This document shows, piece after piece, positions 1 through 64,000 of a DNA stretch of 64,000 nucleotides. Origin of the DNA: Flavobacterium ginsengisoli (GTDB lineage Bacteria > Bacteroidota > Bacteroidia > Flavobacteriales > Flavobacteriaceae); contig NZ_CP121110.1 of the NCBI RefSeq assembly GCF_029625315.1, forward strand, positions 2,489,001-2,553,000. The letters run 5' to 3'. The position numbers and the translations under genes were made by a program. A model generated the notes under the pieces. That model saw only the letters and a list, made by a program, of their open reading frames with translations. It made no database searches and was not told where the DNA came from. Within the stretch, counting starts at the first letter, position 1; each line of letters starts with the position of its first letter.

Positions 1-25
1 TCATTTTAATCTGTGGCAAAAAATA

Positions 26-57
26 AAACCCGATAAGTTTTAAAACTTATCGGGTTT
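26..57. terminator. Intrinsic terminator after alaS
   Basis: A perfect 32-base palindrome with arms AAACCCGATAAGTTTT and AAAACTTATCGGGTTT lies just past the alaS stop. The A and T flanks let it terminate transcription in both directions. Confidence 0.8.
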
Positions 58-101
58 ACTTTTTAAAAACTTAGCCTCTTAGAAGCTTAGTATCTTAGAA
101 T

Positions 102-2742
102 CTACTTAACAAAATCTACAGCTTTATTAAGCGCTTCAGCAATTCCGTCAACATTTTTACCTCCTGCTGTTGCAAAGAAAGGCTGGCCTCCGCCACCACC
201 TTGGATGTATTTCCCTAATTCGCGAACAACCTGTCCAGCATTTAAGTTTTTGGTCGCTACAATTTCTTTAGAAATATAGCATGTTAACATTGGTTTTCCT
301 TCGTTCGCTGTAGCCAAAACAATAAATAAATTGTTATACGAACCACCTAACTCGTAAGCTAAATCTTTTGCTCCTTCTGGATTTAAATCTACCTGTTTTG
401 CTAAAAATTGAACCCCGTTGATTTCTTGTAATTCTTTAGCTAAATCAGCTTTCATATTTTTAGCTTTATCTTTCAATAGAGCTTCTAATTGTTTTTTCAA
501 TTGAGCATTTTCGTCTTGCAATGCCTGAATCGCTTTTACAGGATCTGGAGCATTTTTAAGCACTTCTTTAATTTCTCCAAAAGAAATTGCTTGAGACTCA
601 AAATACTCTTTTGCAGACTTCACTTGTAATTGCTTCAATTCTTCTAATTCCTGCTGCAACAGCTCCTTCAGAAATAATTTTAAAGTGCCAGATGTCAGAT
701 GTGTTAGCAACGTGCGTTCCTCCACATAATTCAACAGAATCTCCGAATTTAATTGTACGAACTAAATCTCCATACTTCTCACCAAATAATGCAATTGCAC
801 CATCTTCAAGGGCTTGATCTTTTGGAATCGCTCTTTTTTCGATTAATGGCAAACTCTCACGAATCCTTGCATTTACAAAGTTTTCAACTTCTAATAATTC
901 TTCATCTGTAACTTTAGCAAAATGAGAAAAGTCAAAACGTAATGAAGCATTTCTTACCATCGAACCTTTTTGCTCTATATGAGTTCCTAAAATCTTACGT
1001 AAACCTTGGTGTAACAAGTGCGTAGCCGAGTGATTTGAAGAAGTTTTAGCTCTTTGAATTGCATCAACAACAGCATTAAAAGTTCCTGTAAGGTTCTCTG
1101 GCAATGATTTCGCCAAATGTACCGTTTGGTTGTTTTCTTTTTTAGTGTCAATGATATAAATAATATCTCCGTTTTGCGCTTCTAAATATCCTTTATCTCC
1201 AGTTTGTCCTCCGCTTTCTCCGTAAAATGGAGTTGCATTAAAAACCAATTGGAAAATTTCTCCATCTTTTGCACTCTCAACTCTACGATATTTTGTAATC
1301 TTAACTTGCTGCGCTAATCTATCATAACCAACAAATTCCTGAACATCATCTTCAATAATTACATGCCAATCTCCAGCTGTTACTTTAGAAGCTGCACGAG
1401 ATCTTTCTTTCTGTAATTGCAATTGTTCTTTAAATCCTTCCTCGTCCAATTTCAATCCTTTTTCTGAAAGAATCAAAGCCGTTAAATCGATTGGAAAACC
1501 ATATGTATCATACAATTCGAAAGCTTTTTTACCATCGATTGTATCACCAGTATTATTTAAAATTACAGCATCTAAAAGAATCAATCCTTGATCTAATGTT
1601 TTTAGGAAAGAGTTTTCTTCTTCACGAATTACATTCGAACAAAGTGCTTTTTGCGTTCTGATTTCTGGGAAAGAATCTCCCATTTGCTCGCTTAAAGTCT
1701 CAACCAATTTATAAATAAATGGCTCTTTAGTACCTAAGAAAGTAAATCCGTAACGAATAGCACGACGTAAAATTCTACGAATAACATATCCTGCCCCCGT
1801 GTTAGATGGCAACTGACCGTCAGCAATAGCAAAAGCTACCGCGCGAACGTGATCTGCTACTACGCGAATAGCAATATTCATTTTATTTTGTTCTTCACTA
1901 ATGCCTATTACATCATTAGTTGTATATTTTGCACCTGTAATCGTTTCGATTTCTCTAATCAAAGGCATAAAAACATCAGTATCATAGTTTGATGTTTTTC
2001 CTTGTAAAGCCATACACAAACGCTCAAATCCCATTCCGGTATCTACGTGTTGTGCTGGAAGTTTTTCTAGAGAACCATCTGCTTTACGGTTGAATTCCAT
2101 GAATACGTTATTCCAGATTTCAACAACCTGAGCGTTATCTCCATTAACTTCTCCTTTTCCTGGTTTTAGCGCTTTTTCTTCTTCAGAACGTAAATCAACA
2201 TGAATTTCAGAACAAGGTCCACAAGGCCCCTGATCTCCCATTTCCCAGAAATTATCTTTTTTATTTCCTAAAACAATTCGATCTTCATCAATTAAAGTTT
2301 TCCAGATATCCCAAGCTTCTTGGTCAAAAGGAACATTATCTTCCTTACTTCCTTCAAAAACAGAAACGTAAAGATTTTCTTTTGGAATCTTATAAACCTC
2401 AGTCAATAATTCCCAAGCCCAGTTGATCGCTTCTTTTTTGAAGTAATCACCAAAAGACCAGTTTCCTAACATTTCAAACATTGTGTGGTGGTAAGTATCG
2501 ATACCAACCTCCTCAAGGTCATTATGTTTTCCTGAAACACGAAGACATTTTTGTGTATCGGCTATTCTTGGACTTTTTGGAGTTCCGTTCCCTAAGAAAA
2601 ATTCTTTAAACTGGGCCATTCCCGAGTTATTGAACATTAAGGTTGGGTCGTCTTTAAGAACAATAGGAGCTGATGGAACAATAGTATGTCCTTTACTCTC
2701 AAAAAAATCTAAAAATTGTTTACGTACGTCTTGTGATTTCAT
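102..2742 (-). CDS. alaS: Alanine--tRNA ligase, split by a +1 frameshift in this sequence
   Basis: Charges tRNA-Ala with alanine in the cytoplasm. The N-terminus ([18 protein letters not shown]) and the class II core are typical, including [17 protein letters not shown] and [13 protein letters not shown]. The editing-domain zinc ligands are visible as HSATHLLH and CGGTH. The C-terminal part (from about residue 705) carries the coiled coil and DHHA1-like domain with [14 protein letters not shown]. The two halves are in different frames and overlap at 598-734. Removing the A at 617 (coding strand GAAGTCTGC to GAAGCTGC) rejoins them as SEAAKEYFE and gives about 879 residues, the normal family length. 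The gene is essential, so the break is most likely a sequence error. Confidence 0.95.
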
Positions 2743-3022
2743 ATTTTAATTAGAAAATGTGTCTGTTTAATGTGTCAATTTGATAACGTGCTGATTACGT
2801 TTTATTTTCAATCAATAATGCGTTAATTTTTAAAAACGAAAAGTAAAAACTTACGTTTTACAACAATAAAATTGCTAATTTGCGCATTATATAATTTAAG
2901 TAATTCTCCCCAAATTATCAAATTATTTTGTTCTTGTAAAAAAGCCCAAACAACTGAAACATTTTGTCAAATTGTTCGTCTAAGTTATTTTACAAGTCTG
3001 CAAAAATAGCGTATTTTAAAAT

Positions 3023-4000
3023 ATGGCGAAAGTAAAATATTATTACGACTCAGAAAATCTGGCTTATACGAAAATAAAAACCAGAAAAAGAATAAAAATT
3101 GGTTACGCATTACTGTTTTTATTGGCATCAGCACTATTTGGATTTTTAGTTTTTGTACTTCTAATTAATACTCCTTATTTCGAAACCCCAAAAGATCGTT
3201 TACAAGCCCGAGAAATCGAAAATTTAAAACTGCAATATGCTATTTTGAATAAAAAATTGGATGAAATTGATGAAGCCGCAGATGCATTAGAAGAACGTGA
3301 CAATAATATTTACCGCGTCTATTTTAATAAAGCTGAAATTCCAGATTCTATAAGAAAAGCTGGTTTTAAAAATTCTGATCGATATAAAATTCTTGAAGGA
3401 TATAATAATTCGCAATTGGTTTTAAATACCACCAAAAGAATTGATAAACTTTCAAAGCAATTAGCAATTCAGTCCAAATCTTTAGATGAAATTTTAAAAT
3501 TAGCTGGAGCTAAAGAAAATTTATTATTGGCAATTCCTGCCATTCAGCCAGTACGAAATGAAAATTTAAAACGTGTCGCGTCAGGTTTTGGATACCGTAT
3601 TGATCCTTTCACGAAAGTCAGAAAAATGCATAACGGAATGGATTTCACGGCCAATACAGGAGCTCCAATATACGCAACAGGAGACGGAGTCGTTGACAGA
3701 GCTGACAATACTGCTTCTGGATACGGAAATCATATTGTGATCAGGCATGGTTTTGGATATGAAAGTTTGTATGCGCATTTAAGCAAATACAACTGTCATC
3801 CTGGACAGCGAGTAAAACGCGGCGATGTTATTGGTTACGTTGGAAGCACAGGAAGATCTGAAGGCCCGCATTGTCATTACGAAGTGCATAAAGACGGAAA
3901 AGTAGTTAATCCGTTGAATTTTTATTACGGAAATATTTCAGCTGTAGAATATGTGGCAATTTCACAAATGGCAAACCAAGAAAACCAATCATTAGATTAA
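3023..4000 (+). CDS. M23 family metallopeptidase, membrane-anchored
   Basis: Putative peptidoglycan endopeptidase or an inactive activator of one. It has a short cytoplasmic N-terminus, one membrane segment (about residues 25-50, rich in L/F/V) and a coiled-coil stretch (about 60-170). A C-terminal LytM/M23 domain (about 185-300) follows. Zinc-binding residues are visible in HNGMDFTA (H and D) and GPHCHYEVH (HxH). It is divergent from alaS across a 280-base AT-rich gap. It sits just upstream of a MerR gene on the same strand, an arrangement often seen in flavobacteria. Family assignment is firm. The cleaved bond is not deducible. Confidence 0.9.
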   Translation: MAKVKYYYDSENLAYTKIKTRKRIKIGYALLFLLASALFGFLVFVLLINTPYFETPKDRLQAREIENLKLQYAILNKKLDEIDEAADALEERDNNIYRVYFNKAEIPDSIRKAGFKNSDRYKILEGYNNSQLVLNTTKRIDKLSKQLAIQSKSLDEILKLAGAKENLLLAIPAIQPVRNENLKRVASGFGYRIDPFTKVRKMHNGMDFTANTGAPIYATGDGVVDRADNTASGYGNHIVIRHGFGYESLYAHLSKYNCHPGQRVKRGDVIGYVGSTGRSEGPHCHYEVHKDGKVVNPLNFYYGNISAVEYVAISQMANQENQSLD

Positions 4001-4047
4001 TAGTACAAAAAATACTATTTTTGATGTAAAATAGAAAAAAACAAACC

Positions 4048-4380
4048 ATGCATATTGAACTTTCTAAAGACAAAAGATATTACAGTATTGGCGAAGTAGC
4101 CAAAGCTTTTAATGTCAATGCTTCTTTGATACGATTTTGGGACAGCGAATTTGACATTCTAAAACCTAAAAAAAATGCCAAAGGAAACAGAATGTTCACA
4201 CCAGAAGATATTACCAACCTTCAATTGATTTATCACTTAGTAAAAGAAAGAGGATTTACTTTAGAAGGTGCCAAAACACACTTAAAAGAAGGTCAGAAGA
4301 AAACGTTAGATAAATTCGAAATAATACGTAAATTAGAATTGATAAAAACGCAACTGAACGACATCAAAAACGAATTGTAA
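4048..4380 (+). CDS. MerR family transcriptional regulator
   Basis: A 110-residue DNA-binding protein. The N-terminal MerR helix-turn-helix is clear: YYSIGEVAKAFNVNASLIRFW, then EFDILKPKKNAKGNRMFTPED, then LIYHLVKERGFTLEGAK. There is only a short C-terminal helix and no recognisable effector domain or cysteine cluster, so the signal it senses is unknown. It lies 47 bases after the M23 peptidase and 34 bases before lemA, so it may be cotranscribed with both. Confidence 0.88.
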   Translation: MHIELSKDKRYYSIGEVAKAFNVNASLIRFWDSEFDILKPKKNAKGNRMFTPEDITNLQLIYHLVKERGFTLEGAKTHLKEGQKKTLDKFEIIRKLELIKTQLNDIKNEL

Positions 4381-4414
4381 TTAAAAATTGAAATAAACTT
4401 AAATCAAAACAAAT

Positions 4415-5000
4415 ATGAAAAAGTGGTTGATCCCTGTTGGAATTATTGTAGCTTTTATTGCTATTATCGCATTTTGGTCGATTGGAATTAAAAATACTGC
4501 TTTACAAAAAAGTCAAGCTGTTAACAAAGAGTGGGGAAATGTTCAAACCGCTTACCAAAGACGTAATGATCTTATCGGAAATTTAGTAAATACTGTTAAA
4601 GGTGCTTGCAGACTTTGAAAAAGGAACTTTAACTGCTGTAATCGAAGCTCGTGCAAAAGCTACATCTGTAACAATTGATCCAAGCAACGTAACTCCAGAA
4701 CAATTGGCACAATTTAACCAAGCGCAAAGCGGTGTATCTTCTTCTTTATCAAGATTATTAGTTTCTGTTGAGCAATATCCAACATTAAAAGCAAACGAAA
4801 ACTTCTTAAAATTACAAGACGAATTGGCTAGCACTGAAAATCAGATTTTAACAGCTAGAACTCGTTTCAATGAATCTGTACAAGATTACAACGGTTACGT
4901 TTTAAAGATTCCAAACAACTGGTTCTTGAGCGAATACAAAGAGAAACCATACTTTGAAGCTTCTACTGGAGCAGACAAACCTGTTGAAGTAAAATTCTAA
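4415..5000 (+). CDS. lemA: LemA family protein, split by a +1 frameshift
   Basis: LemA proteins have one N-terminal membrane helix and a cytosolic or periplasmic helical bundle of uncertain function. The N-terminus (KKWLIPVGIIVAFIAIIAFW) is the helix. It is followed by the family hallmark NKEWGNVQTAYQRRNDLIGNLVNTVKG. The reading frame breaks at 4606-4607, where GGTGCTTGCAGAC should read GGTGCTGCAGAC. This restores KGAADFEKGTLTAVIEARAKA and a 194-residue protein ending in VEVKF. It is followed at once by two TPM-domain genes, the usual LemA-TPM cluster. Confidence 0.93.
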
Positions 5001-5026
5001 AAAAATTAAACTCTAAAATCATTTTT

Positions 5027-5464
5027 ATGTCAAAAGTAGAAGATTTTTTAACCAAAGAAGAAGAGCAGGAAATTGTTGAAGCTATTCGTATGGCCGAAAA
5101 TAATACTTCTGGCGAAATTAGAGTTCATATAGAAAAAACAACTTCTAAAGCTCATTACGATAGAGCTTTAGAAGTTTTTCATCAATTAAGAATGAATGAA
5201 ACTAAATTGCAGAATGGCGTTCTACTCTATTTTGCAGTTGAAGATAAAAACTTTGTTATCTGTGGAGATAAAGGAATTAATGATGTAGTCGCAAATGATT
5301 TTTGGGATTGTACCAAAGATGTTATGACTAATCATTTTAAATCTGGCAATTTTAAACAAGGAATTGTTGATGGCATTTTGAATGCTGGAGAACAGCTTAA
5401 AAAATATTTCCCTTCTCAAGAAGACGATACAAACGAATTATCTAACGAAATCTCAAAAGGATAA
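5027..5464 (+). CDS. TPM domain-containing protein, cytoplasmic form
   Basis: A 145-residue protein of the TPM (TLP18.3/Psb32/MOLO-1) superfamily without a signal peptide. The opening EEEQEIVEAIRMAENNTSGEIRVHIE is the standard start of this fold. ILNAGEQLKKYFP marks its last helix. The gene starts 26 bases after lemA and ends 3 bases before the next TPM gene, so the three are probably one operon. The family is linked to phosphatase-like or stress roles in plants and bacteria. No specific activity can be claimed here. Confidence 0.85.
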   Translation: MSKVEDFLTKEEEQEIVEAIRMAENNTSGEIRVHIEKTTSKAHYDRALEVFHQLRMNETKLQNGVLLYFAVEDKNFVICGDKGINDVVANDFWDCTKDVMTNHFKSGNFKQGIVDGILNAGEQLKKYFPSQEDDTNELSNEISKG

Positions 5465-5467
5465 ATA

Positions 5468-6298
5468 ATGAAAAATTCCCAAATTAAAATCTCAAATTCT
5501 AATAGAATTTTTCAGATTACTCTTTTGTTTATCACATTATTTATCAGCAATGCTATTTTTGCTCAATTTGATATTCCCAAAAAGCCTGATTTCCAAACTT
5601 CTGTTTACGATTATGCAAATGTTTTAAGCGCTTCTGAAAAAACACAATTAGAAGAAAAATTAGTTCGTTACTCCGATTCTACCTCTACTCAAATTGTTGT
5701 TATTACTATCGAAAGCCTAAAAGGTGAAGATATTGGCATTCTTACTCCTAAATGGGCTCAAGAATGGGGAATCGGACAAGCTAAAGAAGATAATGGGGTT
5801 TTAATTTTATTGGCTAAAGCCGAAAGAAGAATCTGGATTTCTCCTGGTTATGGACTTGAAGACCGACTTACGGCCGGTATTGGTGGAGAAATCACAAGAA
5901 ATATTATCATTCCAGAATTTAAAAAAGGAAGTTATTACAACGGTCTTGACAAAGGAGCCGATGCGCTTTTTGATGTTTTTAAAGGAAAATACAAAGGCGA
6001 ACGCAAACAGAACAAAGGACAAGACTTTCCTTTTCTGCCTTTTATCGTAATTGTTGTTATTGTTTTAATTCTGCTTTCTCGAAATAAAAGAGGTGGTGGC
6101 GGAAATTCAGGCAACAACGGTGGCGGTGGCCCTAGTTTACTTGATGCTATTATTCTAAGTAATCTTGGACGAAGCGGAGGTGGATTTGGAGGATTCGGAG
6201 CCGGATCATCCGGCGGCGGTTTTGGCGGCGGCGGTGGCTTCGGTGGAGGCTTTGGAGGCGGAGGATTTTCTGGAGGTGGTTCTGGAGGAAGCTGGTAA
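5468..6298 (+). CDS. TPM domain protein with signal peptide and Gly-rich tail (YgcG type)
   Basis: The N-terminal signal peptide ends near NAIFAQFDIP. A TPM domain follows (about residues 40-165: VYDYANVLSASEKTQLEEKL, VVITIESLKGEDIG, GVLILLAKAERRIWI). Then come a membrane helix (about 190-205, FLPFIVIVVIVLILL) and a Gly/Ser-rich C-terminal tail (about 210-276). The domain is therefore extracytoplasmic and anchored by its C-terminal helix. Translation is probably coupled to the upstream TPM gene (3-base gap). The glycine-rich tail creates a long proline-rich open frame on the other strand, which I do not regard as a gene. Confidence 0.9.
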   Translation: MKNSQIKISNSNRIFQITLLFITLFISNAIFAQFDIPKKPDFQTSVYDYANVLSASEKTQLEEKLVRYSDSTSTQIVVITIESLKGEDIGILTPKWAQEWGIGQAKEDNGVLILLAKAERRIWISPGYGLEDRLTAGIGGEITRNIIIPEFKKGSYYNGLDKGADALFDVFKGKYKGERKQNKGQDFPFLPFIVIVVIVLILLSRNKRGGGGNSGNNGGGGPSLLDAIILSNLGRSGGGFGGFGAGSSGGGFGGGGGFGGGFGGGGFSGGGSGGSW

Positions 6299-6391
6299 TT
6301 TATTCTGGTTCTAATTTTCATTGTTTGAGGTTTCAGGTTTAGGTTTCAATCTTAAAAAATCATACATTTACATTTTACAATTAATTAATAG

Positions 6392-6805
6392 ATGTTATCA
6401 CATAAAGCAAAATACGCCCTTAAGGCCTTACTTTATTTAGCAGAACAAGACGAAAATCACATTTCTAGAACTGTAGAAATTGCTGATGGAGCGAATATTC
6501 CTAAAAAGTTCCTAGAACAGATTTTACTGGATCTAAAACGAGGTCGTTTTGTAAGCAGTAAGCAAGGAAAATTTGGTGGATATTATCTGATAAAATCTAA
6601 AAACGACATTACTTTGGCAGAAATTCACCGATTATTTGACGGTGCAATTGCACTTTTGCCATGTGCTTCTTTAAATTTTTACGAACCTTGTTCTGATTGT
6701 AAAACCGAGTCTGAATGCAGTCTGCGTCACGGTCTAATGCTTATTAGAGACAAAACTTTGAAGGCCATGGAAGGCATTACAATCGCTTCTCTTGTAAAAA
6801 AATAA
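6392..6805 (+). CDS. Rrf2 family transcriptional regulator
   Basis: A 137-residue winged-helix repressor or sensor. The signature is MLSHKAKYALKALLYLAEQ, then IPKKFLEQILLDLKRGRFVSSKQGKFGGYYL. A C-terminal cysteine cluster (PCASLNFYEPCSDCKTESEC, about residues 90-110) resembles the ligand region of cluster-binding or CymR/IscR-like members. The next two genes on the same strand are a 36-residue peptide and a TonB-dependent receptor. It is the obvious candidate regulator for them. Whether it senses Fe-S clusters or sulfur status is inference. Confidence 0.88.
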   Translation: MLSHKAKYALKALLYLAEQDENHISRTVEIADGANIPKKFLEQILLDLKRGRFVSSKQGKFGGYYLIKSKNDITLAEIHRLFDGAIALLPCASLNFYEPCSDCKTESECSLRHGLMLIRDKTLKAMEGITIASLVKK

Positions 6806-6822
6806 AAAAATATTTTCTAAAG

Positions 6823-6917
6823 TCTAGTAAATCGATAGAATTAATTATATATTTGCCAAAAATAATTAACTAATCATTTACAAAATTTTAACTCATGAAA
6901 GTACATTCTAGTAAATC
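6823..6917. promoter_or_regulatory. 11-bp direct repeat and promoter-like box before the leader peptide
   Basis: TCTAGTAAATC occurs at 6823-6833 and again at 6907-6917, the second copy inside codons 5-8 of the leader ORF. A -7-like box TATATTTG (TAnnTTTG) is at 6848-6855, without a convincing -33 element. The repeats could be binding sites for the neighbouring Rrf2 protein. This rests on repetition and position only. Confidence 0.35.
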
Positions 6918-7005
6918 AGGTGGACAAAATCTTTTGCAAAAAAACTATAATTATAAATTCACAACTGTGAATACTGGTTCATTTATGATGTGTATGTGTT
7001 GGTAA
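6895..7005 (+). CDS. Putative 36-residue leader peptide ending in MMCMCW
   Basis: A short reading frame lies between the Rrf2 gene and the TonB receptor: ATG at 6895, stop TAA at 7003-7005. It begins MKVHSSKSGGQNLLQKNYNY and ends TGSFMMCMCW. The last six codons are Met-Met-Cys-Met-Cys-Trp, three rare-residue types in a row at the stop. A cis-acting, translation-sensing leader for sulfur amino acids is a reasonable idea. However, no GC-rich terminator hairpin is visible in 7006-7053, so classical attenuation is not evident. It could also be a real small secreted or membrane-associated peptide. I do not recognise a family. Confidence 0.5.
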   Translation: MKVHSSKSGGQNLLQKNYNYKFTTVNTGSFMMCMCW

Positions 7006-7053
7006 AAAAAATTTAATTTTAAATTCTACTAATCACATATACTTAATATAAAA

Positions 7054-9616
7054 ATGAAAACATCTATAAAAAATATACTTACAATACTTGCAGTTTTAAC
7101 GTTCTCAATCTCATTCGCACAAAAAATAGACGGGGTTGTAACAACAGATCAAAATATTCCTTTAGAAGCAGCGAACGTGGTTATTAAAGGAACAACTTTT
7201 AGTGCAATTACAGACTCTGAAGGAAGATTTTCGATAGAATCACAAGGAAAATTACCGCTTACCCTTTTGGTTCAATACATTGGCTACAACACTGCCGAAC
7301 TTGAAATCACGGCTATTCCAGCTTCACCTCTATTGGTTACTTTACGTGAAGAAAACAAACTTGTAGAAGTTGTAGTTTCTTCAAGAAGAAGAATAGAAAA
7401 AGTACAAGATGTGCCAATTGCTGTTTCGGTAGTTACAGGAAAACAAGCGGAAGCGGCTGGAGCATTTAACGTAAACCGTATTAAAGAATTGGTTCCTTCT
7501 GTTCAGTTGTATTCTTCTAACCCAAGAAATACAGGAATCAATATTAGAAGCTTAGGTTCTCCTTTCGGATTAACAAATGACGGTATCGATCCTGGAGTTG
7601 GTTTTTACGTTGATGGTGTTTATTATGCACGTCCAGCAGCGACTACTTTAGATTTTATTGACGTAGAACAAATCGAGGTTTTACGTGGTCCACAAGGTTC
7701 TTTATTCGGAAAAAATACAACTTCTGGAGCTTTTAATATCACTTCTCGTAAACCAAGTTTTACTCCTGGTGCCGATTTTGAACTTAGCTACGGAAATTAT
7801 GCCTTTCTACAAGCTAAAGCTTCTGTTACAGGAGCATTAGGAAAAAAAGTGGCAGGTCGTTTATCTTTTTCTGGAACACAACGAGATGGTTTAATCGATA
7901 ACATTGCTACAGGAAGACCTACAAATACTTTAAACAATCAAGGTTTTAGAGGACAATTATTATGGACTCCTACTGAAAATACAAACGTTACTTTTGCAGG
8001 TGACCTTACCACACAGCGTCCTGACGGATATGCGCAGGTTGTTGCTGGTGTTGCCCCTACTAAAAGGGCCGCATACCGTCAGTTTGATGCTATTATCGCC
8101 GATTTAAATTATCAATTGCCAAGTTTAAATGCTTTTGATCGTAAAATTGATCATGATACTCCTTGGCGTTCTGGACAAGATTTAGGAGGAGTTTCATTAA
8201 ATGTCGATACAAAAATTGGAGGTGGAACACTTACTTCTACAACAGCATGGCGCTTCTGGAATTGGGATCCATCAAATGATAGAGATTTTACAGGATTACA
8301 GGTTTTAGCTAAATCTCAAAACCCAACAAGACAAACACAAATTACACAAGAGGTTCGTTATGCTGGACAAATAACTTCAAAAATAAGCGGTGTTGGTGGA
8401 GTATTCTTTATTGATCAAACTTCTCAAACAGATGGTACAGAAGAATCTGGAAATGCACAATGGAGATTCTCTCAAAGCTCAACTAGCCCACTATGGAAAA
8501 CACCAGGTCTTTTTGAAGGTTACGGTATCCATACTGATGCAAGAATTAGAGCTTCGAGCGCAGCAGTATTTGGTCAGCTTGATTGGTCAGTTACAGAAAG
8601 ATTCCACATTTTACCAGGTTTGAGATATAATTTTGATAAAAAAGACGCAAGTTATTCTCGTAAAACTTACGGAGGTCTTCAAACAACAGATCCTGCCTTA
8701 TTGGCTTTGAAAAAATCAGTTTACTCAGATCAAGCATTTGACTCAGATACAGACAATACAGATTTTTCTGGAAACTTAACGCTTACTTACAAAGCATCAG
8801 ACAAAATCAATGCTTATGCAACATTTGCTAAAAGTTACAAACCAGTTGGAGTTAACGTAGCTGGGCTTCCAACAAACTCAGCAGGACAGCCAATGACTGA
8901 ACTTGCTGTAGTTAAACCAGAAAAAGTATATCATTACGAAGTTGGAGTAAAAACATCTCCGTTTAAGAACTCTATTTTAAACTTAACACTATTTAATACT
9001 GACATCAAAGATTTCCAAACTAACGTTCAGGCAGCCGAATTAGGTGTAAACCGCGGTTATCTTGCAAATGCTGATAAAGTACGTGTAAGAGGTGCAGAAT
9101 TGGATGCGAGCTTTGTTATCAATTCACACATAACGATAAATGGTGTCTGCTACTTATACAGATGGTAAATATGTGAAATTTACAAATGCACCGCTTCCGT
9201 TAGAAGAAACAGGACTTACTGTTGATGGAGTTCAGGTAGCTTATAAAGATGTTTCTGGAACTGATTTACCAGGTGCTTCAAGATGGGCTGGTTCTCTTGG
9301 AGGTGAGCTTTCTGATCATGCAAAATTCTTTGGTAATGCTGGAAAAATTTTCTTTGTTGCTGATAGTTACGCTCGTTCTGAATTTTCTTCAAGCCCTTCG
9401 GCTTCAAAATATTTAGTAGTTCAAGGTTATGCAATCTTTAATGCTCGTTTAGGTTTCCGTGCTTCGCAAGGTTTATCTATTCAAATTTGGGGAAGAAACC
9501 TTTTCAATAAAGATTACTATGAGCAATTATTGCCTGCAAGTGGTAACACAGGACAATATGCTGGAGTTCTTGGTGATCAGAGAACTTATGGAGTTACTTT
9601 TAAGTATTCACTGTAA
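7054..9616 (+). CDS. TonB-dependent outer-membrane receptor, split by a +1 frameshift
   Basis: Imports an unknown substrate across the outer membrane using TonB energy. The signal peptide ends at FAQ (about residue 22). A carboxypeptidase-regulatory-like domain follows (about 25-95), then the plug (about 110-235: VQDVPIAVSVVTGKQ, IEVLRGPQGSLFGKNTTSGA), then a 22-strand barrel. The barrel ends with the expected aromatic-terminated strand (RTYGVTFKYSL). The frame breaks at 9146. Deleting that T turns GGTGTCTGCTAC into GGTGCTGCTAC and restores INGAATYTDGKYVKF in an 853-residue protein. The Rrf2 gene and Cys-rich leader upstream hint at a sulfur- or iron-linked substrate, which is inference. Confidence 0.92.
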
Positions 9617-9643
9617 GCGGTCAGGTTAGTTAGTTTTAGTATT

Positions 9644-9679
9644 AAAAACGAGATGCATTTTAGAATGTGTCTCGTTTTT
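9644..9679. terminator. Intrinsic terminator after the TonB receptor
   Basis: Arms AAAAACGAGATGCATT and AATGTGTCTCGTTTTT pair with few mismatches around a TTAG loop and end in a T tract. Confidence 0.75.
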
Positions 9680-9734
9680 ATTTTCACAAAAAATTACATA
9701 AAACAGATTTTAAAATAATTAGGAATGAGATCAT

Positions 9735-10511
9735 TTGTATAAATTCGCAGACCTGAATTTATCGCAATTGAAAGGATCTTTTAAACTATTTTTCACTTTA
9801 CTCTTTATTACCCAACTAATTACAGGGCAAAATAAAAGAAATATCGACCAGCAAACTCTAACCTGGATTCGTTATTATAATATTTTTCCCTTGTCTGAAA
9901 AGTGGGCGCTTCATTCTGAGTTTGATAATAGAAGTTTTGTAAATCCTGTTCATGAAAACCTTTTTGTCATTAGATCTCAAGCTAGATATCGGGCCAATAA
10001 AATGATTGAAGTTGGAGCTGGATTTGCTTTTTTCAATGTAAATACCCAAAATCCGTATGTTGATCCTGATTATTCTGTTCCTGAATATAGAGGGCAACAA
10101 GATGTAACTCTGATTAATGATTTTGCTAAAATCACTTTTCACAACCGTTTTCAGTTAGAAGAACGCTTCATTCAAAAAGCAGATAAAACAGGATTACTGG
10201 ACGAATTTTCATATGCTTTCCGATTTAGATATCGTTTACAATCTATGTTTACCCTTTGGGAAAAAGAAGGCAGAAGCATAAAAGGAACTATTTCAGACGA
10301 AGTTCTTTTTAATTTCGGAAAAGACAATCGTAAAAATACATTTGATCAAAACCGTTTTTATGTTGCTTTGCGTTATCACTTCAATCCAAATCTTGGTGTA
10401 GAATTGGGGTATTTAAAAAACTTTCAAAGACGCGCAAGCGGTGTAGATTTCTATGATCGTGATATTTTCAGACTTACGGTTTATCATCGAATTAATCGAA
10501 AAAAGTTATGA
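9735..10511 (+). CDS. DUF2490 domain-containing outer-membrane protein
   Basis: Probably a small beta-barrel. A hydrophobic stretch (FKLFFTLLFITQLITGQN) acts as signal peptide. The DUF2490 pattern then follows: WIRYYNIFPLSEKWALHSEFDNRSF, RSQARYR, and FHNRFQLEERFI. The C-terminal strand is DIFRLTVYHRINRKKL. The only in-frame start near the signal sequence is a TTG at 9735. An ATG at 9725 is in another frame and stops after five codons, so the start is uncertain. It follows the TonB receptor but is separated from it by a terminator. Confidence 0.75.
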   Translation: MYKFADLNLSQLKGSFKLFFTLLFITQLITGQNKRNIDQQTLTWIRYYNIFPLSEKWALHSEFDNRSFVNPVHENLFVIRSQARYRANKMIEVGAGFAFFNVNTQNPYVDPDYSVPEYRGQQDVTLINDFAKITFHNRFQLEERFIQKADKTGLLDEFSYAFRFRYRLQSMFTLWEKEGRSIKGTISDEVLFNFGKDNRKNTFDQNRFYVALRYHFNPNLGVELGYLKNFQRRASGVDFYDRDIFRLTVYHRINRKKL

Positions 10512-10530
10512 GTTATGAGTTATGAGTTAT
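10505..10530. repeat. Heptamer tandem repeat at the DUF2490 stop
   Basis: GTTATGA is repeated three times, followed by GTTAT. The stop codon of the DUF2490 gene lies inside the repeat. A second 7-base tandem repeat of different sequence lies at 59672-59713. Confidence 0.7.
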
Positions 10531-10531
10531 A

Positions 10532-10572
10532 CAAAAAATGCCTGTCAAATTGAATTTGACAGGCATTTTTTG
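10532..10572. terminator. Bidirectional terminator between convergent genes
   Basis: A perfect inverted repeat with 20-base arms (CAAAAAATGCCTGTCAAATT and its complement) around a single G separates the convergent DUF2490 and outer-membrane receptor genes. Confidence 0.85.
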
Positions 10573-10616
10573 TAACCTTTAAACCTTTGTAAATCTGAGC
10601 CTTTGTCCCTCAAGAA

Positions 10617-13363
10617 TTACGCTCCTCTCTGCTTTCTCCCTTTTTTGCTTTCTGCAAAATTACCGATTTTATAGGCAAGAGAAAACATTACATATCTTTT
10701 TAAAACCGTGTTTTCTTCATCGCGAATAGACGTTGGCGAAATGGTTCTTGTTGCGCTTTGATTTTGGTTTAAAACGTCGTAAACTTTCACTTTTGCATAT
10801 AATTTTTTATCCAAAAATCCGTAAGACAAACTGGTGTTCCATAAAAAGAAATCCTTTTTGAAATCGTCTGAAATATTTGAATTATAAGTATACCCAAAAT
10901 CATTTCCGAAAATTAAATTTGCTGGCCAATAAGAAGTTGTTTGCATATTAATTCTATGAATTACGTTTGAAGTCGCATCTCTCGAATAATTTTCATATCT
11001 CGTTTCGTTATACGATAAACTGTAAGACGGCGAAATTGAAAGCACTTCTCCATAATCGTAAGAAGCATAAACGCTAGGTGTAATTACAACCGATTTTGCA
11101 TTGTACATAACTGCATTTGTAAATCCTTTATCAAAATTATAATTACCGCTTAAACGCAAACCGTATCTAATGGTGTGTGCATCTTTTTTAATCTGCTGAT
11201 TCCAGTTTCCTCCAACCGAAGCAGAATAAGTTCCTGAAATATTTACATAAGTTGTATTTCTTTTTCCGCTGTCATCATAAATAGAAGTCGAAACTATATC
11301 ATTATTATAGTAATCTCCTTTAAGAAATAAACTATAGCCAGAACGCGTTCTAAAATCAAAATTTTTAAAATCGATACCAGCAGTATTTTTCTCAATCGGA
11401 TTTAAATTTGGATTACCAATTACACTATTTAACGGATTATTTAAATCTGCAACCGGCATTAATTGTGTTGCCGATGGAAGCGCATTAGAATAATCATACT
11501 TAAACGTTAAGTTTTTAGAACGATTAAATTTATATCGAAACTGTGCTGTTCCATACGGAAGCATATATCTTTTATTCAAATCAGTCGCTTGATTTAAATA
11601 GAAAGAATGATTATCAAACTCAACAATTGATGTTCTAGAATTTACATTAAGTGTAAATTTTCTTTTCTGCCAACTAATACCCACTTTTGGCGTAATCGAA
11701 TTTTGTTTTGATGTTGTATAATTCGTTAGCGATGAGTTTAAATCTGAATATTCTTGTGACGCATCATCAAAATTATATGTTTTCTGATCGTTCATTGAAC
11801 TCTGCCAGTCAAAATCGGTTCCAAAACGCAATCGAAGCGAATCTGTGATAGGTTCTGTATATTCTAAATCAAGCGAGTACGCATCACTTTTTGAAGTATT
11901 TTTTGCATTCTGATTTCTTTCATCATTTGGTTTTGCATCTTGATAAAAAATGGTTTCAGAAATATTAATTCCGTTCGAATCATTTTTAGTGTTGCTATTG
12001 CTAAAAACCACACTTAAATTTCTCGATTCCTTTTTAAAAGTTTTGTTGAAGTTAATGCTATTCGCAAAACTAGTATTCGAACTTTCTGTATGAGATGTTG
12101 CCGTACTTTCGTTCAACGCCTCTCCATTTTGGTTTTCTGAAGAAGTAGAAGAACTAGAATTACTATTTGATTGAGACACATTCAGTTTAGGTGCAACAAC
12201 AATCTGCATAGTAGGATTAATTTTGTATTCTAACTCAAAATTAGCCTTGTTTCCAGTATTTTCATTTCTTGTTTTAGAATCTGCTTCAGTTAAAATATTT
12301 CCTGTAGGCAATAAACTAAGCTGATTGGATTTGCTATCGTTTTTAGTCACCGCATTTGTAAAGTTATAACTGCTCATAAACTCCAAATCTTTTGACCAAT
12401 CGTCAGAATAATTAATTCCAGCCAAAGTCGACTGCGTAATTCCTTTTCCTCCACTGCTTGCGCCCTGACCTCCTTTTGCATTTCTTCCGCCTCCCATATT
12501 ATCAAAAACTTCATCCATAGAAAATCCAGTCGAATTGATATTATTTGAAGAGGCTAAAACGCTAATTTTTTGTTTGTTTTTAAAGAAGTTCATCATCAAA
12601 CTGCTTTCGTAGCGTTCGTCTGAGCCGTATCCGCCAAGTACTTTACCAAAATATCCCTTGTTTTTCTTTTCGTCAATGGTAATATTTATACTCGAATAAT
12701 CTGAAGTCGATTCTTGTTTGGCCAATTCTTCTTTTTTGGTTTTAAAATCAGAAACTTGAACTTTTTTAATAATATCGGCAGGAAGGTTTTTAATTGCAAT
12801 GGCTCCATCTTTATCAAAAAATGCTTTTCCGTTCACTAAAACCTGATTGACTTCTCGCCCATTTACCGTAATTTTTCCAGTATTATCTACGTCAAATCCG
12901 GGCAATTGTTTCAGTAAGGTCTCCACATTTGCATCTGGACGCACTTTGTAAGAGCCGGCATTAAATTCTAAAGTATCTTTTTTAATCGTAATTGGTGGGG
13001 CTTCGCTCTTAATTATTACTTCATTTAAAACATTTGCATTTTCAAGCATGTACAATTTACCAAAGTCTTTACTTTCTGTAAGTCCTTTTTGTTCTTCAAA
13101 ATACGTTTGGTATCCAGTATAATTTACCTTTAAAAAACCGGTTTATCATACTTTTTCGTATTGATAATAAAATTTCCGTTTTTATCTGTTGTAGCATATT
13201 CTATAATTGTAGAATCTTTTACAGTTGTAAAATAAACGGTTGCAAGTTCAAGCGGAAGTTGCGAGTTAATATCAACTACAGTTCCTTTGATAACAATATT
13301 GTTTTGGGCATTTGCCGAATAAACAAAAGCTAAAAACAATAGAAATGAATAAATCTTGGTCAT
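10617..13363 (-). CDS. Outer-membrane beta-barrel (TonB receptor-like) protein, frameshifted
   Basis: A large receptor-like barrel of the OMP_b-brl_3 type. The N-terminal signal peptide ends near SANAQ. A carboxypeptidase-regulatory domain follows (IVIKGTVVDINSQLPLELATVYF). Next is a plug-like part (ETLLKQLPGFDVDNTGKITVNGREVNQVLVNGKAFF) and a long barrel rich in alternating Ser/Asn/Tyr strands. The first 77 codons and the remaining 812 are in different frames. One more A in the run at 13131-13136 (plus strand) would restore KPVFLKVNYTGYQTYFEEQKG between them and give roughly 915 residues. The members of this family that I know of do not show a specific substrate. Confidence 0.88.
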
Positions 13364-13487
13364 AAAATTGGGTTAGTTAGATCTGTAAGACTTACAAAAA
13401 CGCAAAAGGTTTAATTGTGTTTTTTACATTTATTCAAATATAATGCCAATAAAAAATTGATCTTTTAAGTAAATAGAAATAAATCAT

Positions 13488-13520
13488 AAAAAAATCCCCT
13501 ATTTTCAAGGGGATTTTTTT
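13488..13520. terminator. Intrinsic terminator of der
   Basis: Arms AAAAAAATCCCCT and AGGGGATTTTTTT with a 7-base loop overlap the der stop codon. Confidence 0.8.
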
Positions 13521-14832
13521 ATTTTTCTCTAATGTAGATATCGATTGGAACTCCTGCGAAATCCCATTTTTCACGAATTTTATTCTCTAGGTATCGCTTA
13601 TAAGGCTCTTTTACATATTGAGGTAAATTAGCAAAAAACACAAATTGCGGTGTTTGAGTTGGCAATTGCATGCAGTATTTAATTTTTACATATTTACCTT
13701 TTGTTGCTGGCGGCGGATATGCTTCAATTACTTTCAACATATATTCGTTGAATTTTGAAGTTGGAATTCTTTGTTTTCTATTTTCGAAAACTTGAACCGT
13801 AGCTTCCAATGCTTTTAATAAACGCTGTTTTGTTAAAGCAGAAACGAATAAAATTGGCACATCTGTAAAAGGCATCAATTCTTTTTTGATTTTCTCCTCG
13901 TAGTCACGAGTCGACATCGTATCTTTTTCTACTAAGTCCCACTTGTTTACTAAGATTACAACTCCTTTACGGTTTTTCTCAGCCAACCAGAAAATACTTT
14001 GATCTTGACCTTCAAATCCGCGGGTTGCATCGATAACCAAGATACAAATATCTGCATGTTCGATCGCACGTACCGAACGCATTACAGAATAAAACTCTAA
14101 ATCTTCTTTTACTTTTGCTTTACGGCGAATTCCCGCAGTATCAACCAAATTAAATTCGAAACCAAAACGGTCAAATTTAGTATCAATAGCATCACGAGTT
14201 GTTCCTGCAATATCTGTAACAATATAACGGTCTTTACCAATTAAGGCATTGATAAAACTAGATTTTCCAGCATTCGGACGTCCTACAACTGCAAAACGAG
14301 GCAATTCTACTTCTGGCGTAACTGGCTCTGGTTTTTCTGGAAAAGCTTCAATTAAAGCATCTAATAAATCTCCAGTTCCACTTCCTGAAATACTTGCAAA
14401 TGTGAAATAATCACCTAAACCAAGATTATAAAACTCAATTGCATCTTTCTCACGCATTGCGTTATCAACCTTATTTACAGCCAATAAAACTGGTTTTGTT
14501 ACTTTACGAAGTAATTTTGCAACAGTTTCATCCATTGGCGTAATTCCTTCTTCAACATCAACCACAAAGATAATAACATCGGCTTCGTCGATAGCAAGTT
14601 CTACCTGTTTACGAATTTCTCCTTCGAAAACGTCATCAGACCCTCGAACATATCCACCTGTATCAATGACAGAAAACTCTTTTCCGTTCCACTCGCTTTT
14701 ACCATAGTTTCTATCACGGGTAACCCCAGATACTGAATCTACAATAGCTTCTCTTCTTTGTATCAGCCTATTAAACAGGGTCGATTTCCCTACGTTAGGT
14801 CTTCCTACTATCGCAACAATGTTATTATTCAT
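13519..14832 (-). CDS. der: Ribosome assembly GTPase Der (EngA)
   Basis: An essential tandem-domain GTPase that acts in 50S subunit maturation. Two G domains are visible. The first has G1 [13 protein letters not shown]3 DTGG and G4 NKVD. The second (from about residue 180) has G1 [13 protein letters not shown]3 [10 protein letters not shown] and G4 NKWD. A C-terminal KH-like domain ends the 437-residue protein, which is the normal length. It lies on the same strand as era with a 228-base gap that contains decayed TTTCAAG-type repeats. Confidence 0.97.
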
Positions 14833-15060
14833 TTTTTTTGAATTTTAGGCTTTAGACTTAGATTTCAGATTTTTAGCTTCCTAAAAACCCAATCACTAAA
14901 AACCGTAAATGCCTTATTTAAATTTTTTGCAAAGGTAGTTAAAAAAAGTTGCTGAGACGCTAAGTTTGTAAGTACCTAAGTTTTTATTGTTTTTTGTTTC
15001 AAGTTTCAGGTTTCAAGTGCCAAGTTTTATACCTGACATTTAACTTGAAACAATTATAAA

Positions 15061-15942
15061 CTATTGATTATATCCGAAACGTTTCAGCATATTAGCATTG
15101 CTTCTCCAGTTTTTGTTCACTTTTACATAAAGCTCAATATGAATTTGTTTTCCGAAGAATTTCTCTAAATCAGCACGGGCATCTGTTCCTACTTTTTTCA
15201 AAGCTGCACCTTTATGTCCGATAATGATTCCTTTTTGTGTGTCACGTTCCACCATAATTACCGAACGGATTCTGATAATATTGTCGGTTTCATGAAATTC
15301 TTCTGTTACAATTTCTACTGCGTATGGAATTTCTTTAGCGTAATTCAATAAGATTTTCTCACGGATTGTTTCGTTAACAAAGAAACGTTCTGGCTTGTCT
15401 GTTAATTGGTCTTTTGGATAATAAGGTGGTGATTCTGGCAACAATTCGATAATTCTTCCGAAAACTTCCGGAACGTTGAAATTCTGCAAAGCCGAAATCG
15501 GGAAAATTTCTGCATTTGGCACTTTCTCTTTCCAGAAAGAAACTTGCTGTTCTAATTGTTCTTGGTTTGAATTATCAATTTTATTTAAAAGCAATAAAAC
15601 CGGAATCTTAGCATGAATGATTTTCTTAAAGAAGTCTTCATCTTTAAGATCTTGCTCGCCTATTTCGACCATGTAGATTAAAATGTCAGCATCTTCAAAA
15701 GCCGATTTTACAAAGTTCATCATCGATTCCTGCATTTCGTACGCTGGTTTGATGATTCCAGGAGTATCAGACAAAACTAACTGAAAGTCTTCTCCGTTTA
15801 CAATTCCTAAAATTCTATGACGTGTAGTTTGTGCTTTTGATGTAATGATCGACAATCGTTCTCCAACGAAAGCGTTCATCAATGTTGATTTTCCAACATT
15901 TGGATTTCCGATAATATTTACGAAACCTGCTTTATGTGACAT
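15061..15942 (-). CDS. era: GTPase Era
   Basis: A small GTPase that binds 16S rRNA near its 3' end and helps 30S maturation. The G domain shows G1 [12 protein letters not shown], the switch region TSKAQTTRHRILG, G3 DTPG and G4 NKID. The C-terminal KH domain shows GIIIGHKGAALKKVGTDARADLEKFFG (about residues 235-265). At 293 residues it has the normal length. Upstream lies the initiator tRNA gene on the opposite strand, so the two are divergent. Confidence 0.97.
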   Translation of the reverse strand: MSHKAGFVNIIGNPNVGKSTLMNAFVGERLSIITSKAQTTRHRILGIVNGEDFQLVLSDTPGIIKPAYEMQESMMNFVKSAFEDADILIYMVEIGEQDLKDEDFFKKIIHAKIPVLLLLNKIDNSNQEQLEQQVSFWKEKVPNAEIFPISALQNFNVPEVFGRIIELLPESPPYYPKDQLTDKPERFFVNETIREKILLNYAKEIPYAVEIVTEEFHETDNIIRIRSVIMVERDTQKGIIIGHKGAALKKVGTDARADLEKFFGKQIHIELYVKVNKNWRSNANMLKRFGYNQ

Positions 15943-16017
15943 TTTTTGCTTTATTTATTTTGCAAAGGTAGTCATATCAACTCAATACAGAAAATAAAAC
16001 ATTTTTTAAAGTTTTCG

Positions 16018-16047
16018 TTGGATTTCTCAAAAATCGCCTTATCTTTG
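16018..16047 (+). promoter_or_regulatory. Promoter of tRNA-fMet copy 1
   Basis: TTG at 16018-16020, a 19-base spacer and TATCTTTG at 16040-16047 match the Bacteroidota primary sigma consensus (TTTG-N19-TAnnTTTG). The tRNA 5' end lies 12 bases further on. Confidence 0.8.
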
Positions 16048-16059
16048 CACCCGAAACAT

Positions 16060-16132
16060 CGCGGGATAGAGCAGTAGGCAGCTCGTCGGGCTCATAACCC
16101 GAAGGTCACAGGTTCGAGTCCTGTTCCCGCTA
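16060..16132 (+). tRNA. Initiator tRNA-fMet (CAT), copy 1
   Basis: A 73-nucleotide cloverleaf with anticodon CAT. Initiator features are visible: no Watson-Crick pair at 1:72 (C opposite T), and three consecutive G:C pairs in the anticodon stem (GGG CTCATAA CCC). The T arm is ACAGG TTCGAGT CCTGT. CCA is not encoded. From the -7 box to 5 bases past the tRNA (98 bp) it is identical to the copy at 46103-46175. Confidence 0.95.
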
Positions 16133-16175
16133 CTAAGTAAAAAAGCTTCAGAGAAATCTGGAGCTTTTTTGTTTT
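16124..16175 (+). repeat. att-like 52-bp direct repeat, copy 1 (tRNA 3' end plus terminator)
   Basis: The last nine bases of tRNA-fMet, its spacer and the terminator hairpin (AAGCTTCAGAGAAATCTGGA core) recur without mismatch at 16882-16933. A duplication that starts inside a tRNA acceptor stem is the classic footprint of site-specific integration. The hairpin itself serves as the tRNA terminator. Confidence 0.85.
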
Positions 16176-16243
16176 AGTAGTTTTGCAAATATTTTGATTT
16201 TATTTAGCTCGCGAACAGGATGGTGCTAACAAGAGTATAATAT

Positions 16244-16690
16244 TTATATTTGTTTAAACAATTCTATTAAGGCATTTTTTGTCGCAAGATGATGCGCAGT
16301 GTTTTCTGATGTTTTCCAGTCCCCATCGACAACTGAAAATTTTAAAACAACATTATTGTTATTGCTAATTGTCGATAAAACTTCGATAAATCCTAATATC
16401 ACTGGTTTAATATATTCTTCATGGTATTTCGGAAGCTTTTCTTCTTTAGCTTCCCATCCATATGTATAACAATTAATAGGATTATTAGTCTTACCATATA
16501 GATCTCGAATATATTCTATTTTTTCATTATCTCTCTCAACATCTAATTTTATTTTGACTTTACCATATCTACCTGCATTCATTCTGTAAATCTCATTTTC
16601 TCCGTATAAGGGAAGTTTAGACAAATCTATTTCTCTCAAAAGATTATCTAAAATTTGATGATATTCACTTCCAAAAATTATTTCGCTCAT
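16244..16690 (-). CDS. Standalone protein resembling EF-G domain IV
   Basis: 148 residues, no signal peptide or membrane segment. Three blocks follow the order and spacing of elongation factor G domain IV. These are GRYGKVKIKLDVE (residues 40-52, like the GRGQYG strand), LPKYHEEYIKPVILGFIEVL (86-105, like the IPGEYIPAVDKGIQEQL helix) and VVDGDWKTSENTAHHLATKN (120-139, like the GSYHDVDSSELAFKLA segment). No GTPase domain is present. If correct, it could touch the ribosomal A site or mimic EF-G, but no function is shown. It is alone on the minus strand between the two 52-bp repeats. The similarity is judged by eye and needs a profile search. Confidence 0.5.
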   Translation of the reverse strand: MSEIIFGSEYHQILDNLLREIDLSKLPLYGENEIYRMNAGRYGKVKIKLDVERDNEKIEYIRDLYGKTNNPINCYTYGWEAKEEKLPKYHEEYIKPVILGFIEVLSTISNNNNVVLKFSVVDGDWKTSENTAHHLATKNALIELFKQI

Positions 16691-16861
16691 TTTAAAAAAA
16701 TCTAAATTTTCTTAAACAATAAAAAATATGTTTTTTAATAACTTAACTAAAAAGATAAAATGACATCCTTTTATATCATAGTTTACCTTTTTGTAAGCGA
16801 ATATAAGGAATGTTTCTAATACAATTTATGCAGATAAAATTTCATTAACATCATAAACAAA

Positions 16862-16933
16862 TTGGTTAGATAATTGAATGCTTCCCGCTACTAAGTAAAA
16901 AAGCTTCAGAGAAATCTGGAGCTTTTTTGTTTT
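16862..16933. repeat. GGTTAG-GCTTC motif joined to att-like repeat copy 2
   Basis: GGTTAGATAATTGAATGCTTC (16864-16883) runs directly into the second perfect copy of the 52-bp tRNA-end/terminator repeat (16882-16933). Related motifs occur before hairpins at 17771 and 49499. The segment between the two 52-bp copies is 706 bases and carries one gene and no recombinase. Confidence 0.8.
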
Positions 16934-17691
16934 CTATGCTTGTCTTTTATAAGAAAGTTTTTTTTTGTGAATTTACACTTGGGATACGATCTACATCCAA
17001 AAAATATCCCAAATTCTCCTTTTCTTTCAACCAAACTATTACCGCATCTTGGACATTTCTTTTCTTGAATTGCTTTCTCACGATCACTAATCCTTTTTTT
17101 AATGGAATTATTATGTTCCTTTTTCTTAAACGAATCAACTAAATTAGAAGCATTAATTTTTTCAAAGATACTTTTCTTAGCTTCTTCTGAGAGATTTACG
17201 TTTGAGTATTTTTTAATTGTTTTTAAAAGACGATGCATATTAACAACATCTACACTAGTATCTATTTTTATTTTGGCATTTATTGAGAAAACAACAATAG
17301 ATATATATTCTAGATTTCTGTATTCATTTAGACAGGTTTTCAAAGTCCTAATATGTCCTGCATTTTGAAAAATAGGATTATAAAACTTGGATCTGTATTT
17401 ATATATTACTTGGGTCCAGTATTCCGATTTTTCATAGCCAACAATCCATCCTTTATAATTTTTAGTTTCGATAACAAATATTCCAAAACTAGAAATGACT
17501 ATATGATCAATTTGAGTAGTTACTTCGCCTCTTTGTAAAACGACATTATGGATCACTTTATACTCTGACTTATCTAAGAAATCTAATATTGAAGAGACAG
17601 TTTTCTCTCCAATTATCCCTTTAATTTGCGCCTTATAAAAACCATAAATAAGAATCAGCAAAAAGATTACTATTAGTAAAATTAGCTCCAT
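16906..17691 (-). CDS. NERD nuclease-related protein with C4 zinc finger, membrane-anchored
   Basis: 261 residues. An N-terminal membrane helix (1-19) precedes a NERD domain with the nuclease-like residues GE (28-29), QIDHIVI (D62) and ETKNYKG (E75, K77). A topoisomerase-type zinc ribbon has cysteines at 213, 216, 232 and 239 (CPRC, GCRSYPKC). Such proteins occur in accessory regions and are suspected to act on DNA, but their role is unproven. The last residues (KQKSSRFL and stop) are encoded by the terminator half of the 52-bp repeat. The original C-terminus may therefore have been replaced when the repeat formed. Confidence 0.82.
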   Translation of the reverse strand: MELILLIVIFLLILIYGFYKAQIKGIIGEKTVSSILDFLDKSEYKVIHNVVLQRGEVTTQIDHIVISSFGIFVIETKNYKGWIVGYEKSEYWTQVIYKYRSKFYNPIFQNAGHIRTLKTCLNEYRNLEYISIVVFSINAKIKIDTSVDVVNMHRLLKTIKKYSNVNLSEEAKKSIFEKINASNLVDSFKKKEHNNSIKKRISDREKAIQEKKCPRCGNSLVERKGEFGIFFGCRSYPKCKFTKKNFLIKDKHRKQKSSRFL

Positions 17692-18069
17692 AAATTCTTA
17701 GTCACTTAAATTTCAACTAAATATAAGAAATATTTTCAACTAATAATTTTACAATAATCCTCAAAAAATCGGTTAGACAATTAAAATGCTTCCTTCTATA
17801 CAGACAAAAAGCTTCAGAGAAATCTGGAGCTTTTTTTGTTCAAACATTTCTGCAAAATAAGGAGACTTACATAGCTTTTACAACGAGCATATCTCAGCGT
17901 TAAATAAACCAACAAACTCTGTAAAAAACACTAATTAAGTGGAAATCATATTCTACAATGATTAATTATATAAACTCAAGGCGAAATTCTGTAAATAAAA
18001 ACATTGTTGCACCATGTATTTTTGAATTAAGAAAATATGTTTTTATAAAGCCAATAAATAATAAAAATC
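17692..18069. other. Intergenic stretch with third repeat-hairpin unit
   Basis: This 378-base gap holds a GGTTAGACAATTAAAATGC motif from 17771 and a GCTTCAGAGAAATCTGGAGC hairpin with T tract at 17806-17837. Together they are a diverged third copy of the unit at 16862. The remainder (17838-18069) is AT-rich and shows nothing I can name apart from the start region of the next gene. Confidence 0.65.
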
Positions 18070-18366
18070 ATGAAATCATCTATAACTACCTCTACAAATT
18101 TTAACTCGATTACTATTCAATCTAATGCAAATCTGATAGATGCTGAATTTTATTCTGAAAAACAAACTTCAGCTTCGTTAGACTTGTACGATAAGCATGA
18201 TGACGAACCAGATTTTGACTGCGAGTTTCTGCAAGGCATTAGCTATAACGAAGAAAATGAAAATACTATTGATGCAGAAGCCGATGAAGATTTTGCAGAT
18301 CTATATAATGATAATCAATGGGATGTAGACATCTACGATCCGTATTCGGAGTCAACCTATTTTTAA
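18070..18366 (+). CDS. Acidic orphan protein, 98 residues
   Basis: I do not recognise this protein. After a Ser/Thr/Asn-rich N-terminus (MKSSITTSTNFNSITIQSN) it is extremely acidic, with runs such as DKHDDEPDFDCEF, EENENTIDAEADEDFADLY and DVDIYDPY. It has almost no basic residues in the second half and no membrane segment. Strong negative charge with little hydrophobic core suggests a disordered, nucleic-acid-mimicking or chaperone-like protein, which is speculation. A terminator hairpin follows at once. It sits in the accessory island downstream of tRNA-fMet. Confidence 0.6.
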   Translation: MKSSITTSTNFNSITIQSNANLIDAEFYSEKQTSASLDLYDKHDDEPDFDCEFLQGISYNEENENTIDAEADEDFADLYNDNQWDVDIYDPYSESTYF

Positions 18367-18414
18367 TCCCAAAAGTTATCAGTTTGAGGATATTTCTGTT
18401 CTCACTATTAAAAC

Positions 18415-18444
18415 AAAAGCTTCAGATTTCTCTGAAGCTTTTTT
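18415..18444. terminator. Terminator of the GCTTCAGA family
   Basis: AAAAGCTTCAGA-TTTC-TCTGAAGCTTTTTT forms a perfect hairpin with T tract. It is one of nine closely related hairpins in the window. Confidence 0.8.
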
Positions 18445-18503
18445 GTTCTTATATTCTTATTATTTTGAAATAATGTAAGTTTACAAACATAAAGAAAAGT
18501 TCC

Positions 18504-19019
18504 TCAATGAATATAGTTTCCAAAATCTAAGATCAATGATTTATTGTCGGAATGCATAAAAAGAACTCTAACCAAACTTCCATCTTTAGTATCAACCAAG
18601 TATTCATAACTAATTATGTCCCATAAGTCCGTTAGATCAAAAATATGCATTTTTACTTTTTCTACTAATTGACTTAGATTTTCAATATGATAGCTACTTG
18701 CGAATATATCAGGCGCATTGTTAAATGTGGCTAAATGATTAAGACACCAAGAAAAATTCTCGTTTATTCTCTCTTTAATATTAGCAATATCTTTTTTCGT
18801 TGGTTGAATCTTGTCTAGAAAAAAAGATTCTGTACCCAAATTGTTTGAAGAGGAAAATATAAATCGATCTTGATCCTTTAATTTTTTGTCGATACTAACT
18901 TTCACATCAAGGATTGTCGGATTATAGCCATCTGACAACACACTCATGAAATCGGAAAGCAAGCGAATTGAATTTTCCAACAACTTTATCCGAATCAATT
19001 CAGTTTCATGGTCTACCAT
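18504..19019 (-). CDS. Orphan protein, 171 residues
   Basis: Not recognised. It appears soluble and helical (LLENSIRLLSDFMSVLSDGY, IANIKERINENFSWCLNHL) with an alpha/beta-looking C-terminus (DTKDGSLVRVLFMHSDNKSLILDFGNYIH). No signal peptide, membrane segment or catalytic motif is visible. Its ATG overlaps the last 14 bases of the upstream 67-residue gene, so translation of the two is probably coupled. A two-gene overlapping pair in an accessory island could be a toxin-antitoxin or effector-immunity pair. Nothing in the sequence proves that. Confidence 0.6.
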   Translation of the reverse strand: MVDHETELIRIKLLENSIRLLSDFMSVLSDGYNPTILDVKVSIDKKLKDQDRFIFSSSNNLGTESFFLDKIQPTKKDIANIKERINENFSWCLNHLATFNNAPDIFASSYHIENLSQLVEKVKMHIFDLTDLWDIISYEYLVDTKDGSLVRVLFMHSDNKSLILDFGNYIH

Positions 19020-19209
19020 ATACTTTATTTAAATTAAAACTAACTTTGATATTTGCATCGTAAGTTTCATGCTTAATTAACCAAATATAGATAATTCGTA
19101 ACTCGTCGATTGATAAATTTAGAGAAATCTCAAGTCTTGTCTTATAAATATACTTAATCGAAATAAAGTCCGTTATTCCTTTACAATAATTTAATATTAT
19201 GTTTTCCAA
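19006..19209 (-). CDS. Small orphan protein, 67 residues
   Basis: Not recognised. It reads MENIILNYCKGITDFISIKY, then ISLNLSIDELRIIYIWLIKH, and ends KVYGRP. It could be a short regulator or the N-terminal part of the 171-residue protein if a frameshift lies in the overlap at 19006-19019. No GCWGC site or long homopolymer sits there, so two overlapping genes is the simpler reading. Confidence 0.5.
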   Translation of the reverse strand: MENIILNYCKGITDFISIKYIYKTRLEISLNLSIDELRIIYIWLIKHETYDANIKVSFNLNKVYGRP

Positions 19210-19365
19210 TAACTGATTTTATATTATTAAATGTTTTCTTAAATTCGCAATTCCGTAATGAAACCATTTGTTTTCATTCTAAAATTGTGATTTTCATATC
19301 AATACCACAAAAAGAAATTTAATAATCTTTTAAAAACAAATATATTATAACTACAATTTAACACA

Positions 19366-20464
19366 ATGCTTAAAAAACACAACCCCAAATTTTTATTTTT
19401 TACTCTTTTAACTTTATTTTTTTCTGTCTCTTCATTTTCTCAAAAAAGTGTCTACGCTGGAATCGAAATCGGACGTAGAGCTATAAAAGTTTCTGTTATT
19501 GATGTAAATAACATTAGAAAAGCCGATTATAAAATCCTTTCTTTCTGGACTGAAAGAATCCCTTTTGCTGATCATATTACTGCTAATGGCGAACTTACTG
19601 CAGAAGATATTAGTAAAACTAGCGTTACGGTTACCACGCAATTGCAAAAGATTAAAGCTGAAAACAAAATTCTTGAAGAAAACATCTTTGTTGTAGCAGC
19701 TCCTGTTTTTGCTTCTGCACGTAACTTAGACGTTTTAAAAAACAAAATTGCCCTTTTAACCGGTAAACAATTAGAAGTATTAGATGTAAACGAAGAAGCA
19801 AAAACGCTTGTTAAAGGTGCTATACCGCCTGTTGATTTTGCTAATGCTTTCCTTCTTGATATTGGTGCTCAAACTACTAAAGGCGGTTACATTGACGAAC
19901 TTAAAGACGGTAAATTAGAATTTGTTCCATTAGAACTTAGTTTTGGAACAATGACACTTACTGATGCCGTAGAAAAAACAGTGGTAAACAAAAGTCAAGT
20001 AAACGATATGTCTACCTACCAAGAAAAATCTTTTGATTATAATGTTATTCTACGTAAAAAAACAAAAGAATTATTTGATGCAAATCCTCCTTTAGCTAAA
20101 AAAGATAAATTATATTTATCTGGTGGTGCTGTTTGGGCGTTTTCAACTCTTTTTTATGACGAAACCGTTAATAAAGATCATTATGTTGCTTTAACACTTC
20201 AAGATGTTATCGATTATGATGCTATTCTTAAAAACAATTTCGGTAAGTTTACTAACCTTGCCAAAACAAACAAAGAAGTCTGCGAGAGTTTTAAGCACTT
20301 ATGACCAAAAATACTTGATTTCGGCAAACAACATTCTTGTGACTTGTCTTGAAAGTATTCCAGACTATGCAACAAAGAAAATTTACTTTGTAAAAGAAGG
20401 ACAAGTGATTTGGTTGATCTCTTACATTGCAGATCGTTCAAAAAAGATAAATACTAATTTCTAA
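19366..20464 (+). CDS. Exported Ppx/GppA-like (ASKHA fold) protein, split by a +1 frameshift
   Basis: The signal peptide ends near FSQKSVYA. The domain begins with the phosphate-1 loop YAGIEIGRRAIKVSVIDV and continues with AAPVFASARN, VLDVNEEAKTLVKGA and FLLDIGAQTTKGGYI, the blocks of exopolyphosphatase/Ppx-GppA proteins. Export of this actin-like ATPase fold is unusual, because cytoplasmic relatives hydrolyse polyphosphate or pppGpp. The frame breaks at 20279. Deleting that T (GAAGTCTGCGAG to GAAGCTGCGAG) restores NKEAARVLSTYDQKYLISANN and a 365-residue protein. A GCTTCAGA-family terminator follows. Confidence 0.75.
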
Positions 20465-20486
20465 GTATTTTTTTTCAAAATATCAT

Positions 20487-20516
20487 AAAGCTTCAGAGAA
20501 ATCTGGAGCTTTTTTT
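20487..20516 (+). terminator. Terminator of the GCTTCAGA family
   Basis: AAAGCTTCAGAGAAATCTGG followed by AGC and a T tract, 22 bases after the ASKHA gene stop. Confidence 0.8.
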
Positions 20517-20690
20517 ATTCCTTTTCATTTCAGTCTAAAAACAAGTTGATCTTTTTAATTTCTAGCCTTTTAAAATGGTTGCAACTTATAATTTGCAACC
20601 ATCTTTACTATTCAAAAAAGCTAAGTTTTTCTTTTAAATTCTAATTTTAAAATCAGGAAAAAATCATATATGAAATAAAACCTCCCGATT

Positions 20691-22091
20691 ATGAAAAATT
20701 TAACCGCTTTTTTTATCGTAACCCTTTTGGCAGTAACTGCTTGCAAAAAAGAACAATCAAAAGATAATTCAGAAAATGCAAATGCAACGTCTACTGATTC
20801 TATAACTGCTATTGCAAAAGAAGCCTGGATATACGGATATCCAATATTTTATAATTACAAAGCGATTTACTCCAGTGCAATCAACAAAGAAGCTAAAGAA
20901 TATTCCGGATTTAACAAATTCAAAAGCGTAGCTGCAAGCGCAACTCCCGCAGATACTTTAATCATAACCATAAATAATGATACTCCGTACTCAATGGCAC
21001 CGATTAATGTTTCAGACGAACCTGTTATTCTTGAAGTGCCAAAAATAGAAAACGACCGATATTATGTAATGCAGTTGGTAGATCTCTACACCTTCAATTT
21101 TGAATATGTAGGATCGCGAGCAACTGGTAATAATGCAGGTAAATATCTCATTGCAGGACCAGATTGGAAAGGAGAAACTCCTAAAGGCATTGATAAAGTT
21201 TTACATTCCGAAACCAATTTAATATATCTCGTAGGCCGTACTCAATTACATGATCCAGCCGATGTATCAAATCTTAAAAAAATACAGGCACAATATAAAT
21301 TAATTCCGTTGCATGAATATACAAAACAGCCTGCTCCTCCTGTAAAAAAATACAATCTACCTTTGCCAGTCTGGAAAGAAAGCGATTATGGTTCGCTTCA
21401 ATTTATCAGTGCACTAAATGCTTTATTACAATATGCAAACGAAGACAGCAGCGAAAAAGAACTGAGAAAACGTTTTGCCAAAATTGGAATTGTGCCAGGA
21501 CAACCTTTTGACAGTTCAAAATACTCGCCAGAAACGATAAAAGCAATTGAAAAAGGAATTGCCGAAGCCAAAGAAGAACTGAACTCTAAAATAGATAATG
21601 TCAAAGATGCTGGAAGTCTTTTTGGTACACGTGCAGAACTTAAAAATAACTTTCTAAACCGTGCAATTGCTGCAGCTGCCGGAATTTATGGAAACACTAA
21701 AGAGGAAGCTGTTTATACTGGAAGTAACGTTGATAAAAACAATCAGCAACTTTTAGGAAACAATAAATATGCATTAAAATTTACTAAAGATCAGTTACCT
21801 GAAGCCAAATACTTTTGGAGCATCACGATGTACAATCTTCCTAAACGTTTTCTAATTCCAAACCCAATTAACAGATATTCAATTGGCAATAAAACCAAAG
21901 GTTTAAAATATGAGTCAAACGGAGATTTAGTTATTTATCTGCAAAGCACTTCTCCTGGAAAAGACAAAGAAAGCAACTGGCTTCCGACACCTAAAGATGA
22001 AAAATTCATGTTTGTGATGAGAATTTACGGTCCGCAGCCAGACGTTATTAATAACATTTGGAAAATGCCTCTTCCAGAAATTGTAAAATGA
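20691..22091 (+). CDS. DUF1254/DUF1214 lipoprotein, long form
   Basis: A 466-residue lipoprotein with lipobox LLAVTAC at residues about 12-18. The N-terminal half is DUF1254 (AIAKEAWIYGYPIFYNYKAIY, NNDTPYSMAPINVSDEPVIL, RYYVMQLVDLYTFNFEYVGSRATG). The C-terminal half is DUF1214 (AKYFWSITMYNLPKRFLIPNPINRYSIG, LPTPKDEKFMFVMRIYGPQP). These two-domain proteins are common in bacteria and their biochemical function is unknown to me. It lies 58 bases before a shorter paralogue on the same strand, so a two-gene operon is likely. Confidence 0.85.
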   Translation: MKNLTAFFIVTLLAVTACKKEQSKDNSENANATSTDSITAIAKEAWIYGYPIFYNYKAIYSSAINKEAKEYSGFNKFKSVAASATPADTLIITINNDTPYSMAPINVSDEPVILEVPKIENDRYYVMQLVDLYTFNFEYVGSRATGNNAGKYLIAGPDWKGETPKGIDKVLHSETNLIYLVGRTQLHDPADVSNLKKIQAQYKLIPLHEYTKQPAPPVKKYNLPLPVWKESDYGSLQFISALNALLQYANEDSSEKELRKRFAKIGIVPGQPFDSSKYSPETIKAIEKGIAEAKEELNSKIDNVKDAGSLFGTRAELKNNFLNRAIAAAAGIYGNTKEEAVYTGSNVDKNNQQLLGNNKYALKFTKDQLPEAKYFWSITMYNLPKRFLIPNPINRYSIGNKTKGLKYESNGDLVIYLQSTSPGKDKESNWLPTPKDEKFMFVMRIYGPQPDVINNIWKMPLPEIVK

Positions 22092-22149
22092 AAAACATTG
22101 CTCCAGAAATAAAATCATAACCATTTTTCTAATTTTAATTTCAAATAAT

Positions 22150-23250
22150 ATGAAAAATTACAAATTATTATCAGGTCTATTTTTAGTTGCTATATCGTTA
22201 CTGACTTCTTCCTGCAAACAGAATAACGGCAAATCAGAAACAGATTCCTCTACATTAAAAGATTCTACTGCTGTGACTTCTGATTCGGTCGCACAAAAAA
22301 ATAGTGTTCCAGTTACTGCCGCAAATTTTAACCGCGCAGAAACAGATCTTTACTTTACGACTTCGGTTAAAGATGCTGGTGGTATTGGTAATATACATCA
22401 TTATAGAACTTTAATGCCAATTGACAAACAAGCTGTAATTCGTGCTAACCGAGATGTACTGTATTCTTCTGGAGTTTATGATCTCGATGCTGGACCAATA
22501 ACTGTTACACTGCCAGATCCTGGAAAACGTTTTATGTCTATGCAGACTATCGACGAAGATCAATATTCTGAAACGTATTACGCTCCCGGAACTTTTACCT
22601 TCACAAAGGAAAAAATCGGGACACGTTATTTGATGTTAGGAATAAGAACTTTTATTGATCCTAACGATCCGAATGATTTACCGAAAGTTACAGCATTGCA
22701 AGATGCAATTAAAATTAGCCAAAAAGATAAAGGAACTTTTTCGGTTCCAAATTGGGACCTTGTGAGTCAAAAGAAAGTTAGAGATTCTTTAATTGGCGTT
22801 TCTAAAAAATTAACTGATACAAAAGGAATGTTTGGCTTAAAAGGTAAAATTGATGAAACACGCCATTTATTAGGAAGCGCAACAGGATGGGGCGGAAATC
22901 CAGAAAAAGATGCACTTTATCTTTCTGTTTATCCTAAAAAAAATGATGGAAAAACGGTCTATAAACTTAAAGTTAAAAATGTTCCTGTTGATGGATTTTG
23001 GTCTATAAGTGTATACAATAAAGAAGGTTATTTTGAGAAAAACGATCTCAATATGTATACCTTAAATAATATTACAGCAAAAAAAGATGCTGACGGATCG
23101 ATCACTATTCAATTTGGAGGTTGTGACGGAAAAACACCAAATTGTATTCCGGTTACTGCAGGTTGGAATTATTGGGTTAGACTTTATCGTCCGCACAAAG
23201 AAATACTTAATGGCACATGGAAATTTCCTGAAGCTGTTGAAGTTAAATAA
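22150..23250 (+). CDS. DUF1254/DUF1214 lipoprotein, short form
   Basis: A 366-residue lipoprotein with lipobox LLTSSC. DUF1254 is reduced to the core (PIDKQAVIRANRDVLYSSGV, DLDAGPITVTLPDPGKRFMS, MQTIDEDQYSETYYAPGTF). DUF1214 is complete (VPVDGFWSISVYNKEGYFEKNDLNMYTLNN, WNYWVRLYRPHKEILNGTWKFPEAVEVK). It is a diverged tandem paralogue of the preceding gene. Function unknown. The pair is closed by a GCTTCAGA-family terminator. Confidence 0.85.
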   Translation: MKNYKLLSGLFLVAISLLTSSCKQNNGKSETDSSTLKDSTAVTSDSVAQKNSVPVTAANFNRAETDLYFTTSVKDAGGIGNIHHYRTLMPIDKQAVIRANRDVLYSSGVYDLDAGPITVTLPDPGKRFMSMQTIDEDQYSETYYAPGTFTFTKEKIGTRYLMLGIRTFIDPNDPNDLPKVTALQDAIKISQKDKGTFSVPNWDLVSQKKVRDSLIGVSKKLTDTKGMFGLKGKIDETRHLLGSATGWGGNPEKDALYLSVYPKKNDGKTVYKLKVKNVPVDGFWSISVYNKEGYFEKNDLNMYTLNNITAKKDADGSITIQFGGCDGKTPNCIPVTAGWNYWVRLYRPHKEILNGTWKFPEAVEVK

Positions 23251-23270
23251 ATAGTATTATAAATAAAATT

Positions 23271-23299
23271 AAGGCTTCAGAGAAATCTGGAGCTTTTTT
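23271..23299 (+). terminator. Terminator of the GCTTCAGA family
   Basis: GCTTCAGAGAAATCTGGAGC followed by six T residues, 20 bases after the second DUF1254 gene. Confidence 0.8.
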
Positions 23300-23340
23300 A
23301 TTTAAATTAATTTGTTAAAAATTTCATCATCTAAAAACTA

Positions 23341-23361
23341 TATCGTAATATTGCAATATTA
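23341..23361. promoter_or_regulatory. Putative ArsR operator 1
   Basis: TATCGTAATATTGCAAT is followed by ATTA, so that TAATATTGCAATATTA (23346-23361) is a perfect palindrome 12 bases before the arsR start codon. It matches operator 2 at 16 of 17 positions, which supports autoregulation. Confidence 0.75.
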
Positions 23362-23373
23362 ATATAATCTAAT

Positions 23374-23700
23374 ATGGGAGCAACTAAGACTGAACATTTT
23401 ACAGACGCACAAAATCAAATTGCTACAATTGCCAAAGCACTAGGGCATCCTGCAAGAATTGCTATAATCGAATATTTACTAAAAGTGAATGAATGTATTT
23501 GTGGCGATATTGTAAACGAACTGCCTCTTGCCCAGCCTACAGTTTCTCAGCATTTAAAAGAATTAAAAAATGCTGGCATTATAAAAGGAAATATTTCTGG
23601 AAATGCTATTTGCTATTGTATTGACGAAAAAACAATCGACATTTTAAACTCCTATTTTTTAAACATCACACAAACTATCTCAAAATCAAAATGTTGCTAA
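23374..23700 (+). CDS. arsR: ArsR family metalloregulatory repressor
   Basis: A 108-residue winged-helix repressor. The recognition helix is LAQPTVSQHLKELKNAGIIKG. It is preceded by LLKVNECICGDIVNEL, whose ECICGD corresponds to the ELCVCD arsenite-binding motif of ArsR. More cysteines occur at CYC and at the C-terminal KCC. It is preceded by a perfect palindromic operator. It is the first gene of a set including a DUF6428 protein, a small membrane protein and an arsenate reductase-like phosphatase. Confidence 0.9.
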   Translation: MGATKTEHFTDAQNQIATIAKALGHPARIAIIEYLLKVNECICGDIVNELPLAQPTVSQHLKELKNAGIIKGNISGNAICYCIDEKTIDILNSYFLNITQTISKSKCC

Positions 23701-23721
23701 AACATTTTTTTTGACCAAGTA

Positions 23722-23738
23722 TATCGCAATATTGCAAT
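23722..23738. promoter_or_regulatory. Putative ArsR operator 2
   Basis: TATCGCAATATTGCAAT lies 22 bases before the DUF6428 gene. It matches operator 1 at 16 of 17 positions and contains the palindrome GCAATATTGC. It suggests a second ArsR-controlled promoter inside the operon. Confidence 0.75.
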
Positions 23739-23759
23739 TAACAAATAAATAAAAACAAG

Positions 23760-24233
23760 ATGAAATTATCAGAAGTAAAACAGATTTTGCCAACATTAGA
23801 TAATGTGGAATTTCAATTAGAAAACGGAACTTTTGTACCAGAACATTTTCATGTAACAGAAGTTGGAGTAGTTACCAAAAATTTTATTGATTGCGGCGGA
23901 GTAATCAGAAATGAAAAAGCAGTAAACTTTCAGCTTTGGGATGCCAACGATTTTGAACATCGTTTAAAACCTAATAAACTATTGAACATCATTCAGCTGT
24001 CTGAAGATAAACTAAACATCGAAGACTTAGAAATTGAAGTGGAATATCAAAGCAATACAATTGGCAAATATGATTTAGAGTTTAATGGAAAAACGTTTAT
24101 TCTAAAAAATAAAACAACGGCTTGTTTGGCACAAGATGCTTGCGGAATTCCAACAGAAAAACAGAAGATCAATCTTACTCAATTAACTAATGACTCTGCT
24201 TCTTGCTGTACTCCAAATTCAGGATGTCGCTAA
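23760..24233 (+). CDS. DUF6428 family protein of arsenic operons
   Basis: 157 residues. It begins MKLSEVKQILPTLDNVEFQL and continues GTFVPEHFHVTEVG and KNFIDCGGVIRNEKAVNFQLW. It ends with a cysteine-rich tail (TACLAQDACGIPTEK, SASCCTPNSGCR). This family is commonly found next to arsR and arsC in flavobacteria. Its role is not established. The clustered cysteines would suit metalloid binding, which is inference. Confidence 0.75.
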   Translation: MKLSEVKQILPTLDNVEFQLENGTFVPEHFHVTEVGVVTKNFIDCGGVIRNEKAVNFQLWDANDFEHRLKPNKLLNIIQLSEDKLNIEDLEIEVEYQSNTIGKYDLEFNGKTFILKNKTTACLAQDACGIPTEKQKINLTQLTNDSASCCTPNSGCR

Positions 24234-24236
24234 AAA

Positions 24237-24362
24237 ATGAAAGAACTAATCTTTAAATACAAAAAACCAATTGTAATAACCTCATCTGTTATTTTACTAC
24301 AGTTCATTTTTGGTTTTGAACCCAAATTCTGTATTATAAATATCATCTGGTTACTTGTTTAA
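24237..24362 (+). CDS. Small single-span membrane protein, 41 residues
   Basis: The ORF starts with ATG at 24237, three bases after the DUF6428 stop, and ends two bases before the arsC ATG. This tight packing supports it as a real gene. It reads MKELIFKYKKPIVITSSVIL, then LQFIFGFEPKFCIINIIWLLV. That is a positively charged N-terminus and one or two hydrophobic stretches. No family recognised. It may be a membrane partner of the arsenic genes. Confidence 0.6.
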   Translation: MKELIFKYKKPIVITSSVILLQFIFGFEPKFCIINIIWLLV

Positions 24363-24364
24363 TT

Positions 24365-24784
24365 ATGAAAAAGAAAATATTAATACTTTGCACCGGCAAT
24401 AGCTGTAGAAGTCAGATTGCCGAAGGCTACATGAAGCTTTTTGCTGGAAATAAAGCTGAGGTTTACAGCGCTGGTGTAGAAACTCATGGCGTTAATCCAA
24501 AAGCTATTTTGATAATGAAAGAGGACGGAATAGACATTTCAAATCACACATCAAATCATATTGATGAATATGTTCATATCGATTTTGATTTTGTGATTAC
24601 GGTCTGTGATAATGCTAAAGAGCGATGTCCGTTTTTCCCAACAAAGGCAATCAAATTTCATTATAATTTTCCAGATCCAGCAAAAGCGACTGGAACGGAT
24701 TCTGAAATCATGGAACAGTTTAGAACTGTGCGAGAACAGATAAAAGAGTATTGCAGAAATTTTGTTGCAGAAAATTTAAATTAA
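24365..24784 (+). CDS. arsC: Arsenate reductase / low-molecular-weight protein tyrosine phosphatase
   Basis: 139 residues with the P-loop CTGNSCRS (CX5R, residues about 9-15), as in thioredoxin-linked arsenate reductases and low-molecular-weight phosphatases. The downstream cysteine pair in VCDNAKERCPFFP (about residues 80-88) is the shuttle pair typical of ArsC. The general-acid region FPDPAKATG is present. Its position in an ArsR operon supports arsenate reduction. No Acr3/ArsB efflux gene follows. The operon ends here at a repeat array. Confidence 0.85.
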   Translation: MKKKILILCTGNSCRSQIAEGYMKLFAGNKAEVYSAGVETHGVNPKAILIMKEDGIDISNHTSNHIDEYVHIDFDFVITVCDNAKERCPFFPTKAIKFHYNFPDPAKATGTDSEIMEQFRTVREQIKEYCRNFVAENLN

Positions 24785-24794
24785 CATTATTTTA

Positions 24795-24967
24795 TATTCC
24801 GTTAGGAATATCTCGTCGGTAGAAAAAAAATATATCGTTTTGCATTGTGTCCTGTAGGGACACCTGATTTGTGAAAATTTTACCAACGAGACGTTCCTAC
24901 GGAACGTGTAATCGTGATCTAAATTTCGTTTCTACCGATGAGACATTCCTACGGAATGAGTTGCTCC
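24795..24967. repeat. Palindromic repeat array A
   Basis: A block of palindromic units (TTCCGTTAGGAA, GTCCTGTAGGGAC, GTTCCTACGGAAC, ATTCCTACGGAAT) is separated by TTTCGTTTCTACCGATGAGA. It recurs in the same orientation as array B at 25376, with about nine in ten bases identical over the first 170. The two arrays bracket one small gene. Confidence 0.8.
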
Positions 24968-24983
24968 AGATTTCTTTGTTTTT

Positions 24984-25289
24984 TTATTCAACCTCAGCAT
25001 AAGATTGTTTAATCTGCATTTCATTAATTATATCTAACAATTCCATTTCATCAGTTGGAAATAATTGAAGCGCTTGTTCTAAAACCAATCCAACATCTAT
25101 AGACAGCTTTTGTCCATTATCTTGTTCTAATGCCAAAATACACAGTTTTAGCATATTTGTTATTACACAGCCTAATTCGGAGTAATTTAAAACCTTGAGT
25201 TCTGCATAGTAACCTTTATTAGCTGATTTTAAAATATTTAAATATTGAGCCGATTGTTTTTTTAGGTACTCTATTTCTGCCACTTTCAT
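24984..25289 (-). CDS. Small paralogous protein (family with 52133-52444)
   Basis: 101 residues, soluble and helical, not assignable to a named family. It shares a clear block with the protein at 52133-52444: YSEL, then a hydrophobic helix with K/C-ALxxD, then a DV-LxLExALQ helix, then the nearly invariant PTDEMELLD / TSDEMELLD. Two repeat-associated copies in one window suggest a small accessory family. It stands alone on the minus strand between two copies of a palindromic repeat array. Confidence 0.65.
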   Translation of the reverse strand: MKVAEIEYLKKQSAQYLNILKSANKGYYAELKVLNYSELGCVITNMLKLCILALEQDNGQKLSIDVGLVLEQALQLFPTDEMELLDIINEMQIKQSYAEVE

Positions 25290-25770
25290 TCTTTGAATTT
25301 TATATCATTTTCAATAATTCAAATGTCATAATATATTTTCACTAATCGGTTATCTTATATGATAACAATGCTTAATATTCCGTTAGGAATATCTCGTCGG
25401 TAGAAAAAAAATAATATCGTTTTACATTGTGTCCTGTAGGGACACCAGATTTGCGAAAATTTTACCAATCAAACGTTCCTACGGAACGTGTAATCGTGAT
25501 TTAAATTTCGTTTCTACTACCGATGAGACGTTCCTACGGAACGTATATTTCTAATTCAAATTTCGTTTCTACTGATGAAACATTCCTACGGAACGTATAT
25601 TCCTGATTCAAATCTCGTTTCTACCGATGAAACATTCCTACGGAATGAATTGCTTCAAAAATCTTGTGTGTATTTTTAAACATGACTTCATTAGATATAA
25701 AAACCAAAAATGCGCAAACCCAAAAAGGACTTACGCATTTTTTCTGATGAAACATTATAAAAAACGCCGT
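25290..25770. other. Intergenic region dominated by repeat array
   Basis: This 481-base gap holds array B (25376-25656). About 110 further bases lead to the end of the next minus-strand gene, including ACTTACGCATTTTTTCTGATG just before its stop. I see no gene or RNA in it. Confidence 0.7.
25376..25656. repeat. Palindromic repeat array B
   Basis: The same leading units as array A are followed by at least four copies of a roughly 60-base unit, TTTCGTTTCTACCGATGARA plus CRTTCCTACGGAAYG. Such families are common between genes in Flavobacterium. No REP-type transposase is in the window. Confidence 0.8.
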
Positions 25771-26841
25771 TTATCTTCTTCTTCCGCCGCCTCCGCCACC
25801 GAAGCCACCGCCTCCCATGCTGCGAGAACCGCCTCCCATTTGTCCGGCGCTTGGTCTTGAAGACGCTCCTCCTCCTCTATTAAAATTGGAGTTCGAAGAA
25901 CTTCCTCTATTTAGATTTGAAGTCCCTGCACTTGGCGATGAACTCTGACGGGTTCTTCCAGATGCATTAGTATTCCCTGCACGATTGGAGTTTCCTCCTG
26001 ATGGTCGTGTACTTGCCGAAGGACGCGAATTACCCCGATTTGTATTGTATCTATTATTGGTCGAATTGTCTCGCACTGTATTAGATCTCGATCTATTATT
26101 ATTGTAATTATTAAAACTGTTTCTGTTATTAATATATACATTGTTATGTCCGCCATGATAATGCCCGCCGTGATAGCCATGATGATGGTAATAATGGTTA
26201 TGACGATAAATTCCGACCGCCAATACAGTAAAAGCAGCGAAATAAGGCGGATAAAATCCGTAATAATAAGGTGGATAATACGGCACGTAAGCTGGTGAAT
26301 ATACATATTGTACAATTGGCACCGTTTCTACCACAACGGCTGTTACGGCTGGCGCGCTTTGTACGGGATCGTCTCCTGTATAAGCAGGGTTTGATGTTTT
26401 TGCTGCCGAGGATTTGCTTACTGGTTCGATAATATAATCTTTTCCATACAGCAGTTCATCGCCTACAATCTGCATTTTTACTTTTCCGTTTTTGTCTTTA
26501 TCGACAAAAATAACAGCGACGTCTTGATTCTCTGTTTTGCTAACGGCAACTTGAAGAACAAACGTAAACGAGTTACCATCTTTCTTGGTAATTACTTTTA
26601 TGAAGTCTACTTTTTTGTCTAGATTCAAATCGAGATTATTGATTCCTGTTTTCTCTAAATTCAGATTTTTTTCAAACTCCTCAATGGTTTTTGATTTCTG
26701 AAAGAGTGTCATTACAGCATACAAATCTAGATTATCGCCTGGAAGTCCTAGTTCTTTACCATCGTTATCAGACTGACTAAAAATTAGCTGGGCAGACATG
26801 ATTAATGCAACTGTCAAATATTTTGTAAATTTCTTTATCAT
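25771..26841 (-). CDS. Exported protein with His/Tyr-rich segment and Gly/Ser/Arg-rich tail
   Basis: 356 residues with a signal peptide ending near LIFSQ. The N-terminal globular part (about 25-145: LDLYAVMTLFQKSKTIEEFEKNLNL, VDFIKVITKKDGNSFTFVLQVAV) looks like a conserved periplasmic domain. Then comes a Tyr/Pro-rich stretch (YVPYYPPYYYGFYPPYFAAF). A histidine-rich stretch (NHYYHHHGYHGGHYHGGHNN) and a low-complexity N/S/R/G tail ending in GGGGGRRR follow. The His block could bind metal. No named family is claimed. It is followed in transcription by array B and preceded by a helical periplasmic protein gene on the same strand. Confidence 0.75.
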   Translation of the reverse strand: MIKKFTKYLTVALIMSAQLIFSQSDNDGKELGLPGDNLDLYAVMTLFQKSKTIEEFEKNLNLEKTGINNLDLNLDKKVDFIKVITKKDGNSFTFVLQVAVSKTENQDVAVIFVDKDKNGKVKMQIVGDELLYGKDYIIEPVSKSSAAKTSNPAYTGDDPVQSAPAVTAVVVETVPIVQYVYSPAYVPYYPPYYYGFYPPYFAAFTVLAVGIYRHNHYYHHHGYHGGHYHGGHNNVYINNRNSFNNYNNNRSRSNTVRDNSTNNRYNTNRGNSRPSASTRPSGGNSNRAGNTNASGRTRQSSSPSAGTSNLNRGSSSNSNFNRGGGASSRPSAGQMGGGSRSMGGGGFGGGGGGRRR

Positions 26842-26917
26842 ATTAAGAGTATAAAATATTAGTAAGCGGAGTAGAAAATGATCTTTCTATACTTTCTACT
26901 CTGTACCCAGAAATCGT

Positions 26918-27397
26918 CTAGTGTTTTTTGGTTTTATCCAGTTCGCCAATAAAAGGAATAGCATTCTGAATTTCAGCGCGTATAGTCACTTGCAAATACA
27001 ACTCAAGCTGTACAAATTTTGCCGCATTGATTCCGCCAATAGCTTTTGCCAGTTTAGAATGCGTTTTGGCAAGTAATTTTTCTGAATCTTGATTGTATTT
27101 TAAGTTTGCCGCTGTTAGCTCTGTAGCTTTAGCATCGCTTAAAGTCGAATAATTGTTTGCATAGTCTTCGAGAATTTTAATCTTTTGCTGACTTAAGGCT
27201 TTGCGCTCTGCTTCGTATTTATCATAAATAGGCTGAAATGCTGCTGCTTGTGTGTCAGACAAATCCAAATATTCTTTGACTACATCTGCCTTTGATTTTC
27301 CATAAAGATCTTGGATCAAATTAATTTCATCTACAGAAGATTGTGCAAAAGCACTTAATCCGAAAACCAACGAAAGTATAAATAGTAATTTTTTCAT
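26918..27397 (-). CDS. Secreted helical protein, Spy-like in layout
   Basis: 159 residues. A signal peptide (MKKLLFILSLVFGLSAFAQ) is followed by an all-helical body with LDLSDTQAAAFQPIYDKYEAERKALSQQKIKILEDYANNY and LLAKTHSKLAKAIGGINAAKF. The pattern of helical heptads after a short export signal resembles Spy/CpxP-like or DUF4890-type periplasmic proteins. The resemblance is structural and not a sequence match I can prove. It lies 76 bases upstream of the His-rich protein gene on the same strand, so the two may be cotranscribed. Confidence 0.7.
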   Translation of the reverse strand: MKKLLFILSLVFGLSAFAQSSVDEINLIQDLYGKSKADVVKEYLDLSDTQAAAFQPIYDKYEAERKALSQQKIKILEDYANNYSTLSDAKATELTAANLKYNQDSEKLLAKTHSKLAKAIGGINAAKFVQLELYLQVTIRAEIQNAIPFIGELDKTKKH

Positions 27398-27484
27398 AAT
27401 CTTAATTTTAAAGTTTAAATAATTTGCTAAAGTGATAGCTACACATTACTTCCAAATCAAATTTAAAAGTTTTAAAAATGCATT

Positions 27485-27971
27485 TTATTCTGTCAATCCA
27501 TCAGAAGCACTCATATCTCTTAAACAAACATATTTGCCATCTCTTTTTTCAAAAAGACTCATATAATTTCCAGTATTTATAGGCGTTTTTGTCGAGTCGG
27601 TTACTTTATAATATCCTACTTCTACCACCATGTTACCATCGTGAGAAACAAAAACTTCTTTGGTTTCAAATGAGATTACATTTGTATTATTTTCTAAATC
27701 TGATTTTAAAAATTCATATCTAGCATCTTTACCAATAATTGGCGGTCTGTTTTGATAAAAAGTAATGGCGTCATCTGCATAATATCCAATCTCTTTCAAT
27801 TGACCAGCATTGTATGTTGCAAGCATATTCATTTTCTTTTGCCTGAATTTCTTTCTTGACTTGCTTTAAGTCAATCACAACATTTTCGTCCTTTTTTGTA
27901 TTGCAGGAAACCAATAAAACACAAAAACCAGAGAGAACCGCTCTTATAATTATTTTATTTTTCATAGACAT
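27485..27971 (-). CDS. SnoaL/DUF4440-like lipoprotein, split by a +1 frameshift
   Basis: A 161-residue lipoprotein after frame repair. The lipobox is VLLVSC. The rest is an NTF2-like fold of the nuclear-transport-factor-2/DUF4440 type: LKEIGYYADDAITFYQNRPP, EFLKSDLENNTNVISFETKEV, GYYKVTDSTKTPINTGNYMSLF. The break is at 27821-27822. Removing one base (coding strand TATGCTTGCAAC to TATGCTGCAAC) restores KENEYAATYNAGQLKEIG. It is 23 bases downstream of the asparaginase gene on the same strand and could belong to that operon. Its ligand is unknown. Confidence 0.75.
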
Positions 27972-27994
27972 TAAATTTTCAAGTTGATATAAAA

Positions 27995-29115
27995 CTATTT
28001 CGTTTTACAAACAGATTCAAAAATTTGTTCGTAAACACAGTTCTTTTTAATATTCTTCGAATATCTTTTGAAGTTCGGCCAAGCTTCTTTTTTCAACAAT
28101 GCTACCGACAATAAGATTCTAGATTTCTGCGGATTTAAAGCATATGAAGCAATTAATCCAAGTTCATCATCGTTGCATTCTACATTACGGCTTACAAGTC
28201 CAGTTGCTACACGTGTGCTTCGAACTACTATAATTCCTTTTTTGCTAGCTCTTGCACAAGCATCTAGAGAGGCTTTGTTCATATTTCCGTTTCCTACTCC
28301 AGCAATTACAATTCCTTTGGCACCGCGTTCTATAGAAGCATCAATTAAATCTGGCTTCATATCTGCATCGGCATAAATAATGTCTACACGAGGAAAAGAG
28401 CTAACGCCTTTTACATCAAACTCTGAGTTTTTTCCAAATTTTTGACTAGGATAATTAAAGAAATCGTTTGTTCCGTAAGAAGTAATACCGATAAGTCCTC
28501 TAAGCGGAGACATAAAAGTCTGAACGGCCGTTGTACTCACTTTTGTTAAAGATTGTGCCGAATGAATCCAATCGTTCATTACCAAAAGTACACCGCGTCC
28601 TTTTGCTTTAGGATCGCCAGCTACTGCAATCGCATTATAAAGATTTAAAGGTCCGTCTGCGCTAATTGCTGTTGACGGACGCATTGATCCTACAAGCACT
28701 ACTGGTTTATCTGTTTTTGTAGTTAGATTTAAAAAAAGGCCGTTTCTTCCATTGTATCGGTTCCGTGTGTAATTACAAAACCGTCTACATCATTGCTATC
28801 GGCTAACTCATTAATTCTATTGGCTACTTTCAGCATAATTTCAAATGACATGTCCTGAGATCCGACATTCGCAATTTGCTCGCCTTTTATATCGGCTACT
28901 TTCAAAGCATCTGGAATTGCATTTACCATTGCATCAATGGTAACTTGACCAGAAGTATATCCTGACTGTACTCCTGTTTGAGCAGAACCGGCAATTGTTC
29001 CGCCTGTTGCTAATATTAGAACTTTAGGCTTAGCCTGTCCGAACATGCTGATATTGAGTGATAATAACAGCAGTAAAAGTATTTTTTTGTAAAAGTTGAT
29101 ATTTAATTTCATCAT
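27995..29115 (-). CDS. ansB: Type II L-asparaginase, exported, frameshifted
   Basis: Hydrolyses L-asparagine to aspartate and ammonia. The signal peptide (KKILLLLLLSLNISMFGQA) places it outside the cytoplasm. The two catalytic threonine motifs are present: ILATGGTIAGS and ITHGTDTMEETA. VVLVGSMRPSTAISADGPLNLYNA continues the family pattern. The frame breaks in a T run (plus-strand A7 at 28731-28737). One more base restores EETAFFLNLTTKTDKPVVLVGSM and a protein of about 370 residues. It is the last catabolic gene of the porin-aspartase-asparaginase operon, 21 bases after aspA. Confidence 0.92.
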
Positions 29116-29136
29116 TTTGTCGTTTAAGGTTGAGAA

Positions 29137-30586
29137 TTATTTTTGGCCTGTTAAAGTTGCTGGATCAAGCAGTTTTTTAATTTGGTCTTCTGTCAGCAAT
29201 TTCTTTTCGCGTATAAGTTCTAAAATACCTTTATTGGTTGCCAATGCTTCTTTGGCCAATTCAGTTGTTTTTTCGTAACCCAAAATCGGATTTAGAGCCG
29301 TTACAACACCAACACTTCGATCCATATAATGCGCCAAAACGTCTTTGTTTACTGTAATGCCATCGATACAGTTTTTTCTAAATAATGGCATTGCTTTAAA
29401 AAACAATCCTTGAGATTCCATCATGGCAATGGCCTGAACAGGTTCAAAAGCATTTAATTGCAATAAACCAGATTGTGCGGCAATCGTTACGGTCAAGTCA
29501 TTTCCCATTACTTTAAAACACAATTGGTTCATAAGTTCTGGCATAACCGGATTTACTTTTCCTGGCATAATTGAAGATCCTGGCTGAAGTGCAGGCAAAT
29601 TGATTTCGAAAAAACCAGTACGAGGACCAGAGGCCAAAATGATCAAATCGTCGCTTATTTTTGCCAAAGCTACTGCCATGCTTTTAAGTGTAGAAGAATA
29701 CATTACAAACCCTTGTTGACTAGTCGTAGCAAGCAATAAGATCTTTACTCATTACAATTGGTTTTCCTGTAATTTTTGCCAGATGTGTCGCTACTTTTTC
29801 AGCATAACCTGGAGAAGCAGTAATTCCTGTCCCGATTGCTGTAGCTCCCATATTTTGTTCGCATAAATAAACTTCCGCTTTTTTTAAAGCACTAATTTCT
29901 GCGTCAAGCTGATTCCCGAAAGCATGAAATTCCTGACCTACAGTCATTGGTACAGCATCTTGCCCTTCGGTTCTTCCCATTTTTAGAATGTCTTTAAATT
30001 CATCGCCTTTTTTATGGAAAGCTTTAGCCAAAAGATCTGCCTCTTGAAGCAGTTTATCGTTATGAAGAAGTAATGCCACTTTTATGGCTGTTGGGTACAC
30101 ATCGTTTGTTGATTGTCCCATATTAAGATCATCATGAGGTTCAATGTATTGATATTCTCCTTTTTTATGACCGCTTAATTCCAATGCAATATTGGCTAAA
30201 ACTTCGTTTACATTCATATTCGCAGAAGTACCAGCACCGCCTTGATACAAATCGACCAAAAATTGATCATGATATTTGCCATCAATTACAGCTTGGCAAG
30301 CTTTTTCTATAGCAACAAGTCTATCTTTTTTAAGTCGGCCTACATCTGCATTGGCACGTGCTGCGACTAATTTAACCATTGCAAAAGCTTTTACATAGTC
30401 AGGATAAGATTGCGTAGTCAAGCTACTTATCTGAAAATTTTCTAATGCACGGGCTGTTTGTACTCCGTAGTACGCGTTTGCAGGAATCTGTTTTTCTCCC
30501 AGAAGATCCTTTTCAGTTCGAGTCTGCGCATTAAGAGCAATTACAGACAATCCGAACAATAGCAGATATTGTACAGTTTTACACAT
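29137..30586 (-). CDS. aspA: Aspartate ammonia-lyase with signal peptide, split by a +1 frameshift
   Basis: Converts aspartate to fumarate and ammonia. Superfamily motifs are clear: RTEKDLLGEKQIPANAYYGVQTARA, QGGAGTSANMNVNEVLANIALE, the TSNDVYP-like QSTNDVYPTA and the signature GSSIMPGKVNPVMPE. I choose the ATG at 30586 because it opens a typical signal peptide (MCKTVQYLLLFGLSVIALNAQ). The enzyme is then apparently exported, which is unusual since the well-known aspartases are cytoplasmic. The frame breaks at 29731-29732. Removing one base (coding GCTTGCTACG to GCTGCTACG) restores DLIAATTSQQGF and about 482 residues. Confidence 0.92.
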
Positions 30587-30624
30587 ATTTTTCTTTTTTA
30601 AGTGATTAATAAACACAAAGCTTT

Positions 30625-31851
30625 CTATTGATTTTTTCTATAAAATGCTTCAGAGAAATTATATTTAAAAGAAAACTGTATTTTGTTTATGGAAGTGCTC
30701 CATCCGTCGTTGTAATTTTCGCGGTTACCCCACTGAAATTCAGCTCCAACCATACAGTTTTTTACAGGAGTATACAAGATATTTGCGAGAGCGTATTGTC
30801 CCTTTTTAAAGGCGCTGTCTGTTTGTCCGTCTGAGTTGTCAATATCAATCATCGAATATCCTATTGCAGTACTAAACTTATCACTCCAATTATGATCTAA
30901 AAAAGCGACAACACCAACCACAGGAAGCGCAACACCTTTTACAGGAGTTACAGGATTACTCAGATTATTTTTAATACCTATATCGACAGGAGCATCATTC
31001 ATGTAGTTCTGTACTCCTTCTCCATACATAACTTGCCCTCTAAAAACATCATTTTTACTGAAGTTAATGTTGGTACTTAAGTTAAGTCCCCACCCTACTG
31101 CATCTCCTGATAAATTATACTGATCGTTGTTTTGATCTTTCCATTCAATTTTTCTTACGATACCTGCTAGCTCAATATACCCCCATTTAGTTCCAAGATG
31201 GTATTCTGCTGAAAGGTCTGGCAACGGAAATCTTGCTTTTACGCCTTGCAATTCTACACGATTGGCATAATCTCCCTGATCGGCACTTGCTCCAGGTCTT
31301 TCTAATGCAATGGTTAAACGAGTATCGCCTTGAATTGGCATATATCGAATCTGAATGTTTCTAAAAAACACCATTCCAGTTGGCCCCCAATATTCTAGTG
31401 AATTCGGAAATACGCCAATATCCATAAAGGGGCTCCAAGTTTGTCCAGCTCCAAATTTTCCTAACTCGGCATAAGCATGACGCAAACGAAAAGTAGTCTG
31501 TCCAGCATCTACACCAGTACCAAACAACTCGAATTCGAAATGTGTTTTCAATTCTCCAAGTCCAGTATTAAAATAATTTTTAAAGCCAAGTCTAGTCTGG
31601 CGTACAGAAGCATAGTAATTGCCGTCTGGACCATATTCATTTTTATACGAAGGCAGTTTAGTTGGCCTTACCACATCATACCAATCTGATTGAATTTGAT
31701 TAAAATTATAACCAACATCGGTCATAATGAAACCATAGATTTCCATGCTTTTAGATCCTTCTTCTTGAGCTTGAGCTAAAGCGGAAATGAGAAAACAAAT
31801 TATAATGGCTCGATGCCTGATCGTGACCATTTGTAAAAACCTTTTTTTCAT
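30625..31851 (-). CDS. DcaP-like outer-membrane porin
   Basis: The signal peptide ends at ALAQAQ and the barrel begins MEIYGFIMTDVGYNFNQIQSDW. GPDGNYYASVRQTRLGFKNYF, FEFELFGTGVDAGQTTFRLRHAYAELG and GQTWSPFMDIGVFPNSLEYWGPTGMVF are the family pattern of DcaP-type trimeric porins, which favour dicarboxylates. It ends in an aromatic strand (KIQFSFKYNFSEAFYRKNQ). I choose the ATG at 31851 (MKKRFLQM) for the best signal peptide. It is first in the operon with aspA and ansB, which suggests it admits Asn, Asp or related acids. Confidence 0.82.
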   Translation of the reverse strand: MKKRFLQMVTIRHRAIIICFLISALAQAQEEGSKSMEIYGFIMTDVGYNFNQIQSDWYDVVRPTKLPSYKNEYGPDGNYYASVRQTRLGFKNYFNTGLGELKTHFEFELFGTGVDAGQTTFRLRHAYAELGKFGAGQTWSPFMDIGVFPNSLEYWGPTGMVFFRNIQIRYMPIQGDTRLTIALERPGASADQGDYANRVELQGVKARFPLPDLSAEYHLGTKWGYIELAGIVRKIEWKDQNNDQYNLSGDAVGWGLNLSTNINFSKNDVFRGQVMYGEGVQNYMNDAPVDIGIKNNLSNPVTPVKGVALPVVGVVAFLDHNWSDKFSTAIGYSMIDIDNSDGQTDSAFKKGQYALANILYTPVKNCMVGAEFQWGNRENYNDGWSTSINKIQFSFKYNFSEAFYRKNQ

Positions 31852-32291
31852 AATGATTATAGTTTGTTTATTGTGGGATGCTTTACTACTATTCATTTGT
31901 TTTTTACAATCTGGGCTTAAAAATAAAAGTGACTTTATTTCAAAAATCTGTATTTCTCAGAACTGGCTTTTAGCTTAAAAAATCTTTTCAAAATTCTTTA
32001 AATTTTGTTTTTTGGGCAGACAAAAAAATCAAGAACTTCATAATGTTGTCTTCTTTTTTGTTAAAAAAGCAAAAAAAAGACACTTCACTAACTGATTATC
32101 AAGCAAATATAATCAATGCTAGTGCACGATTAGGGTTATTAACGGTTACATTTAACGGTTAAAAAATCAGATTAATAATATTAATATGTTAAATATTCAC
32201 ATATTTTTATAAATTTGTAACTACATCATATTTAACACTTTACTCGCCCAGTGACTTTTTTTTCGACGTTAATAATTTCAAATAATTTATT
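31852..32291. other. Divergent intergenic region between porin operon and its likely regulator
   Basis: An AT-rich 440-base gap between genes facing away from each other. The one clear signal is a pair of TTAACGGTTA direct repeats at 32139-32161, listed separately. A box TTAATATG and runs of A/T offer many weak promoter matches, none decisive. No further gene is apparent. Confidence 0.6.
32139..32161. promoter_or_regulatory. Tandem TTAACGGTTA candidate operator
   Basis: TTAACGGTTA occurs at 32139-32148 and 32152-32161, 13 bases apart. The second copy sits in TTTAACGGTTAAA, a palindrome with a one-base centre. Its place between the winged-helix regulator and the porin-aspA-ansB operon makes it a candidate binding site. 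Confidence 0.5.
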
Positions 32292-33871
32292 ATGGAGTCA
32301 ATAAAAAAAATCCCCCGGATACCATTTACAATGAACTGGAAAATGTTTTAAAGTTTAATTCTTTCAAGAATTCAATACTGTTAAGCAATTTTCTGCGATA
32401 TATAGTCACAGAAACCATAGACCAAAGACAGAAGTTTATTAAAGAATATTCGATAGCTGTAAATGCTTTAAGCAGACCTTCTCATTTCAATCCTCACGAC
32501 GACGCAATGGTTCGTATTCATGCAGGGCGATTAAGAAAACTTCTCAATGAATATTATTCTTCTGACGGAAAAGATAATTCGGTGATTATTCATGTCCCCA
32601 AAGGCGGTTACGTTCCCGAATTTATTCATAATAACAAAATGAGGCACATTGATTTCCCTATTAACACAAGTAAATCAAATCTGGTCATCACAGTATTTCC
32701 ATTTAAATCGACTTCTCAAAGGCCCGATTTAGAAGCTTTCTCTCAAATTCTTTCCGAAGAAGTAAGCGCAGAACTTTCGCGTTTTCAAGACATTTCTGTA
32801 ATAGGCCATTTTGCATCTAGTGTAATTTCAAAAATTAATGAAAATATTCTAGAAGCCGCCAGTTTAGTAGGCGCCGATTTTATTATAACAGGGCATATTC
32901 AAATTATTGATAATAAAATGCAGATCAGAGTCAATCTTGTAAACTCCTCATCTGGTAAATTTATATTGACTAAATTGTTTACGCCTGCCACAATCGATGA
33001 CGGTATTAGAATACAAAATGAAATCGTGAAAGATATCGTTTCCAGCATGGGCGGTTATTATGGCATTATCTTTAAAGAAATGGTAAAAACAGCACCTTCT
33101 AAAATATCAAACAATTCGGGTATTTTAAAAGCAATCTGCAGTTATCACGAATATCAATGCTCCTATTCTATAGAAAATTATGCAAATGCATTGTCCAATT
33201 TAAATGATGCCGTAGAATTAGATCCAAACCATGCTATAGCTTGGGCAATGTTGGGCGAAATGCAATTGGTCGCTATCGCTCTTGGAATAGACAACTGCAA
33301 GAAAACAATCGAAAAAAGCAGTCACTGTATTACAAAAGCATTGAAAATAGATCCCAACTGCCAACAGGCTTGGTATTCTCTAGCACTTTTAAGCTGTTTT
33401 AAAAAAGATCAAGATAACTGTCTTTCTGCCGCAGAGCAATGCATAAAAATAAACCCTAATTCTTCTGGCATTATCTCAGGAATAGGTCGCATGTTAATTT
33501 TTGCAGGCTATTTTGAGAAAGGCTTTAATTTAGTAGAAAATGCAATTCGAATAAATACTTCGCATCCGTGGTGGATTAATATTGGATATTGCTACTATTA
33601 CATTCATAAAAAAGAATATCAAAAGTCCTTATACTGGGCAGACAATATGGACTTTAACGAAACCATTTGGGATTCTTTGCTAAAAGCGGTTTCCTTATCC
33701 CTGCTAAATGAAGATGCAAAAGCTAAAATACAGCTAAACAACCTTCTAAAACTACAACCCCAAACTCCAACAGAAATCAAAGAAATATTTTGCAGTTTTA
33801 TGTTTTCTGATGAGGTTGTTTTTAGAATGGTAAACAGCTTAAAAAGAATTGGATTAAAAGAAGATATTTGA
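32292..33871 (+). CDS. Winged-helix/TPR regulator with FlgO/TolB-like middle domain, frameshifted near its start
   Basis: The long open part starts at ATG 32507, but coding similarity clearly continues upstream in the same frame (NELENVLKFNSFKNSILLSN, KFIKEYSIAVNALSRPSHFN). It joins an ATG at 32292 if the A8 run at 32303-32310 gains one base (MESIKKNPPDTIYNEL). The winged helix is VRIHAGRLRKLLNEYY plus IIHVPKGGYVPEF. The middle domain (ITVFPFKSTSQRPDLEAFSQ, GADFIITGHIQIIDNKMQIR) resembles TolB/FlgO-like sensor domains of TPR adenylate-cyclase-type regulators. TPR repeats follow (AVELDPNHAIAWAMLGEMQL, IKINPNSSGIISGIGRMLIF). It is divergent from the porin-aspA-ansB operon and is its probable regulator. 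Confidence 0.78.
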
Positions 33872-33888
33872 TTATTTATAAAATATAG

Positions 33889-33932
33889 AAAACTACGCAA
33901 GTCCTAATAAAAAAGGCTTTGCGTAGTTTTTT
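33889..33932. terminator. Bidirectional terminator
   Basis: Arms AAAACTACGCAA and TTGCGTAGTTTT with a T tract lie between the convergent regulator and Lrp/AsnC genes. Confidence 0.75.
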
Positions 33933-33947
33933 GTTTTTAACTCTAAA

Positions 33948-34406
33948 TTAAAAATGCAATTTAGTTGATTGCTTAATGTAGCTCATAACAAAAGAACTCT
34001 GGACTTTACTGATATTTGGGATATCTGAAAGCTTTCTAATAAAATCATTAAACGATTCTGGATCTTTTACCACAACTTTCAAAACATAATCAAAAATCCC
34101 TCCTGTAACATATCCTTCTACAACCTCATCAAGTGCTGCGACTTGCCTCGAAAATTCTTCTACAAGATCTAAACGTTGGCTGTTTAGAGAAAGATTTATA
34201 ATGACAGTAAAATTTAATCCAACTTTTTTAGGATCAATTATAGCGACATAATCTTTAATATACCCCTCGTTTTCAAGTTTTTTAATTCGGTCGTAAACAG
34301 AAGTTCTAGACATATTGAGTCTTTCTGTCAAATCGGTTATATCAAATCTTGCGTTCTCTTGAAGAATTCGAAGTAACTCTATCTCTTGTTTGCTTAATTC
34401 TTGCAT
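33948..34406 (-). CDS. Lrp/AsnC family transcriptional regulator
   Basis: 152 residues. The helix-turn-helix is LLRILQENARFDITDLTERLNMSRTSVYDRIKKLENEGYIKDYV. The C-terminal RAM ligand-binding domain (about residues 65-140) shows VIINLSLNSQRLDLVEEFSRQVAALDEVVEGYVTGGIFDYVLKVVV. Regulators of this class usually respond to amino acids. It is divergent from an EamA transporter gene, a common pairing in which Lrp controls an amino-acid or metabolite exporter. Confidence 0.9.
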   Translation of the reverse strand: MQELSKQEIELLRILQENARFDITDLTERLNMSRTSVYDRIKKLENEGYIKDYVAIIDPKKVGLNFTVIINLSLNSQRLDLVEEFSRQVAALDEVVEGYVTGGIFDYVLKVVVKDPESFNDFIRKLSDIPNISKVQSSFVMSYIKQSTKLHF

Positions 34407-34567
34407 CGGATTTTTTCCAGTTAAAGTATAAAAAATAATTCATTTTAGGACAAAATACATAAATATACGCATTTTAAAATATTAAATACATATTTAAATT
34501 AAAAATAACGACCATTATTCTTCATTTTATACTTTTGACTGTACAAAACATATTTTCAAGAATAAAA

Positions 34568-35470
34568 ATGAACAAATATATTATCATCGTCGCTTTGGGC
34601 GCATTAAGTTTCGGAATGCTTTCTTCTTTTGCCAAAATCGCTTACGGAGAAGGTTATTCACCTGCCGAAATCACTTTGACACAAGCACTTGCAGGAACTT
34701 TAATTTTATGGTCTATCGTTATTTTCAGAAAATTAAAATACGGCACTAAACTAACATTAAATTGGAAATTGCTTTTAGCAGGAACCACAATGGGCTCTTC
34801 GGCTTATACTTACTATTTATCTGTGGCTTATATTCCGGCATCATTAGCAATTGTTTTATTAATGCAAATTACCTGGCTAAGTATTTTGGTCGATTGGATA
34901 TTTTTCAAGAAAAAACCAAATACGGTAGAAGTCGGTTCGACACTTTTTATCATTTTAGGAACTATTCTCGCAGGAAACCTTTTAGACTTAAGCAATGCTA
35001 ATATATCATTTACAGGAATAGCTTTGAGTTTATTATCGGCTTTGCTTTATACACTTTATATCGTTTTTACGAGCAAAATTGGCAAAGAAACTCCCATGTT
35101 CGAAAAAAGTGCTTTAATGACCAGTGGTTCTGCCATGATTATATTTTTAATTAACTGTGAAGCCATTACTACAAGTACACATTTAGATTTTGGATTGTTG
35201 CAATGGGGAACATTTTTAGCCATTTTTGGAACCGTAATTCCGCCTATCTGTTTTACAGTCGGGATGCCTAAAATTGGCGCTGGCTTAAGTTCTGTTTTAC
35301 TAACTTTAGAATTACCTGCGGCTGTTTTTTGCGCTCATATTATTTTGGGAGAAAAAGTCACTTTTCTGCAAATTATCGGAATTGCGATAATGCTTGGCTC
35401 AATCGTGTATCTTAACATATCGAAAGCTAAAAAGGATAAAGTGATTCAAAACGAAACCGCAATATGTTAA
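34568..35470 (+). CDS. EamA/DMT family transporter
   Basis: About 300 residues with ten predicted membrane helices in two EamA repeats: IIIVALGALSFGMLSSFAKIAYGEGYSPAEIT opens the first, GIALSLLSALLYTLYIVFTSKIG the second, and VLLTLELPAAVFCAHIILGEKVTFLQIIGIAIMLGS is near the end. I choose the ATG at 34568 (MNKYIIIV). An in-frame TTG at 34535 would add an unlikely 11-residue extension. Probably exports a small metabolite under control of the divergent Lrp protein. Its stop overlaps the start of the next gene. Confidence 0.88.
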   Translation: MNKYIIIVALGALSFGMLSSFAKIAYGEGYSPAEITLTQALAGTLILWSIVIFRKLKYGTKLTLNWKLLLAGTTMGSSAYTYYLSVAYIPASLAIVLLMQITWLSILVDWIFFKKKPNTVEVGSTLFIILGTILAGNLLDLSNANISFTGIALSLLSALLYTLYIVFTSKIGKETPMFEKSALMTSGSAMIIFLINCEAITTSTHLDFGLLQWGTFLAIFGTVIPPICFTVGMPKIGAGLSSVLLTLELPAAVFCAHIILGEKVTFLQIIGIAIMLGSIVYLNISKAKKDKVIQNETAIC

Positions 35471-36225
35471 TCCATATAAACGAAAATAATCTTTACGCCG
35501 AATATCACAATAATTTTGAAAATCGTCCGACTATTGTTTTCCTGCATGATTCTTTGGGTTGTGTAGAACTATGGAGAGATTTTCCAAGAAGAATTGCGAC
35601 CCTTTGCCAATGCAACATTTTAATTTATGACAGATTAGGCTACGGAAAATCGGATCCTATGCAGACTTATATTCGTCCTGTAAATTATCTGGAACAAGAA
35701 GCTGACGTTTTAAACTTATTACTCGAAAATCTAAATATTGAAAATGCCATTTTATTTGGCCACAGCGATGGAGGTTCGATCGCATTAATTGCCGTAAGTA
35801 AATATCCAAATCGAATTAAAATGGTCATTTGTGAAGCGGCTCATATTTTTGTTGAAGAAATTACCCTAAACGGTATTCGCGAAGCTGCTGAAGCGTATCA
35901 AAATACAAACTTGCCTCAAAGGCTCCAAAAATATCACGGAAACAAAACCGAAACTATTTTTAAAGCTTGGACTGAAACTTGGTCGCGAAATGATTTTAGA
36001 AACTGGAATATTGAACATTTCCTTCCCAAAATCAAATCTCCGCTACTATTTATCCAAGGTGAAAAAGATGAATATGGAACTTTAGATCAAGTCGAAAAAA
36101 CAATAACTGCTACATCTGGGAAAGCTGAAAAGTATATAATACCAAATACAGGACATACACCACACAAAGAAACTCCAGAAATTGCAATAGAAAAAATAGT
36201 CGCGTTTATTACAGCTTATAACTAA
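35464..36225 (+). CDS. Alpha/beta hydrolase
   Basis: 253 residues. The oxyanion region FLHDSLGCVELWRDFP, the nucleophile elbow GHSDGGS (Ser about residue 100), the acid QGEKDEYGTLDQ and the catalytic His in NTGHTPHKE are all visible. This is a complete alpha/beta-hydrolase triad with no export signal. The start overlaps the EamA stop (ATGTTAA), so the two are translationally coupled and probably act on the same metabolite. The substrate cannot be read from the sequence. Confidence 0.88.
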   Translation: MLIHINENNLYAEYHNNFENRPTIVFLHDSLGCVELWRDFPRRIATLCQCNILIYDRLGYGKSDPMQTYIRPVNYLEQEADVLNLLLENLNIENAILFGHSDGGSIALIAVSKYPNRIKMVICEAAHIFVEEITLNGIREAAEAYQNTNLPQRLQKYHGNKTETIFKAWTETWSRNDFRNWNIEHFLPKIKSPLLFIQGEKDEYGTLDQVEKTITATSGKAEKYIIPNTGHTPHKETPEIAIEKIVAFITAYN

Positions 36226-36467
36226 GCTACTTTTTTTGCTACACGTTTTTTCTTCTCCAATAATTTAAGATGATTTTCGGCACACAGAATTTTCTCGGTC
36301 GTGCCGTTTTTTTGTATTTCGATGAGGTAATGAAAATCTCTTTCTTTTGAAGTCGATTTTATAATCAGTCCCTTTTTAAAATCCATTTTCCTTTCGATAA
36401 TGGTTCCCTTATAAGATATCCCACTCAATGCTGTGTAGGAAACATCTTGTCCTTTTACAAATTTCAT
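36222..36467 (-). CDS. Small basic protein, 81 residues
   Basis: No family recognised with certainty. It reads MKFVKGQDVSYTALSGISYK, then GTIIERKMDFKKGLIIKSTS, and ends KKRVAKKVA. The beta-rich GQDV..Y..L.G....G.I pattern with a lysine-rich end suggests a small SH3-like or nucleic-acid-binding barrel, which is a guess. Its stop codon overlaps the last bases of the convergent hydrolase gene. The 295 bases upstream contain no gene I can support. Confidence 0.6.
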   Translation of the reverse strand: MKFVKGQDVSYTALSGISYKGTIIERKMDFKKGLIIKSTSKERDFHYLIEIQKNGTTEKILCAENHLKLLEKKKRVAKKVA

Positions 36468-36762
36468 TGTTTTAGCCGTTTGTTCCTAATAATTGCTAAT
36501 ACTTCTAAATCTGAAAAACTAATATTAAGGGGGGAAATCAGTTTTTCTACTTTGGGCGAATGTAAAAAGTTTTGACAACTTACAACCCCGTATTTATACC
36601 TGTTTTGAAGTTTAAAGATAGTTAAAATTTGAATGTAAAAATAACCTTTCAAAAAAAAGTTGATACAATTTAGAACAGTTTCTTTCGACTCTTTTTTAGC
36701 ATGAATTCCTAGTTTTGAAAGAATGAATTTTCGTTTCAAAAAACAACTAAAAAAAGAGCAAA

Positions 36763-38020
36763 ATGGTACAGGAAAGAGTAATGGAGAAATTGGCGATTTT
36801 AGCAGATGCGACCAAATATGATGTTTCTTGCTCATCAGGACAAAGTACACGAAAAAACAAAAACAAAGGATTGGGCGACACAGGAGGCGGAATCTGCCAT
36901 GCCTTTACAGAAGACGGACGCTGTGTTTCGCTTTTAAAAATCCTACTTACCAACCATTGCATTTTTGATTGCGCCTATTGTGTGAGCCGTAAAAGCAATG
37001 ATATTAAACGAGTCGCTTTTACCGTTCAGGAGGTTGTTGATTTGACAATTGGTTTTTATCGAAGAAATTACATTGAAGGGTTATTTTTGAGTTCTGGCAT
37101 CTTCGACAATGCCGATTATACTATGGAACGTCTGGTTAGAATTGTCAAAAAACTTAGATTGGAGGAAAATTTTAATGGTTATATCCATTTAAAAGCAATT
37201 CCAGGTGCTAGCGAAGAATTACTAAAAGAAGCTGGATTATATGCCGACCGTTTGAGCGTAAATGTTGAAATGCCAACAGAACAGAGTCTTAAACTATTGG
37301 CTCCAGATAAAAATCATAAAGACGTGATTAAGCCAATGGAATATCTTAAAAACGAAATTATCGATTATCAGGAAGAGAAAAAATCCAATTACAAAACACC
37401 GCTTTTTGCTCCAGCTGGACAAAGCACGCAAATGGTAATTGGCGCAACAAAAGAAAATGACATGGAAATTCTCGGAATGGCCAATTATTTTTACGAACAA
37501 ATGAAAATGCGCCGTGTCTATTATTCTGGTTATGTGCCAATAAGCCACGATAACAGGCTTCCTGCCATTGGAACTCCAGTGCCTATGATTCGCGAAAACC
37601 GATTGTATCAAGCAGATTGGCTAATTCGCTACTACGGATTTAATGTCAATGAAATTGTTGGTTTTGACCAGCCAAATCTTGACTTAGATATTGATCCTAA
37701 ATTGGGTTGGGCATTGCGAAATCTGCATCAATTTCCAGTAGATATCAATACGGCAGATTTAGAATTAATTCAGCGTATTCCGGGCATAGGTTTTTTGAGC
37801 GCGAAAAAGATTGTTCGTCGCAAGAAATTTCAAAAAATTACAGCCAGAAGATTTAAAGAAATTAGGAATTGCTTACAGCCGATCGAAGTTTTTCTTGGCT
37901 TTTTCTTCGCCTTTCTATATGCAAAAAGACCTAACTTCTGTTCAAATAAAAAGTCAGATTTTGAATTTGCAAAACAGTAAATACAAGAATAATTTTTCGA
38001 ACCAACTTTCTTTATTTTAA
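36763..38020 (+). CDS. Putative DNA modification/repair radical SAM protein, frameshifted near its end
   Basis: A radical SAM enzyme of the TIGR03916-type family. The cluster motif is CIFDCAYC (CxxxCxxC, about residues 67-74). The flanking family sequence ATKYDVSCSSGQS and DTGGGICHAFTEDGRCVSLLKILLTNHC is present. A C-terminal helix-hairpin-helix (NTADLELIQRIPGIGFLSAKKI) is typical. The A6 run at 37832-37837 has one base too many. With five A residues the frame continues FQKLQPEDLKKLGIAYSRSKFF to a stop at 38020, about 418 residues in all. It is followed six bases later by a DUF4130 gene, its usual partner. The reaction is unknown. Confidence 0.9.
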
Positions 38021-38025
38021 TTCAA

Positions 38026-38802
38026 ATGACACAAATAGTTTATGATGGAAGTTATGAAGGCTGGCTCACCGCGGTTTTTGAAATTTACGAGTACAAACTT
38101 AAAGGCATTGTTTTTGCCAAAGAAGAAATTTCAAATACCCTTCTTTTTTCCAATTCCCATTTTGTAACAACAAATGGAGAAAAAGCAAATCGAGTTTTAA
38201 ATGACTTGCAGCAGCGTCTTTCGCATCATGGTTTCAACAATATTTATTTTGCCTTTTTATCTGAATTGGAAAAGATAGAAGAAATCTTGTTTCGATTTGT
38301 CGAATATGCTTTTGCAAGTCCAATTAATATAGAAGGAGATTTAAGCCGAATCGAAGTTTCGAATGTAAAAAAAGCAGCGCATTTAACGGGAAAAGAAAGT
38401 CATAGAATGAAAGCTTTTGTTCGGTTTAAACTAACAAAAGACAATTTATACTATGCCATTGTAGATCCAGATTGCGATGTTTTACCAATTATTGAACAGC
38501 ATTTTAAAAATCGATATTCAGATCAACGCTGGCTAATTTACGACTCCAAACGCAAATACGGAATTTACTACGATCTAGAGAATGTCTCTACTGTCGAAAT
38601 GCAGTTTGAATCGAATGCATCTTCGAGTTTTTTAGCCGAAATAAATGATGAAAACGAGGAGTTTTTTCAGAATTTATGGCGCAACTATTTCTGTAGTGTC
38701 AATATAGAATCGCGAAAAAACACGAAACTTCATATCAAACACATGCCAAAACGATATTGGAAAAATTTGACAGAGAAAATTCCAAACCTCAACAAAAGGT
38801 AA
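38026..38802 (+). CDS. TIGR03915/DUF4130 family DNA-metabolism protein
   Basis: 258 residues: YDGSYEGWLTAVFEIYEYKL opens the domain. AAHLTGKESHRMKAFVRF, YYAIVDPDCDVLPIIEQHFKNRYSDQRWLIYDSKRKYGIYYD and LWRNYFCSVNIESRKNTKLHIKHMPKRYWKNL are its characteristic blocks. In many bacteria this domain is fused to a family 4 uracil-DNA glycosylase. Here it stands alone. The five-base gap from the radical SAM gene implies one operon. Its role in DNA processing is inferred from the fusion partners. Confidence 0.88.
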   Translation: MTQIVYDGSYEGWLTAVFEIYEYKLKGIVFAKEEISNTLLFSNSHFVTTNGEKANRVLNDLQQRLSHHGFNNIYFAFLSELEKIEEILFRFVEYAFASPINIEGDLSRIEVSNVKKAAHLTGKESHRMKAFVRFKLTKDNLYYAIVDPDCDVLPIIEQHFKNRYSDQRWLIYDSKRKYGIYYDLENVSTVEMQFESNASSSFLAEINDENEEFFQNLWRNYFCSVNIESRKNTKLHIKHMPKRYWKNLTEKIPNLNKR

Positions 38803-38804
38803 TT

Positions 38805-40271
38805 TTACTTGCTTTTCTTAAGTGCGTCCAGCAACTCTACCATATCTACCACAGCATAAGTAGAACAATAGTCAGATACGGCATAAGGCAAGATTAAACT
38901 ATTGTTATGAATAATTGCCCCGCAAGAATACACTACATTTGGCACATAACCTTCTCGTTCATCTTCTAAAGGAGAAAGCAACGGTTCTGTAAGTCTTCCT
39001 ATTTCTTTTGAAGGATCATCAAGATCAAATAGCGAAGCTCCAATACAATAACGTCGCATAGTACCAACTCCATGTGTAATAACAAGCCAGCCTTCTTCGG
39101 TCCATAATGGCGAACCGCAATTTCCTATTTGAGTAAGTTCCCAAGTAAATTTAGGCTTTTGCAAAAGAACAGGTGTGTTCCATTGTGTTACTCGATCAGA
39201 ATACATAATATAATTATTCACACCATCAATTCTCGCCAGCATGGCATACTTGCCTTTTATTTTTCGAGGAAATAGAGCTAGATTTTTGTTTTGTGCACCT
39301 TCTCCATGAAGCGGCATAACTCTAAAACTATAAAAATCTTCAGTAGAAATTAACTTCGGCAAAATTGTATGTCCGTTATAAGCTGTATATGTTGCCATAA
39401 CTCTAACAGAGCCATTATCATCAGTAAAACGAACAAAACGCGCATCCTCTATTCCGCGACTTTCAGAATCAGAAATTGGAAAAATGACACGCTCTGTAAT
39501 ATCAGAATCGTGTTTGAACTGCAAATCGTAGAAAGAATTTGCCAACCACAAAATTTCTTCCAGTGCAACTTTTCTTTCTTCACGAATTAAAGGATCTTTT
39601 AAAGCCTCAATCAACATATTTTTAAGAACAGCAAATTCAAATTCTTCAGGAAGATCCTGCATAATCTGAGCAATATATTTATCAGTTGTATGCATCTCAT
39701 ACAGCTTGGTCAAAAATCGTTCTTTATTAAACAATGTTTTATGCTCAATTTCTGCTTGATCAATATGATTTCCTATTTTCATGATATGCAGATTATTGTC
39801 ACGATCTAAAATTGCTCTTCTAAAAACAATCGACGAAATATGACCTTCACCAGTTGCCCGAAATGAAATAATAACGCGTTTTTCTCCAACTTCAAGTCCC
39901 GTCTGGTCAAAATCTTCAACAATAGAAGGATTAAAAATCGCGACCGATTCTATCGCATATTCCATCGTGCAATAAGAGCCAATCAGCATTTTTCGGTCTA
40001 GAGACATCGCTTCATAATCAATTTGCATTGCTTCGATTATTGGTCGTATTCTTTCGCAATGTCTAAAAAATACTGCCGAAATATTTCGGTGTCTTCTAGC
40101 AAATTCACGAAGCGTCTGCTCCAAAGTCTGCAAAACTTGTTTTTCGTCTAGCATCATTATCCGAAGTACCATTTGCTGGGTTCTTTCTTGCCCATTCATA
40201 AAATATCGGGCAACAACTCTTTTGGAATCTGGTAATAATTTTATATTTTTTCGAACAACGGATACTCGCAT
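38805..40271 (-). CDS. Glycoside hydrolase family 130 protein (mannoside phosphorylase type)
   Basis: 488 residues. The N-terminal extension (VRKNIKLLPDSKRVVARYFM) is followed by a five-bladed propeller with FNPSIVEDFDQ, ISFRATGEGHISSIVFRRA, GIEDARFVRF, MATYTAYNGH and LFPRKIKGKYAMLARIDGVNNYIMYS. The last part contains IGNCGSPLWTEEGWLVITHGVG. These blocks match GH130, whose members phosphorolyse or hydrolyse beta-mannosides. It is convergent with the DUF4130 gene, two bases apart, and no other sugar gene adjoins it. The exact substrate cannot be assigned. Confidence 0.85.
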   Translation of the reverse strand: MRVSVVRKNIKLLPDSKRVVARYFMNGQERTQQMVLRIMMLDEKQVLQTLEQTLREFARRHRNISAVFFRHCERIRPIIEAMQIDYEAMSLDRKMLIGSYCTMEYAIESVAIFNPSIVEDFDQTGLEVGEKRVIISFRATGEGHISSIVFRRAILDRDNNLHIMKIGNHIDQAEIEHKTLFNKERFLTKLYEMHTTDKYIAQIMQDLPEEFEFAVLKNMLIEALKDPLIREERKVALEEILWLANSFYDLQFKHDSDITERVIFPISDSESRGIEDARFVRFTDDNGSVRVMATYTAYNGHTILPKLISTEDFYSFRVMPLHGEGAQNKNLALFPRKIKGKYAMLARIDGVNNYIMYSDRVTQWNTPVLLQKPKFTWELTQIGNCGSPLWTEEGWLVITHGVGTMRRYCIGASLFDLDDPSKEIGRLTEPLLSPLEDEREGYVPNVVYSCGAIIHNNSLILPYAVSDYCSTYAVVDMVELLDALKKSK

Positions 40272-40458
40272 AATTAGTTTTTTTAAGGCAACAACTCTTA
40301 GGAATTATTTATAACACAACAAGTTACTAAAATTTGTTAAAGAAAAAAACTTAATTTTTTATTAAAACTTCGAATTAGCCTATAATTTCAGGTTTGTTCA
40401 CACGGCTTTGATCAAAAGTTTTTTTCATAATTTCGTCTCAGACCACTAACACAAAACA

Positions 40459-40998
40459 ATGAAGAATAAAGTTAAATTTTTGAGGGAAGAAAAAAACATG
40501 ACTCAAAATGAACTTGCCGAAAAATCTGGCCTTTCTCTACGAACGATTCAGAGAATTGAAGCTGGAAGTATTCTTAAAGGTTTTACATTAAAAACTATTG
40601 CCGAAGCTTTAGAAACCGATCTTGAAAACCTCATTTTTAAAAAGGAAAATATTCAAATCGAAAGAGCAAAACTTATTAATCTTTCTGTTTTATCTGGACT
40701 TATAATTCCGTTTGGAAGCGTTATTTTTCCTTTAATATTATCTTATAAAACCAAAGATGCTACAAACAAAGAATTAGGAAAACAAATTGTAAGCCTTCAA
40801 ATTATTTTAAGCCTTTTACTTTCCGTTTTAATGATTGCAAGTCCGTTTATTCAAAAGTCTTTTGTTCTAAAATTTCCGCTTTTCATTATTCCTTTAATTG
40901 CAATTCTTAGTCTAAAACTTCTTATTGTTATTCTAAACGGAATTAGTTTAAACCAAAAACAAGATTTAGCTATAAAACTGAAAAACAACTTTTTATAA
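40459..40998 (+). CDS. XRE-type HTH protein with membrane domain
   Basis: 179 residues. The N-terminal Cro/C1 helix-turn-helix (KVKFLREEKNMTQNELAEKSGLSLRTIQRIEAG, residues 3-35) is followed by a membrane part with four hydrophobic helices (about 70-160, including LINLSVLSGLIIPFGSVIFPLIL). The layout, a DNA-binding head and a DUF4870-like membrane tail, is seen in several Bacteroidota proteins of unknown signal. It lies 82 bases before a retropepsin-like gene. Confidence 0.82.
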   Translation: MKNKVKFLREEKNMTQNELAEKSGLSLRTIQRIEAGSILKGFTLKTIAEALETDLENLIFKKENIQIERAKLINLSVLSGLIIPFGSVIFPLILSYKTKDATNKELGKQIVSLQIILSLLLSVLMIASPFIQKSFVLKFPLFIIPLIAILSLKLLIVILNGISLNQKQDLAIKLKNNFL

Positions 40999-41080
40999 TT
41001 AAAGTCATAAAAATGACGTAAAACTGTCGTATTGTTTTTGCACGAAAATCGGAATCTAAACCCGAATCTTGCAGGAAAAA

Positions 41081-42025
41081 ATGACCATGAAATTATTTAA
41101 GAAAATTGCCGTTGTATTTCTCGCCAGTATCGTTTTATTCTTATTTGGAGGATATTTATATTTCCGACACAAATTCAATCCGCCTGAGAATTATTTGAAG
41201 GTTTCTGGAATTGCCGAAAACATTCCAGTTAAATGGATTTCTAGCAATGAAAACCCCCATTCTGCTTTGCTTTTGCCAATAAAAATTGACGGAATCAATC
41301 AAACCTTTTTTATGCAGTTTGATTCGGGTTCAGCGACAACGGTTTTCTACAAAAAATCATTAGAGTCGATTGCTAAAAAGTTTCAAAATCAGCTAAAAAT
41401 TGATACTAAAAAGAATGAAATTTCAAGTTCTTTTTCAATCGGAAATATGAAAATTGTTTCCAATACTTTTGAAGTTTTGAATTATGGAGAAGAAATCAGT
41501 TTTGACAATCCAAATGCTGAAAATAGTATTGGAACAATTGGAACCGATTTATTAGAAAAACGAGTTACGGTTTTAGATTTCAAAAACAATCAATGTTCAT
41601 TTATAGAGAAAATTCAAGAAAATGATTTTTCTGATTTTGAATTCAAAAAACGCAAAATTTTAATCCCTTCGATTATAGAAAATGAAAATCTAAAACTATT
41701 ATACGATTCTGGAACAAGCGGTTACGAACTGATAACTACAAAAGAAATTTGGCGACAATACAGACTTAAAAACAGCGCAGTAAAAACCGAAAAAGGGAAT
41801 TCTTGGGGAAATACATTGTATGTTTATTCTGCTTCCGCGAAAAAGAAAATACAATTTGATAAATTGACTTTGAACCTTTCTGAAGTTACATATATAGAAG
41901 GCACTTCAGACCTTCAAAAATTCTTAATGAAGCGTTCTGGAATGCAGGGAATGATTGGCAACAAACTTTTCCTCAATCACAAACTTATTTTGGATTGTAA
42001 AAACGAAAAATTTAGATTAGAATAA
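41081..42025 (+). CDS. Membrane-anchored retropepsin-like aspartyl protease family protein
   Basis: About 314 residues with an N-terminal anchor (KKIAVVFLASIVLFLFGGYLYF). Two catalytic-type motifs are present in the expected halves: QFDSGSATTVFY (about residue 85) and LYDSGTSGYELI (about 210). SIGTIGTDLLEKRVTVLDFKNNQCSFIE and GMQGMIGNKLFLNHKLILDCKNEKF are the corresponding later strands. This supports a pepsin-like bilobal fold facing the periplasm, although both motifs have Ser where most enzymes have Thr. Starts at 41081 or 41087 are both possible. Confidence 0.75.
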   Translation: MTMKLFKKIAVVFLASIVLFLFGGYLYFRHKFNPPENYLKVSGIAENIPVKWISSNENPHSALLLPIKIDGINQTFFMQFDSGSATTVFYKKSLESIAKKFQNQLKIDTKKNEISSSFSIGNMKIVSNTFEVLNYGEEISFDNPNAENSIGTIGTDLLEKRVTVLDFKNNQCSFIEKIQENDFSDFEFKKRKILIPSIIENENLKLLYDSGTSGYELITTKEIWRQYRLKNSAVKTEKGNSWGNTLYVYSASAKKKIQFDKLTLNLSEVTYIEGTSDLQKFLMKRSGMQGMIGNKLFLNHKLILDCKNEKFRLE

Positions 42026-42053
42026 AAGTAAAATTTTGCAATACTAAACTGTT

Positions 42054-42296
42054 TTAAGAATTGATTTTAATGATGTTTTTAACATTCTCAATAAAACTTT
42101 CGGTGTCTTTAATTTCTTGTTTTATCAGCTGGTGATGTTCAGCCAAATTGTGCTGTTCCATCATATCCTTTTTCAGATATTTAATCATCGATTCTAGACT
42201 TCTCACATCGTTTTGATCTTGTCTTTTTAATTCGCGTTGTTTGCTTTCTAGATATTTTAAAGTCTCTTTTAACTTTTGAACGTTTAATTTCCCCAA
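42054..42296 (-). CDS. Small coiled-coil protein
   Basis: About 80 residues and almost entirely predicted coiled coil, with heptads such as LKETLKYLESKQRELKRQD, MIKYLKKDMMEQHNL and IKQEIKDTESFIENVKNIIK. The first codon in frame is TTG at 42294-42296. A later ATG would shorten it to the second half. No family recognised. It could form an operon with the 28-codon frame just upstream. Confidence 0.55.
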   Translation of the reverse strand: MGKLNVQKLKETLKYLESKQRELKRQDQNDVRSLESMIKYLKKDMMEQHNLAEHHQLIKQEIKDTESFIENVKNIIKINS

Positions 42297-42301
42297 CCTA
42301 T

Positions 42302-42695
42302 TATTTTTAATAATTTATAAAAAAACAATAGCCAAAAATGCGGTAAGATTCAATATGCTCCAAAAACCAATACCATTCGAATTTACCTCATTCTTAGCCA
42401 TTGTTACCGATATCTACGTGCAAATTGATTTTTTGGATTTCAGTTTTTTCAGTTTTTTTAAATAATTCTTTTCTAACAAAATAAATATCTGTTTTTCAAT
42501 ACTTTAATCAAGAAAATAGAAGAAAGAAAAATTTTATTTTTTGTAATGAAGACAAATTGTTTATCAAAAACACAACTTTCAGAGCATCAAAAAGTTACCT
42601 AAAATCAGCTAAAATTGTGAATATCTATTTAAAGTTTTAACTGTTTATTTTGCAGTATAATCTATCTTTGACATCCTTAAAAATTAAATAAAGAG
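42302..42695. other. Long AT-rich intergenic stretch
   Basis: 394 bases between two divergent genes. Apart from the 28-codon minus-strand frame at 42315-42401 I see only A/T-rich sequence, a TTTTTCAGTTTTTT near-repeat around 42440-42460, and no hairpin or repeat worth naming. Confidence 0.5.
42315..42401 (-). CDS. Possible 28-residue single-span membrane peptide
   Basis: ATG at 42399-42401 opens a 28-codon frame: MAKNEVNSNGIGFWSILNLT, then AFLAIVFL and stop. A polar N-terminus followed by a hydrophobic helix is typical of small membrane peptides. It is directly upstream of the coiled-coil gene. No homologue is known to me and no strong ribosome binding site is visible, so it stays tentative. 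Confidence 0.3.
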   Translation of the reverse strand: MAKNEVNSNGIGFWSILNLTAFLAIVFL

Positions 42696-43244
42696 ATGAG
42701 CGCAATTTGGTACGAATGCAAAGTAAAATATAGAAAAACAGATGAAACTGGAGGACAAAAAGTTTTAACCGAGCCTTATTTGGTTGATGCTTTGTCTTAT
42801 ACGGAAGCTGAAAAAAGAATGACTGAAGAAATGGTCGCGTACACTAGCGAAGAATTTAAAATCACAGCTATTAAAGTGGCAAATTATGCCGAAATTCATC
42901 CTTTTGAAAATGCAGACAGATGGTTTAAATCTAAAATCACTTTAATTGCTTACGATGAAGAAAGTGGAAAAGAAAGAAAAACAAGCATGTATATGCTGGT
43001 TCAAGCAAATGATGTTCGCGAAGCTTATGACAACACACTTCATATAATGAAAAATACAATGGGAGAATATTCTATTCCTGCTATTTCAGAAACGGCAATT
43101 ATGGATGTTTTTCCTTATTTCAGCGGTGAAGAGGGCGAAACAGAAATGTTGGAAAGATTTAATACTTTAAAAGCTTCTAAACCAGAAAAACCAGAAGCAG
43201 AAATGATTGACCATATGGAATTTGAAACTGCTGTCGAGGAATAA
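42696..43244 (+). CDS. DUF4494 domain-containing protein
   Basis: 182 residues. MSAIWYECKVKYRKTDETGG, LVDALSYTEAEKRM and DRWFKSKITLIAYDEESGKERKTSMYMLVQANDVREAYDNTLHIMK follow the DUF4494 family, which is widespread in Bacteroidota and of unknown function. The C-terminus is acidic. No membrane segment. A GCTTCAGA-family terminator follows. Confidence 0.85.
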   Translation: MSAIWYECKVKYRKTDETGGQKVLTEPYLVDALSYTEAEKRMTEEMVAYTSEEFKITAIKVANYAEIHPFENADRWFKSKITLIAYDEESGKERKTSMYMLVQANDVREAYDNTLHIMKNTMGEYSIPAISETAIMDVFPYFSGEEGETEMLERFNTLKASKPEKPEAEMIDHMEFETAVEE

Positions 43245-43266
43245 TATCCTAAAAAACATAAAAACG

Positions 43267-43297
43267 AAAAGCTTCAGAATAATCTGAAGCTTTTTTT
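43267..43297. terminator. Terminator of the GCTTCAGA family
   Basis: AAAAGCTTCAGAATAATCTG continues to AAGC and a T tract. The hairpin lies between convergent genes and may serve both. Confidence 0.8.
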
Positions 43298-43310
43298 ATT
43301 TTGGCCAATT

Positions 43311-43730
43311 TTAATAAAGCATTTTTGCCAATGGTGTTACTGCCGAAGCTGATTTGGGCAATAAAGCTGTTAAGGCATCAAATTGTGTCGGACTAATATT
43401 TTTTTTCATTTTGGATATAAAAGACTCTCTAGTGGTGGTCATTTTAGAAGTATAACTTGCTTTGTCTGTAGCCATTGCAGGCAAAATATTCTTCTTTTTA
43501 TTTAGAGTTTCATTTACCAATGAATTTACAACCGGTTTTTGAGCATCGGTTAATTTCAATTTTGGAGAAAGTACTCCCATAACCTGATTCGCGATACTAG
43601 CAACATCAAAAGCGGGTACTGCCGTTGTCGATGCTTTACTGGCCGCTTTTGTAACGTCTCCTATGCTTTGTGCATTTGCAAGTGAAATTGTCCCTAAAAA
43701 GACAACTAAAATCAATAATTTCTTTTTCAT
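43311..43730 (-). CDS. Small secreted Ala/Ser/Thr-rich protein
   Basis: About 139 residues from the ATG at 43730, chosen because it opens a clear signal peptide (MKKKLLILVVFLGTISLANAQ). The mature part is helical: VTKAASKASTTAVPAFDVAS, IANQVMGVLSPKLKLTDAQK, then NKKKNILPAMATDKASY and SKMKKNISPTQFDALTALLP. It looks like the soluble heptad-rich proteins Flavobacterium exports, but no named family can be given. Confidence 0.7.
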   Translation of the reverse strand: MKKKLLILVVFLGTISLANAQSIGDVTKAASKASTTAVPAFDVASIANQVMGVLSPKLKLTDAQKPVVNSLVNETLNKKKNILPAMATDKASYTSKMTTTRESFISKMKKNISPTQFDALTALLPKSASAVTPLAKMLY

Positions 43731-43960
43731 GGTATTTGCTTTTAAAGTTATTTGCTTGATACTAAAGGTAATAAAAATGTTAGTCCAATTCACATTTTAA
43801 AACCTTAAACACTTAAATATCTGAACTTTAAACCATTTAATCCCGAAATATTTCAGATGTTCAAAAATCAAAATAAGTCCTATCTTAGCTACAGAATCAT
43901 GCGTTGATTTAAAACCAATTGCAACCTAAAAGTCAAACAAACCTAAAAGCCAAAATCTAC

Positions 43961-45494
43961 ATGACCAAAAAAAACCTGATTTTATTCGGATTTATAATTC
44001 TAAAATTCATTCTGCAATATGTCTTAATCAGTCCCGAATATGATTTGCAGCGCGACGAATATCTACATCTGGATCAAGCAAATCATCTGGCTTGGGGTTA
44101 TTTATCTGTTCCTCCGGTTACGTCTTGGTTTTCGTATACTATTCTTTTGCTTGGAAATTCGGTTTTCTGGGTAAAGTTCTTCCCTGCTCTATTTGGTGCT
44201 TTAACGCTTTTAATTGTCTGGAAAACTATTGAACTTCTCAAAGGCAATCTTTACGCTTTAATACTCGGAGCTTTGTGTGTTTTGCTTTCATGTCTACTGC
44301 GTTTAAACATGCTCTATCAGCCAAACTCGCTCGATATTTTATGTTGGACCGCACTTTATTATGCTTTAATTCAATATCTGACTTCAGAAAATACAAAATG
44401 GCTTTATTTTGGCAGCTGTAATTTTCGCTTTTGGTTTCTTGAATAAGTACAATATCGTGTTTTTATTACTCGGATTAGTTCCTGCTATTTTGCTTTCTAA
44501 ACAAAGAAAAATACTAGCAAAAAAAGAATTCTATTTTGCTCTAATTTTAGGATTGGTTTTAATTCTACCCAATTTGTATTGGCAATACAGCAATCATTTT
44601 CCAATTGTGCATCACATGAAAGAATTGGCGAAAACGCAATTGGTAAATGTAGATTTAGGTGATTTTCTAAAAGAACAAATTCTATTTTTTGTTGGCGGAT
44701 TATTTGTGATTCTAGCTGGACTTTATGCGGTTTTATTCTATCAGCCTTTCAGAAAATATCAGCTCTTTTTTGCATCATTTGTTTTCACACTTTTAATTTT
44801 TATTTACTTCAAAGCAAAAGCCTATTACGTGATTGGATTATATCCTATTTATCTTGCTTTTGGAGCCGCTTATATTTCAGAAATGATAAATAACGGATGG
44901 AAACGTTTTTTAAAACCTATTTTCATTCTGATTCCGCTATTGCTTTTTATTCCCATTTATCATGTTGCTTTTCCAAATAAAAGTCCAGAATATATGGTTG
45001 CACATTCAGAACCGTACAAAAAACTGGGACTGCTTCGTTGGGAAGACGGAAAAGATCATCATCTTCCTCAGGATTTTGCCGATATGCTAGGTTGGAAAGA
45101 ATTGGCTAGAAAAACAGATTCGCTTTATGCCTTGCTCCCAAATCAAAAAGAAACTATTGTACTTTGCGATAATTACGGACAAGCCGGAGCGATTAATTAT
45201 TATTCTAAAAAAGGAATTAAAGCTGTTTCTTTCAATGCCGATTATCTAAATTGGTTTGATCTTAGCATTAAGTATAAAAATCTCATTCGTGTTAAAGATT
45301 TTGAAGAAAACGAGAAAGAAATGAAAGAAACAAGTCCGTATTTTGAGTCTGCTGTTATTGGCGGTCAAGTCACAAATCAATACGCTAGAGGATATGGCGC
45401 TACAATTTTTGTTTTCAGGAATGCAAAAGTCGATATCAATAAGAGATTAGAGCAAGAAATCAACGAAGAGAAAAACAAGATTATAAATGATTAA
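43961..45494 (+). CDS. GT39/ArnT-like membrane glycosyltransferase, frameshifted
   Basis: A polytopic protein of the dolichyl-phosphate-mannose/ArnT superfamily, which moves lipid-linked sugars outside the inner membrane. Typical signs are DLQRDEYLHLDQANHLAWGYLSVPPVTSWF (loop with acidic residues after the first helix), about ten membrane helices and a C-terminal soluble domain. The ATG at 43961 is the best start. The frame breaks near 44405-44412 beside a GCAGC. Removing one T or G restores KWLY(L/F)AAVIFAFGFLNKYNIV, giving about 510 residues. Its stop overlaps the next gene by eight bases. Confidence 0.85.
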
Positions 45495-46011
45495 TTTCAA
45501 GGATTTATCTTATTTGCAAACCGGAAATACTAAACAGCAAGCTGCATTTACTGTTTTAACCCAATATAGAGTTCTAGAAAATCTTGTCGCATTTGATCCT
45601 ATTTTGGTTGGCACGATTCCGATAAATATTGATATCGAAAACAGTGATTTGGATATTATCTGTTACTGGAAAAACAAATCTAATTTTATTGATAAGGTAA
45701 AAAAACTGTTTGAAAAAGAAGATCGTTTTACCATTCGAGAAGACCTCATTAATGATCAAGAATCTGTTATTGCAAATTTCTTTATTGATGCTTTTGAAAT
45801 CGAAATCTTTGGACAAAATATACCAACCGAACATCAAAATGGCTATAAACATATGGTAATCGAGCACCAAATTTTAAGCTCAAAAGACGAAAACTTCAGA
45901 TTGGAGATCATAAAACTAAAAGAAAGTGGCATAAAAACCGAACCTGCATTTGGCTTGCTATTAGGCTTAGAAGGAAACGTTTACAAAGAATTATTGAAAT
46001 ATAAAGTATAA
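45487..46011 (+). CDS. DUF4269 nucleotidyltransferase-fold protein
   Basis: 174 residues. LSYLQTGNTKQQAAFTVLTQ, LVGTIPINIDIENSDLDIIC (G...D-D strand typical of nucleotidyltransferase folds), IDAFEIEIFGQNIPTEHQNG and PAFGLLLGLEGNVYKELL follow the DUF4269 pattern. The GTIPI...SDLDI block suggests a minimal nucleotidyltransferase. Activity is not demonstrated. Translation is probably coupled to the upstream transferase. Confidence 0.82.
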   Translation: MINFKDLSYLQTGNTKQQAAFTVLTQYRVLENLVAFDPILVGTIPINIDIENSDLDIICYWKNKSNFIDKVKKLFEKEDRFTIREDLINDQESVIANFFIDAFEIEIFGQNIPTEHQNGYKHMVIEHQILSSKDENFRLEIIKLKESGIKTEPAFGLLLGLEGNVYKELLKYKV

Positions 46012-46059
46012 GAAAAAACATTGTTTTTAAAAATTATAAAAAATAAAGTACTAAAATTA

Positions 46060-46090
46060 TTTGCATAACCGCATTTAGTGTGTATCTTTG
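46060..46090 (+). promoter_or_regulatory. Promoter of tRNA-fMet copy 2
   Basis: TTTG (46060-46063), exactly 19 bases, then TATCTTTG (46083-46090): a full match to the Bacteroidota primary promoter consensus. Confidence 0.85.
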
Positions 46091-46102
46091 CACCCGAAAC
46101 AT

Positions 46103-46175
46103 CGCGGGATAGAGCAGTAGGCAGCTCGTCGGGCTCATAACCCGAAGGTCACAGGTTCGAGTCCTGTTCCCGCTA
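46103..46175 (+). tRNA. Initiator tRNA-fMet (CAT), copy 2
   Basis: Identical to copy 1 over the tRNA and over 98 bases from the -7 box to CTACTAAG. It has the same initiator hallmarks: no Watson-Crick pair at 1:72 and three G:C pairs next to the anticodon loop. Its terminator is a different hairpin. Confidence 0.95.
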
Positions 46176-46180
46176 CTAAG

Positions 46181-46211
46181 AAAAACACCACTTATTACAA
46201 GTGGTGTTTTT
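46181..46211 (+). terminator. Terminator of tRNA-fMet copy 2
   Basis: Arms AAAAACACCACTT and AAGTGGTGTTTTT with a five-base loop and T tract. It is unrelated in sequence to the hairpin behind copy 1. Confidence 0.85.
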
Positions 46212-46233
46212 TTGTTTATAGCATTTTGTAATT

Positions 46234-46464
46234 ATGGATGAATTTGTTGTCTACATTCTTTATTCTGAAAAATTCAAGAAAACTTATACTGGATTTACTT
46301 CCAATTTAATTGAAAGATTTAAATCTCATAATTTTCTTGAAACGAAAGGTTATACTCCAAAATATAGACCTTGGGCAGTAATTTATGTTGAGTTTTTTAA
46401 TTCAAAATCTGAAGCTATGAAAAGAGAAAAATATCTACAACCAATATTCCAATTTTTTTTCTGA
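46234..46464 (+). CDS. GIY-YIG nuclease-like protein, C-terminally truncated
   Basis: 76 residues beginning FVVYILYSEKFKKTYTGFTS, the GIY-YIG motif in its VYILYS...YTGFT form, then NLIERFKSHN and the usual KSEAMKREKYL. Relatives of this UvrC/YhbQ-like type normally continue for about 15-20 residues with a glycine-containing basic motif. Here the frame runs into QPIFQFFF encoded by the opposite-strand neighbour's end. The gene is probably broken at about 46437 by a recombination or insertion event next to tRNA-fMet. Confidence 0.7.
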   Translation: MDEFVVYILYSEKFKKTYTGFTSNLIERFKSHNFLETKGYTPKYRPWAVIYVEFFNSKSEAMKREKYLQPIFQFFF

Positions 46465-47073
46465 GTAGTAAGGCCCATAAAAAATTTGAACTTCTCTTTT
46501 TCCTGCTTTCGGAATCAAAAATGAGATTTTTATTTTTCCAGTTCGATTATCAATCAAGGTTAAGATTTTTACATATTTTTCAAGTATTACCCCTTCTTTT
46601 TGAGCCATTTTTATTATTTTCCTTGACTTTCGTATTGTTCTTTTAGTAGGTGAACAACCAAAAACTGCTTTATATTTTCTTGGTTGAATAGAGTCCAAAA
46701 CCTTTTTATTGAGAACAGGTTCTATAAAATTTTCGTAATCGTTAAAGCTTACCCCAATTTCTCTATTATCATTTTCGTAAGAATAGATATGATCATTATC
46801 AAAAAGAAAATCTTCATAAATTCCATATTTTCTTTCTAAGAAATTATATCCCTCAACTATTAAAATTGTCGAACCTGTTGTGTCAATTCGCTTTTGTGTT
46901 TGATACTCTTCTCTTTTTGAAATTAACAATTTGAAACACTTTATTTGTTCTGGTTCTAACTCGTTTTTTATTGAGTCTAAAGCTTTAATTGCAACTTCAT
47001 TCCAACTGCTTTTCTTTTGTGCAAAAGATAGAATCGAAATTAGTAACATTAATATTGGCATGCTTTTTCTCAT
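46435..47073 (-). CDS. Secreted protein of unknown function, 212 residues
   Basis: A signal peptide (MRKSMPILMLLISILSFAQ) is followed by a soluble domain: WNEVAIKALDSIKNELEPEQ, LIVEGYNFLERKYGIYEDF, VLDSIQPRKYKAVFGCSPTK. No family recognised. The 3' end overlaps the truncated GIY-YIG frame on the other strand by 30 bases. Confidence 0.65.
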   Translation of the reverse strand: MRKSMPILMLLISILSFAQKKSSWNEVAIKALDSIKNELEPEQIKCFKLLISKREEYQTQKRIDTTGSTILIVEGYNFLERKYGIYEDFLFDNDHIYSYENDNREIGVSFNDYENFIEPVLNKKVLDSIQPRKYKAVFGCSPTKRTIRKSRKIIKMAQKEGVILEKYVKILTLIDNRTGKIKISFLIPKAGKREVQIFYGPYYSEKKLEYWL

Positions 47074-47381
47074 ATTACTATGCTTTTATCTGATTCTTTG
47101 TAAGAAATACTCCCCCTGCTAGCGCGAGCGTCCTACTCATGCTAAAATTTTTTTTATAACCAAACTTAGGTTCACGAGCATGAAGCTCGCACCAGCAGGG
47201 ACCTAAAATTTGTTCAATTTCAAAAGCTTAGAATTTCAAAATCTGATATCACTAACTTTGAAACACTACCTAAAATTTCATGTACCCTGTCTTAAAAAAT
47301 AGACCGTCAGCCCAAAAAAAACTGTTGAAAACAATGAATATAATTTGTACACAAGAAGCGAGAACATTGGCTTTTTTGTTT
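47074..47381. other. Intergenic stretch with REP-like copy 1
   Basis: Of these 308 bases, 47112-47200 is the palindromic element. The other 180 bases are AT-rich. I see no gene in them. Confidence 0.6.
47112..47200. repeat. REP-like palindromic element, copy 1
   Basis: Starts CCCCCTGCTAGCGCGAGCG and ends GCTCGCACCAGCAGGG, so the ends are inverted repeats (CCCTGCTRGYGCGAGC) that can form a long hairpin. The same element recurs at 47689 in the same orientation. The copies are nearly identical and together bracket one small gene. Confidence 0.8.
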
Positions 47382-47651
47382 TTAGACCCTCCTTTTTTTA
47401 ATATCCAATTTTGAATACCATAAAAAATTAAATGCCAGCAAACCTAAGCAGCCTGCTATCATAGCATATAAATAATATATCAATTCCAAATCAAGCAGTT
47501 TGCATATCAAACATAAAACAGTATTCAAATTCACAGACTGCACAAATGACACATGCATAAATATATCCACTACCGGATCTTTTTCATACTTCTTTAATTG
47601 ATTATATCTAGAAACTGCATAACCAAGCCAAAATTCTTTATAAGCATTCAT
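47382..47651 (-). CDS. Small two-helix membrane protein
   Basis: 89 residues: AYKEFWLGYAVSRYNQLKKY, then a hydrophobic SVNLNTVLCLICKLLDLELI and LYAMIAGCLGLLAFNFLWY, and a basic tail KLDIKKRRV. No family recognised. It is the only gene between two copies of an 89-base REP-like element. Confidence 0.55.
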   Translation of the reverse strand: MNAYKEFWLGYAVSRYNQLKKYEKDPVVDIFMHVSFVQSVNLNTVLCLICKLLDLELIYYLYAMIAGCLGLLAFNFLWYSKLDIKKRRV

Positions 47652-47688
47652 TCCGCAAATTGTTTTAAAAATATTTATTGTTCCAATA

Positions 47689-47776
47689 CCCCCTGCTAGC
47701 GCGAGCGTCCTGTTCGTGCTAATTTTTTTTTATAACCAAACTTAGGTTCACGAGCATGAAGCTCGCACCAGCAGGG
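47689..47776. repeat. REP-like palindromic element, copy 2
   Basis: Nearly identical to copy 1 (47112-47200), with the same terminal inverted repeats and the shared internal run ATAACCAAACTTAGGTTCAC. It lies between the small membrane gene and the end of the serine hydrolase gene. Confidence 0.8.
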
Positions 47777-47819
47777 AGCCACAAATTGCAAATCTGCGTA
47801 TATTGGAGTTATCGGATTT

Positions 47820-49208
47820 TTATTTCATCCGTTTTGCTTCTATCTTTTTTCCATTCTGTAATAAAAATAAATTTGAAATTTCTCCTTTTTCGTTCTTTTC
47901 AAACTGAATTTGTGCATCTACTACTTTGTAGAAAAATAACATTTCACTTTCTACAAATATTCGGAACGCATCTTGTCCTGTCAATTGTGAAAATAGTTGG
48001 TCTTTATCTAATGAAATTTTGATTTCAAAATCTTTTTCGACTTCATAAGTCCCAACAAACTTTTGAAGTTCTTCAGTTGTAATACTAATTTCTTTTCTGA
48101 TTTTTTGCACAGGCAATGGTTTATTATATAAAATATTTCTAATTGCTTTAGAAGGAATTGTAACGTTGCTGTGATTTTGAAGTATTATTATTGTTTTATC
48201 ATTTGTAAGATGTCTATCGATAAAAGTTACATAACCTGGCCAACCCCCATCATGGTTTGCAATTTTTCCAAAATCAGCATTTTCTTCAATGCCCCAACCA
48301 AAACCATAATTCCTTTTAGCTCCGTCTTTCAAAGTTGTTAATTCAAAAACTGCTTTCATTCCCTCTTTTGTGAGTAATTTATTGGTATATAATGCTCGAT
48401 CCCAAATCAGTAAATCGTTTACAGTTGAATTGACTGTTCCGTCTCCAACAATACCATCAAGCCAAATAACCATTTTAGTCTCTTTCAATTCGTCTGGTAA
48501 AACATATTTTTTCAAACTATCTGAGTAAACATAACCAAAAGCATAATTGTCAATTTTCTTTGGCGATAATCTACGATTGTAAACAAAGGTATTTTTCATT
48601 TTCAACGGTTGGAAAATATCTGTTTTTAGATAGTCAGCGTATGTCATACCTGATGCTTTCTCAATTATTGATGCCAATAGTGCATAGCCCGTATTGCTAT
48701 ATTCCCATTTAGTATTTGCCTCAAATAATATTTTTGGCTGATGTTTACTAAATATATCAATTATGTCTTTGTTCGTGGCAATTTTAGATTTATCAAATAG
48801 ACTATCCATAAGCTGCATATAGTCTGGCAGACCTCCAGTATGGTTCAATAAGTTTCTTACAGTTACACCTTTATAAAAAGAAAGTTCGGGTAAGTATTTT
48901 TTGATGTCATCGTCCAAATTCAACTTCCCTCTTTCTTTAAGTATCATTATCCCCATAGCTGTGAACTGCTTTGAACAAGATGCCAATTCAAAAATCGAAT
49001 TTTCGTTCAATTTTTCTTTTGTTGTTTCGTTTGCAAGTCCAAAACTATGTTTATAAATAACTTTCCCTTTTTCTGCAATTAGAAAATTTCCATTGATTTT
49101 CTCTTTTGAATAAAGCGAATTGAGCAAACTGTCAATTTTTTGAATTCTGTCTTGTCCAAATGTAAGATGCGCAATTAAAAGAAGTCCAATTGTAATTGTT
49201 AATTTCAT
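47820..49208 (-). CDS. Serine hydrolase of the beta-lactamase (class C/PBP4*) superfamily
   Basis: 462 residues with a signal peptide (LTITIGLLLIAHLTFGQ). The active-site motifs are complete: SxxK in ELASCSKQFTAMG, YxN in WEYSNTGYALL, and the third box HDGGWPGYV. The C-terminal part (about 370-462) is an added beta domain (LQKFVGTYEVEKDFEIKISL). Such proteins are esterases, D-aminopeptidases or penicillin-binding proteins as often as true beta-lactamases. The function here is open. Confidence 0.87.
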   Translation of the reverse strand: MKLTITIGLLLIAHLTFGQDRIQKIDSLLNSLYSKEKINGNFLIAEKGKVIYKHSFGLANETTKEKLNENSIFELASCSKQFTAMGIMILKERGKLNLDDDIKKYLPELSFYKGVTVRNLLNHTGGLPDYMQLMDSLFDKSKIATNKDIIDIFSKHQPKILFEANTKWEYSNTGYALLASIIEKASGMTYADYLKTDIFQPLKMKNTFVYNRRLSPKKIDNYAFGYVYSDSLKKYVLPDELKETKMVIWLDGIVGDGTVNSTVNDLLIWDRALYTNKLLTKEGMKAVFELTTLKDGAKRNYGFGWGIEENADFGKIANHDGGWPGYVTFIDRHLTNDKTIIILQNHSNVTIPSKAIRNILYNKPLPVQKIRKEISITTEELQKFVGTYEVEKDFEIKISLDKDQLFSQLTGQDAFRIFVESEMLFFYKVVDAQIQFEKNEKGEISNLFLLQNGKKIEAKRMK

Positions 49209-49286
49209 TTTTTATTTTTTTGTTAATTAATGTAGGTGAGATGTCTCGCAAAATTGCCACCAACTTATTTACATGTGTGACAAAAC

Positions 49287-49322
49287 CACACATAGCCATC
49301 CAAATTTGGATAGCTATGTGTG
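49287..49322. promoter_or_regulatory. Long palindrome upstream of the serine hydrolase
   Basis: CACACATAGCCATCC and GGATAGCTATGTGTG pair with one mismatch around AAATTT. It is 79 bases before the hydrolase start and lacks a T tract, so an operator or a remnant element end is more likely than a terminator. Confidence 0.5.
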
Positions 49323-49479
49323 ATAAATTTCATACATTATTTATCTCTCAAATATATATTTTTTTCACTACAAACTGTTAAAAGGACACTAAATTTGATT
49401 GAGGCTTTTAAGCACTTAATATCAGTGGTTATACAAACAAAAAGCATAGAAAAAATTAAGAAGCACATGCTAAAATATT

Positions 49480-49563
49480 GTAATAATCCAGGATGATCTG
49501 GTTAGCTATTTGAATGCTTCATTCAAAAAATAAAAAAGCTTCAGATTTCTCTGAAGCTTTTTT
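49480..49563. repeat. Fourth GGTTAG-GCTTC unit with terminator-family hairpin
   Basis: TAATAATCC at 49480-49488, then GGTTAGCTATTTGAATGCTT from 49500, is followed by AAAGCTTCAGATTTCTCTGA and a T tract (hairpin 49533-49563). The first part aligns with 17753-17792 over about 40 bases, which links this site to the island behind tRNA-fMet copy 1. Confidence 0.7.
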
Positions 49564-49647
49564 ATTTTTTGAAACTTTTCCCGAAGCTTATATTGTTTTG
49601 TTCATGGGTGGGACGCTTGCGTTAGTGAGGAACAGAAGAAGGATGCC

Positions 49648-49902
49648 TCAATTACAATTTTTTATTTCAATCTTATAATCCAATGTATTAATTTGTTCAA
49701 TAAAATATTTTATCGAATTTTCTTTATCCATTCCACTAAAGCAGTATTCTACAAATCCTTTCACAAAATCTTCGCCAATAGCTTGCAAAATTATCAATTT
49801 CGGATTAGTCGTTGCTTCTTCCATTAATTTACAGAAAACCGTTGATTCTTCATCTGTCATTTTTTTGTCAAAATAAATTTCATAATTGAATGTAGTACTC
49901 AT
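49648..49902 (-). CDS. Small acidic protein of unknown function
   Basis: 84 residues from the ATG at 49902: MSTTFNYEIYFDKKMTDEES, then VFCKLMEEATTNPKLIILQA and SGMDKENSIKYFIEQINTLD. An upstream extension in the same frame overlaps the neighbouring gene and looks non-coding. Not recognised. Confidence 0.5.
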   Translation of the reverse strand: MSTTFNYEIYFDKKMTDEESTVFCKLMEEATTNPKLIILQAIGEDFVKGFVEYCFSGMDKENSIKYFIEQINTLDYKIEIKNCN

Positions 49903-49940
49903 AAAATTGCGGTTAATTTTATTATTAAAGCAATACCAAA

Positions 49941-50321
49941 TTACGATTTTATTTCGAGTTCTGTTTCGGTATGCATCACACATGCCCATTTGTTGTTTTC
50001 TTTAACCCAAGTCGAAGTGCAGACACACTTTATAGGCGCTTTTTGACTTTGATCTACTATCTCAAAATCGAGACGATATCCTATTACAGCAGTATTTTCG
50101 GCAATTAGTTTTTCTTTTACATCATAGATGTTCAGCACTTTTATTTTATTAGTCTGCCCAGAGTCGAACATATTTTTGAACTCAATCTCACTGATGCTCT
50201 GAATACCATTTTTTCCGGCAACTATGCAAGGAAAAAATGTCAAATTTCTTACTGTTTCATAATCATTATTTTCAACTCCGTTCCAGTATTTTTTTTCCAA
50301 TTCTATAATTTGACCTTCCAT
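49941..50321 (-). CDS. NTF2/SnoaL-like protein
   Basis: 126 residues with the cone-shaped NTF2 pattern: IIELEKKYWNGVENNDYETV, LTFFPCIVAGKNGI, IKCVCTSTWVKENNKWACVM and the final HTETELEIKS strand. No signal peptide, so cytoplasmic. Members range from enzymes to ligand binders. No specific role can be assigned. Confidence 0.75.
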   Translation of the reverse strand: MEGQIIELEKKYWNGVENNDYETVRNLTFFPCIVAGKNGIQSISEIEFKNMFDSGQTNKIKVLNIYDVKEKLIAENTAVIGYRLDFEIVDQSQKAPIKCVCTSTWVKENNKWACVMHTETELEIKS

Positions 50322-50414
50322 ATCATCTTGTTATTAATTAGACATTTCACAAATTTCACATTAATATTGAAATAAAGTCGCTCTTTTAACATAGATTTAA
50401 TTTAAGCTTTTTAA

Positions 50415-51215
50415 TCATAAATCAGGCTTTGGACCTTTTGAAATTATAGATCTCATCACTCCAGGAAACCATCTTTGCAACCAAACAGCAAGTTTGCCAT
50501 GATCTGTGAAAATGTAATTTCTCTTTCGTTTTAAAATAGCTTGCACCATTACTTTTGCGACTTTATCGGTAGGCCACATTAAACTTGACGGCCGTAAATC
50601 TTGCTGTTCAGGATGCCAGACTCCGTCATTGTCAATTCGCGCAATTTCCGAAACCACAAATCCGGGATGCACTGTGGTACAAGTAACGCCTGTTCCCATT
50701 AATTCAACCTGTAAAGTCTGTCCAATAGAGTTTACAGCAGCTTTCGAAGCTCCGTATGCACCAACATTAGGATTAGGAAGATAAGCACTTACACTTCCAA
50801 CTAAACCAATTCGTCCTTTGCTTTTCTTTAAATGTGGCAGTGCATATTTTACCGTTAAGGCCAAACCTGTAACATTGCCTTGCAATTGTCTGTTCCAATC
50901 TTTAGCCGTTAAGTTTTCGATGCTACCAAAAACACCAAAACCAGCATTGGCTATAGCTACATCCAAACGCCCCCATTCTTTAATGATTTGCTGGACTCCA
51001 TTTTCAATAGAGGTTTCTTCCATTATGTCACACGGAATTACTAATGCTTGTCCGCCAGAATCTCTAATTGTGTCGGCAACTTTATCCAATAATTCTTTAC
51101 GTCTTGACGAAAGAACAACTTTATATCCTAATCTGCTCCATTCAAAAGCCATTGATTTTCCAATGCCAGATGAAGCGCCTGTTATCCATATTACTTCTTC
51201 TTTCGCTTTTGTCAT
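50415..51215 (-). CDS. Short-chain dehydrogenase/reductase
   Basis: 266 residues. The NAD(P) motif ITGASSGIGKSMAFEWSR, the NAG motif ANAGFGVFG, the catalytic Ser in LVGSVSAYLP and YGASK (Tyr and Lys about residues 155-159) are in order. The Arg residues after the glycine motif (SSRRKELL) favour NADP. The C-terminus ends KGPKPDL. Substrate unknown. It stands alone on the minus strand. Confidence 0.88.
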   Translation of the reverse strand: MTKAKEEVIWITGASSGIGKSMAFEWSRLGYKVVLSSRRKELLDKVADTIRDSGGQALVIPCDIMEETSIENGVQQIIKEWGRLDVAIANAGFGVFGSIENLTAKDWNRQLQGNVTGLALTVKYALPHLKKSKGRIGLVGSVSAYLPNPNVGAYGASKAAVNSIGQTLQVELMGTGVTCTTVHPGFVVSEIARIDNDGVWHPEQQDLRPSSLMWPTDKVAKVMVQAILKRKRNYIFTDHGKLAVWLQRWFPGVMRSIISKGPKPDL

Positions 51216-51382
51216 TTTACAATGTTTACCCTAAAGATATAACTTATTCATTATAAACCACATAATAACAAAAAAACAAGAATTTCTTATTCTTACGTTC
51301 ACGAATAGTGTCTAACTTTTTTGGGACAGTCTGGAGACGCTTACGCAGCTTTTCAGTTGGATGCATTAGAAAGCATAAGCTT

Positions 51383-51880
51383 CTAAATTTTTGCAAAAAT
51401 ACTAGTGTAATATTTTTTACCATCAGGACTTATCCTCATCGAAATACCAAAATAATTAAAATCTCCCTCAATAATTTTTTTATGTTCTGGACTATTTAAC
51501 CATCCATTTAAAACACCTTCTGGAGACTGATAATTGTATCCAACATTTTCGCCTACATTTTTTGCTCCCAATACTTTTCTTATATTTTCAGATCGACTTA
51601 CAAAATCATTATGGCTTACCAAATTGCTTTCGATCATATTATTATCATGTTCTTCAGCCTTGAAAGAAAGATAATCTTTTACTTGTATAGAATCCAATCC
51701 TCTTGACATCCTATAATCATTTATTAATTTCATCGTTTCCAATTCTACAGCACTATAAGTATAGTTCGCCATAATTTCATCTTTATAATTCGTTTGCATC
51801 CCTTCAGAGGAATCAGCAGAACAAGCATTTATAATCAAGACAAATGCTATCAATAATCCTTTTTGCAATGTTTTTTTCAT
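51383..51880 (-). CDS. CAP-domain lipoprotein
   Basis: 165 residues. The lipobox IINAC gives an anchored protein. The CAP/SCP domain shows METMKLINDYRMSRGLDSI-type start, the two histidine blocks EEHDNNMIESNLVSHNDF, GENVGYNYQSPEGVLNGWLNSPEHKKIIEGDFNYFGISM and a C-terminal strand. Bacterial CAP proteins of this YkwD type are secreted and of uncertain function. Confidence 0.88.
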   Translation of the reverse strand: MKKTLQKGLLIAFVLIINACSADSSEGMQTNYKDEIMANYTYSAVELETMKLINDYRMSRGLDSIQVKDYLSFKAEEHDNNMIESNLVSHNDFVSRSENIRKVLGAKNVGENVGYNYQSPEGVLNGWLNSPEHKKIIEGDFNYFGISMRISPDGKKYYTSIFAKI

Positions 51881-52132
51881 TTTTGCCTCATATTGCTTAT
51901 GTTGTAAAACAGAAGCCTCGTTTTTAAATTTTATGGTGCAAATTTCAGATTATAAAAAGCAACAAAAACCCTGTAAAAGCTTAAAAAACAACACAATAAG
52001 ACTTAAAAAACACAACAAATCAACTATAAATGAAGCACTTAGAAACTAAAAAGCGCAAAGTCGGAGACATTTGCGCAACTTCTCAGTTTAGCTCTCGAAA
52101 ATGCAAGTTTTAATCCTTTATAGAAACTTTTC

Positions 52133-52444
52133 TCATCTCAGAACTAACCTATACAATTCATCTAACAATTCCATTTCATCACTTGTAAGCATTTGCAAAG
52201 CAATTTCAAGCAAAAGCAATACATCCATTCCTGTTGAAGATGGATCATCTTTTAATGCACAAATACTTGTTTTTAATAAAGAGGCAATTATAAGATTCAA
52301 TTCGCTATACGAAGCAATTTTCAACGACAAATTAAACTGATTGTCACTTTTGGGATCTGGTTCTAGCTTTTTGAAATAATTAATTTTATTCATTAATACT
52401 ACAAAATCTTCTATTATTTCTTTTTGTTGTAATTTCATAATCAT
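52133..52444 (-). CDS. Small paralogous protein (family with 24984-25289)
   Basis: 103 residues, helical, soluble. The block ASYSEL, LLKTSICALKDD, DVLLLLEIALQM, then LTSDEMELLDELY matches the protein at 24984-25289, whose N-terminal half is unrelated in detail. The conserved C-terminal DEMELLD suggests a shared binding surface. Family name unknown to me. Confidence 0.65.
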   Translation of the reverse strand: MIMKLQQKEIIEDFVVLMNKINYFKKLEPDPKSDNQFNLSLKIASYSELNLIIASLLKTSICALKDDPSSTGMDVLLLLEIALQMLTSDEMELLDELYRLVLR

Positions 52445-52785
52445 ACTTTTTTCTATTAGACAAATTTATAAGTGTGCAAATAAAAAATAAGGAACGTATT
52501 TATCCAGTCAAATACGTCTGTTAAAAATTAGGAAGACAATTATTCCCCTATTTGAACTCTAAATTTTGACAGAATTATAGAGAGATTATTCTTTCAAAAA
52601 CAAAATTATTCAATATTTAGAAAAAATATTTTTCCTTAAAGAGTTAAACATTTTACCCACATAATCTCACAACAACTTTTTATTAATCAAACAAATACAA
52701 ATACACTAACTCGACTAACACACCAATATTGATTGCCTAAAATGCTTTTTCATCAAAAAAAAAATAAAAATTTTTCTCAAAATCC

Positions 52786-52816
52786 TTTGTACATCTCAAA
52801 AATAGTTGCACTTTTG
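52786..52816 (+). promoter_or_regulatory. Promoter of tRNA-Glu
   Basis: TTTG (52786-52789), 19 bases, then CACTTTTG (52809-52816): one mismatch from TAnnTTTG, 20 bases before the tRNA. Confidence 0.75.
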
Positions 52817-52835
52817 CACCCGCAATAACAAAGCA

Positions 52836-52907
52836 GGTCCGTTCGTCTATCGGTTAGGACGCCAGGTTTTCATCCTGGTAAGGGGGGTTCGATTCCCCCA
52901 CGGACTA
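52836..52907 (+). tRNA. tRNA-Glu (TTC)
   Basis: A 72-nucleotide cloverleaf. The acceptor pairs GGTCCGT with ACGGACT (G:T at 1:72), the anticodon loop TTTTCAT has anticodon TTC, and the T arm is GGGGG TTCGATT CCCCC. CCA is not encoded. Confidence 0.95.
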
Positions 52908-52918
52908 CTTACTAAGTC

Positions 52919-52949
52919 AAAAGCTTCAGAGAAATCTGGAGCTTTTTTT
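52919..52949 (+). terminator. Terminator of tRNA-Glu, GCTTCAGA family
   Basis: AAAAGCTTCAGAGAAATCTG plus GAGC and a T tract. The core is identical to the hairpin behind tRNA-fMet copy 1. Confidence 0.85.
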
Positions 52950-53135
52950 GTTTATATTTACTCCGTTAAATGTTTGAGTTTTTAAAAAAACTATTGAGGC
53001 GCACAAAACCTACAAATTAGCCATAAATAGAAATGCAAAAACAGCAAACACAATAACAAAGCAAACAAGAAGTTATGAATGAAGTAATTTCAGATTATAA
53101 GAAACAATCAAAAAAAAATCAACCCAAATCTTAAA

Positions 53136-54334
53136 ATGAAACACAAACTAGTAGCCCTTTTATTTGTATTCGCCTTTGCAAATATATCTGCACAAGCACC
53201 CGCCAGTAAAACCAATTATACCAACAGCAAATTACCTGCAGAAGAAGCTGTTACTAACAAGTCTCTAAAACCACTAAAAAAAATCTCTTTAGACGATACT
53301 TCTATTTTAATTTACGACTACGACGGTTCTCTTTTTTCATGGGATCTGGAAGTTGAAAGTATTGTTTGGACCGTAAAAGCTTCGGATGCTAATTCTGAAA
53401 TGTGTGCCAATAAAATAACGATACAAGACGGAGTTGTATATATTCCGTTTGTTAATGGCGAAATTTATGCTGTAGATAACGGAACGGGCGCTATTTTTTG
53501 GAAATCAAGATTAGGCAACATCAAAGATCAGATTGTTCTAAAAGATCAAACTCCAATTATTGCTAACGGAAAATTATTTATAACTGCTCAAAATCAAAAT
53601 CAGAGCAGTAATTTATACGCTTTAGACTTAAAAGATGGAAGCTTGGCTTGGAACTACAAATTAGACACGCCAAACAACGACATAGAGCCATTATTTTTCG
53701 ATAATAAGATTTTTACCCAAAGCGGAAACAATGTGTATTGTTTTGAAGCCAATACAGGCAAATTGCTAAACCAAAAAAGTTTTGACGAAACTATGACTGG
53801 AAAACCCGTCACTGATGGAGAAAGTGTTTTTATAGCTGGCGACAAAAATTGGCTCTACGCATTAAAACCAAATAGCTTGGATGTTTTATGGCAATTTAAA
53901 ATAGACGAAAACCAAAACAACGTTAAAGAACGCATAGTTTGCCACGACAAAAAACTATATTTTGCAGGGCAAGGCCCAGAAGTTTCCTCTATTTATGCTG
54001 TTGATTCTAAAACAGGAACTCAGCTTTGGAAAACAAATTTTAAGGGCGACAATGTTGAATATATAGTTAAAGAAGTTGATAACCTTTGGGGATACACGCA
54101 AAAAAAGAAACTTTTGAATTAGACTTATCAAACGGCGAAATGGCTTTTGAAGAAAAGCTAACTACACTGCCTATTTCAAATATTGAATTTCCAAATGATG
54201 ACAACTTGCTTTATTACTATTGCGACGCAGGATTAATTCAGTTCGATTTAAAAGAAAAAGACGAAAATGTATATTATATGCGCACCTCAATTACAGACAA
54301 TCCTTATAGCGCTTATTTAAAGATAATTCGATAA
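53136..54334 (+). CDS. PQQ-like beta-propeller repeat protein, frameshifted
   Basis: About 399 residues after repair. A signal peptide (KHKLVALLFVFAFANISAQA) precedes a propeller with repeated DGSLFSWDLEVESIVWTVKA, NGEIYAVDNGTGAIFWKSRLG, LYALDLKDGSLAWNYKLDTP and KNWLYALKPNSLDVLWQFKI strands, each with the A-x-D-x-x-x-G-x-x-x-W signature. One A is missing from the run at 54100-54106. Eight A residues restore YTQKKETFELDLSNGEMAFE. Extracytoplasmic scaffold or sensor. No enzyme partner is adjacent. Confidence 0.82.
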
Positions 54335-54335
54335 T

Positions 54336-54375
54336 AAAAAAAGAAGCTTTTTCAAATGAAAAAGCTTCTTTTTTT
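54336..54375. terminator. Terminator after the PQQ-repeat gene
   Basis: AAAAAAAGAAGCTTTTTCA and its complement with a two-base loop. A second hairpin (54394-54420, AAAAAGACCATT / AATGGTCTTTTT) faces the convergent gene. Confidence 0.85.
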
Positions 54376-54442
54376 ATTTGATTGCAACAAATAAAAAAGA
54401 CCATTATAAATGGTCTTTTTACTATCTTATTTTTGAGAAAAA

Positions 54443-54748
54443 TTATGCTCTAAACAAAGCATATTTATTGTAGCTATACAAAACTTTATCATAAGGAACA
54501 TAAAGCGAAACTATCTTCTCTGTTGACTCGTCAAATTGGATTCCGTTGTGTTTTCTAAACAAATAAATTTCTTTCAAACAATTAGAAAGGCTTTGGTGGA
54601 TTTCGCTTGTAAATGTTGGCAATTTTTTATCTCCTACCAAAAGATCGATCTGGTAGTTTGAACTGCTTTTTGACAAGTTGTTACCAATAATTCTAATTGT
54701 AAAAGTTGTTGGTTTTCCGTATTGTTCTCCCTGATATTGTAGCGTCAT
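54443..54748 (-). CDS. Conserved-looking small protein, 101 residues
   Basis: MTLQYQGEQYGKPTTFTIRI, then NYQIDLLVGDKKLPTFTSEI and KIVSLYVPYDKVLYSYNKYA. A mostly beta, soluble protein with no motif I recognise. It has its own terminator at 54394-54420. Confidence 0.6.
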   Translation of the reverse strand: MTLQYQGEQYGKPTTFTIRIIGNNLSKSSSNYQIDLLVGDKKLPTFTSEIHQSLSNCLKEIYLFRKHNGIQFDESTEKIVSLYVPYDKVLYSYNKYALFRA

Positions 54749-54905
54749 GATTTCTTTTTATTAAATGATTAGTACTACCGCCAATTACTTGGCTTTTGGT
54801 TCTCTAGATACTTTTATTAAAGTTATAAAAATTTAAGACAAACATAAAAAATCCTTTCTAAATTATATGTTATTTTTTCAAGAAACCTTAAAGTCTAAAA
54901 AAACG

Positions 54906-54929
54906 AAAACCGTAAGGAATTACGGTTTT
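54906..54929. terminator. Terminator of the LRR gene
   Basis: AAAACCGTAA-GGAA-TTACGGTTTT, 53 bases after the LRR gene stop in its direction of transcription. Confidence 0.7.
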
Positions 54930-54982
54930 AATAATTAACTAAATGTAAAATTCATTCATAAGCATCGATTGGTTTTGGTAAA

Positions 54983-55825
54983 CTATTGTAATTTATTTTC
55001 TTGGTTTATTTCTAATAAAAATGGATTTCCGTTCTCATCCATCATTGTCATATTCAACACATCTAATAGTGCTATTTTTTTTGAAACTTCGCCCGTAAAC
55101 TTATTGTACGAAAGATTCAATTCTTTCAGATTGGCAAGCTTTTCAATTTCTATCGGAATCGCTCCTGTAAAATCATTATCAAACAAACTGAAATTCTGCA
55201 GCGCATTCAAATTCATGATTTCATTGGTCAAACTTCCTGAAAGCTTATTATTATTCAAAAGCAACACTTTTAATCCAGAAATTTTATAAATCGAAACAGG
55301 CAGTTTTCCGTTAATTTCGTTATTAAAAACGGCTAAAATTTCGAGCTTATTCAACTTTCCAATTTCTGACGGAAGCTCTCCTGAAATAGCATTCATAAAA
55401 AGCTCCAAGTCTTTCAATTTGGCTAATTGACAAATTGAAGCCGGAATTACGCCAGACAATTTATTATTAGCAATATTGAGCAATTCTAATTCTTTCAAAT
55501 TAAAAACCGAAGGAGACAAACTCCCTTCAATTTTATTCTTCTCCAGATTTAGCGATTCTAAATTTACAAGATCGTAAAAAGCTTCGGGCAATTCGCCTTG
55601 CAGATTATTATCTGCTAAATTAAGTGCCACTACTTTTCCATTTTGAGTTTTAACCCCATACCAAGTAGAAACTGGCAGATTTAAATCCCACTTTGTTTTC
55701 CACTGCAAACCATTTGTTGCGTGATATAATTTTATAAGCGCTTCTTTTTCTTTATCCGAAATGGTATCTGCCAAAACACTTAGCGAAAAAGCAAACACTA
55801 AAGAAAATGTAATTAAAATTTTCAT
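54983..55825 (-). CDS. Secreted leucine-rich-repeat protein
   Basis: 280 residues. A signal peptide (KILITFSLVFAFSLSVLADT) and an N-cap (ALIKLYHATNGLQWKTKWDL) are followed by about seven 23-24-residue repeats of plant type, LxxLxLxxNxLxGxLPxxI: NLADNNLQGELPEAFYDL, NIANNKLSGVIPASICQL, NLSYNKFTGEVSKKIALL. These form a solenoid for protein binding. No C-terminal sorting domain is obvious, so it may remain periplasmic or be exported otherwise. Confidence 0.85.
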   Translation of the reverse strand: MKILITFSLVFAFSLSVLADTISDKEKEALIKLYHATNGLQWKTKWDLNLPVSTWYGVKTQNGKVVALNLADNNLQGELPEAFYDLVNLESLNLEKNKIEGSLSPSVFNLKELELLNIANNKLSGVIPASICQLAKLKDLELFMNAISGELPSEIGKLNKLEILAVFNNEINGKLPVSIYKISGLKVLLLNNNKLSGSLTNEIMNLNALQNFSLFDNDFTGAIPIEIEKLANLKELNLSYNKFTGEVSKKIALLDVLNMTMMDENGNPFLLEINQENKLQ

Positions 55826-56004
55826 AACAGATTTGGGATTTGTTACAATCGTAAAATTATATAATTCATAGCTATAATACGCTAAATATCGACAAACTGT
55901 TAATAAAAAAATAATTAGTAAGATTTAAACTACTTTATAATATTTCATAAAATCTGCGTTTATTTTAACTACATTTGACTAACTAATTCTAAAAACCTCA
56001 TATT

Positions 56005-56494
56005 ATGCAAATTAACTTCGTTGCCTTATTTATTGCGAGCAATTGTAACACTAGTAACTGGTTTTATCTGGTACAGCCCAAAAGTATTCGGAACAATCTG
56101 GATGAAGGAAAACAATCTTACCCAAGAGGAATTAAGAAAAGGAAATATGCTTAAAATCTTCGGATTGACTTACCTCTTTTCTTTAATGATTACAATGACT
56201 TTAATGTCGCTAACCATCCATCAATCTGGCGCAATCGGAATGGTTGGCGGACCACCATTAATGGATAGTGCAAAACCTTCATTTGCAGCTTTTATGGCAG
56301 ATTACGGAATGGCTTACAGAACTTTCAAACATGGCGCTCTTCATGGTTTTATGTCTGGATTGTTTTTTGCGTTTCCGCTAATTGGAATTAATGGTTTATT
56401 CGAAAGAAAATCTTGGAAATATATTTTCATTCATGCTGGATACTGGATGCTTACCCTAACTCTTATGGGAGGAATTATCTGCGGATTTGCTTAA
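56005..56494 (+). CDS. DUF1761 membrane protein, split by a +1 frameshift
   Basis: About 162 residues and four membrane helices. MQINFVALFIA starts at the ATG 56005. The rest (IVTLVTGFIWYSPKVFGTIW, FGLTYLFSLMITMTLMSLTI, FKHGALHGFMSGLFFAFPLI, GYWMLTLTLMGGIICGFA) is one frame over. Removing the G at 56037 (GCGAGC to GCAGC) restores FIAAIVTLVTG. DUF1761 proteins are integral membrane proteins of unknown function. Confidence 0.85.
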
Positions 56495-56506
56495 ATAAAA
56501 AATACT

Positions 56507-56541
56507 AAAACCCGTTTGAAAAGATAACTCAAACGGGTTTT
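56507..56541. terminator. Terminator after DUF1761
   Basis: AAAACCCGTTTGA and TCAAACGGGTTTT around a nine-base loop. Confidence 0.8.
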
Positions 56542-56613
56542 TCTCAAATAATAGCTCAAACTCCGTTAGTTATTGCAAATATTATCTAATTTTGAAGAAA
56601 TTAGCTCACTCTT

Positions 56614-57759
56614 TTGAATACAACATATTCTTTCCAGATTTATAAAAGCGCATCGTTATTGCCTTTAGAATGGAACTCGCTAGCAACAAACAACATTTTT
56701 TTGACACGAGAATATCTCGAAGTACTGGAAAATTCTTCTCCGGTAAATATGACTTGTCATTTTATTGGACTTTTTGAAGAAGAAAAATTAATCGGAATTG
56801 TTTTAACGCAGTTTTTATTTGCAGAAAAACTCGAGTCTTTTGGCGAACGCGACAAATGCTTAAAAACCTCTGTTCGTAATTTTGCTTTAAAGAATTTTGC
56901 TTCGCACGTTTTATTTGTCGGAAACAACATGCTTACTGGCCAGAATGCTTTTATTTTTGATAAAACAATCAAAGAATCAAAAGCAATTAAAACACTTCAT
57001 AAAGCGATTAATCAGCTTAAAAAGGAGTTAAAAGAAAGCGGAAAAAAAGTTCATATTACAAGCATAAAAGATTTTACAGCAAAAGAAATCGAACCGCTTC
57101 AAGCTGAATTCAAAAACAATTATACGTTTTCTACACAGCCGAATATGGTTTTCGAAATCAACAAAAACTGGAAAACAGAACAAGATTATATTGATGCTTT
57201 ATCTAAAAAATATCGTGATCAGTACAAACGCGCTCGAAAAAAATCGGAAGGAATTGTAAAACAGCAAATGTCTCTTTCTGACATTAAACAATACGAAGAT
57301 GTAATTTACGATTTGTATTTTCATGTTGCAAAAAATGCTCCTTTCAATACTTTTTTTCTGGCTCGAAATCATTTTAGTTTTTTTAAAGAAATTATGGGAG
57401 AAAACTTTCTTCTTTATGGTTATTTCATAGACAAAAAGCTAATCGGTTTCAACACTTTAATCAAAAACGGCGATGTAATGGATACGTATTTTTTAGGTTA
57501 TGATGAAAGTGTTCAGCGTGAAAAAATGCTGTACTTAAACATGCTTTATGACATGATTGCTTATTCTATCAAGAAAGGATTCAAAGAAATTGTTTTTGCT
57601 AGAACCGCACTAGAAATCAAAAGCTCTGTTGGTGCCAAACCTGTAAAGATGTATGGTTTAATTACACATAGCAATGCTTTGATTAATCATAACATTTCTA
57701 GATTTTTTAATTATCTAGAACCTAAAACAGAATGGCAGGAACGTAATCCTTTTAAATAA
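56614..57759 (+). CDS. GNAT-superfamily acyltransferase (BioF2/FemAB-like)
   Basis: 381 residues. The only good start is TTG at 56614. The N-terminal half (LEWNSLATNNIFLTREYLEVLEN, HFIGLFEEEKLIGIVLTQFL) and the C-terminal GNAT half (YIDALSKKYRDQYKRARKKSEG, FLLYGYFIDKKLIGFNTLIKNGDVMDTYFLGYD, LNMLYDMIAYSIKKGFKEIVFART) fit the tandem-GNAT proteins near FemAB/BioF2. Such enzymes transfer acyl or aminoacyl groups. Substrate unknown. Convergent with the lipid kinase, 13 bases apart. Confidence 0.8.
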   Translation: MNTTYSFQIYKSASLLPLEWNSLATNNIFLTREYLEVLENSSPVNMTCHFIGLFEEEKLIGIVLTQFLFAEKLESFGERDKCLKTSVRNFALKNFASHVLFVGNNMLTGQNAFIFDKTIKESKAIKTLHKAINQLKKELKESGKKVHITSIKDFTAKEIEPLQAEFKNNYTFSTQPNMVFEINKNWKTEQDYIDALSKKYRDQYKRARKKSEGIVKQQMSLSDIKQYEDVIYDLYFHVAKNAPFNTFFLARNHFSFFKEIMGENFLLYGYFIDKKLIGFNTLIKNGDVMDTYFLGYDESVQREKMLYLNMLYDMIAYSIKKGFKEIVFARTALEIKSSVGAKPVKMYGLITHSNALINHNISRFFNYLEPKTEWQERNPFK

Positions 57760-57772
57760 AATTCGAACAAAA

Positions 57773-58642
57773 TTAAGGAACTGCAATTTTCATTTGCTTG
57801 TGCAGAATATCAATTTTTAAAGAAGTCTGCGCTCCGCAATATTCTCCATCGATTTGAAAATTAACAGGATAATCTGTTTTTATTTCTGCTTTATCGGTCG
57901 AAATAATCACAATATCATCAGAATCAATTGGCATATTTCCAGTTATAATTTTTCCAATTAAAAGCAAATCAAGACTTTTCAAAATCACCAATTCAAACTT
58001 TCCATCATTCATAGCTCCATTTGGATTAATAATGACTCCGGTTCCATATTTCTGCGAATTAGCAATTACAATCATTCTTGCAACATGCTGAACTGTTTTA
58101 TTGTTTGCTGAAATTGTTGCTACAAATGGCTCTTCTGATTCTTTTAGCGTTGTAAAAGCTTGCAATGCATAACCCCAAAATCCTCGAACATCACTCTGTT
58201 CGTAATTTTTAACCAGATTTGCATTTAACCCAAGATCACTCAAATGGATACTTTTTTTACCGTTGATGCAAATCATATCCATTTCGATATAATGATGCAA
58301 AAACGCTATTTTAAGGTTCTCTTCTATTCCATTAGGAAGATTTAAGTCAACAGAAAGTCCATTTGCCGAGCCTGCAGGCAAAATCCCGATTATAACATCT
58401 TGCTCTTCCATTGCTTCGGCAACCATTTTTATAGTTCCATCGCCTCCAGCAACAATAATTCGCTCTGGCCGAGATTCATCGTATAAAGATTGTATTGTTT
58501 TTAAATCGTTATTTCCAGTTGTTTCATACACTTTCAGATCAAAATGATGTATTACGGCAAAGGTTTCTACAGCATCAATCAAATCCGATTTATCCAAGTC
58601 TCCAGAAATAGGATTTACAACAAACAGTATATTCTTTTTCAA
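57773..58642 (-). CDS. Diacylglycerol kinase-family lipid kinase
   Basis: 289 residues. The DAGK catalytic domain shows NPISGDLDKSDL, the nucleotide-binding VAGGDGTIKMV and ILPAGSANGLS. The C-terminal sandwich has GFWGYALQAF, GTGVIINPNGAMNDGKFELV and FQIDGEYCGA. It phosphorylates a lipid or sphingoid-like alcohol at the membrane (YegS/BmrU group). The exact lipid is not deducible. It is divergent from the App1-type phosphatase, an attractive functional pairing. Confidence 0.9.
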   Translation of the reverse strand: MKKNILFVVNPISGDLDKSDLIDAVETFAVIHHFDLKVYETTGNNDLKTIQSLYDESRPERIIVAGGDGTIKMVAEAMEEQDVIIGILPAGSANGLSVDLNLPNGIEENLKIAFLHHYIEMDMICINGKKSIHLSDLGLNANLVKNYEQSDVRGFWGYALQAFTTLKESEEPFVATISANNKTVQHVARMIVIANSQKYGTGVIINPNGAMNDGKFELVILKSLDLLLIGKIITGNMPIDSDDIVIISTDKAEIKTDYPVNFQIDGEYCGAQTSLKIDILHKQMKIAVP

Positions 58643-58703
58643 AATTTTATTTTTAAAACCAATTAAATTGAGTAATTTACAGTTACATAAATATACGTAA
58701 TTA

Positions 58704-59667
58704 ATGAAACCAATTCTACAATTATATCGTGGTTATGCAAATGAGCAAGAGTTAATTGTAATGGGACACGTTTTAAAGAGAGAGCATAAATACAATTTTG
58801 AAAAAAAGAAAATTAAAAAATGCTACCTCTGTCCTTAAATTATTCAGAATAAAAACCATTAAAAATTTTGATGTTTATCTTCACTATAATAATGAAATAA
58901 TTCATACCAAAACATTAGATGATGGTTTTTTTAATTTTTGCATTCCGCTAGAAAAAGAAACTCATTTTGGATGGATGCCTTATGAGGTAAGCTTGAAATA
59001 CAAAGACGAGACCGTTGTATGCAAAGGCACTTTCATAAGACCTCACAAAGGAAAACTAGGAATTATATCTGACATTGATGATACTTTTCTGATTTCACAC
59101 ACAAATAACTTTTTTCGAAAACTTTATATTTTATTATTTAGAAATGTAAATGACCGCAAAGTTTTTAAAGATGTCGTAGCTCATTATCAAGCTTTAAGTT
59201 CTGCTGGAAGAGACAATCTAGAAGAAGTAAATGCCTTTTTCTTCATCTCTAGCAGCGAATGGAATTTATATCGATTTATTGCCAAATTCACTAAAATAAA
59301 TCATTTGCCAAAAGCAGTTTTTCTTTTAAAAGATATTAAAAGAGGAATCACCGATTTCTTTATGAGCGGAAGAGGAAATCATGATCATAAATTCGAAAAA
59401 ATCAAACATGTAGTAGAATTCTATCCTACTCTAAAATACGTTTTAATGGGAGATGATTCTCAGCACGACCCAATGCTTTATGAAAGAATCTGTAAAATAT
59501 TTCCCGTTACAGTTGTTGCCGTTTATATTAGACAAACTGGCAAAGCTCAGAAAAATGAAGTAAAAAAAATCCTGAAAAATCTAGAGAGCCTGAATGTTTC
59601 TGTTTGTTATTTTAAAGAAAGCGACAAAGCAATTGAACACTCTCGATCTATTGGAATTATTAAGTAG
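58704..59667 (+). CDS. App1-family phosphatase domain protein (DUF2183), frameshifted
   Basis: About 320 residues. The true start is the ATG at 58704 (MKPILQLYRGYANEQELIVM, GHVLKREHKYNF), typical of App1-like proteins. The frame then changes within the A runs at 58800-58820. Removing one A joins KKKIKNATSVLKLFRIKTIKN. The catalytic HAD-type motif GIISDIDDTFL (DxDDT) and the later FFISSSEW, MSGRGNHDHKFEKI and LMGDDSQHDP motifs identify the App1 catalytic domain. Relatives dephosphorylate phosphatidate, and a lipid kinase gene is divergent next to it. Confidence 0.85.
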
Positions 59668-59671
59668 TTTG

Positions 59672-59713
59672 TTTCAAGTTTCAAGTTTCAAGTTTCAAGT
59701 TTCAAGTTTCAAG
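59672..59713. repeat. TTTCAAG heptamer tandem repeat
   Basis: Six exact copies of TTTCAAG, then a decayed one. Looser versions occur near 6320, 14850 and 15000. Such strings are frequent between flavobacterial genes and expand by slippage. Confidence 0.85.
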
Positions 59714-59775
59714 TTTTAAACTGAATGAATGTTTTAACGCCAAGTTTTTTTGATCTCTAAGCTTTTATAAAAACG

Positions 59776-59819
59776 CAAAGTTCGCAAAGCTGTCTATCGA
59801 TAAAGCTTTGCGAACTTTG
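59776..59819. terminator. Inverted repeat downstream of App1 and ABC-F genes
   Basis: CAAAGTTCGCAAAGCT (59776-59791) and its exact complement (59804-59819) form a 16-base-pair stem between two convergent genes. There is no long T tract, so termination is plausible but not certain. Confidence 0.55.
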
Positions 59820-59928
59820 TACATTGTAAATGCAAACTATAAAAACTTAGCGTGCTTTGTGTTAAGAATTACTCGTCAAGACAAAACTTGAAGCCTGCAA
59901 TTTAAAACAAAAAAACTATGCATTAAAA

Positions 59929-61848
59929 CTATGCATTAAAACTATCAATCTCTTCCGAAACAACTTCCCAGTCAATTAACAATTGTTCTAAATCTTGTTT
60001 CTTTTTATTGTAAGCTGTAAAAAATGAAGCATCTTCGATGTGTTTATCATAATTAGTTTCTAGCATTTTATCGTCATGCTGAATTTGTTTTTCTAATTGC
60101 TGAATCTGGCTTTCAATTTTACTTAACCTGTTCTGAAGTGCTTTCCCTTTTTTCTGATCTTCATAAGATACTTTTGCAACTTCTTTTTCTTTTGGAGCTT
60201 CTTTTTTTATAACATCTTTTTTCTCCACCTCACGCATATTTTCAAGATTGTACGCTTCTAAAAAGAAATTGATGTCACCAAGATATTCTTTAATTTTTTG
60301 ATCTTTAAATTCGTAAACGATGTTAGACATTCCTTGAAGAAAATCCCTATCGTGAGAAACCAACAATAAAGTTCCACCGAATTTTTGAAGCGCCGCTTTC
60401 AAAACGTTTTTAGATTTAATATCTAAGTGGTTTGTAGGCTCATCCATTAGCAACACATTGATTGGTTGCAACAACAACTTGCAAAGTGCCAAACGGTTAC
60501 GTTCGCCTCCAGAAAGCACTTTTACTTTTTTCTCAACATCATCTCCACGAAAAAGGAAAGAACCTAACATATCACGCACTTTCATACGGTTTGTATCTGT
60601 TGCCGCATCTTCCATTGTTTGAAGCAAAGTAATTTCTCCATCTAAATATTCAGCTTGATTTTGAGCAAAATATCCTAATTGTACATTATGTCCTAATTTA
60701 ATGTTTCCTTGGTACTCAAACTCGTTTACAAGCGCTTTGATGAAAGTCGATTTTCCTTGTCCGTTTTGTCCAACAAAAGCGATTTTACTTCCTCTTTCAA
60801 CTAATAAACTGATATCTTTTAAAATCGTTTTGTCTCCGTATGCTTTTGTCACATGTTCAGCTTCAATAACTACTTTTCCAGGTTCTTTAGAAACAGGAAA
60901 AGAAATATTCATAACTGAATTGTCATCTTCGTCAACTTCGATTCTTTCTACTTTATCTAACTTTTTAATCAGCGATTGCGCCATTGAAGCTTTTGAAGCT
61001 TTTGCACGGAATTTCTCGATTAATTTTTCGGTCTCTTCAATTTTTTTCTGCTGATTCTTTTGAGTTGCTAATTGCTTTTCGCGAATTTCGTGACGTAACT
61101 CTAAATATTGAGAATATGGCTTATTAAAATCGTATGCTTTTCCTAAAGAGATTTCGATTGTTCTATTGGTAACATTATCCAAGAACATTTTATCGTGCGA
61201 TACGATTACCACAACTCCAGGATAATTGCGAAGGAAATTCTCTAACCAGATGATACTTTCGATATCTAAGTGGTTGGTTGGCTCATCCAGAAGCAATACA
61301 TCGTTCGACTGTAACAATAATTTAGCTAATTCTATACGCATTCTCCATCCTCCAGAAAATGTTTCAGTTTGGTTATTAAAAACCTCCCTTTTAAAACCAA
61401 GACCTAAAAGGATTTTCTCTGTATCACCAACATAATTGTACCCTCCAAGAAGATCGAAACGATGTGTGTAATCAGACAAATCTTCTATAATCTGCCCATA
61501 TTCTTCACTTTCATAATCGGTTCTTGTAACCAATTGATGATTGATTTCTTCAAGCTTTTTCTCTACAATTTTAATTTCTGTAAAAGCTTCATATGCTTCT
61601 TCTAAAACGGTTCTTCCTTGTTCAAAATCAATATCCTGACGAAGAAATCCCATTTTAATATCTTTCTCTTGAGAAATAACTCCTGAGTCTGGTTTAAAAT
61701 CTCCTGCCAACATTTTTAGCATTGTAGACTTACCTGCTCCGTTTTTACCAACAAGACCTACACGGTCGCCAGCGCCTAAACGAAAAGTAACTTCTTCAAA
61801 TAAATAGGTTCCTCCAAAAGAAACAGAAAGATTGTGTATATTAAGCAT
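59929..61848 (-). CDS. ABC-F family ATP-binding protein
   Basis: 639 residues with no membrane part and two ABC cassettes: Walker A GKNGAGKST and GQNGQGKST, signatures FSGGWRMRIELAKLLL and LSGGERNRLALCKLLL, and Walker B VLLLDEPTNHLD and VLLMDEPTNHLD. The linker between cassettes and a charged C-terminal coiled coil (QNRLSKIESQIQQLEKQIQH) are typical of translation factors of the Uup/YheS type. I choose the ATG at 61848 (MLNIHNLSVSFGG). The in-frame extension upstream is not conserved-looking. Confidence 0.93.
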   Translation of the reverse strand: MLNIHNLSVSFGGTYLFEEVTFRLGAGDRVGLVGKNGAGKSTMLKMLAGDFKPDSGVISQEKDIKMGFLRQDIDFEQGRTVLEEAYEAFTEIKIVEKKLEEINHQLVTRTDYESEEYGQIIEDLSDYTHRFDLLGGYNYVGDTEKILLGLGFKREVFNNQTETFSGGWRMRIELAKLLLQSNDVLLLDEPTNHLDIESIIWLENFLRNYPGVVVIVSHDKMFLDNVTNRTIEISLGKAYDFNKPYSQYLELRHEIREKQLATQKNQQKKIEETEKLIEKFRAKASKASMAQSLIKKLDKVERIEVDEDDNSVMNISFPVSKEPGKVVIEAEHVTKAYGDKTILKDISLLVERGSKIAFVGQNGQGKSTFIKALVNEFEYQGNIKLGHNVQLGYFAQNQAEYLDGEITLLQTMEDAATDTNRMKVRDMLGSFLFRGDDVEKKVKVLSGGERNRLALCKLLLQPINVLLMDEPTNHLDIKSKNVLKAALQKFGGTLLLVSHDRDFLQGMSNIVYEFKDQKIKEYLGDINFFLEAYNLENMREVEKKDVIKKEAPKEKEVAKVSYEDQKKGKALQNRLSKIESQIQQLEKQIQHDDKMLETNYDKHIEDASFFTAYNKKKQDLEQLLIDWEVVSEEIDSFNA

Positions 61849-62225
61849 AATGTATTGCTGTAAGTAAAGGCTAAAAAACCTTTTATATTCATTAAATAAA
61901 TAAACTGTAAACAAGCGAATTATCCTGTTACAATTTTGAAAGTGCAAAAGTATAACTTTTAATTGAAGTTTTTATACTGAAAAACAATAGCTTTTGGAAA
62001 ATTCAAAAACTAAAAACCTCTTCTAAATTTGATATTTTAAGAAAAAGAAAATAGTGCAGATGAATATTATAATTCAACATCAAACCAAGACAGGCTATAA
62101 GTTTTCGTCGTAATTAAATAGCTTAAAGCCAGAAAATACCTTATATTTGCTTTAAATAAATTCTCCCATTCAAACTGTATCCAAATACAATTGAGATGAA
62201 TTAAAGACCATAAAATTTACTTAAA
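61849..62225. other. Divergent intergenic region
   Basis: 377 AT-rich bases between the ABC-F gene and DUF983. CCTTATATTTGC near 62141-62152 contains TATATTTG, a -7-like box that could serve the DUF983 gene. Nothing else is apparent. Confidence 0.5.
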
Positions 62226-62609
62226 ATGTTCAAAAGAGGTTCCAAGCTAAATAGTATCATTACAGGAAGTTGTCCAAAATGCCAAAAAGAAAGTATGTAT
62301 GAAGACAAAAACCCACTTCATTTAAGTAAGGTTCTCAAAATGAATGAAAATTGTAGCCATTGCGGATTCAAATATCAAATTGAACCTTCGTTTTTTTACG
62401 GCGCAATGTATGTTAGTTACGCACTAAATGTTGCTGTAGGAATTCTTGCTTTTATTGTTTCATTTGTTTTTTTTGAAGCAACAATAGAACAATCGTTTAT
62501 CGCAATTATCCTAACATTAGTGGTTTTATTCCCTTTTGTATTACGCCTTTCGAGAAACCTATACATTAATATGTTTGTTTCTTATGATCCTAAGGCCGGT
62601 CAGGAATAA
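62226..62609 (+). CDS. DUF983 membrane protein
   Basis: 127 residues. Two CxxC pairs (GSCPKCQKE and ENCSHCGFKY) at the N-terminus could bind zinc. Two membrane helices follow (SYALNVAVGILAFIVSFVFF, FIAIILTLVVLFPFVLRL). The pattern fits DUF983, a family of unknown function. The 3' end overlaps the convergent FAD gene by 20 bases. It sits near gldN as in other flavobacteria. Confidence 0.88.
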   Translation: MFKRGSKLNSIITGSCPKCQKESMYEDKNPLHLSKVLKMNENCSHCGFKYQIEPSFFYGAMYVSYALNVAVGILAFIVSFVFFEATIEQSFIAIILTLVVLFPFVLRLSRNLYINMFVSYDPKAGQE

Positions 62610-63663
62610 GAGATTTCAAATATCTTTTGTGGAAACGTTTTATATCGGCTTCTTTATCTATTGGAGTTCCCGATTCAATATTATCATATAACATTTTTGC
62701 TAAGGCAGGTCCAAGCATGACACCACGTGTTCCTAGTCCGTTAAGAATATGAATAGAACTGTACGCTTCGTGAGTTCCTACTAATGGTCTCCTATCTGCA
62801 ACTGTAGGACGTACTCCTGCAAAGTGTTTTACAATTTCAAAATCGCACGTTATAATTTCCTTAATACGATCTAGAAGTTCTTGTTTTCCTTCTTCAGTAG
62901 GAAGATCTGTTTTATCGTGCCAATTGTAAGTAGCTCCAACTTTAAACAAATTGCCACCTACTGGTAAAATAAAAACACTGGTATTAACAATTAAATCTAA
63001 TTTCAAATCAGGTGCTTTTATTAAAAACAACTCCCCTTTTGTTCCATCCAAAGGAAGATAATTAAAATAAGGGTTTTTATGCAACCCAAAACCTTCTGCA
63101 AATATGATATTGCGTGCTTTAATATTTTTATATTGAATTCCTAAATCGAGAATCTCTAAAAAAGAACTATGAAAAGATTCTTCCAGAAGTAAATTATTCT
63201 CTTTTAAATATGCTCTGTAACTTTCTAATAATTGTCCTGTTTTGACATAACCTGTATGCAGAACTTCTCCATAATCGAAAGGAGAATCAATACCTTGATA
63301 TTTCTTAGTAATTATTTTGGTTGACAAAAAAGGAGCTAAGTTTATTTTATCAGAAGCCGCAAACCAATTATTTTGCTCTTCAATAGAAAAAAACTTTCTT
63401 AGAATTGGCATCTTAAAGTTAAATTTCTCTTGTAATTTATCTTCCACGACATCATAAAACTCATTCATCAGGACCAAATGATCCTTCGCATTCCAAACCT
63501 CACTGAAACGTTTTAAAATTACTGGATTATATAAACCTCCAGCAATCCTAGAAGAATTCTGAGACTTGTCATCAATAACTAAAATAGATTTATTGTTTTT
63601 AAGCGCAACTTCAGCGAAAGAAATTCCAGCCAAACCAGATCCGACGATTAAATAATCAAGCAT
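62590..63663 (-). CDS. FAD-dependent oxidoreductase (DAO family)
   Basis: 357 residues. The Rossmann motif DYLIVGSGLAGISFAEVAL binds FAD. SSRIAGGLYNPVILKRF, NIIFAEGFGLHKNPYFNYLP, KGELFLI and the C-terminal GVRPTVADRRPLVGTHEAYSSIHILNGLGTRGVMLGPALAKML follow D-amino-acid-oxidase/glycine-oxidase relatives. Substrate not deducible. Same strand as, and downstream of, gldN, but separated from it by a hairpin terminator. Confidence 0.88.
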   Translation of the reverse strand: MLDYLIVGSGLAGISFAEVALKNNKSILVIDDKSQNSSRIAGGLYNPVILKRFSEVWNAKDHLVLMNEFYDVVEDKLQEKFNFKMPILRKFFSIEEQNNWFAASDKINLAPFLSTKIITKKYQGIDSPFDYGEVLHTGYVKTGQLLESYRAYLKENNLLLEESFHSSFLEILDLGIQYKNIKARNIIFAEGFGLHKNPYFNYLPLDGTKGELFLIKAPDLKLDLIVNTSVFILPVGGNLFKVGATYNWHDKTDLPTEEGKQELLDRIKEIITCDFEIVKHFAGVRPTVADRRPLVGTHEAYSSIHILNGLGTRGVMLGPALAKMLYDNIESGTPIDKEADIKRFHKRYLKSLIPDRP

Positions 63664-63686
63664 TGTGCAGTATATAGATAAAATAA

Positions 63687-63720
63687 AAAAACTCTTACTA
63701 CAAAGGTAGCAAGAGTTTTT
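63687..63720. terminator. Terminator of gldN
   Basis: AAAAACTCTTACTAC and GTAGCAAGAGTTTTT pair with one mismatch, 22 bases after the gldN stop in its direction. Confidence 0.8.
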
Positions 63721-63741
63721 CTTATTATTCAGTTTAAGACC

Positions 63742-64000
63742 TTAGTAATTCCACATATCTTCTTCAAAATTACGAATCTTCTCTTTTACTCTTTCAGATT
63801 CTAGCAATTGGCTTTGTGCATTATCTTTAATGTAATCTTTAATCTCACGATCACCATATACATTTTCCTCTTTATAGATAACAGAATTAAAATATCTAGA
63901 GTTTAAGATCTGATCAAACGAAATTGGCATTGCCGAATTTTTATCATTAAAAGCTTTTCCTTCATGCAATACTTCCCGTGCATTGGGGAAGAAAACCCAA
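63742..64000 (-). CDS. gldN: Gliding motility / type IX secretion protein GldN, C-terminal part
   Basis: The frame is open to the window edge, so only the C-terminal ~85 residues are seen: WVFFPNAREVLHEGKAFNDK, then NSAMPISFDQILNSRYFNSV, then IYKEENVYGDREIKDYIKDN, ending IRNFEEDMWNY. This is the characteristic end of GldN, which with GldK builds the periplasmic ring of the type IX secretion system. The following FAD oxidoreductase gene is in the order expected in Flavobacterium. The N-terminus and gldKLM lie outside the window. Confidence 0.9.
   Translation of the reverse strand, partial: WVFFPNAREVLHEGKAFNDKNSAMPISFDQILNSRYFNSVIYKEENVYGDREIKDYIKDNAQSQLLESERVKEKIRNFEEDMWNY

Follow-up and report, generated by a model that had tools for sequence, protein, structure and literature searches.

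Modification-mediated nanopore errors at GCAGC/GCTGC have been described for Listeria ST87, and an M.BatI-type GCWGC methyltransferase was proposed as their cause (available text of PMC10687267). According to the same text, the errors were mismatches, and the low quality did not stem from indels. M.BatI itself is presented in the available part of PMC8936443 as a GCDGC-specific orphan C5 methyltransferase which modifies both strands of GCWGC at the first C. GCNGC is the site of the Bsp6I restriction-modification system (excerpts of PMC9799307 and PMC9465063); for the Bsp6I-type enzyme m5C was predicted, yet m4C at GCNGC was also reported (PMC9465063, excerpt), while PMC3039593 names Bsp6I without a recognition site. 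For Flavobacterium and GCNGC, the one literature match listed treats, in its available text, N6-methyladenine-dependent endonucleases.

The 64-kb window analysed here belongs to a Flavobacterium genome (G000) of one contig and 5.41 Mb. The breaks of its genes are very probably errors in the consensus of a long-read assembly, probably made from nanopore data only, in which cytosine methylation at GCWGC was misread, and the modifier is probably an orphan C5 methyltransferase linked to a Vsr gene. The observed basis is the differences from a same-species genome, the motif at which they gather and the single direction in which they run, together with the methyltransferase genes present in both genomes. 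The case resembles Listeria ST87 (PMC10687267, available text) in that the apparent long-read consensus is wrong at the same five-base motif, but in G000 a one-base insertion was found at approximately 1/8 of the GCWGC sites and the double change GTCGC was the commonest, so that genes break. The Vsr-linked enzyme is an orphan C5 methyltransferase like M.BatI, from which it is set apart by description: M.BatI has an odd motif I and falls 20-30% short of the usual size (PMC8936443, available text), whereas the Vsr-linked enzyme is a 328-residue PF00145 protein. It is close to the Bsp6I system by its 51-54% identity to three plasmid methyltransferases adjoining Bsp6I-family nucleases, but has Vsr opposite instead of a nuclease and lies nearer to NgoFVII-linked relatives in the tree.

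The genome used for comparison was the draft of IB48, a different strain of the same species. Megablast blocks of at least 1,000 columns and at least 93% identity between paired regions were kept, and sites less than approximately 20 bases from block ends were dropped from the counts. The first set had 458 kb aligned out of 600 kb of G000 and a separate replicate had 184 kb aligned out of 200 kb more, giving 642 kb (642,152 IB48 bases pooled), a non-random 12% of the genome. In the IB48 stretches taken, no partner was found for approximately 111 kb of the first set (G000 2,535,182-2,646,000). In the window, the IB48 block covered positions 1-46,181 and the stretch L156 covered 54,200-61,500.

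Gene breaks in the window

The first-pass annotation had reported eight genes broken at GCTGC/GCAGC by one extra base each, with Ala-Ala restored when the base is removed. All eight (8/8) were single-base insertions against IB48, where the breaks were absent at every place. Five of them (617, 4606, 9146, 20279 and 29731) lay inside a GCWGC of IB48 and 56037 lay inside a GCAGC of L156, while the other two (27821 and 44417) touched GCWGC or a sequence differing from it by one base. At 27821 IB48 reads GTAGC, and GCAGC is the probable original. Ala-Ala was seen in IB48 at six of the eight breaks and is likely at one more (27821). It was wrong for the GT39-like gene, whose break had been put at about 44410 and is located at 44417, just 3' of a GCAGC, where IB48 encodes Gly-Ser. 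With this placement, T is the extra base on the coding strand in seven cases and not six. The sites 1308, 1391 and 15203, listed before as intact, all read GCTGC.

Three further insertions (2997, 9751 and 37819) were found against IB48, and most altered GCWGC sites were substitutions; both points were absent from the first-pass annotation. Among the 63 IB48 GCWGC sites in window 1-46,181, 31 were intact, 8 carried an insertion and 24 were substituted, some of which may be true strain differences. L156 added 8 sites, with 3 intact, 1 inserted and 4 otherwise altered. At five insertion sites (617, 2997, 4606, 9146 and 9751), three of them breaks reported before, the window was longer than every spanning relative. 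The alaS gene was intact in IB48 and in relatives. A real pseudogene would be expected to show its break in an independently obtained sequence of the species as well, and none of the eight was seen in IB48.

The labels LemA, TonB receptor, aspA-like Lyase_1 and PMT_2 were confirmed, with the two pieces of each gene matching the same family, and the two pieces of alaS matched successive AlaS domains. The family scan covered one piece each of the SnoaL-like and DUF1761 genes, and the ASKHA label is based on a Ppx-GppA match below the cut-off (23.9 vs 27 bits). All features are as in Table 1.

Table 1. Broken genes and altered GCWGC sites, in window coordinates
Feature	Position	Strand	Remarks
alaS N-terminal piece	598..2742	-	tRNA-synt_2c, tRNA_SAD; broken at 617 inside GCWGC
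alaS C-terminal piece	102..734	-	DHHA1
GCWGC + one extra base, alaS break	613..618	-	base absent in 48/48 spanning relatives; 15 more matches not spanning
GCWGC + one extra base, intergenic	2996..3001	+	window 1-3 bases longer than 80/80 relatives
GCWGC + one extra base, splits lemA (4415-4618 / 4602-5000)	4604..4609	+	absent in 80/80 relatives
GCWGC + one extra base, splits TonB-dependent receptor (7054-9168 / 9140-9616)	9145..9150	+	window longer than 75/75 spanning relatives
GCWGC + one extra base, near start of DUF2490 ORF 9735-10511	9747..9752	+	absent in 14/14 spanning relatives
GCWGC + one extra base, breaks exported ASKHA-like protein (19366-20304; continues in ORF 20204-20464)	20278..20283	+	
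One extra base at probable GCWGC, breaks SnoaL-like gene (piece 27485-27832)	27819..27824	-	
GCWGC + one extra base, splits aspA-like lyase (29137-29736 / 29720-30616)	29729..29734	-	
Altered GCWGC, net one extra base, radical-SAM/HHH ORF 36763-37980	37816..37821	+	
GCAGC, extra base directly after, splits PMT_2/GT39-like gene (43919-44446 / 44409-45494)	44412..44417	+	
GCWGC + one extra base, near start of DUF1761 gene (ORF 56021-56494)	56035..56040	+	
Substituted IB48 GCWGC sites (24)	253..45590		first bases: 253, 8068, 9356, 18009, 21746, 22318, 23532, 24226, 27021, 29650, 29787, 30312, 30363, 33269, 33486, 35197, 35318, 35982, 36808, 37012, 39940, 41752, 42834, 45586
Four more altered GCWGC sites, right part of window	56683..60469		56683, 59621, 60252, 60465; vs L156

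Error spectrum at GCWGC in the genome sample

In the pooled alignment, the 849 GCWGC sites of IB48 were the same in G000 at 429 sites, mismatched at 302, inserted at 113 and deleted at 5. In the reverse direction, 465 GCWGC sites of G000 were the same in IB48 at 429, mismatched at 34, deleted at 2 and inserted at none. The changed proportion was thus 420/849 forward vs 36/465 in reverse (pooled Fisher p 1.5e-59), which places the errors in one assembly only; IB48 being a different strain, a minority of the GCWGC changes is real, with 36/465 as the reverse background. In the first set, insertions were found at 70/567 GCWGC sites vs 0/307 in the reverse direction. GCWGC ranked first for insertions and first for mismatches among 508 five-mers in the first set and 509 in the replicate. 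The proposal of the first-pass annotation, a systematic consensus error at modified GCWGC, was therefore supported by motif enrichment in the 458 kb and in the separate 184 kb, and a lack of GCWGC enrichment beyond the window, which it had named as a refuting outcome, was not seen in either set.

The commonest misreading was the double change GTCGC (147 of the 420 altered sites), and insertions fell at several positions of the motif with different bases. The flanks had an effect: 22-23% of GCWGC sites were altered with C at -2 or G at +2 and 61-64% with T at -2 or A at +2 (510 of the 567 first-set sites, 57 with rarer outcomes being left out). Errors at GCSGC were few, with 8/264 inserted and 39 mismatched. 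Under the favoured explanation, the organism would methylate a cytosine in GCWGC, and a base-caller and polisher blind to the methyl mark, on a presumably nanopore-type platform, would misread approximately half of the sites. Most misreadings would be substitutions of GCTGC to GTCGC, GCCGC or GTTGC, and at approximately 1/8 of the sites a one-base insertion would break the gene.

Extrapolated to the genome, approximately 3,000 GCWGC sites would be wrong and approximately 950 would carry a false insertion (scaled up from 642,152 bases, a non-random 12% of the genome, with 113 insertions and with 420 altered sites less approximately 66 background). If this is true, many of the pseudogenes, shifted starts and amino-acid changes that G000 seems to have are not real. 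The false breaks may also account for the completeness of 95.5 in G000 vs 100 in the IB48 draft.

C5 methyltransferases and the probable modifier

Two PF00145 C5 methyltransferases were found in the genome. The orphan enzyme (G000:C1:4,007,468-4,008,451) had a C5 catalytic domain (PF00145, 285.4 bits; TIGR00675, 303.9 bits) and is faced by the Vsr gene in a 3.9 kb locus (L082) in which no Bsp6I-kind nuclease was seen. The second adjoins an HpaII-type nuclease. IB48 has both enzymes at 98-99% identity, so the methyl mark is probably common to the two strains and the sequencing differs.

Alignment showed the target-recognition stretch YVRENK..PTLTANMGTGGHNVP to be common to the Vsr-linked enzyme and the Bsp6I-linked plasmid methyltransferases. 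Nine of the 10 plasmid members of its clade that were examined adjoin Bsp6I-family (GCNGC) or NgoFVII-type (GCSGC) nucleases; these neighbours were taken from 10 of 15 among the matches listed at at least 48% identity, with one more relative at 39%, whose neighbour was an unnamed type II nuclease. In the tree, the Vsr-linked enzyme grouped with nuclease-linked members apart from the HpaII-linked enzyme (100/99). Its nearest nuclease-linked relatives were NgoFVII-linked (GCSGC), and among the plasmid relatives examined a Vsr neighbour was found with NgoFVII-linked members only. The candidate for the GCWGC-type methyltransferase predicted elsewhere in the genome is this C5 enzyme of GC-N-GC kinship, which may act at GCWGC. 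The NgoFVII kinship, set beside the few GCSGC errors, counts against the explanation.

CCGG was the top four-mer for deletions (pooled 21/317 vs 0/316) and is presumably the site of the HpaII-linked methyltransferase. This motif, together with the HpaII-type nuclease next door, accounts for the second enzyme. It is unlikely that a real GCWGC modification is made by the HpaII-linked methyltransferase or by an enzyme outside the searched families, although the specificity of the Vsr-linked enzyme is predicted from kinship and its nearest nuclease-linked relatives are of the GCSGC type. PF01555 and PF02086 had no match in the genome. Within the families scanned, adenine methyltransferases were rejected as the cause, the PF02384/PF07669 matches being PrmC-like, TrmN-like (below the NCBIfam cut-off) and AprA-like proteins.

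A weakness of base-calling or polishing at the bare GCWGC sequence, with no DNA modification, is improbable. It would fit the flank-dependent error rate, as expected of a k-mer-based caller, and the modification in G000 is itself deduced. However, the gene content leads one to expect two C5 methyltransferases to which GCWGC and CCGG, as error motifs, correspond, and Listeria genomes were improved by modification-stripping amplification (PMC10687267, available text). The GTCGC/GCTGC ratio was 1.02 in G000 and 0.33 in IB48. No raised ratio was found in G208, G110, G367, G347, G058, G011 and G137 or in two pooled sets of named relatives (0.24-0.43), and it was normal in G208, picked for its one contig and completeness of 70. 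These seven Flavobacterium genomes of one or two contigs argue against a bare-sequence weakness in a comparison blind to platform. Six of them carry a relative of the Vsr-linked methyltransferase (80-95% identity), and the missing k-mer sign may also weigh against the explanation by misread methylation but, with the same blindness to platform, does not decide for or against it.

The apparent one-to-one pairing between the two C5 methyltransferases and the errors at GCWGC (insertions and substitutions) and CCGG (deletions) suggests that errors of this kind can lead back to the responsible enzyme. Whether the error spectrum of an assembly against a same-species assembly reports the methylome without raw reads is, in our judgement, evenly balanced. 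If this held in general, methyltransferase specificities could be read out of assemblies already in the archives, and false gene breaks could be marked there on a large scale.

Coding effects and errors outside GCWGC

Codons changed at GCWGC were 133 nonsynonymous and 95 synonymous, against 775 and 4717 with 6 stops elsewhere, and the GCWGC changes ignored coding constraint and codon position. Frameshifting insertions in coding sequence were 68 at GCWGC (515 sites in 385 kb) and 36 elsewhere; frameshifting deletions were 6 and 64, respectively. The Ala-Ala frame holds 617 of the 777 coding GCWGC sites. Insertions struck 88/617 sites in this frame, 5/61 and 11/99 in the other frames and 9/72 outside the chosen long ORFs, and Ala-Ala as a meaningful feature was therefore rejected as a by-product of the reading frame.

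Real mutations, with genes of the G000 strain decaying through 5-methylcytosine deamination or slippage at GCWGC, are very improbable. The extra bases do stand in the deposited sequence, and methylated sites can be mutational hot spots. However, deamination turns C into T, yet GTTGC made up 35/420 altered sites vs 147 for the double change GTCGC, and no 5mC hypermutation was seen among the differences where G000 is intact (GTTGC 1/27). Mutation would also have to break the essential alaS, ignore codon position, spare IB48 despite the same two methyltransferases and place at least one such insertion in 86 of the 477 long ORFs. Programmed +1 frameshifting or bypassing, with a real extra base skipped by the ribosome, would explain why all the shifts at the breaks are +1 with a short motif in common, but is hardly credible with insertions also outside the chosen long ORFs, at several motif positions and with different bases, with the extra base absent from the compared relatives and with most altered sites being substitutions which need no recoding.

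The first set had 190 single-base insertions, of which 75 touched GCWGC, 4 touched GCSGC, 22 were in runs of at least 4 and 89 were none of these. This half of insertions outside GCWGC, with no motif explanation (89/190), counts against the explanation. Of its 170 single deletions, 71 were in runs of at least 4, 4 touched GCNGC and 95 were neither. In A/T runs of at least 5 bases, 66 single deletions were found vs 23 insertions, and an excess of deletions in A/T runs is a nanopore-like habit.

Single-base insertions in the window

The window was compared with Flavobacterium sp. IB48, a same-species draft genome and the closest named relative in the set of 80 returned loci. The contig names of IB48 have the SPAdes 'NODE' form that is usual for short reads, and we take it to be a short-read assembly. 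A further 'same species' genome with a completeness of 100 (G089) is evidently the same genome as IB48 (G001), judging by shared contig coordinates. The F. ginsengisoli genome (G000) is a single contig of 5,414,540 bases with a completeness of 95.52, in which the window occupies G000:C1:2,489,001-2,553,000.

The first-pass annotation had attributed eight gene breaks to one-base extras at GCWGC (GCAGC or GCTGC), and a single extra base relative to IB48 was indeed present at all eight places. Five of them lay within an IB48 GCWGC, in the aligned block covering window positions 1-46,181. The accompanying claim that each break restores an Ala-Ala pair failed for the GT39-like gene and is unproved for the SnoaL-like gene, given what IB48 has there. 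The Ala-Ala pairs at breaks arise because this is the usual frame of the motif (617 of 777 coding GCWGC). Three additional insertions had been overlooked.

Breaks, insertions and other features by window position
Feature	Position	Observation
alaS break	617	
lemA break	4606	
TonB receptor break	9146	
ASKHA protein break	20279	label based on a Ppx-GppA match scoring under its cut-off
SnoaL-like gene break	27821	IB48 reads GTAGC
aspA break	29731	
GT39-like gene break	44417	extra base right after GCAGC; IB48 encodes Gly-Ser
DUF1761 break	56037	inside GCAGC in locus L156, aligned to the right part of the window
Overlooked insertion	2997	intergenic
Overlooked insertion	9751	
Overlooked insertion	37819	
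tRNA gene	16060-16132	Rfam score equal to that of the other tRNA gene
tRNA gene	46103-46175	Rfam score equal to that of the other tRNA gene

Five insertion sites were compared across the 80 loci of relatives, IB48 included, and the window was longer than every spanning relative at each (n = 48, 80, 80, 75 and 14). The excess was one base except at position 2997 (two or three bases in 21/80) and in one relative at 9146. GCWGC at the place was not universal among relatives, for example 37/48 at 617.

Sequence changes at GCWGC

A first set of 600 kb of G000 and the matching IB48 stretches produced 458 kb of alignment with a mean identity of 98.3%. With IB48 as reference, 278 of 567 GCWGC sites were the same, 214 mismatched, 70 inserted and 5 deleted; with G000 as reference, 307 sites gave 278 same, 27 mismatched, 2 deleted and no insertions. 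GCWGC ranked first for both mismatch (0.377) and insertion (0.1235) of the 508 five-mers that had 50 or more sites. It was again first for both, among 509 five-mers, in a replicate from a separate 184 kb region fetched later (41 insertions and 88 mismatches at 282 sites; 0 and 7 at 158 sites in the reverse direction), and the anticipated enrichment of insertions at GCWGC was found in both aligned sets. Pooled, 849 GCWGC sites comprised 429 same, 302 mismatched, 113 inserted and 5 deleted, whereas GCSGC (GCCGC or GCGGC) was far less affected (264 sites; 214, 39, 8 and 3, respectively). Two points count against the proposed explanation: the first set had 190 single-base insertions, of which 89 fell outside every motif class, and part of the differences between G000 and IB48 are true strain differences.

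The main outcomes on the GCTGC strand were GTCGC (147), GCCGC (55), GCTTGC (38), GTTGC (35), GCTCGC (30) and GTCTGC (25). A usual mutational process would not make a two-base change at adjacent positions the most frequent result. Changed codons in the first set were 133 nonsynonymous and 95 synonymous at GCWGC, against 775 nonsynonymous, 4717 synonymous and 6 stops elsewhere, and coding frameshift insertions numbered 68 at GCWGC versus 36 elsewhere. One or more GCWGC insertions in G000 affected 86 of 477 ORFs (IB48 ORFs of at least 120 residues within alignments). With the 57 of 567 sites showing rarer outcomes excluded, 22-23% of sites were altered with C two bases upstream or G two bases downstream, and 61-64% with T upstream or A downstream.

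DNA methyltransferases of the genome

G000 encodes two PF00145 C5 methyltransferases, both without inner stops (METHYLTRANSFERASES). A search of G000 for PF01555 and PF02086 gave no match, and matches to PF02384/PF07669 were rejected as modifiers, being PrmC-like, TrmN-like (under its NCBIfam cut-off) and AprA-like proteins. The gene after that of the first C5 enzyme encodes an RE_HpaII nuclease (314.5 bits), and the methyltransferase is therefore expected to act at CCGG, the site of HpaII.

The second C5 enzyme (328 residues, G000:C1:4007468-4008451) is an orphan facing a Vsr mismatch endonuclease gene, a pair conserved in all four loci examined (G000, IB48 and two other Flavobacterium genomes). 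It had a match at E ≤ 1e-120 in 42 of 398 Flavobacterium genomes, one of which (G110) has two. Neighbours were examined for 10 of 15 listed plasmid relatives with at least 48% identity: five had a Bsp6I-family nuclease (by annotation, one Pfam-checked), four an NgoFVII C-terminal domain protein and one neither, and Vsr adjoined two of the NgoFVII type. The site of Bsp6I is given as GCNGC (PMC9799307, PMC9465063) and that of NgoFVII as GCSGC (PMC9930230, PMC10734518). A 21-row tree placed the second enzyme among the Bsp6I/NgoFVII-linked relatives, apart from the HpaII-linked enzyme, with its branch nearer to two NgoFVII-linked rows. Its predicted membership of the GC-N-GC class is well supported by this kinship, which does not settle the W of GCWGC; the enzyme is a candidate for the GCWGC-type methyltransferase expected elsewhere in the genome.

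Cause of the gene breaks

Overall, the breaks are very probably sequencing artefacts, as the first-pass annotation had proposed. Methylation at GCWGC, inferred from assemblies and gene content, is most likely the driver and would cause the sequencing errors that break genes. CCGG led single-base deletions in G000 (12/218 versus 0/230 in reverse; first among 136 four-mers) and was first again in the replicate (9/99 versus 0/86; pooled 21/317 versus 0/316), in agreement with the HpaII-linked methyltransferase. That two error motifs match two enzymes is the strongest evidence that modification lies behind the errors.

In Listeria ST87, nanopore errors at GCAGC/GCTGC were ascribed to a GCWGC methyltransferase (PMC10687267). 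They are described there as mismatches, whereas G000 has a one-base insertion at about 1/8 of GCWGC sites. GCWGC-type C5 enzymes (PMC8936443; list in PMC10734518) and strain-specific, motif-linked nanopore typing errors caused by methylation (PMC11389150) are also in print. The breaks are not a biological feature but a fresh instance of a known artefact type, one in which insertions feature strongly and the error motif points usefully to a methyltransferase.

Six further genomes that carry a relative of the second C5 enzyme showed no raised GTCGC/GCTGC ratio; if any of these were unpolished nanopore, the case for methylation-driven errors would be weakened. The GCWGC sign was not found in G208, a 4.0 Mb single-contig Flavobacterium genome with a completeness of only 70, and another cause of its low completeness is therefore likely.

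In addition, A/T runs of at least 5 in G000 were shortened in 66 cases and lengthened in 23; such shortening is typical of nanopore data. Homopolymer runs in the window were one base shorter than in IB48 at 13131, 13513, 16957, 20467, 28087, 28730 and 32311 and two shorter at 4998, which is ordinary long-read undercall. Finally, the match to IB48 contig C33 stopped just past the second tRNA gene, with C33 extending about 99 kb further, and the window carried on along contig C11. This switch means that one of the two assemblies is rearranged or misjoined at a tRNA.
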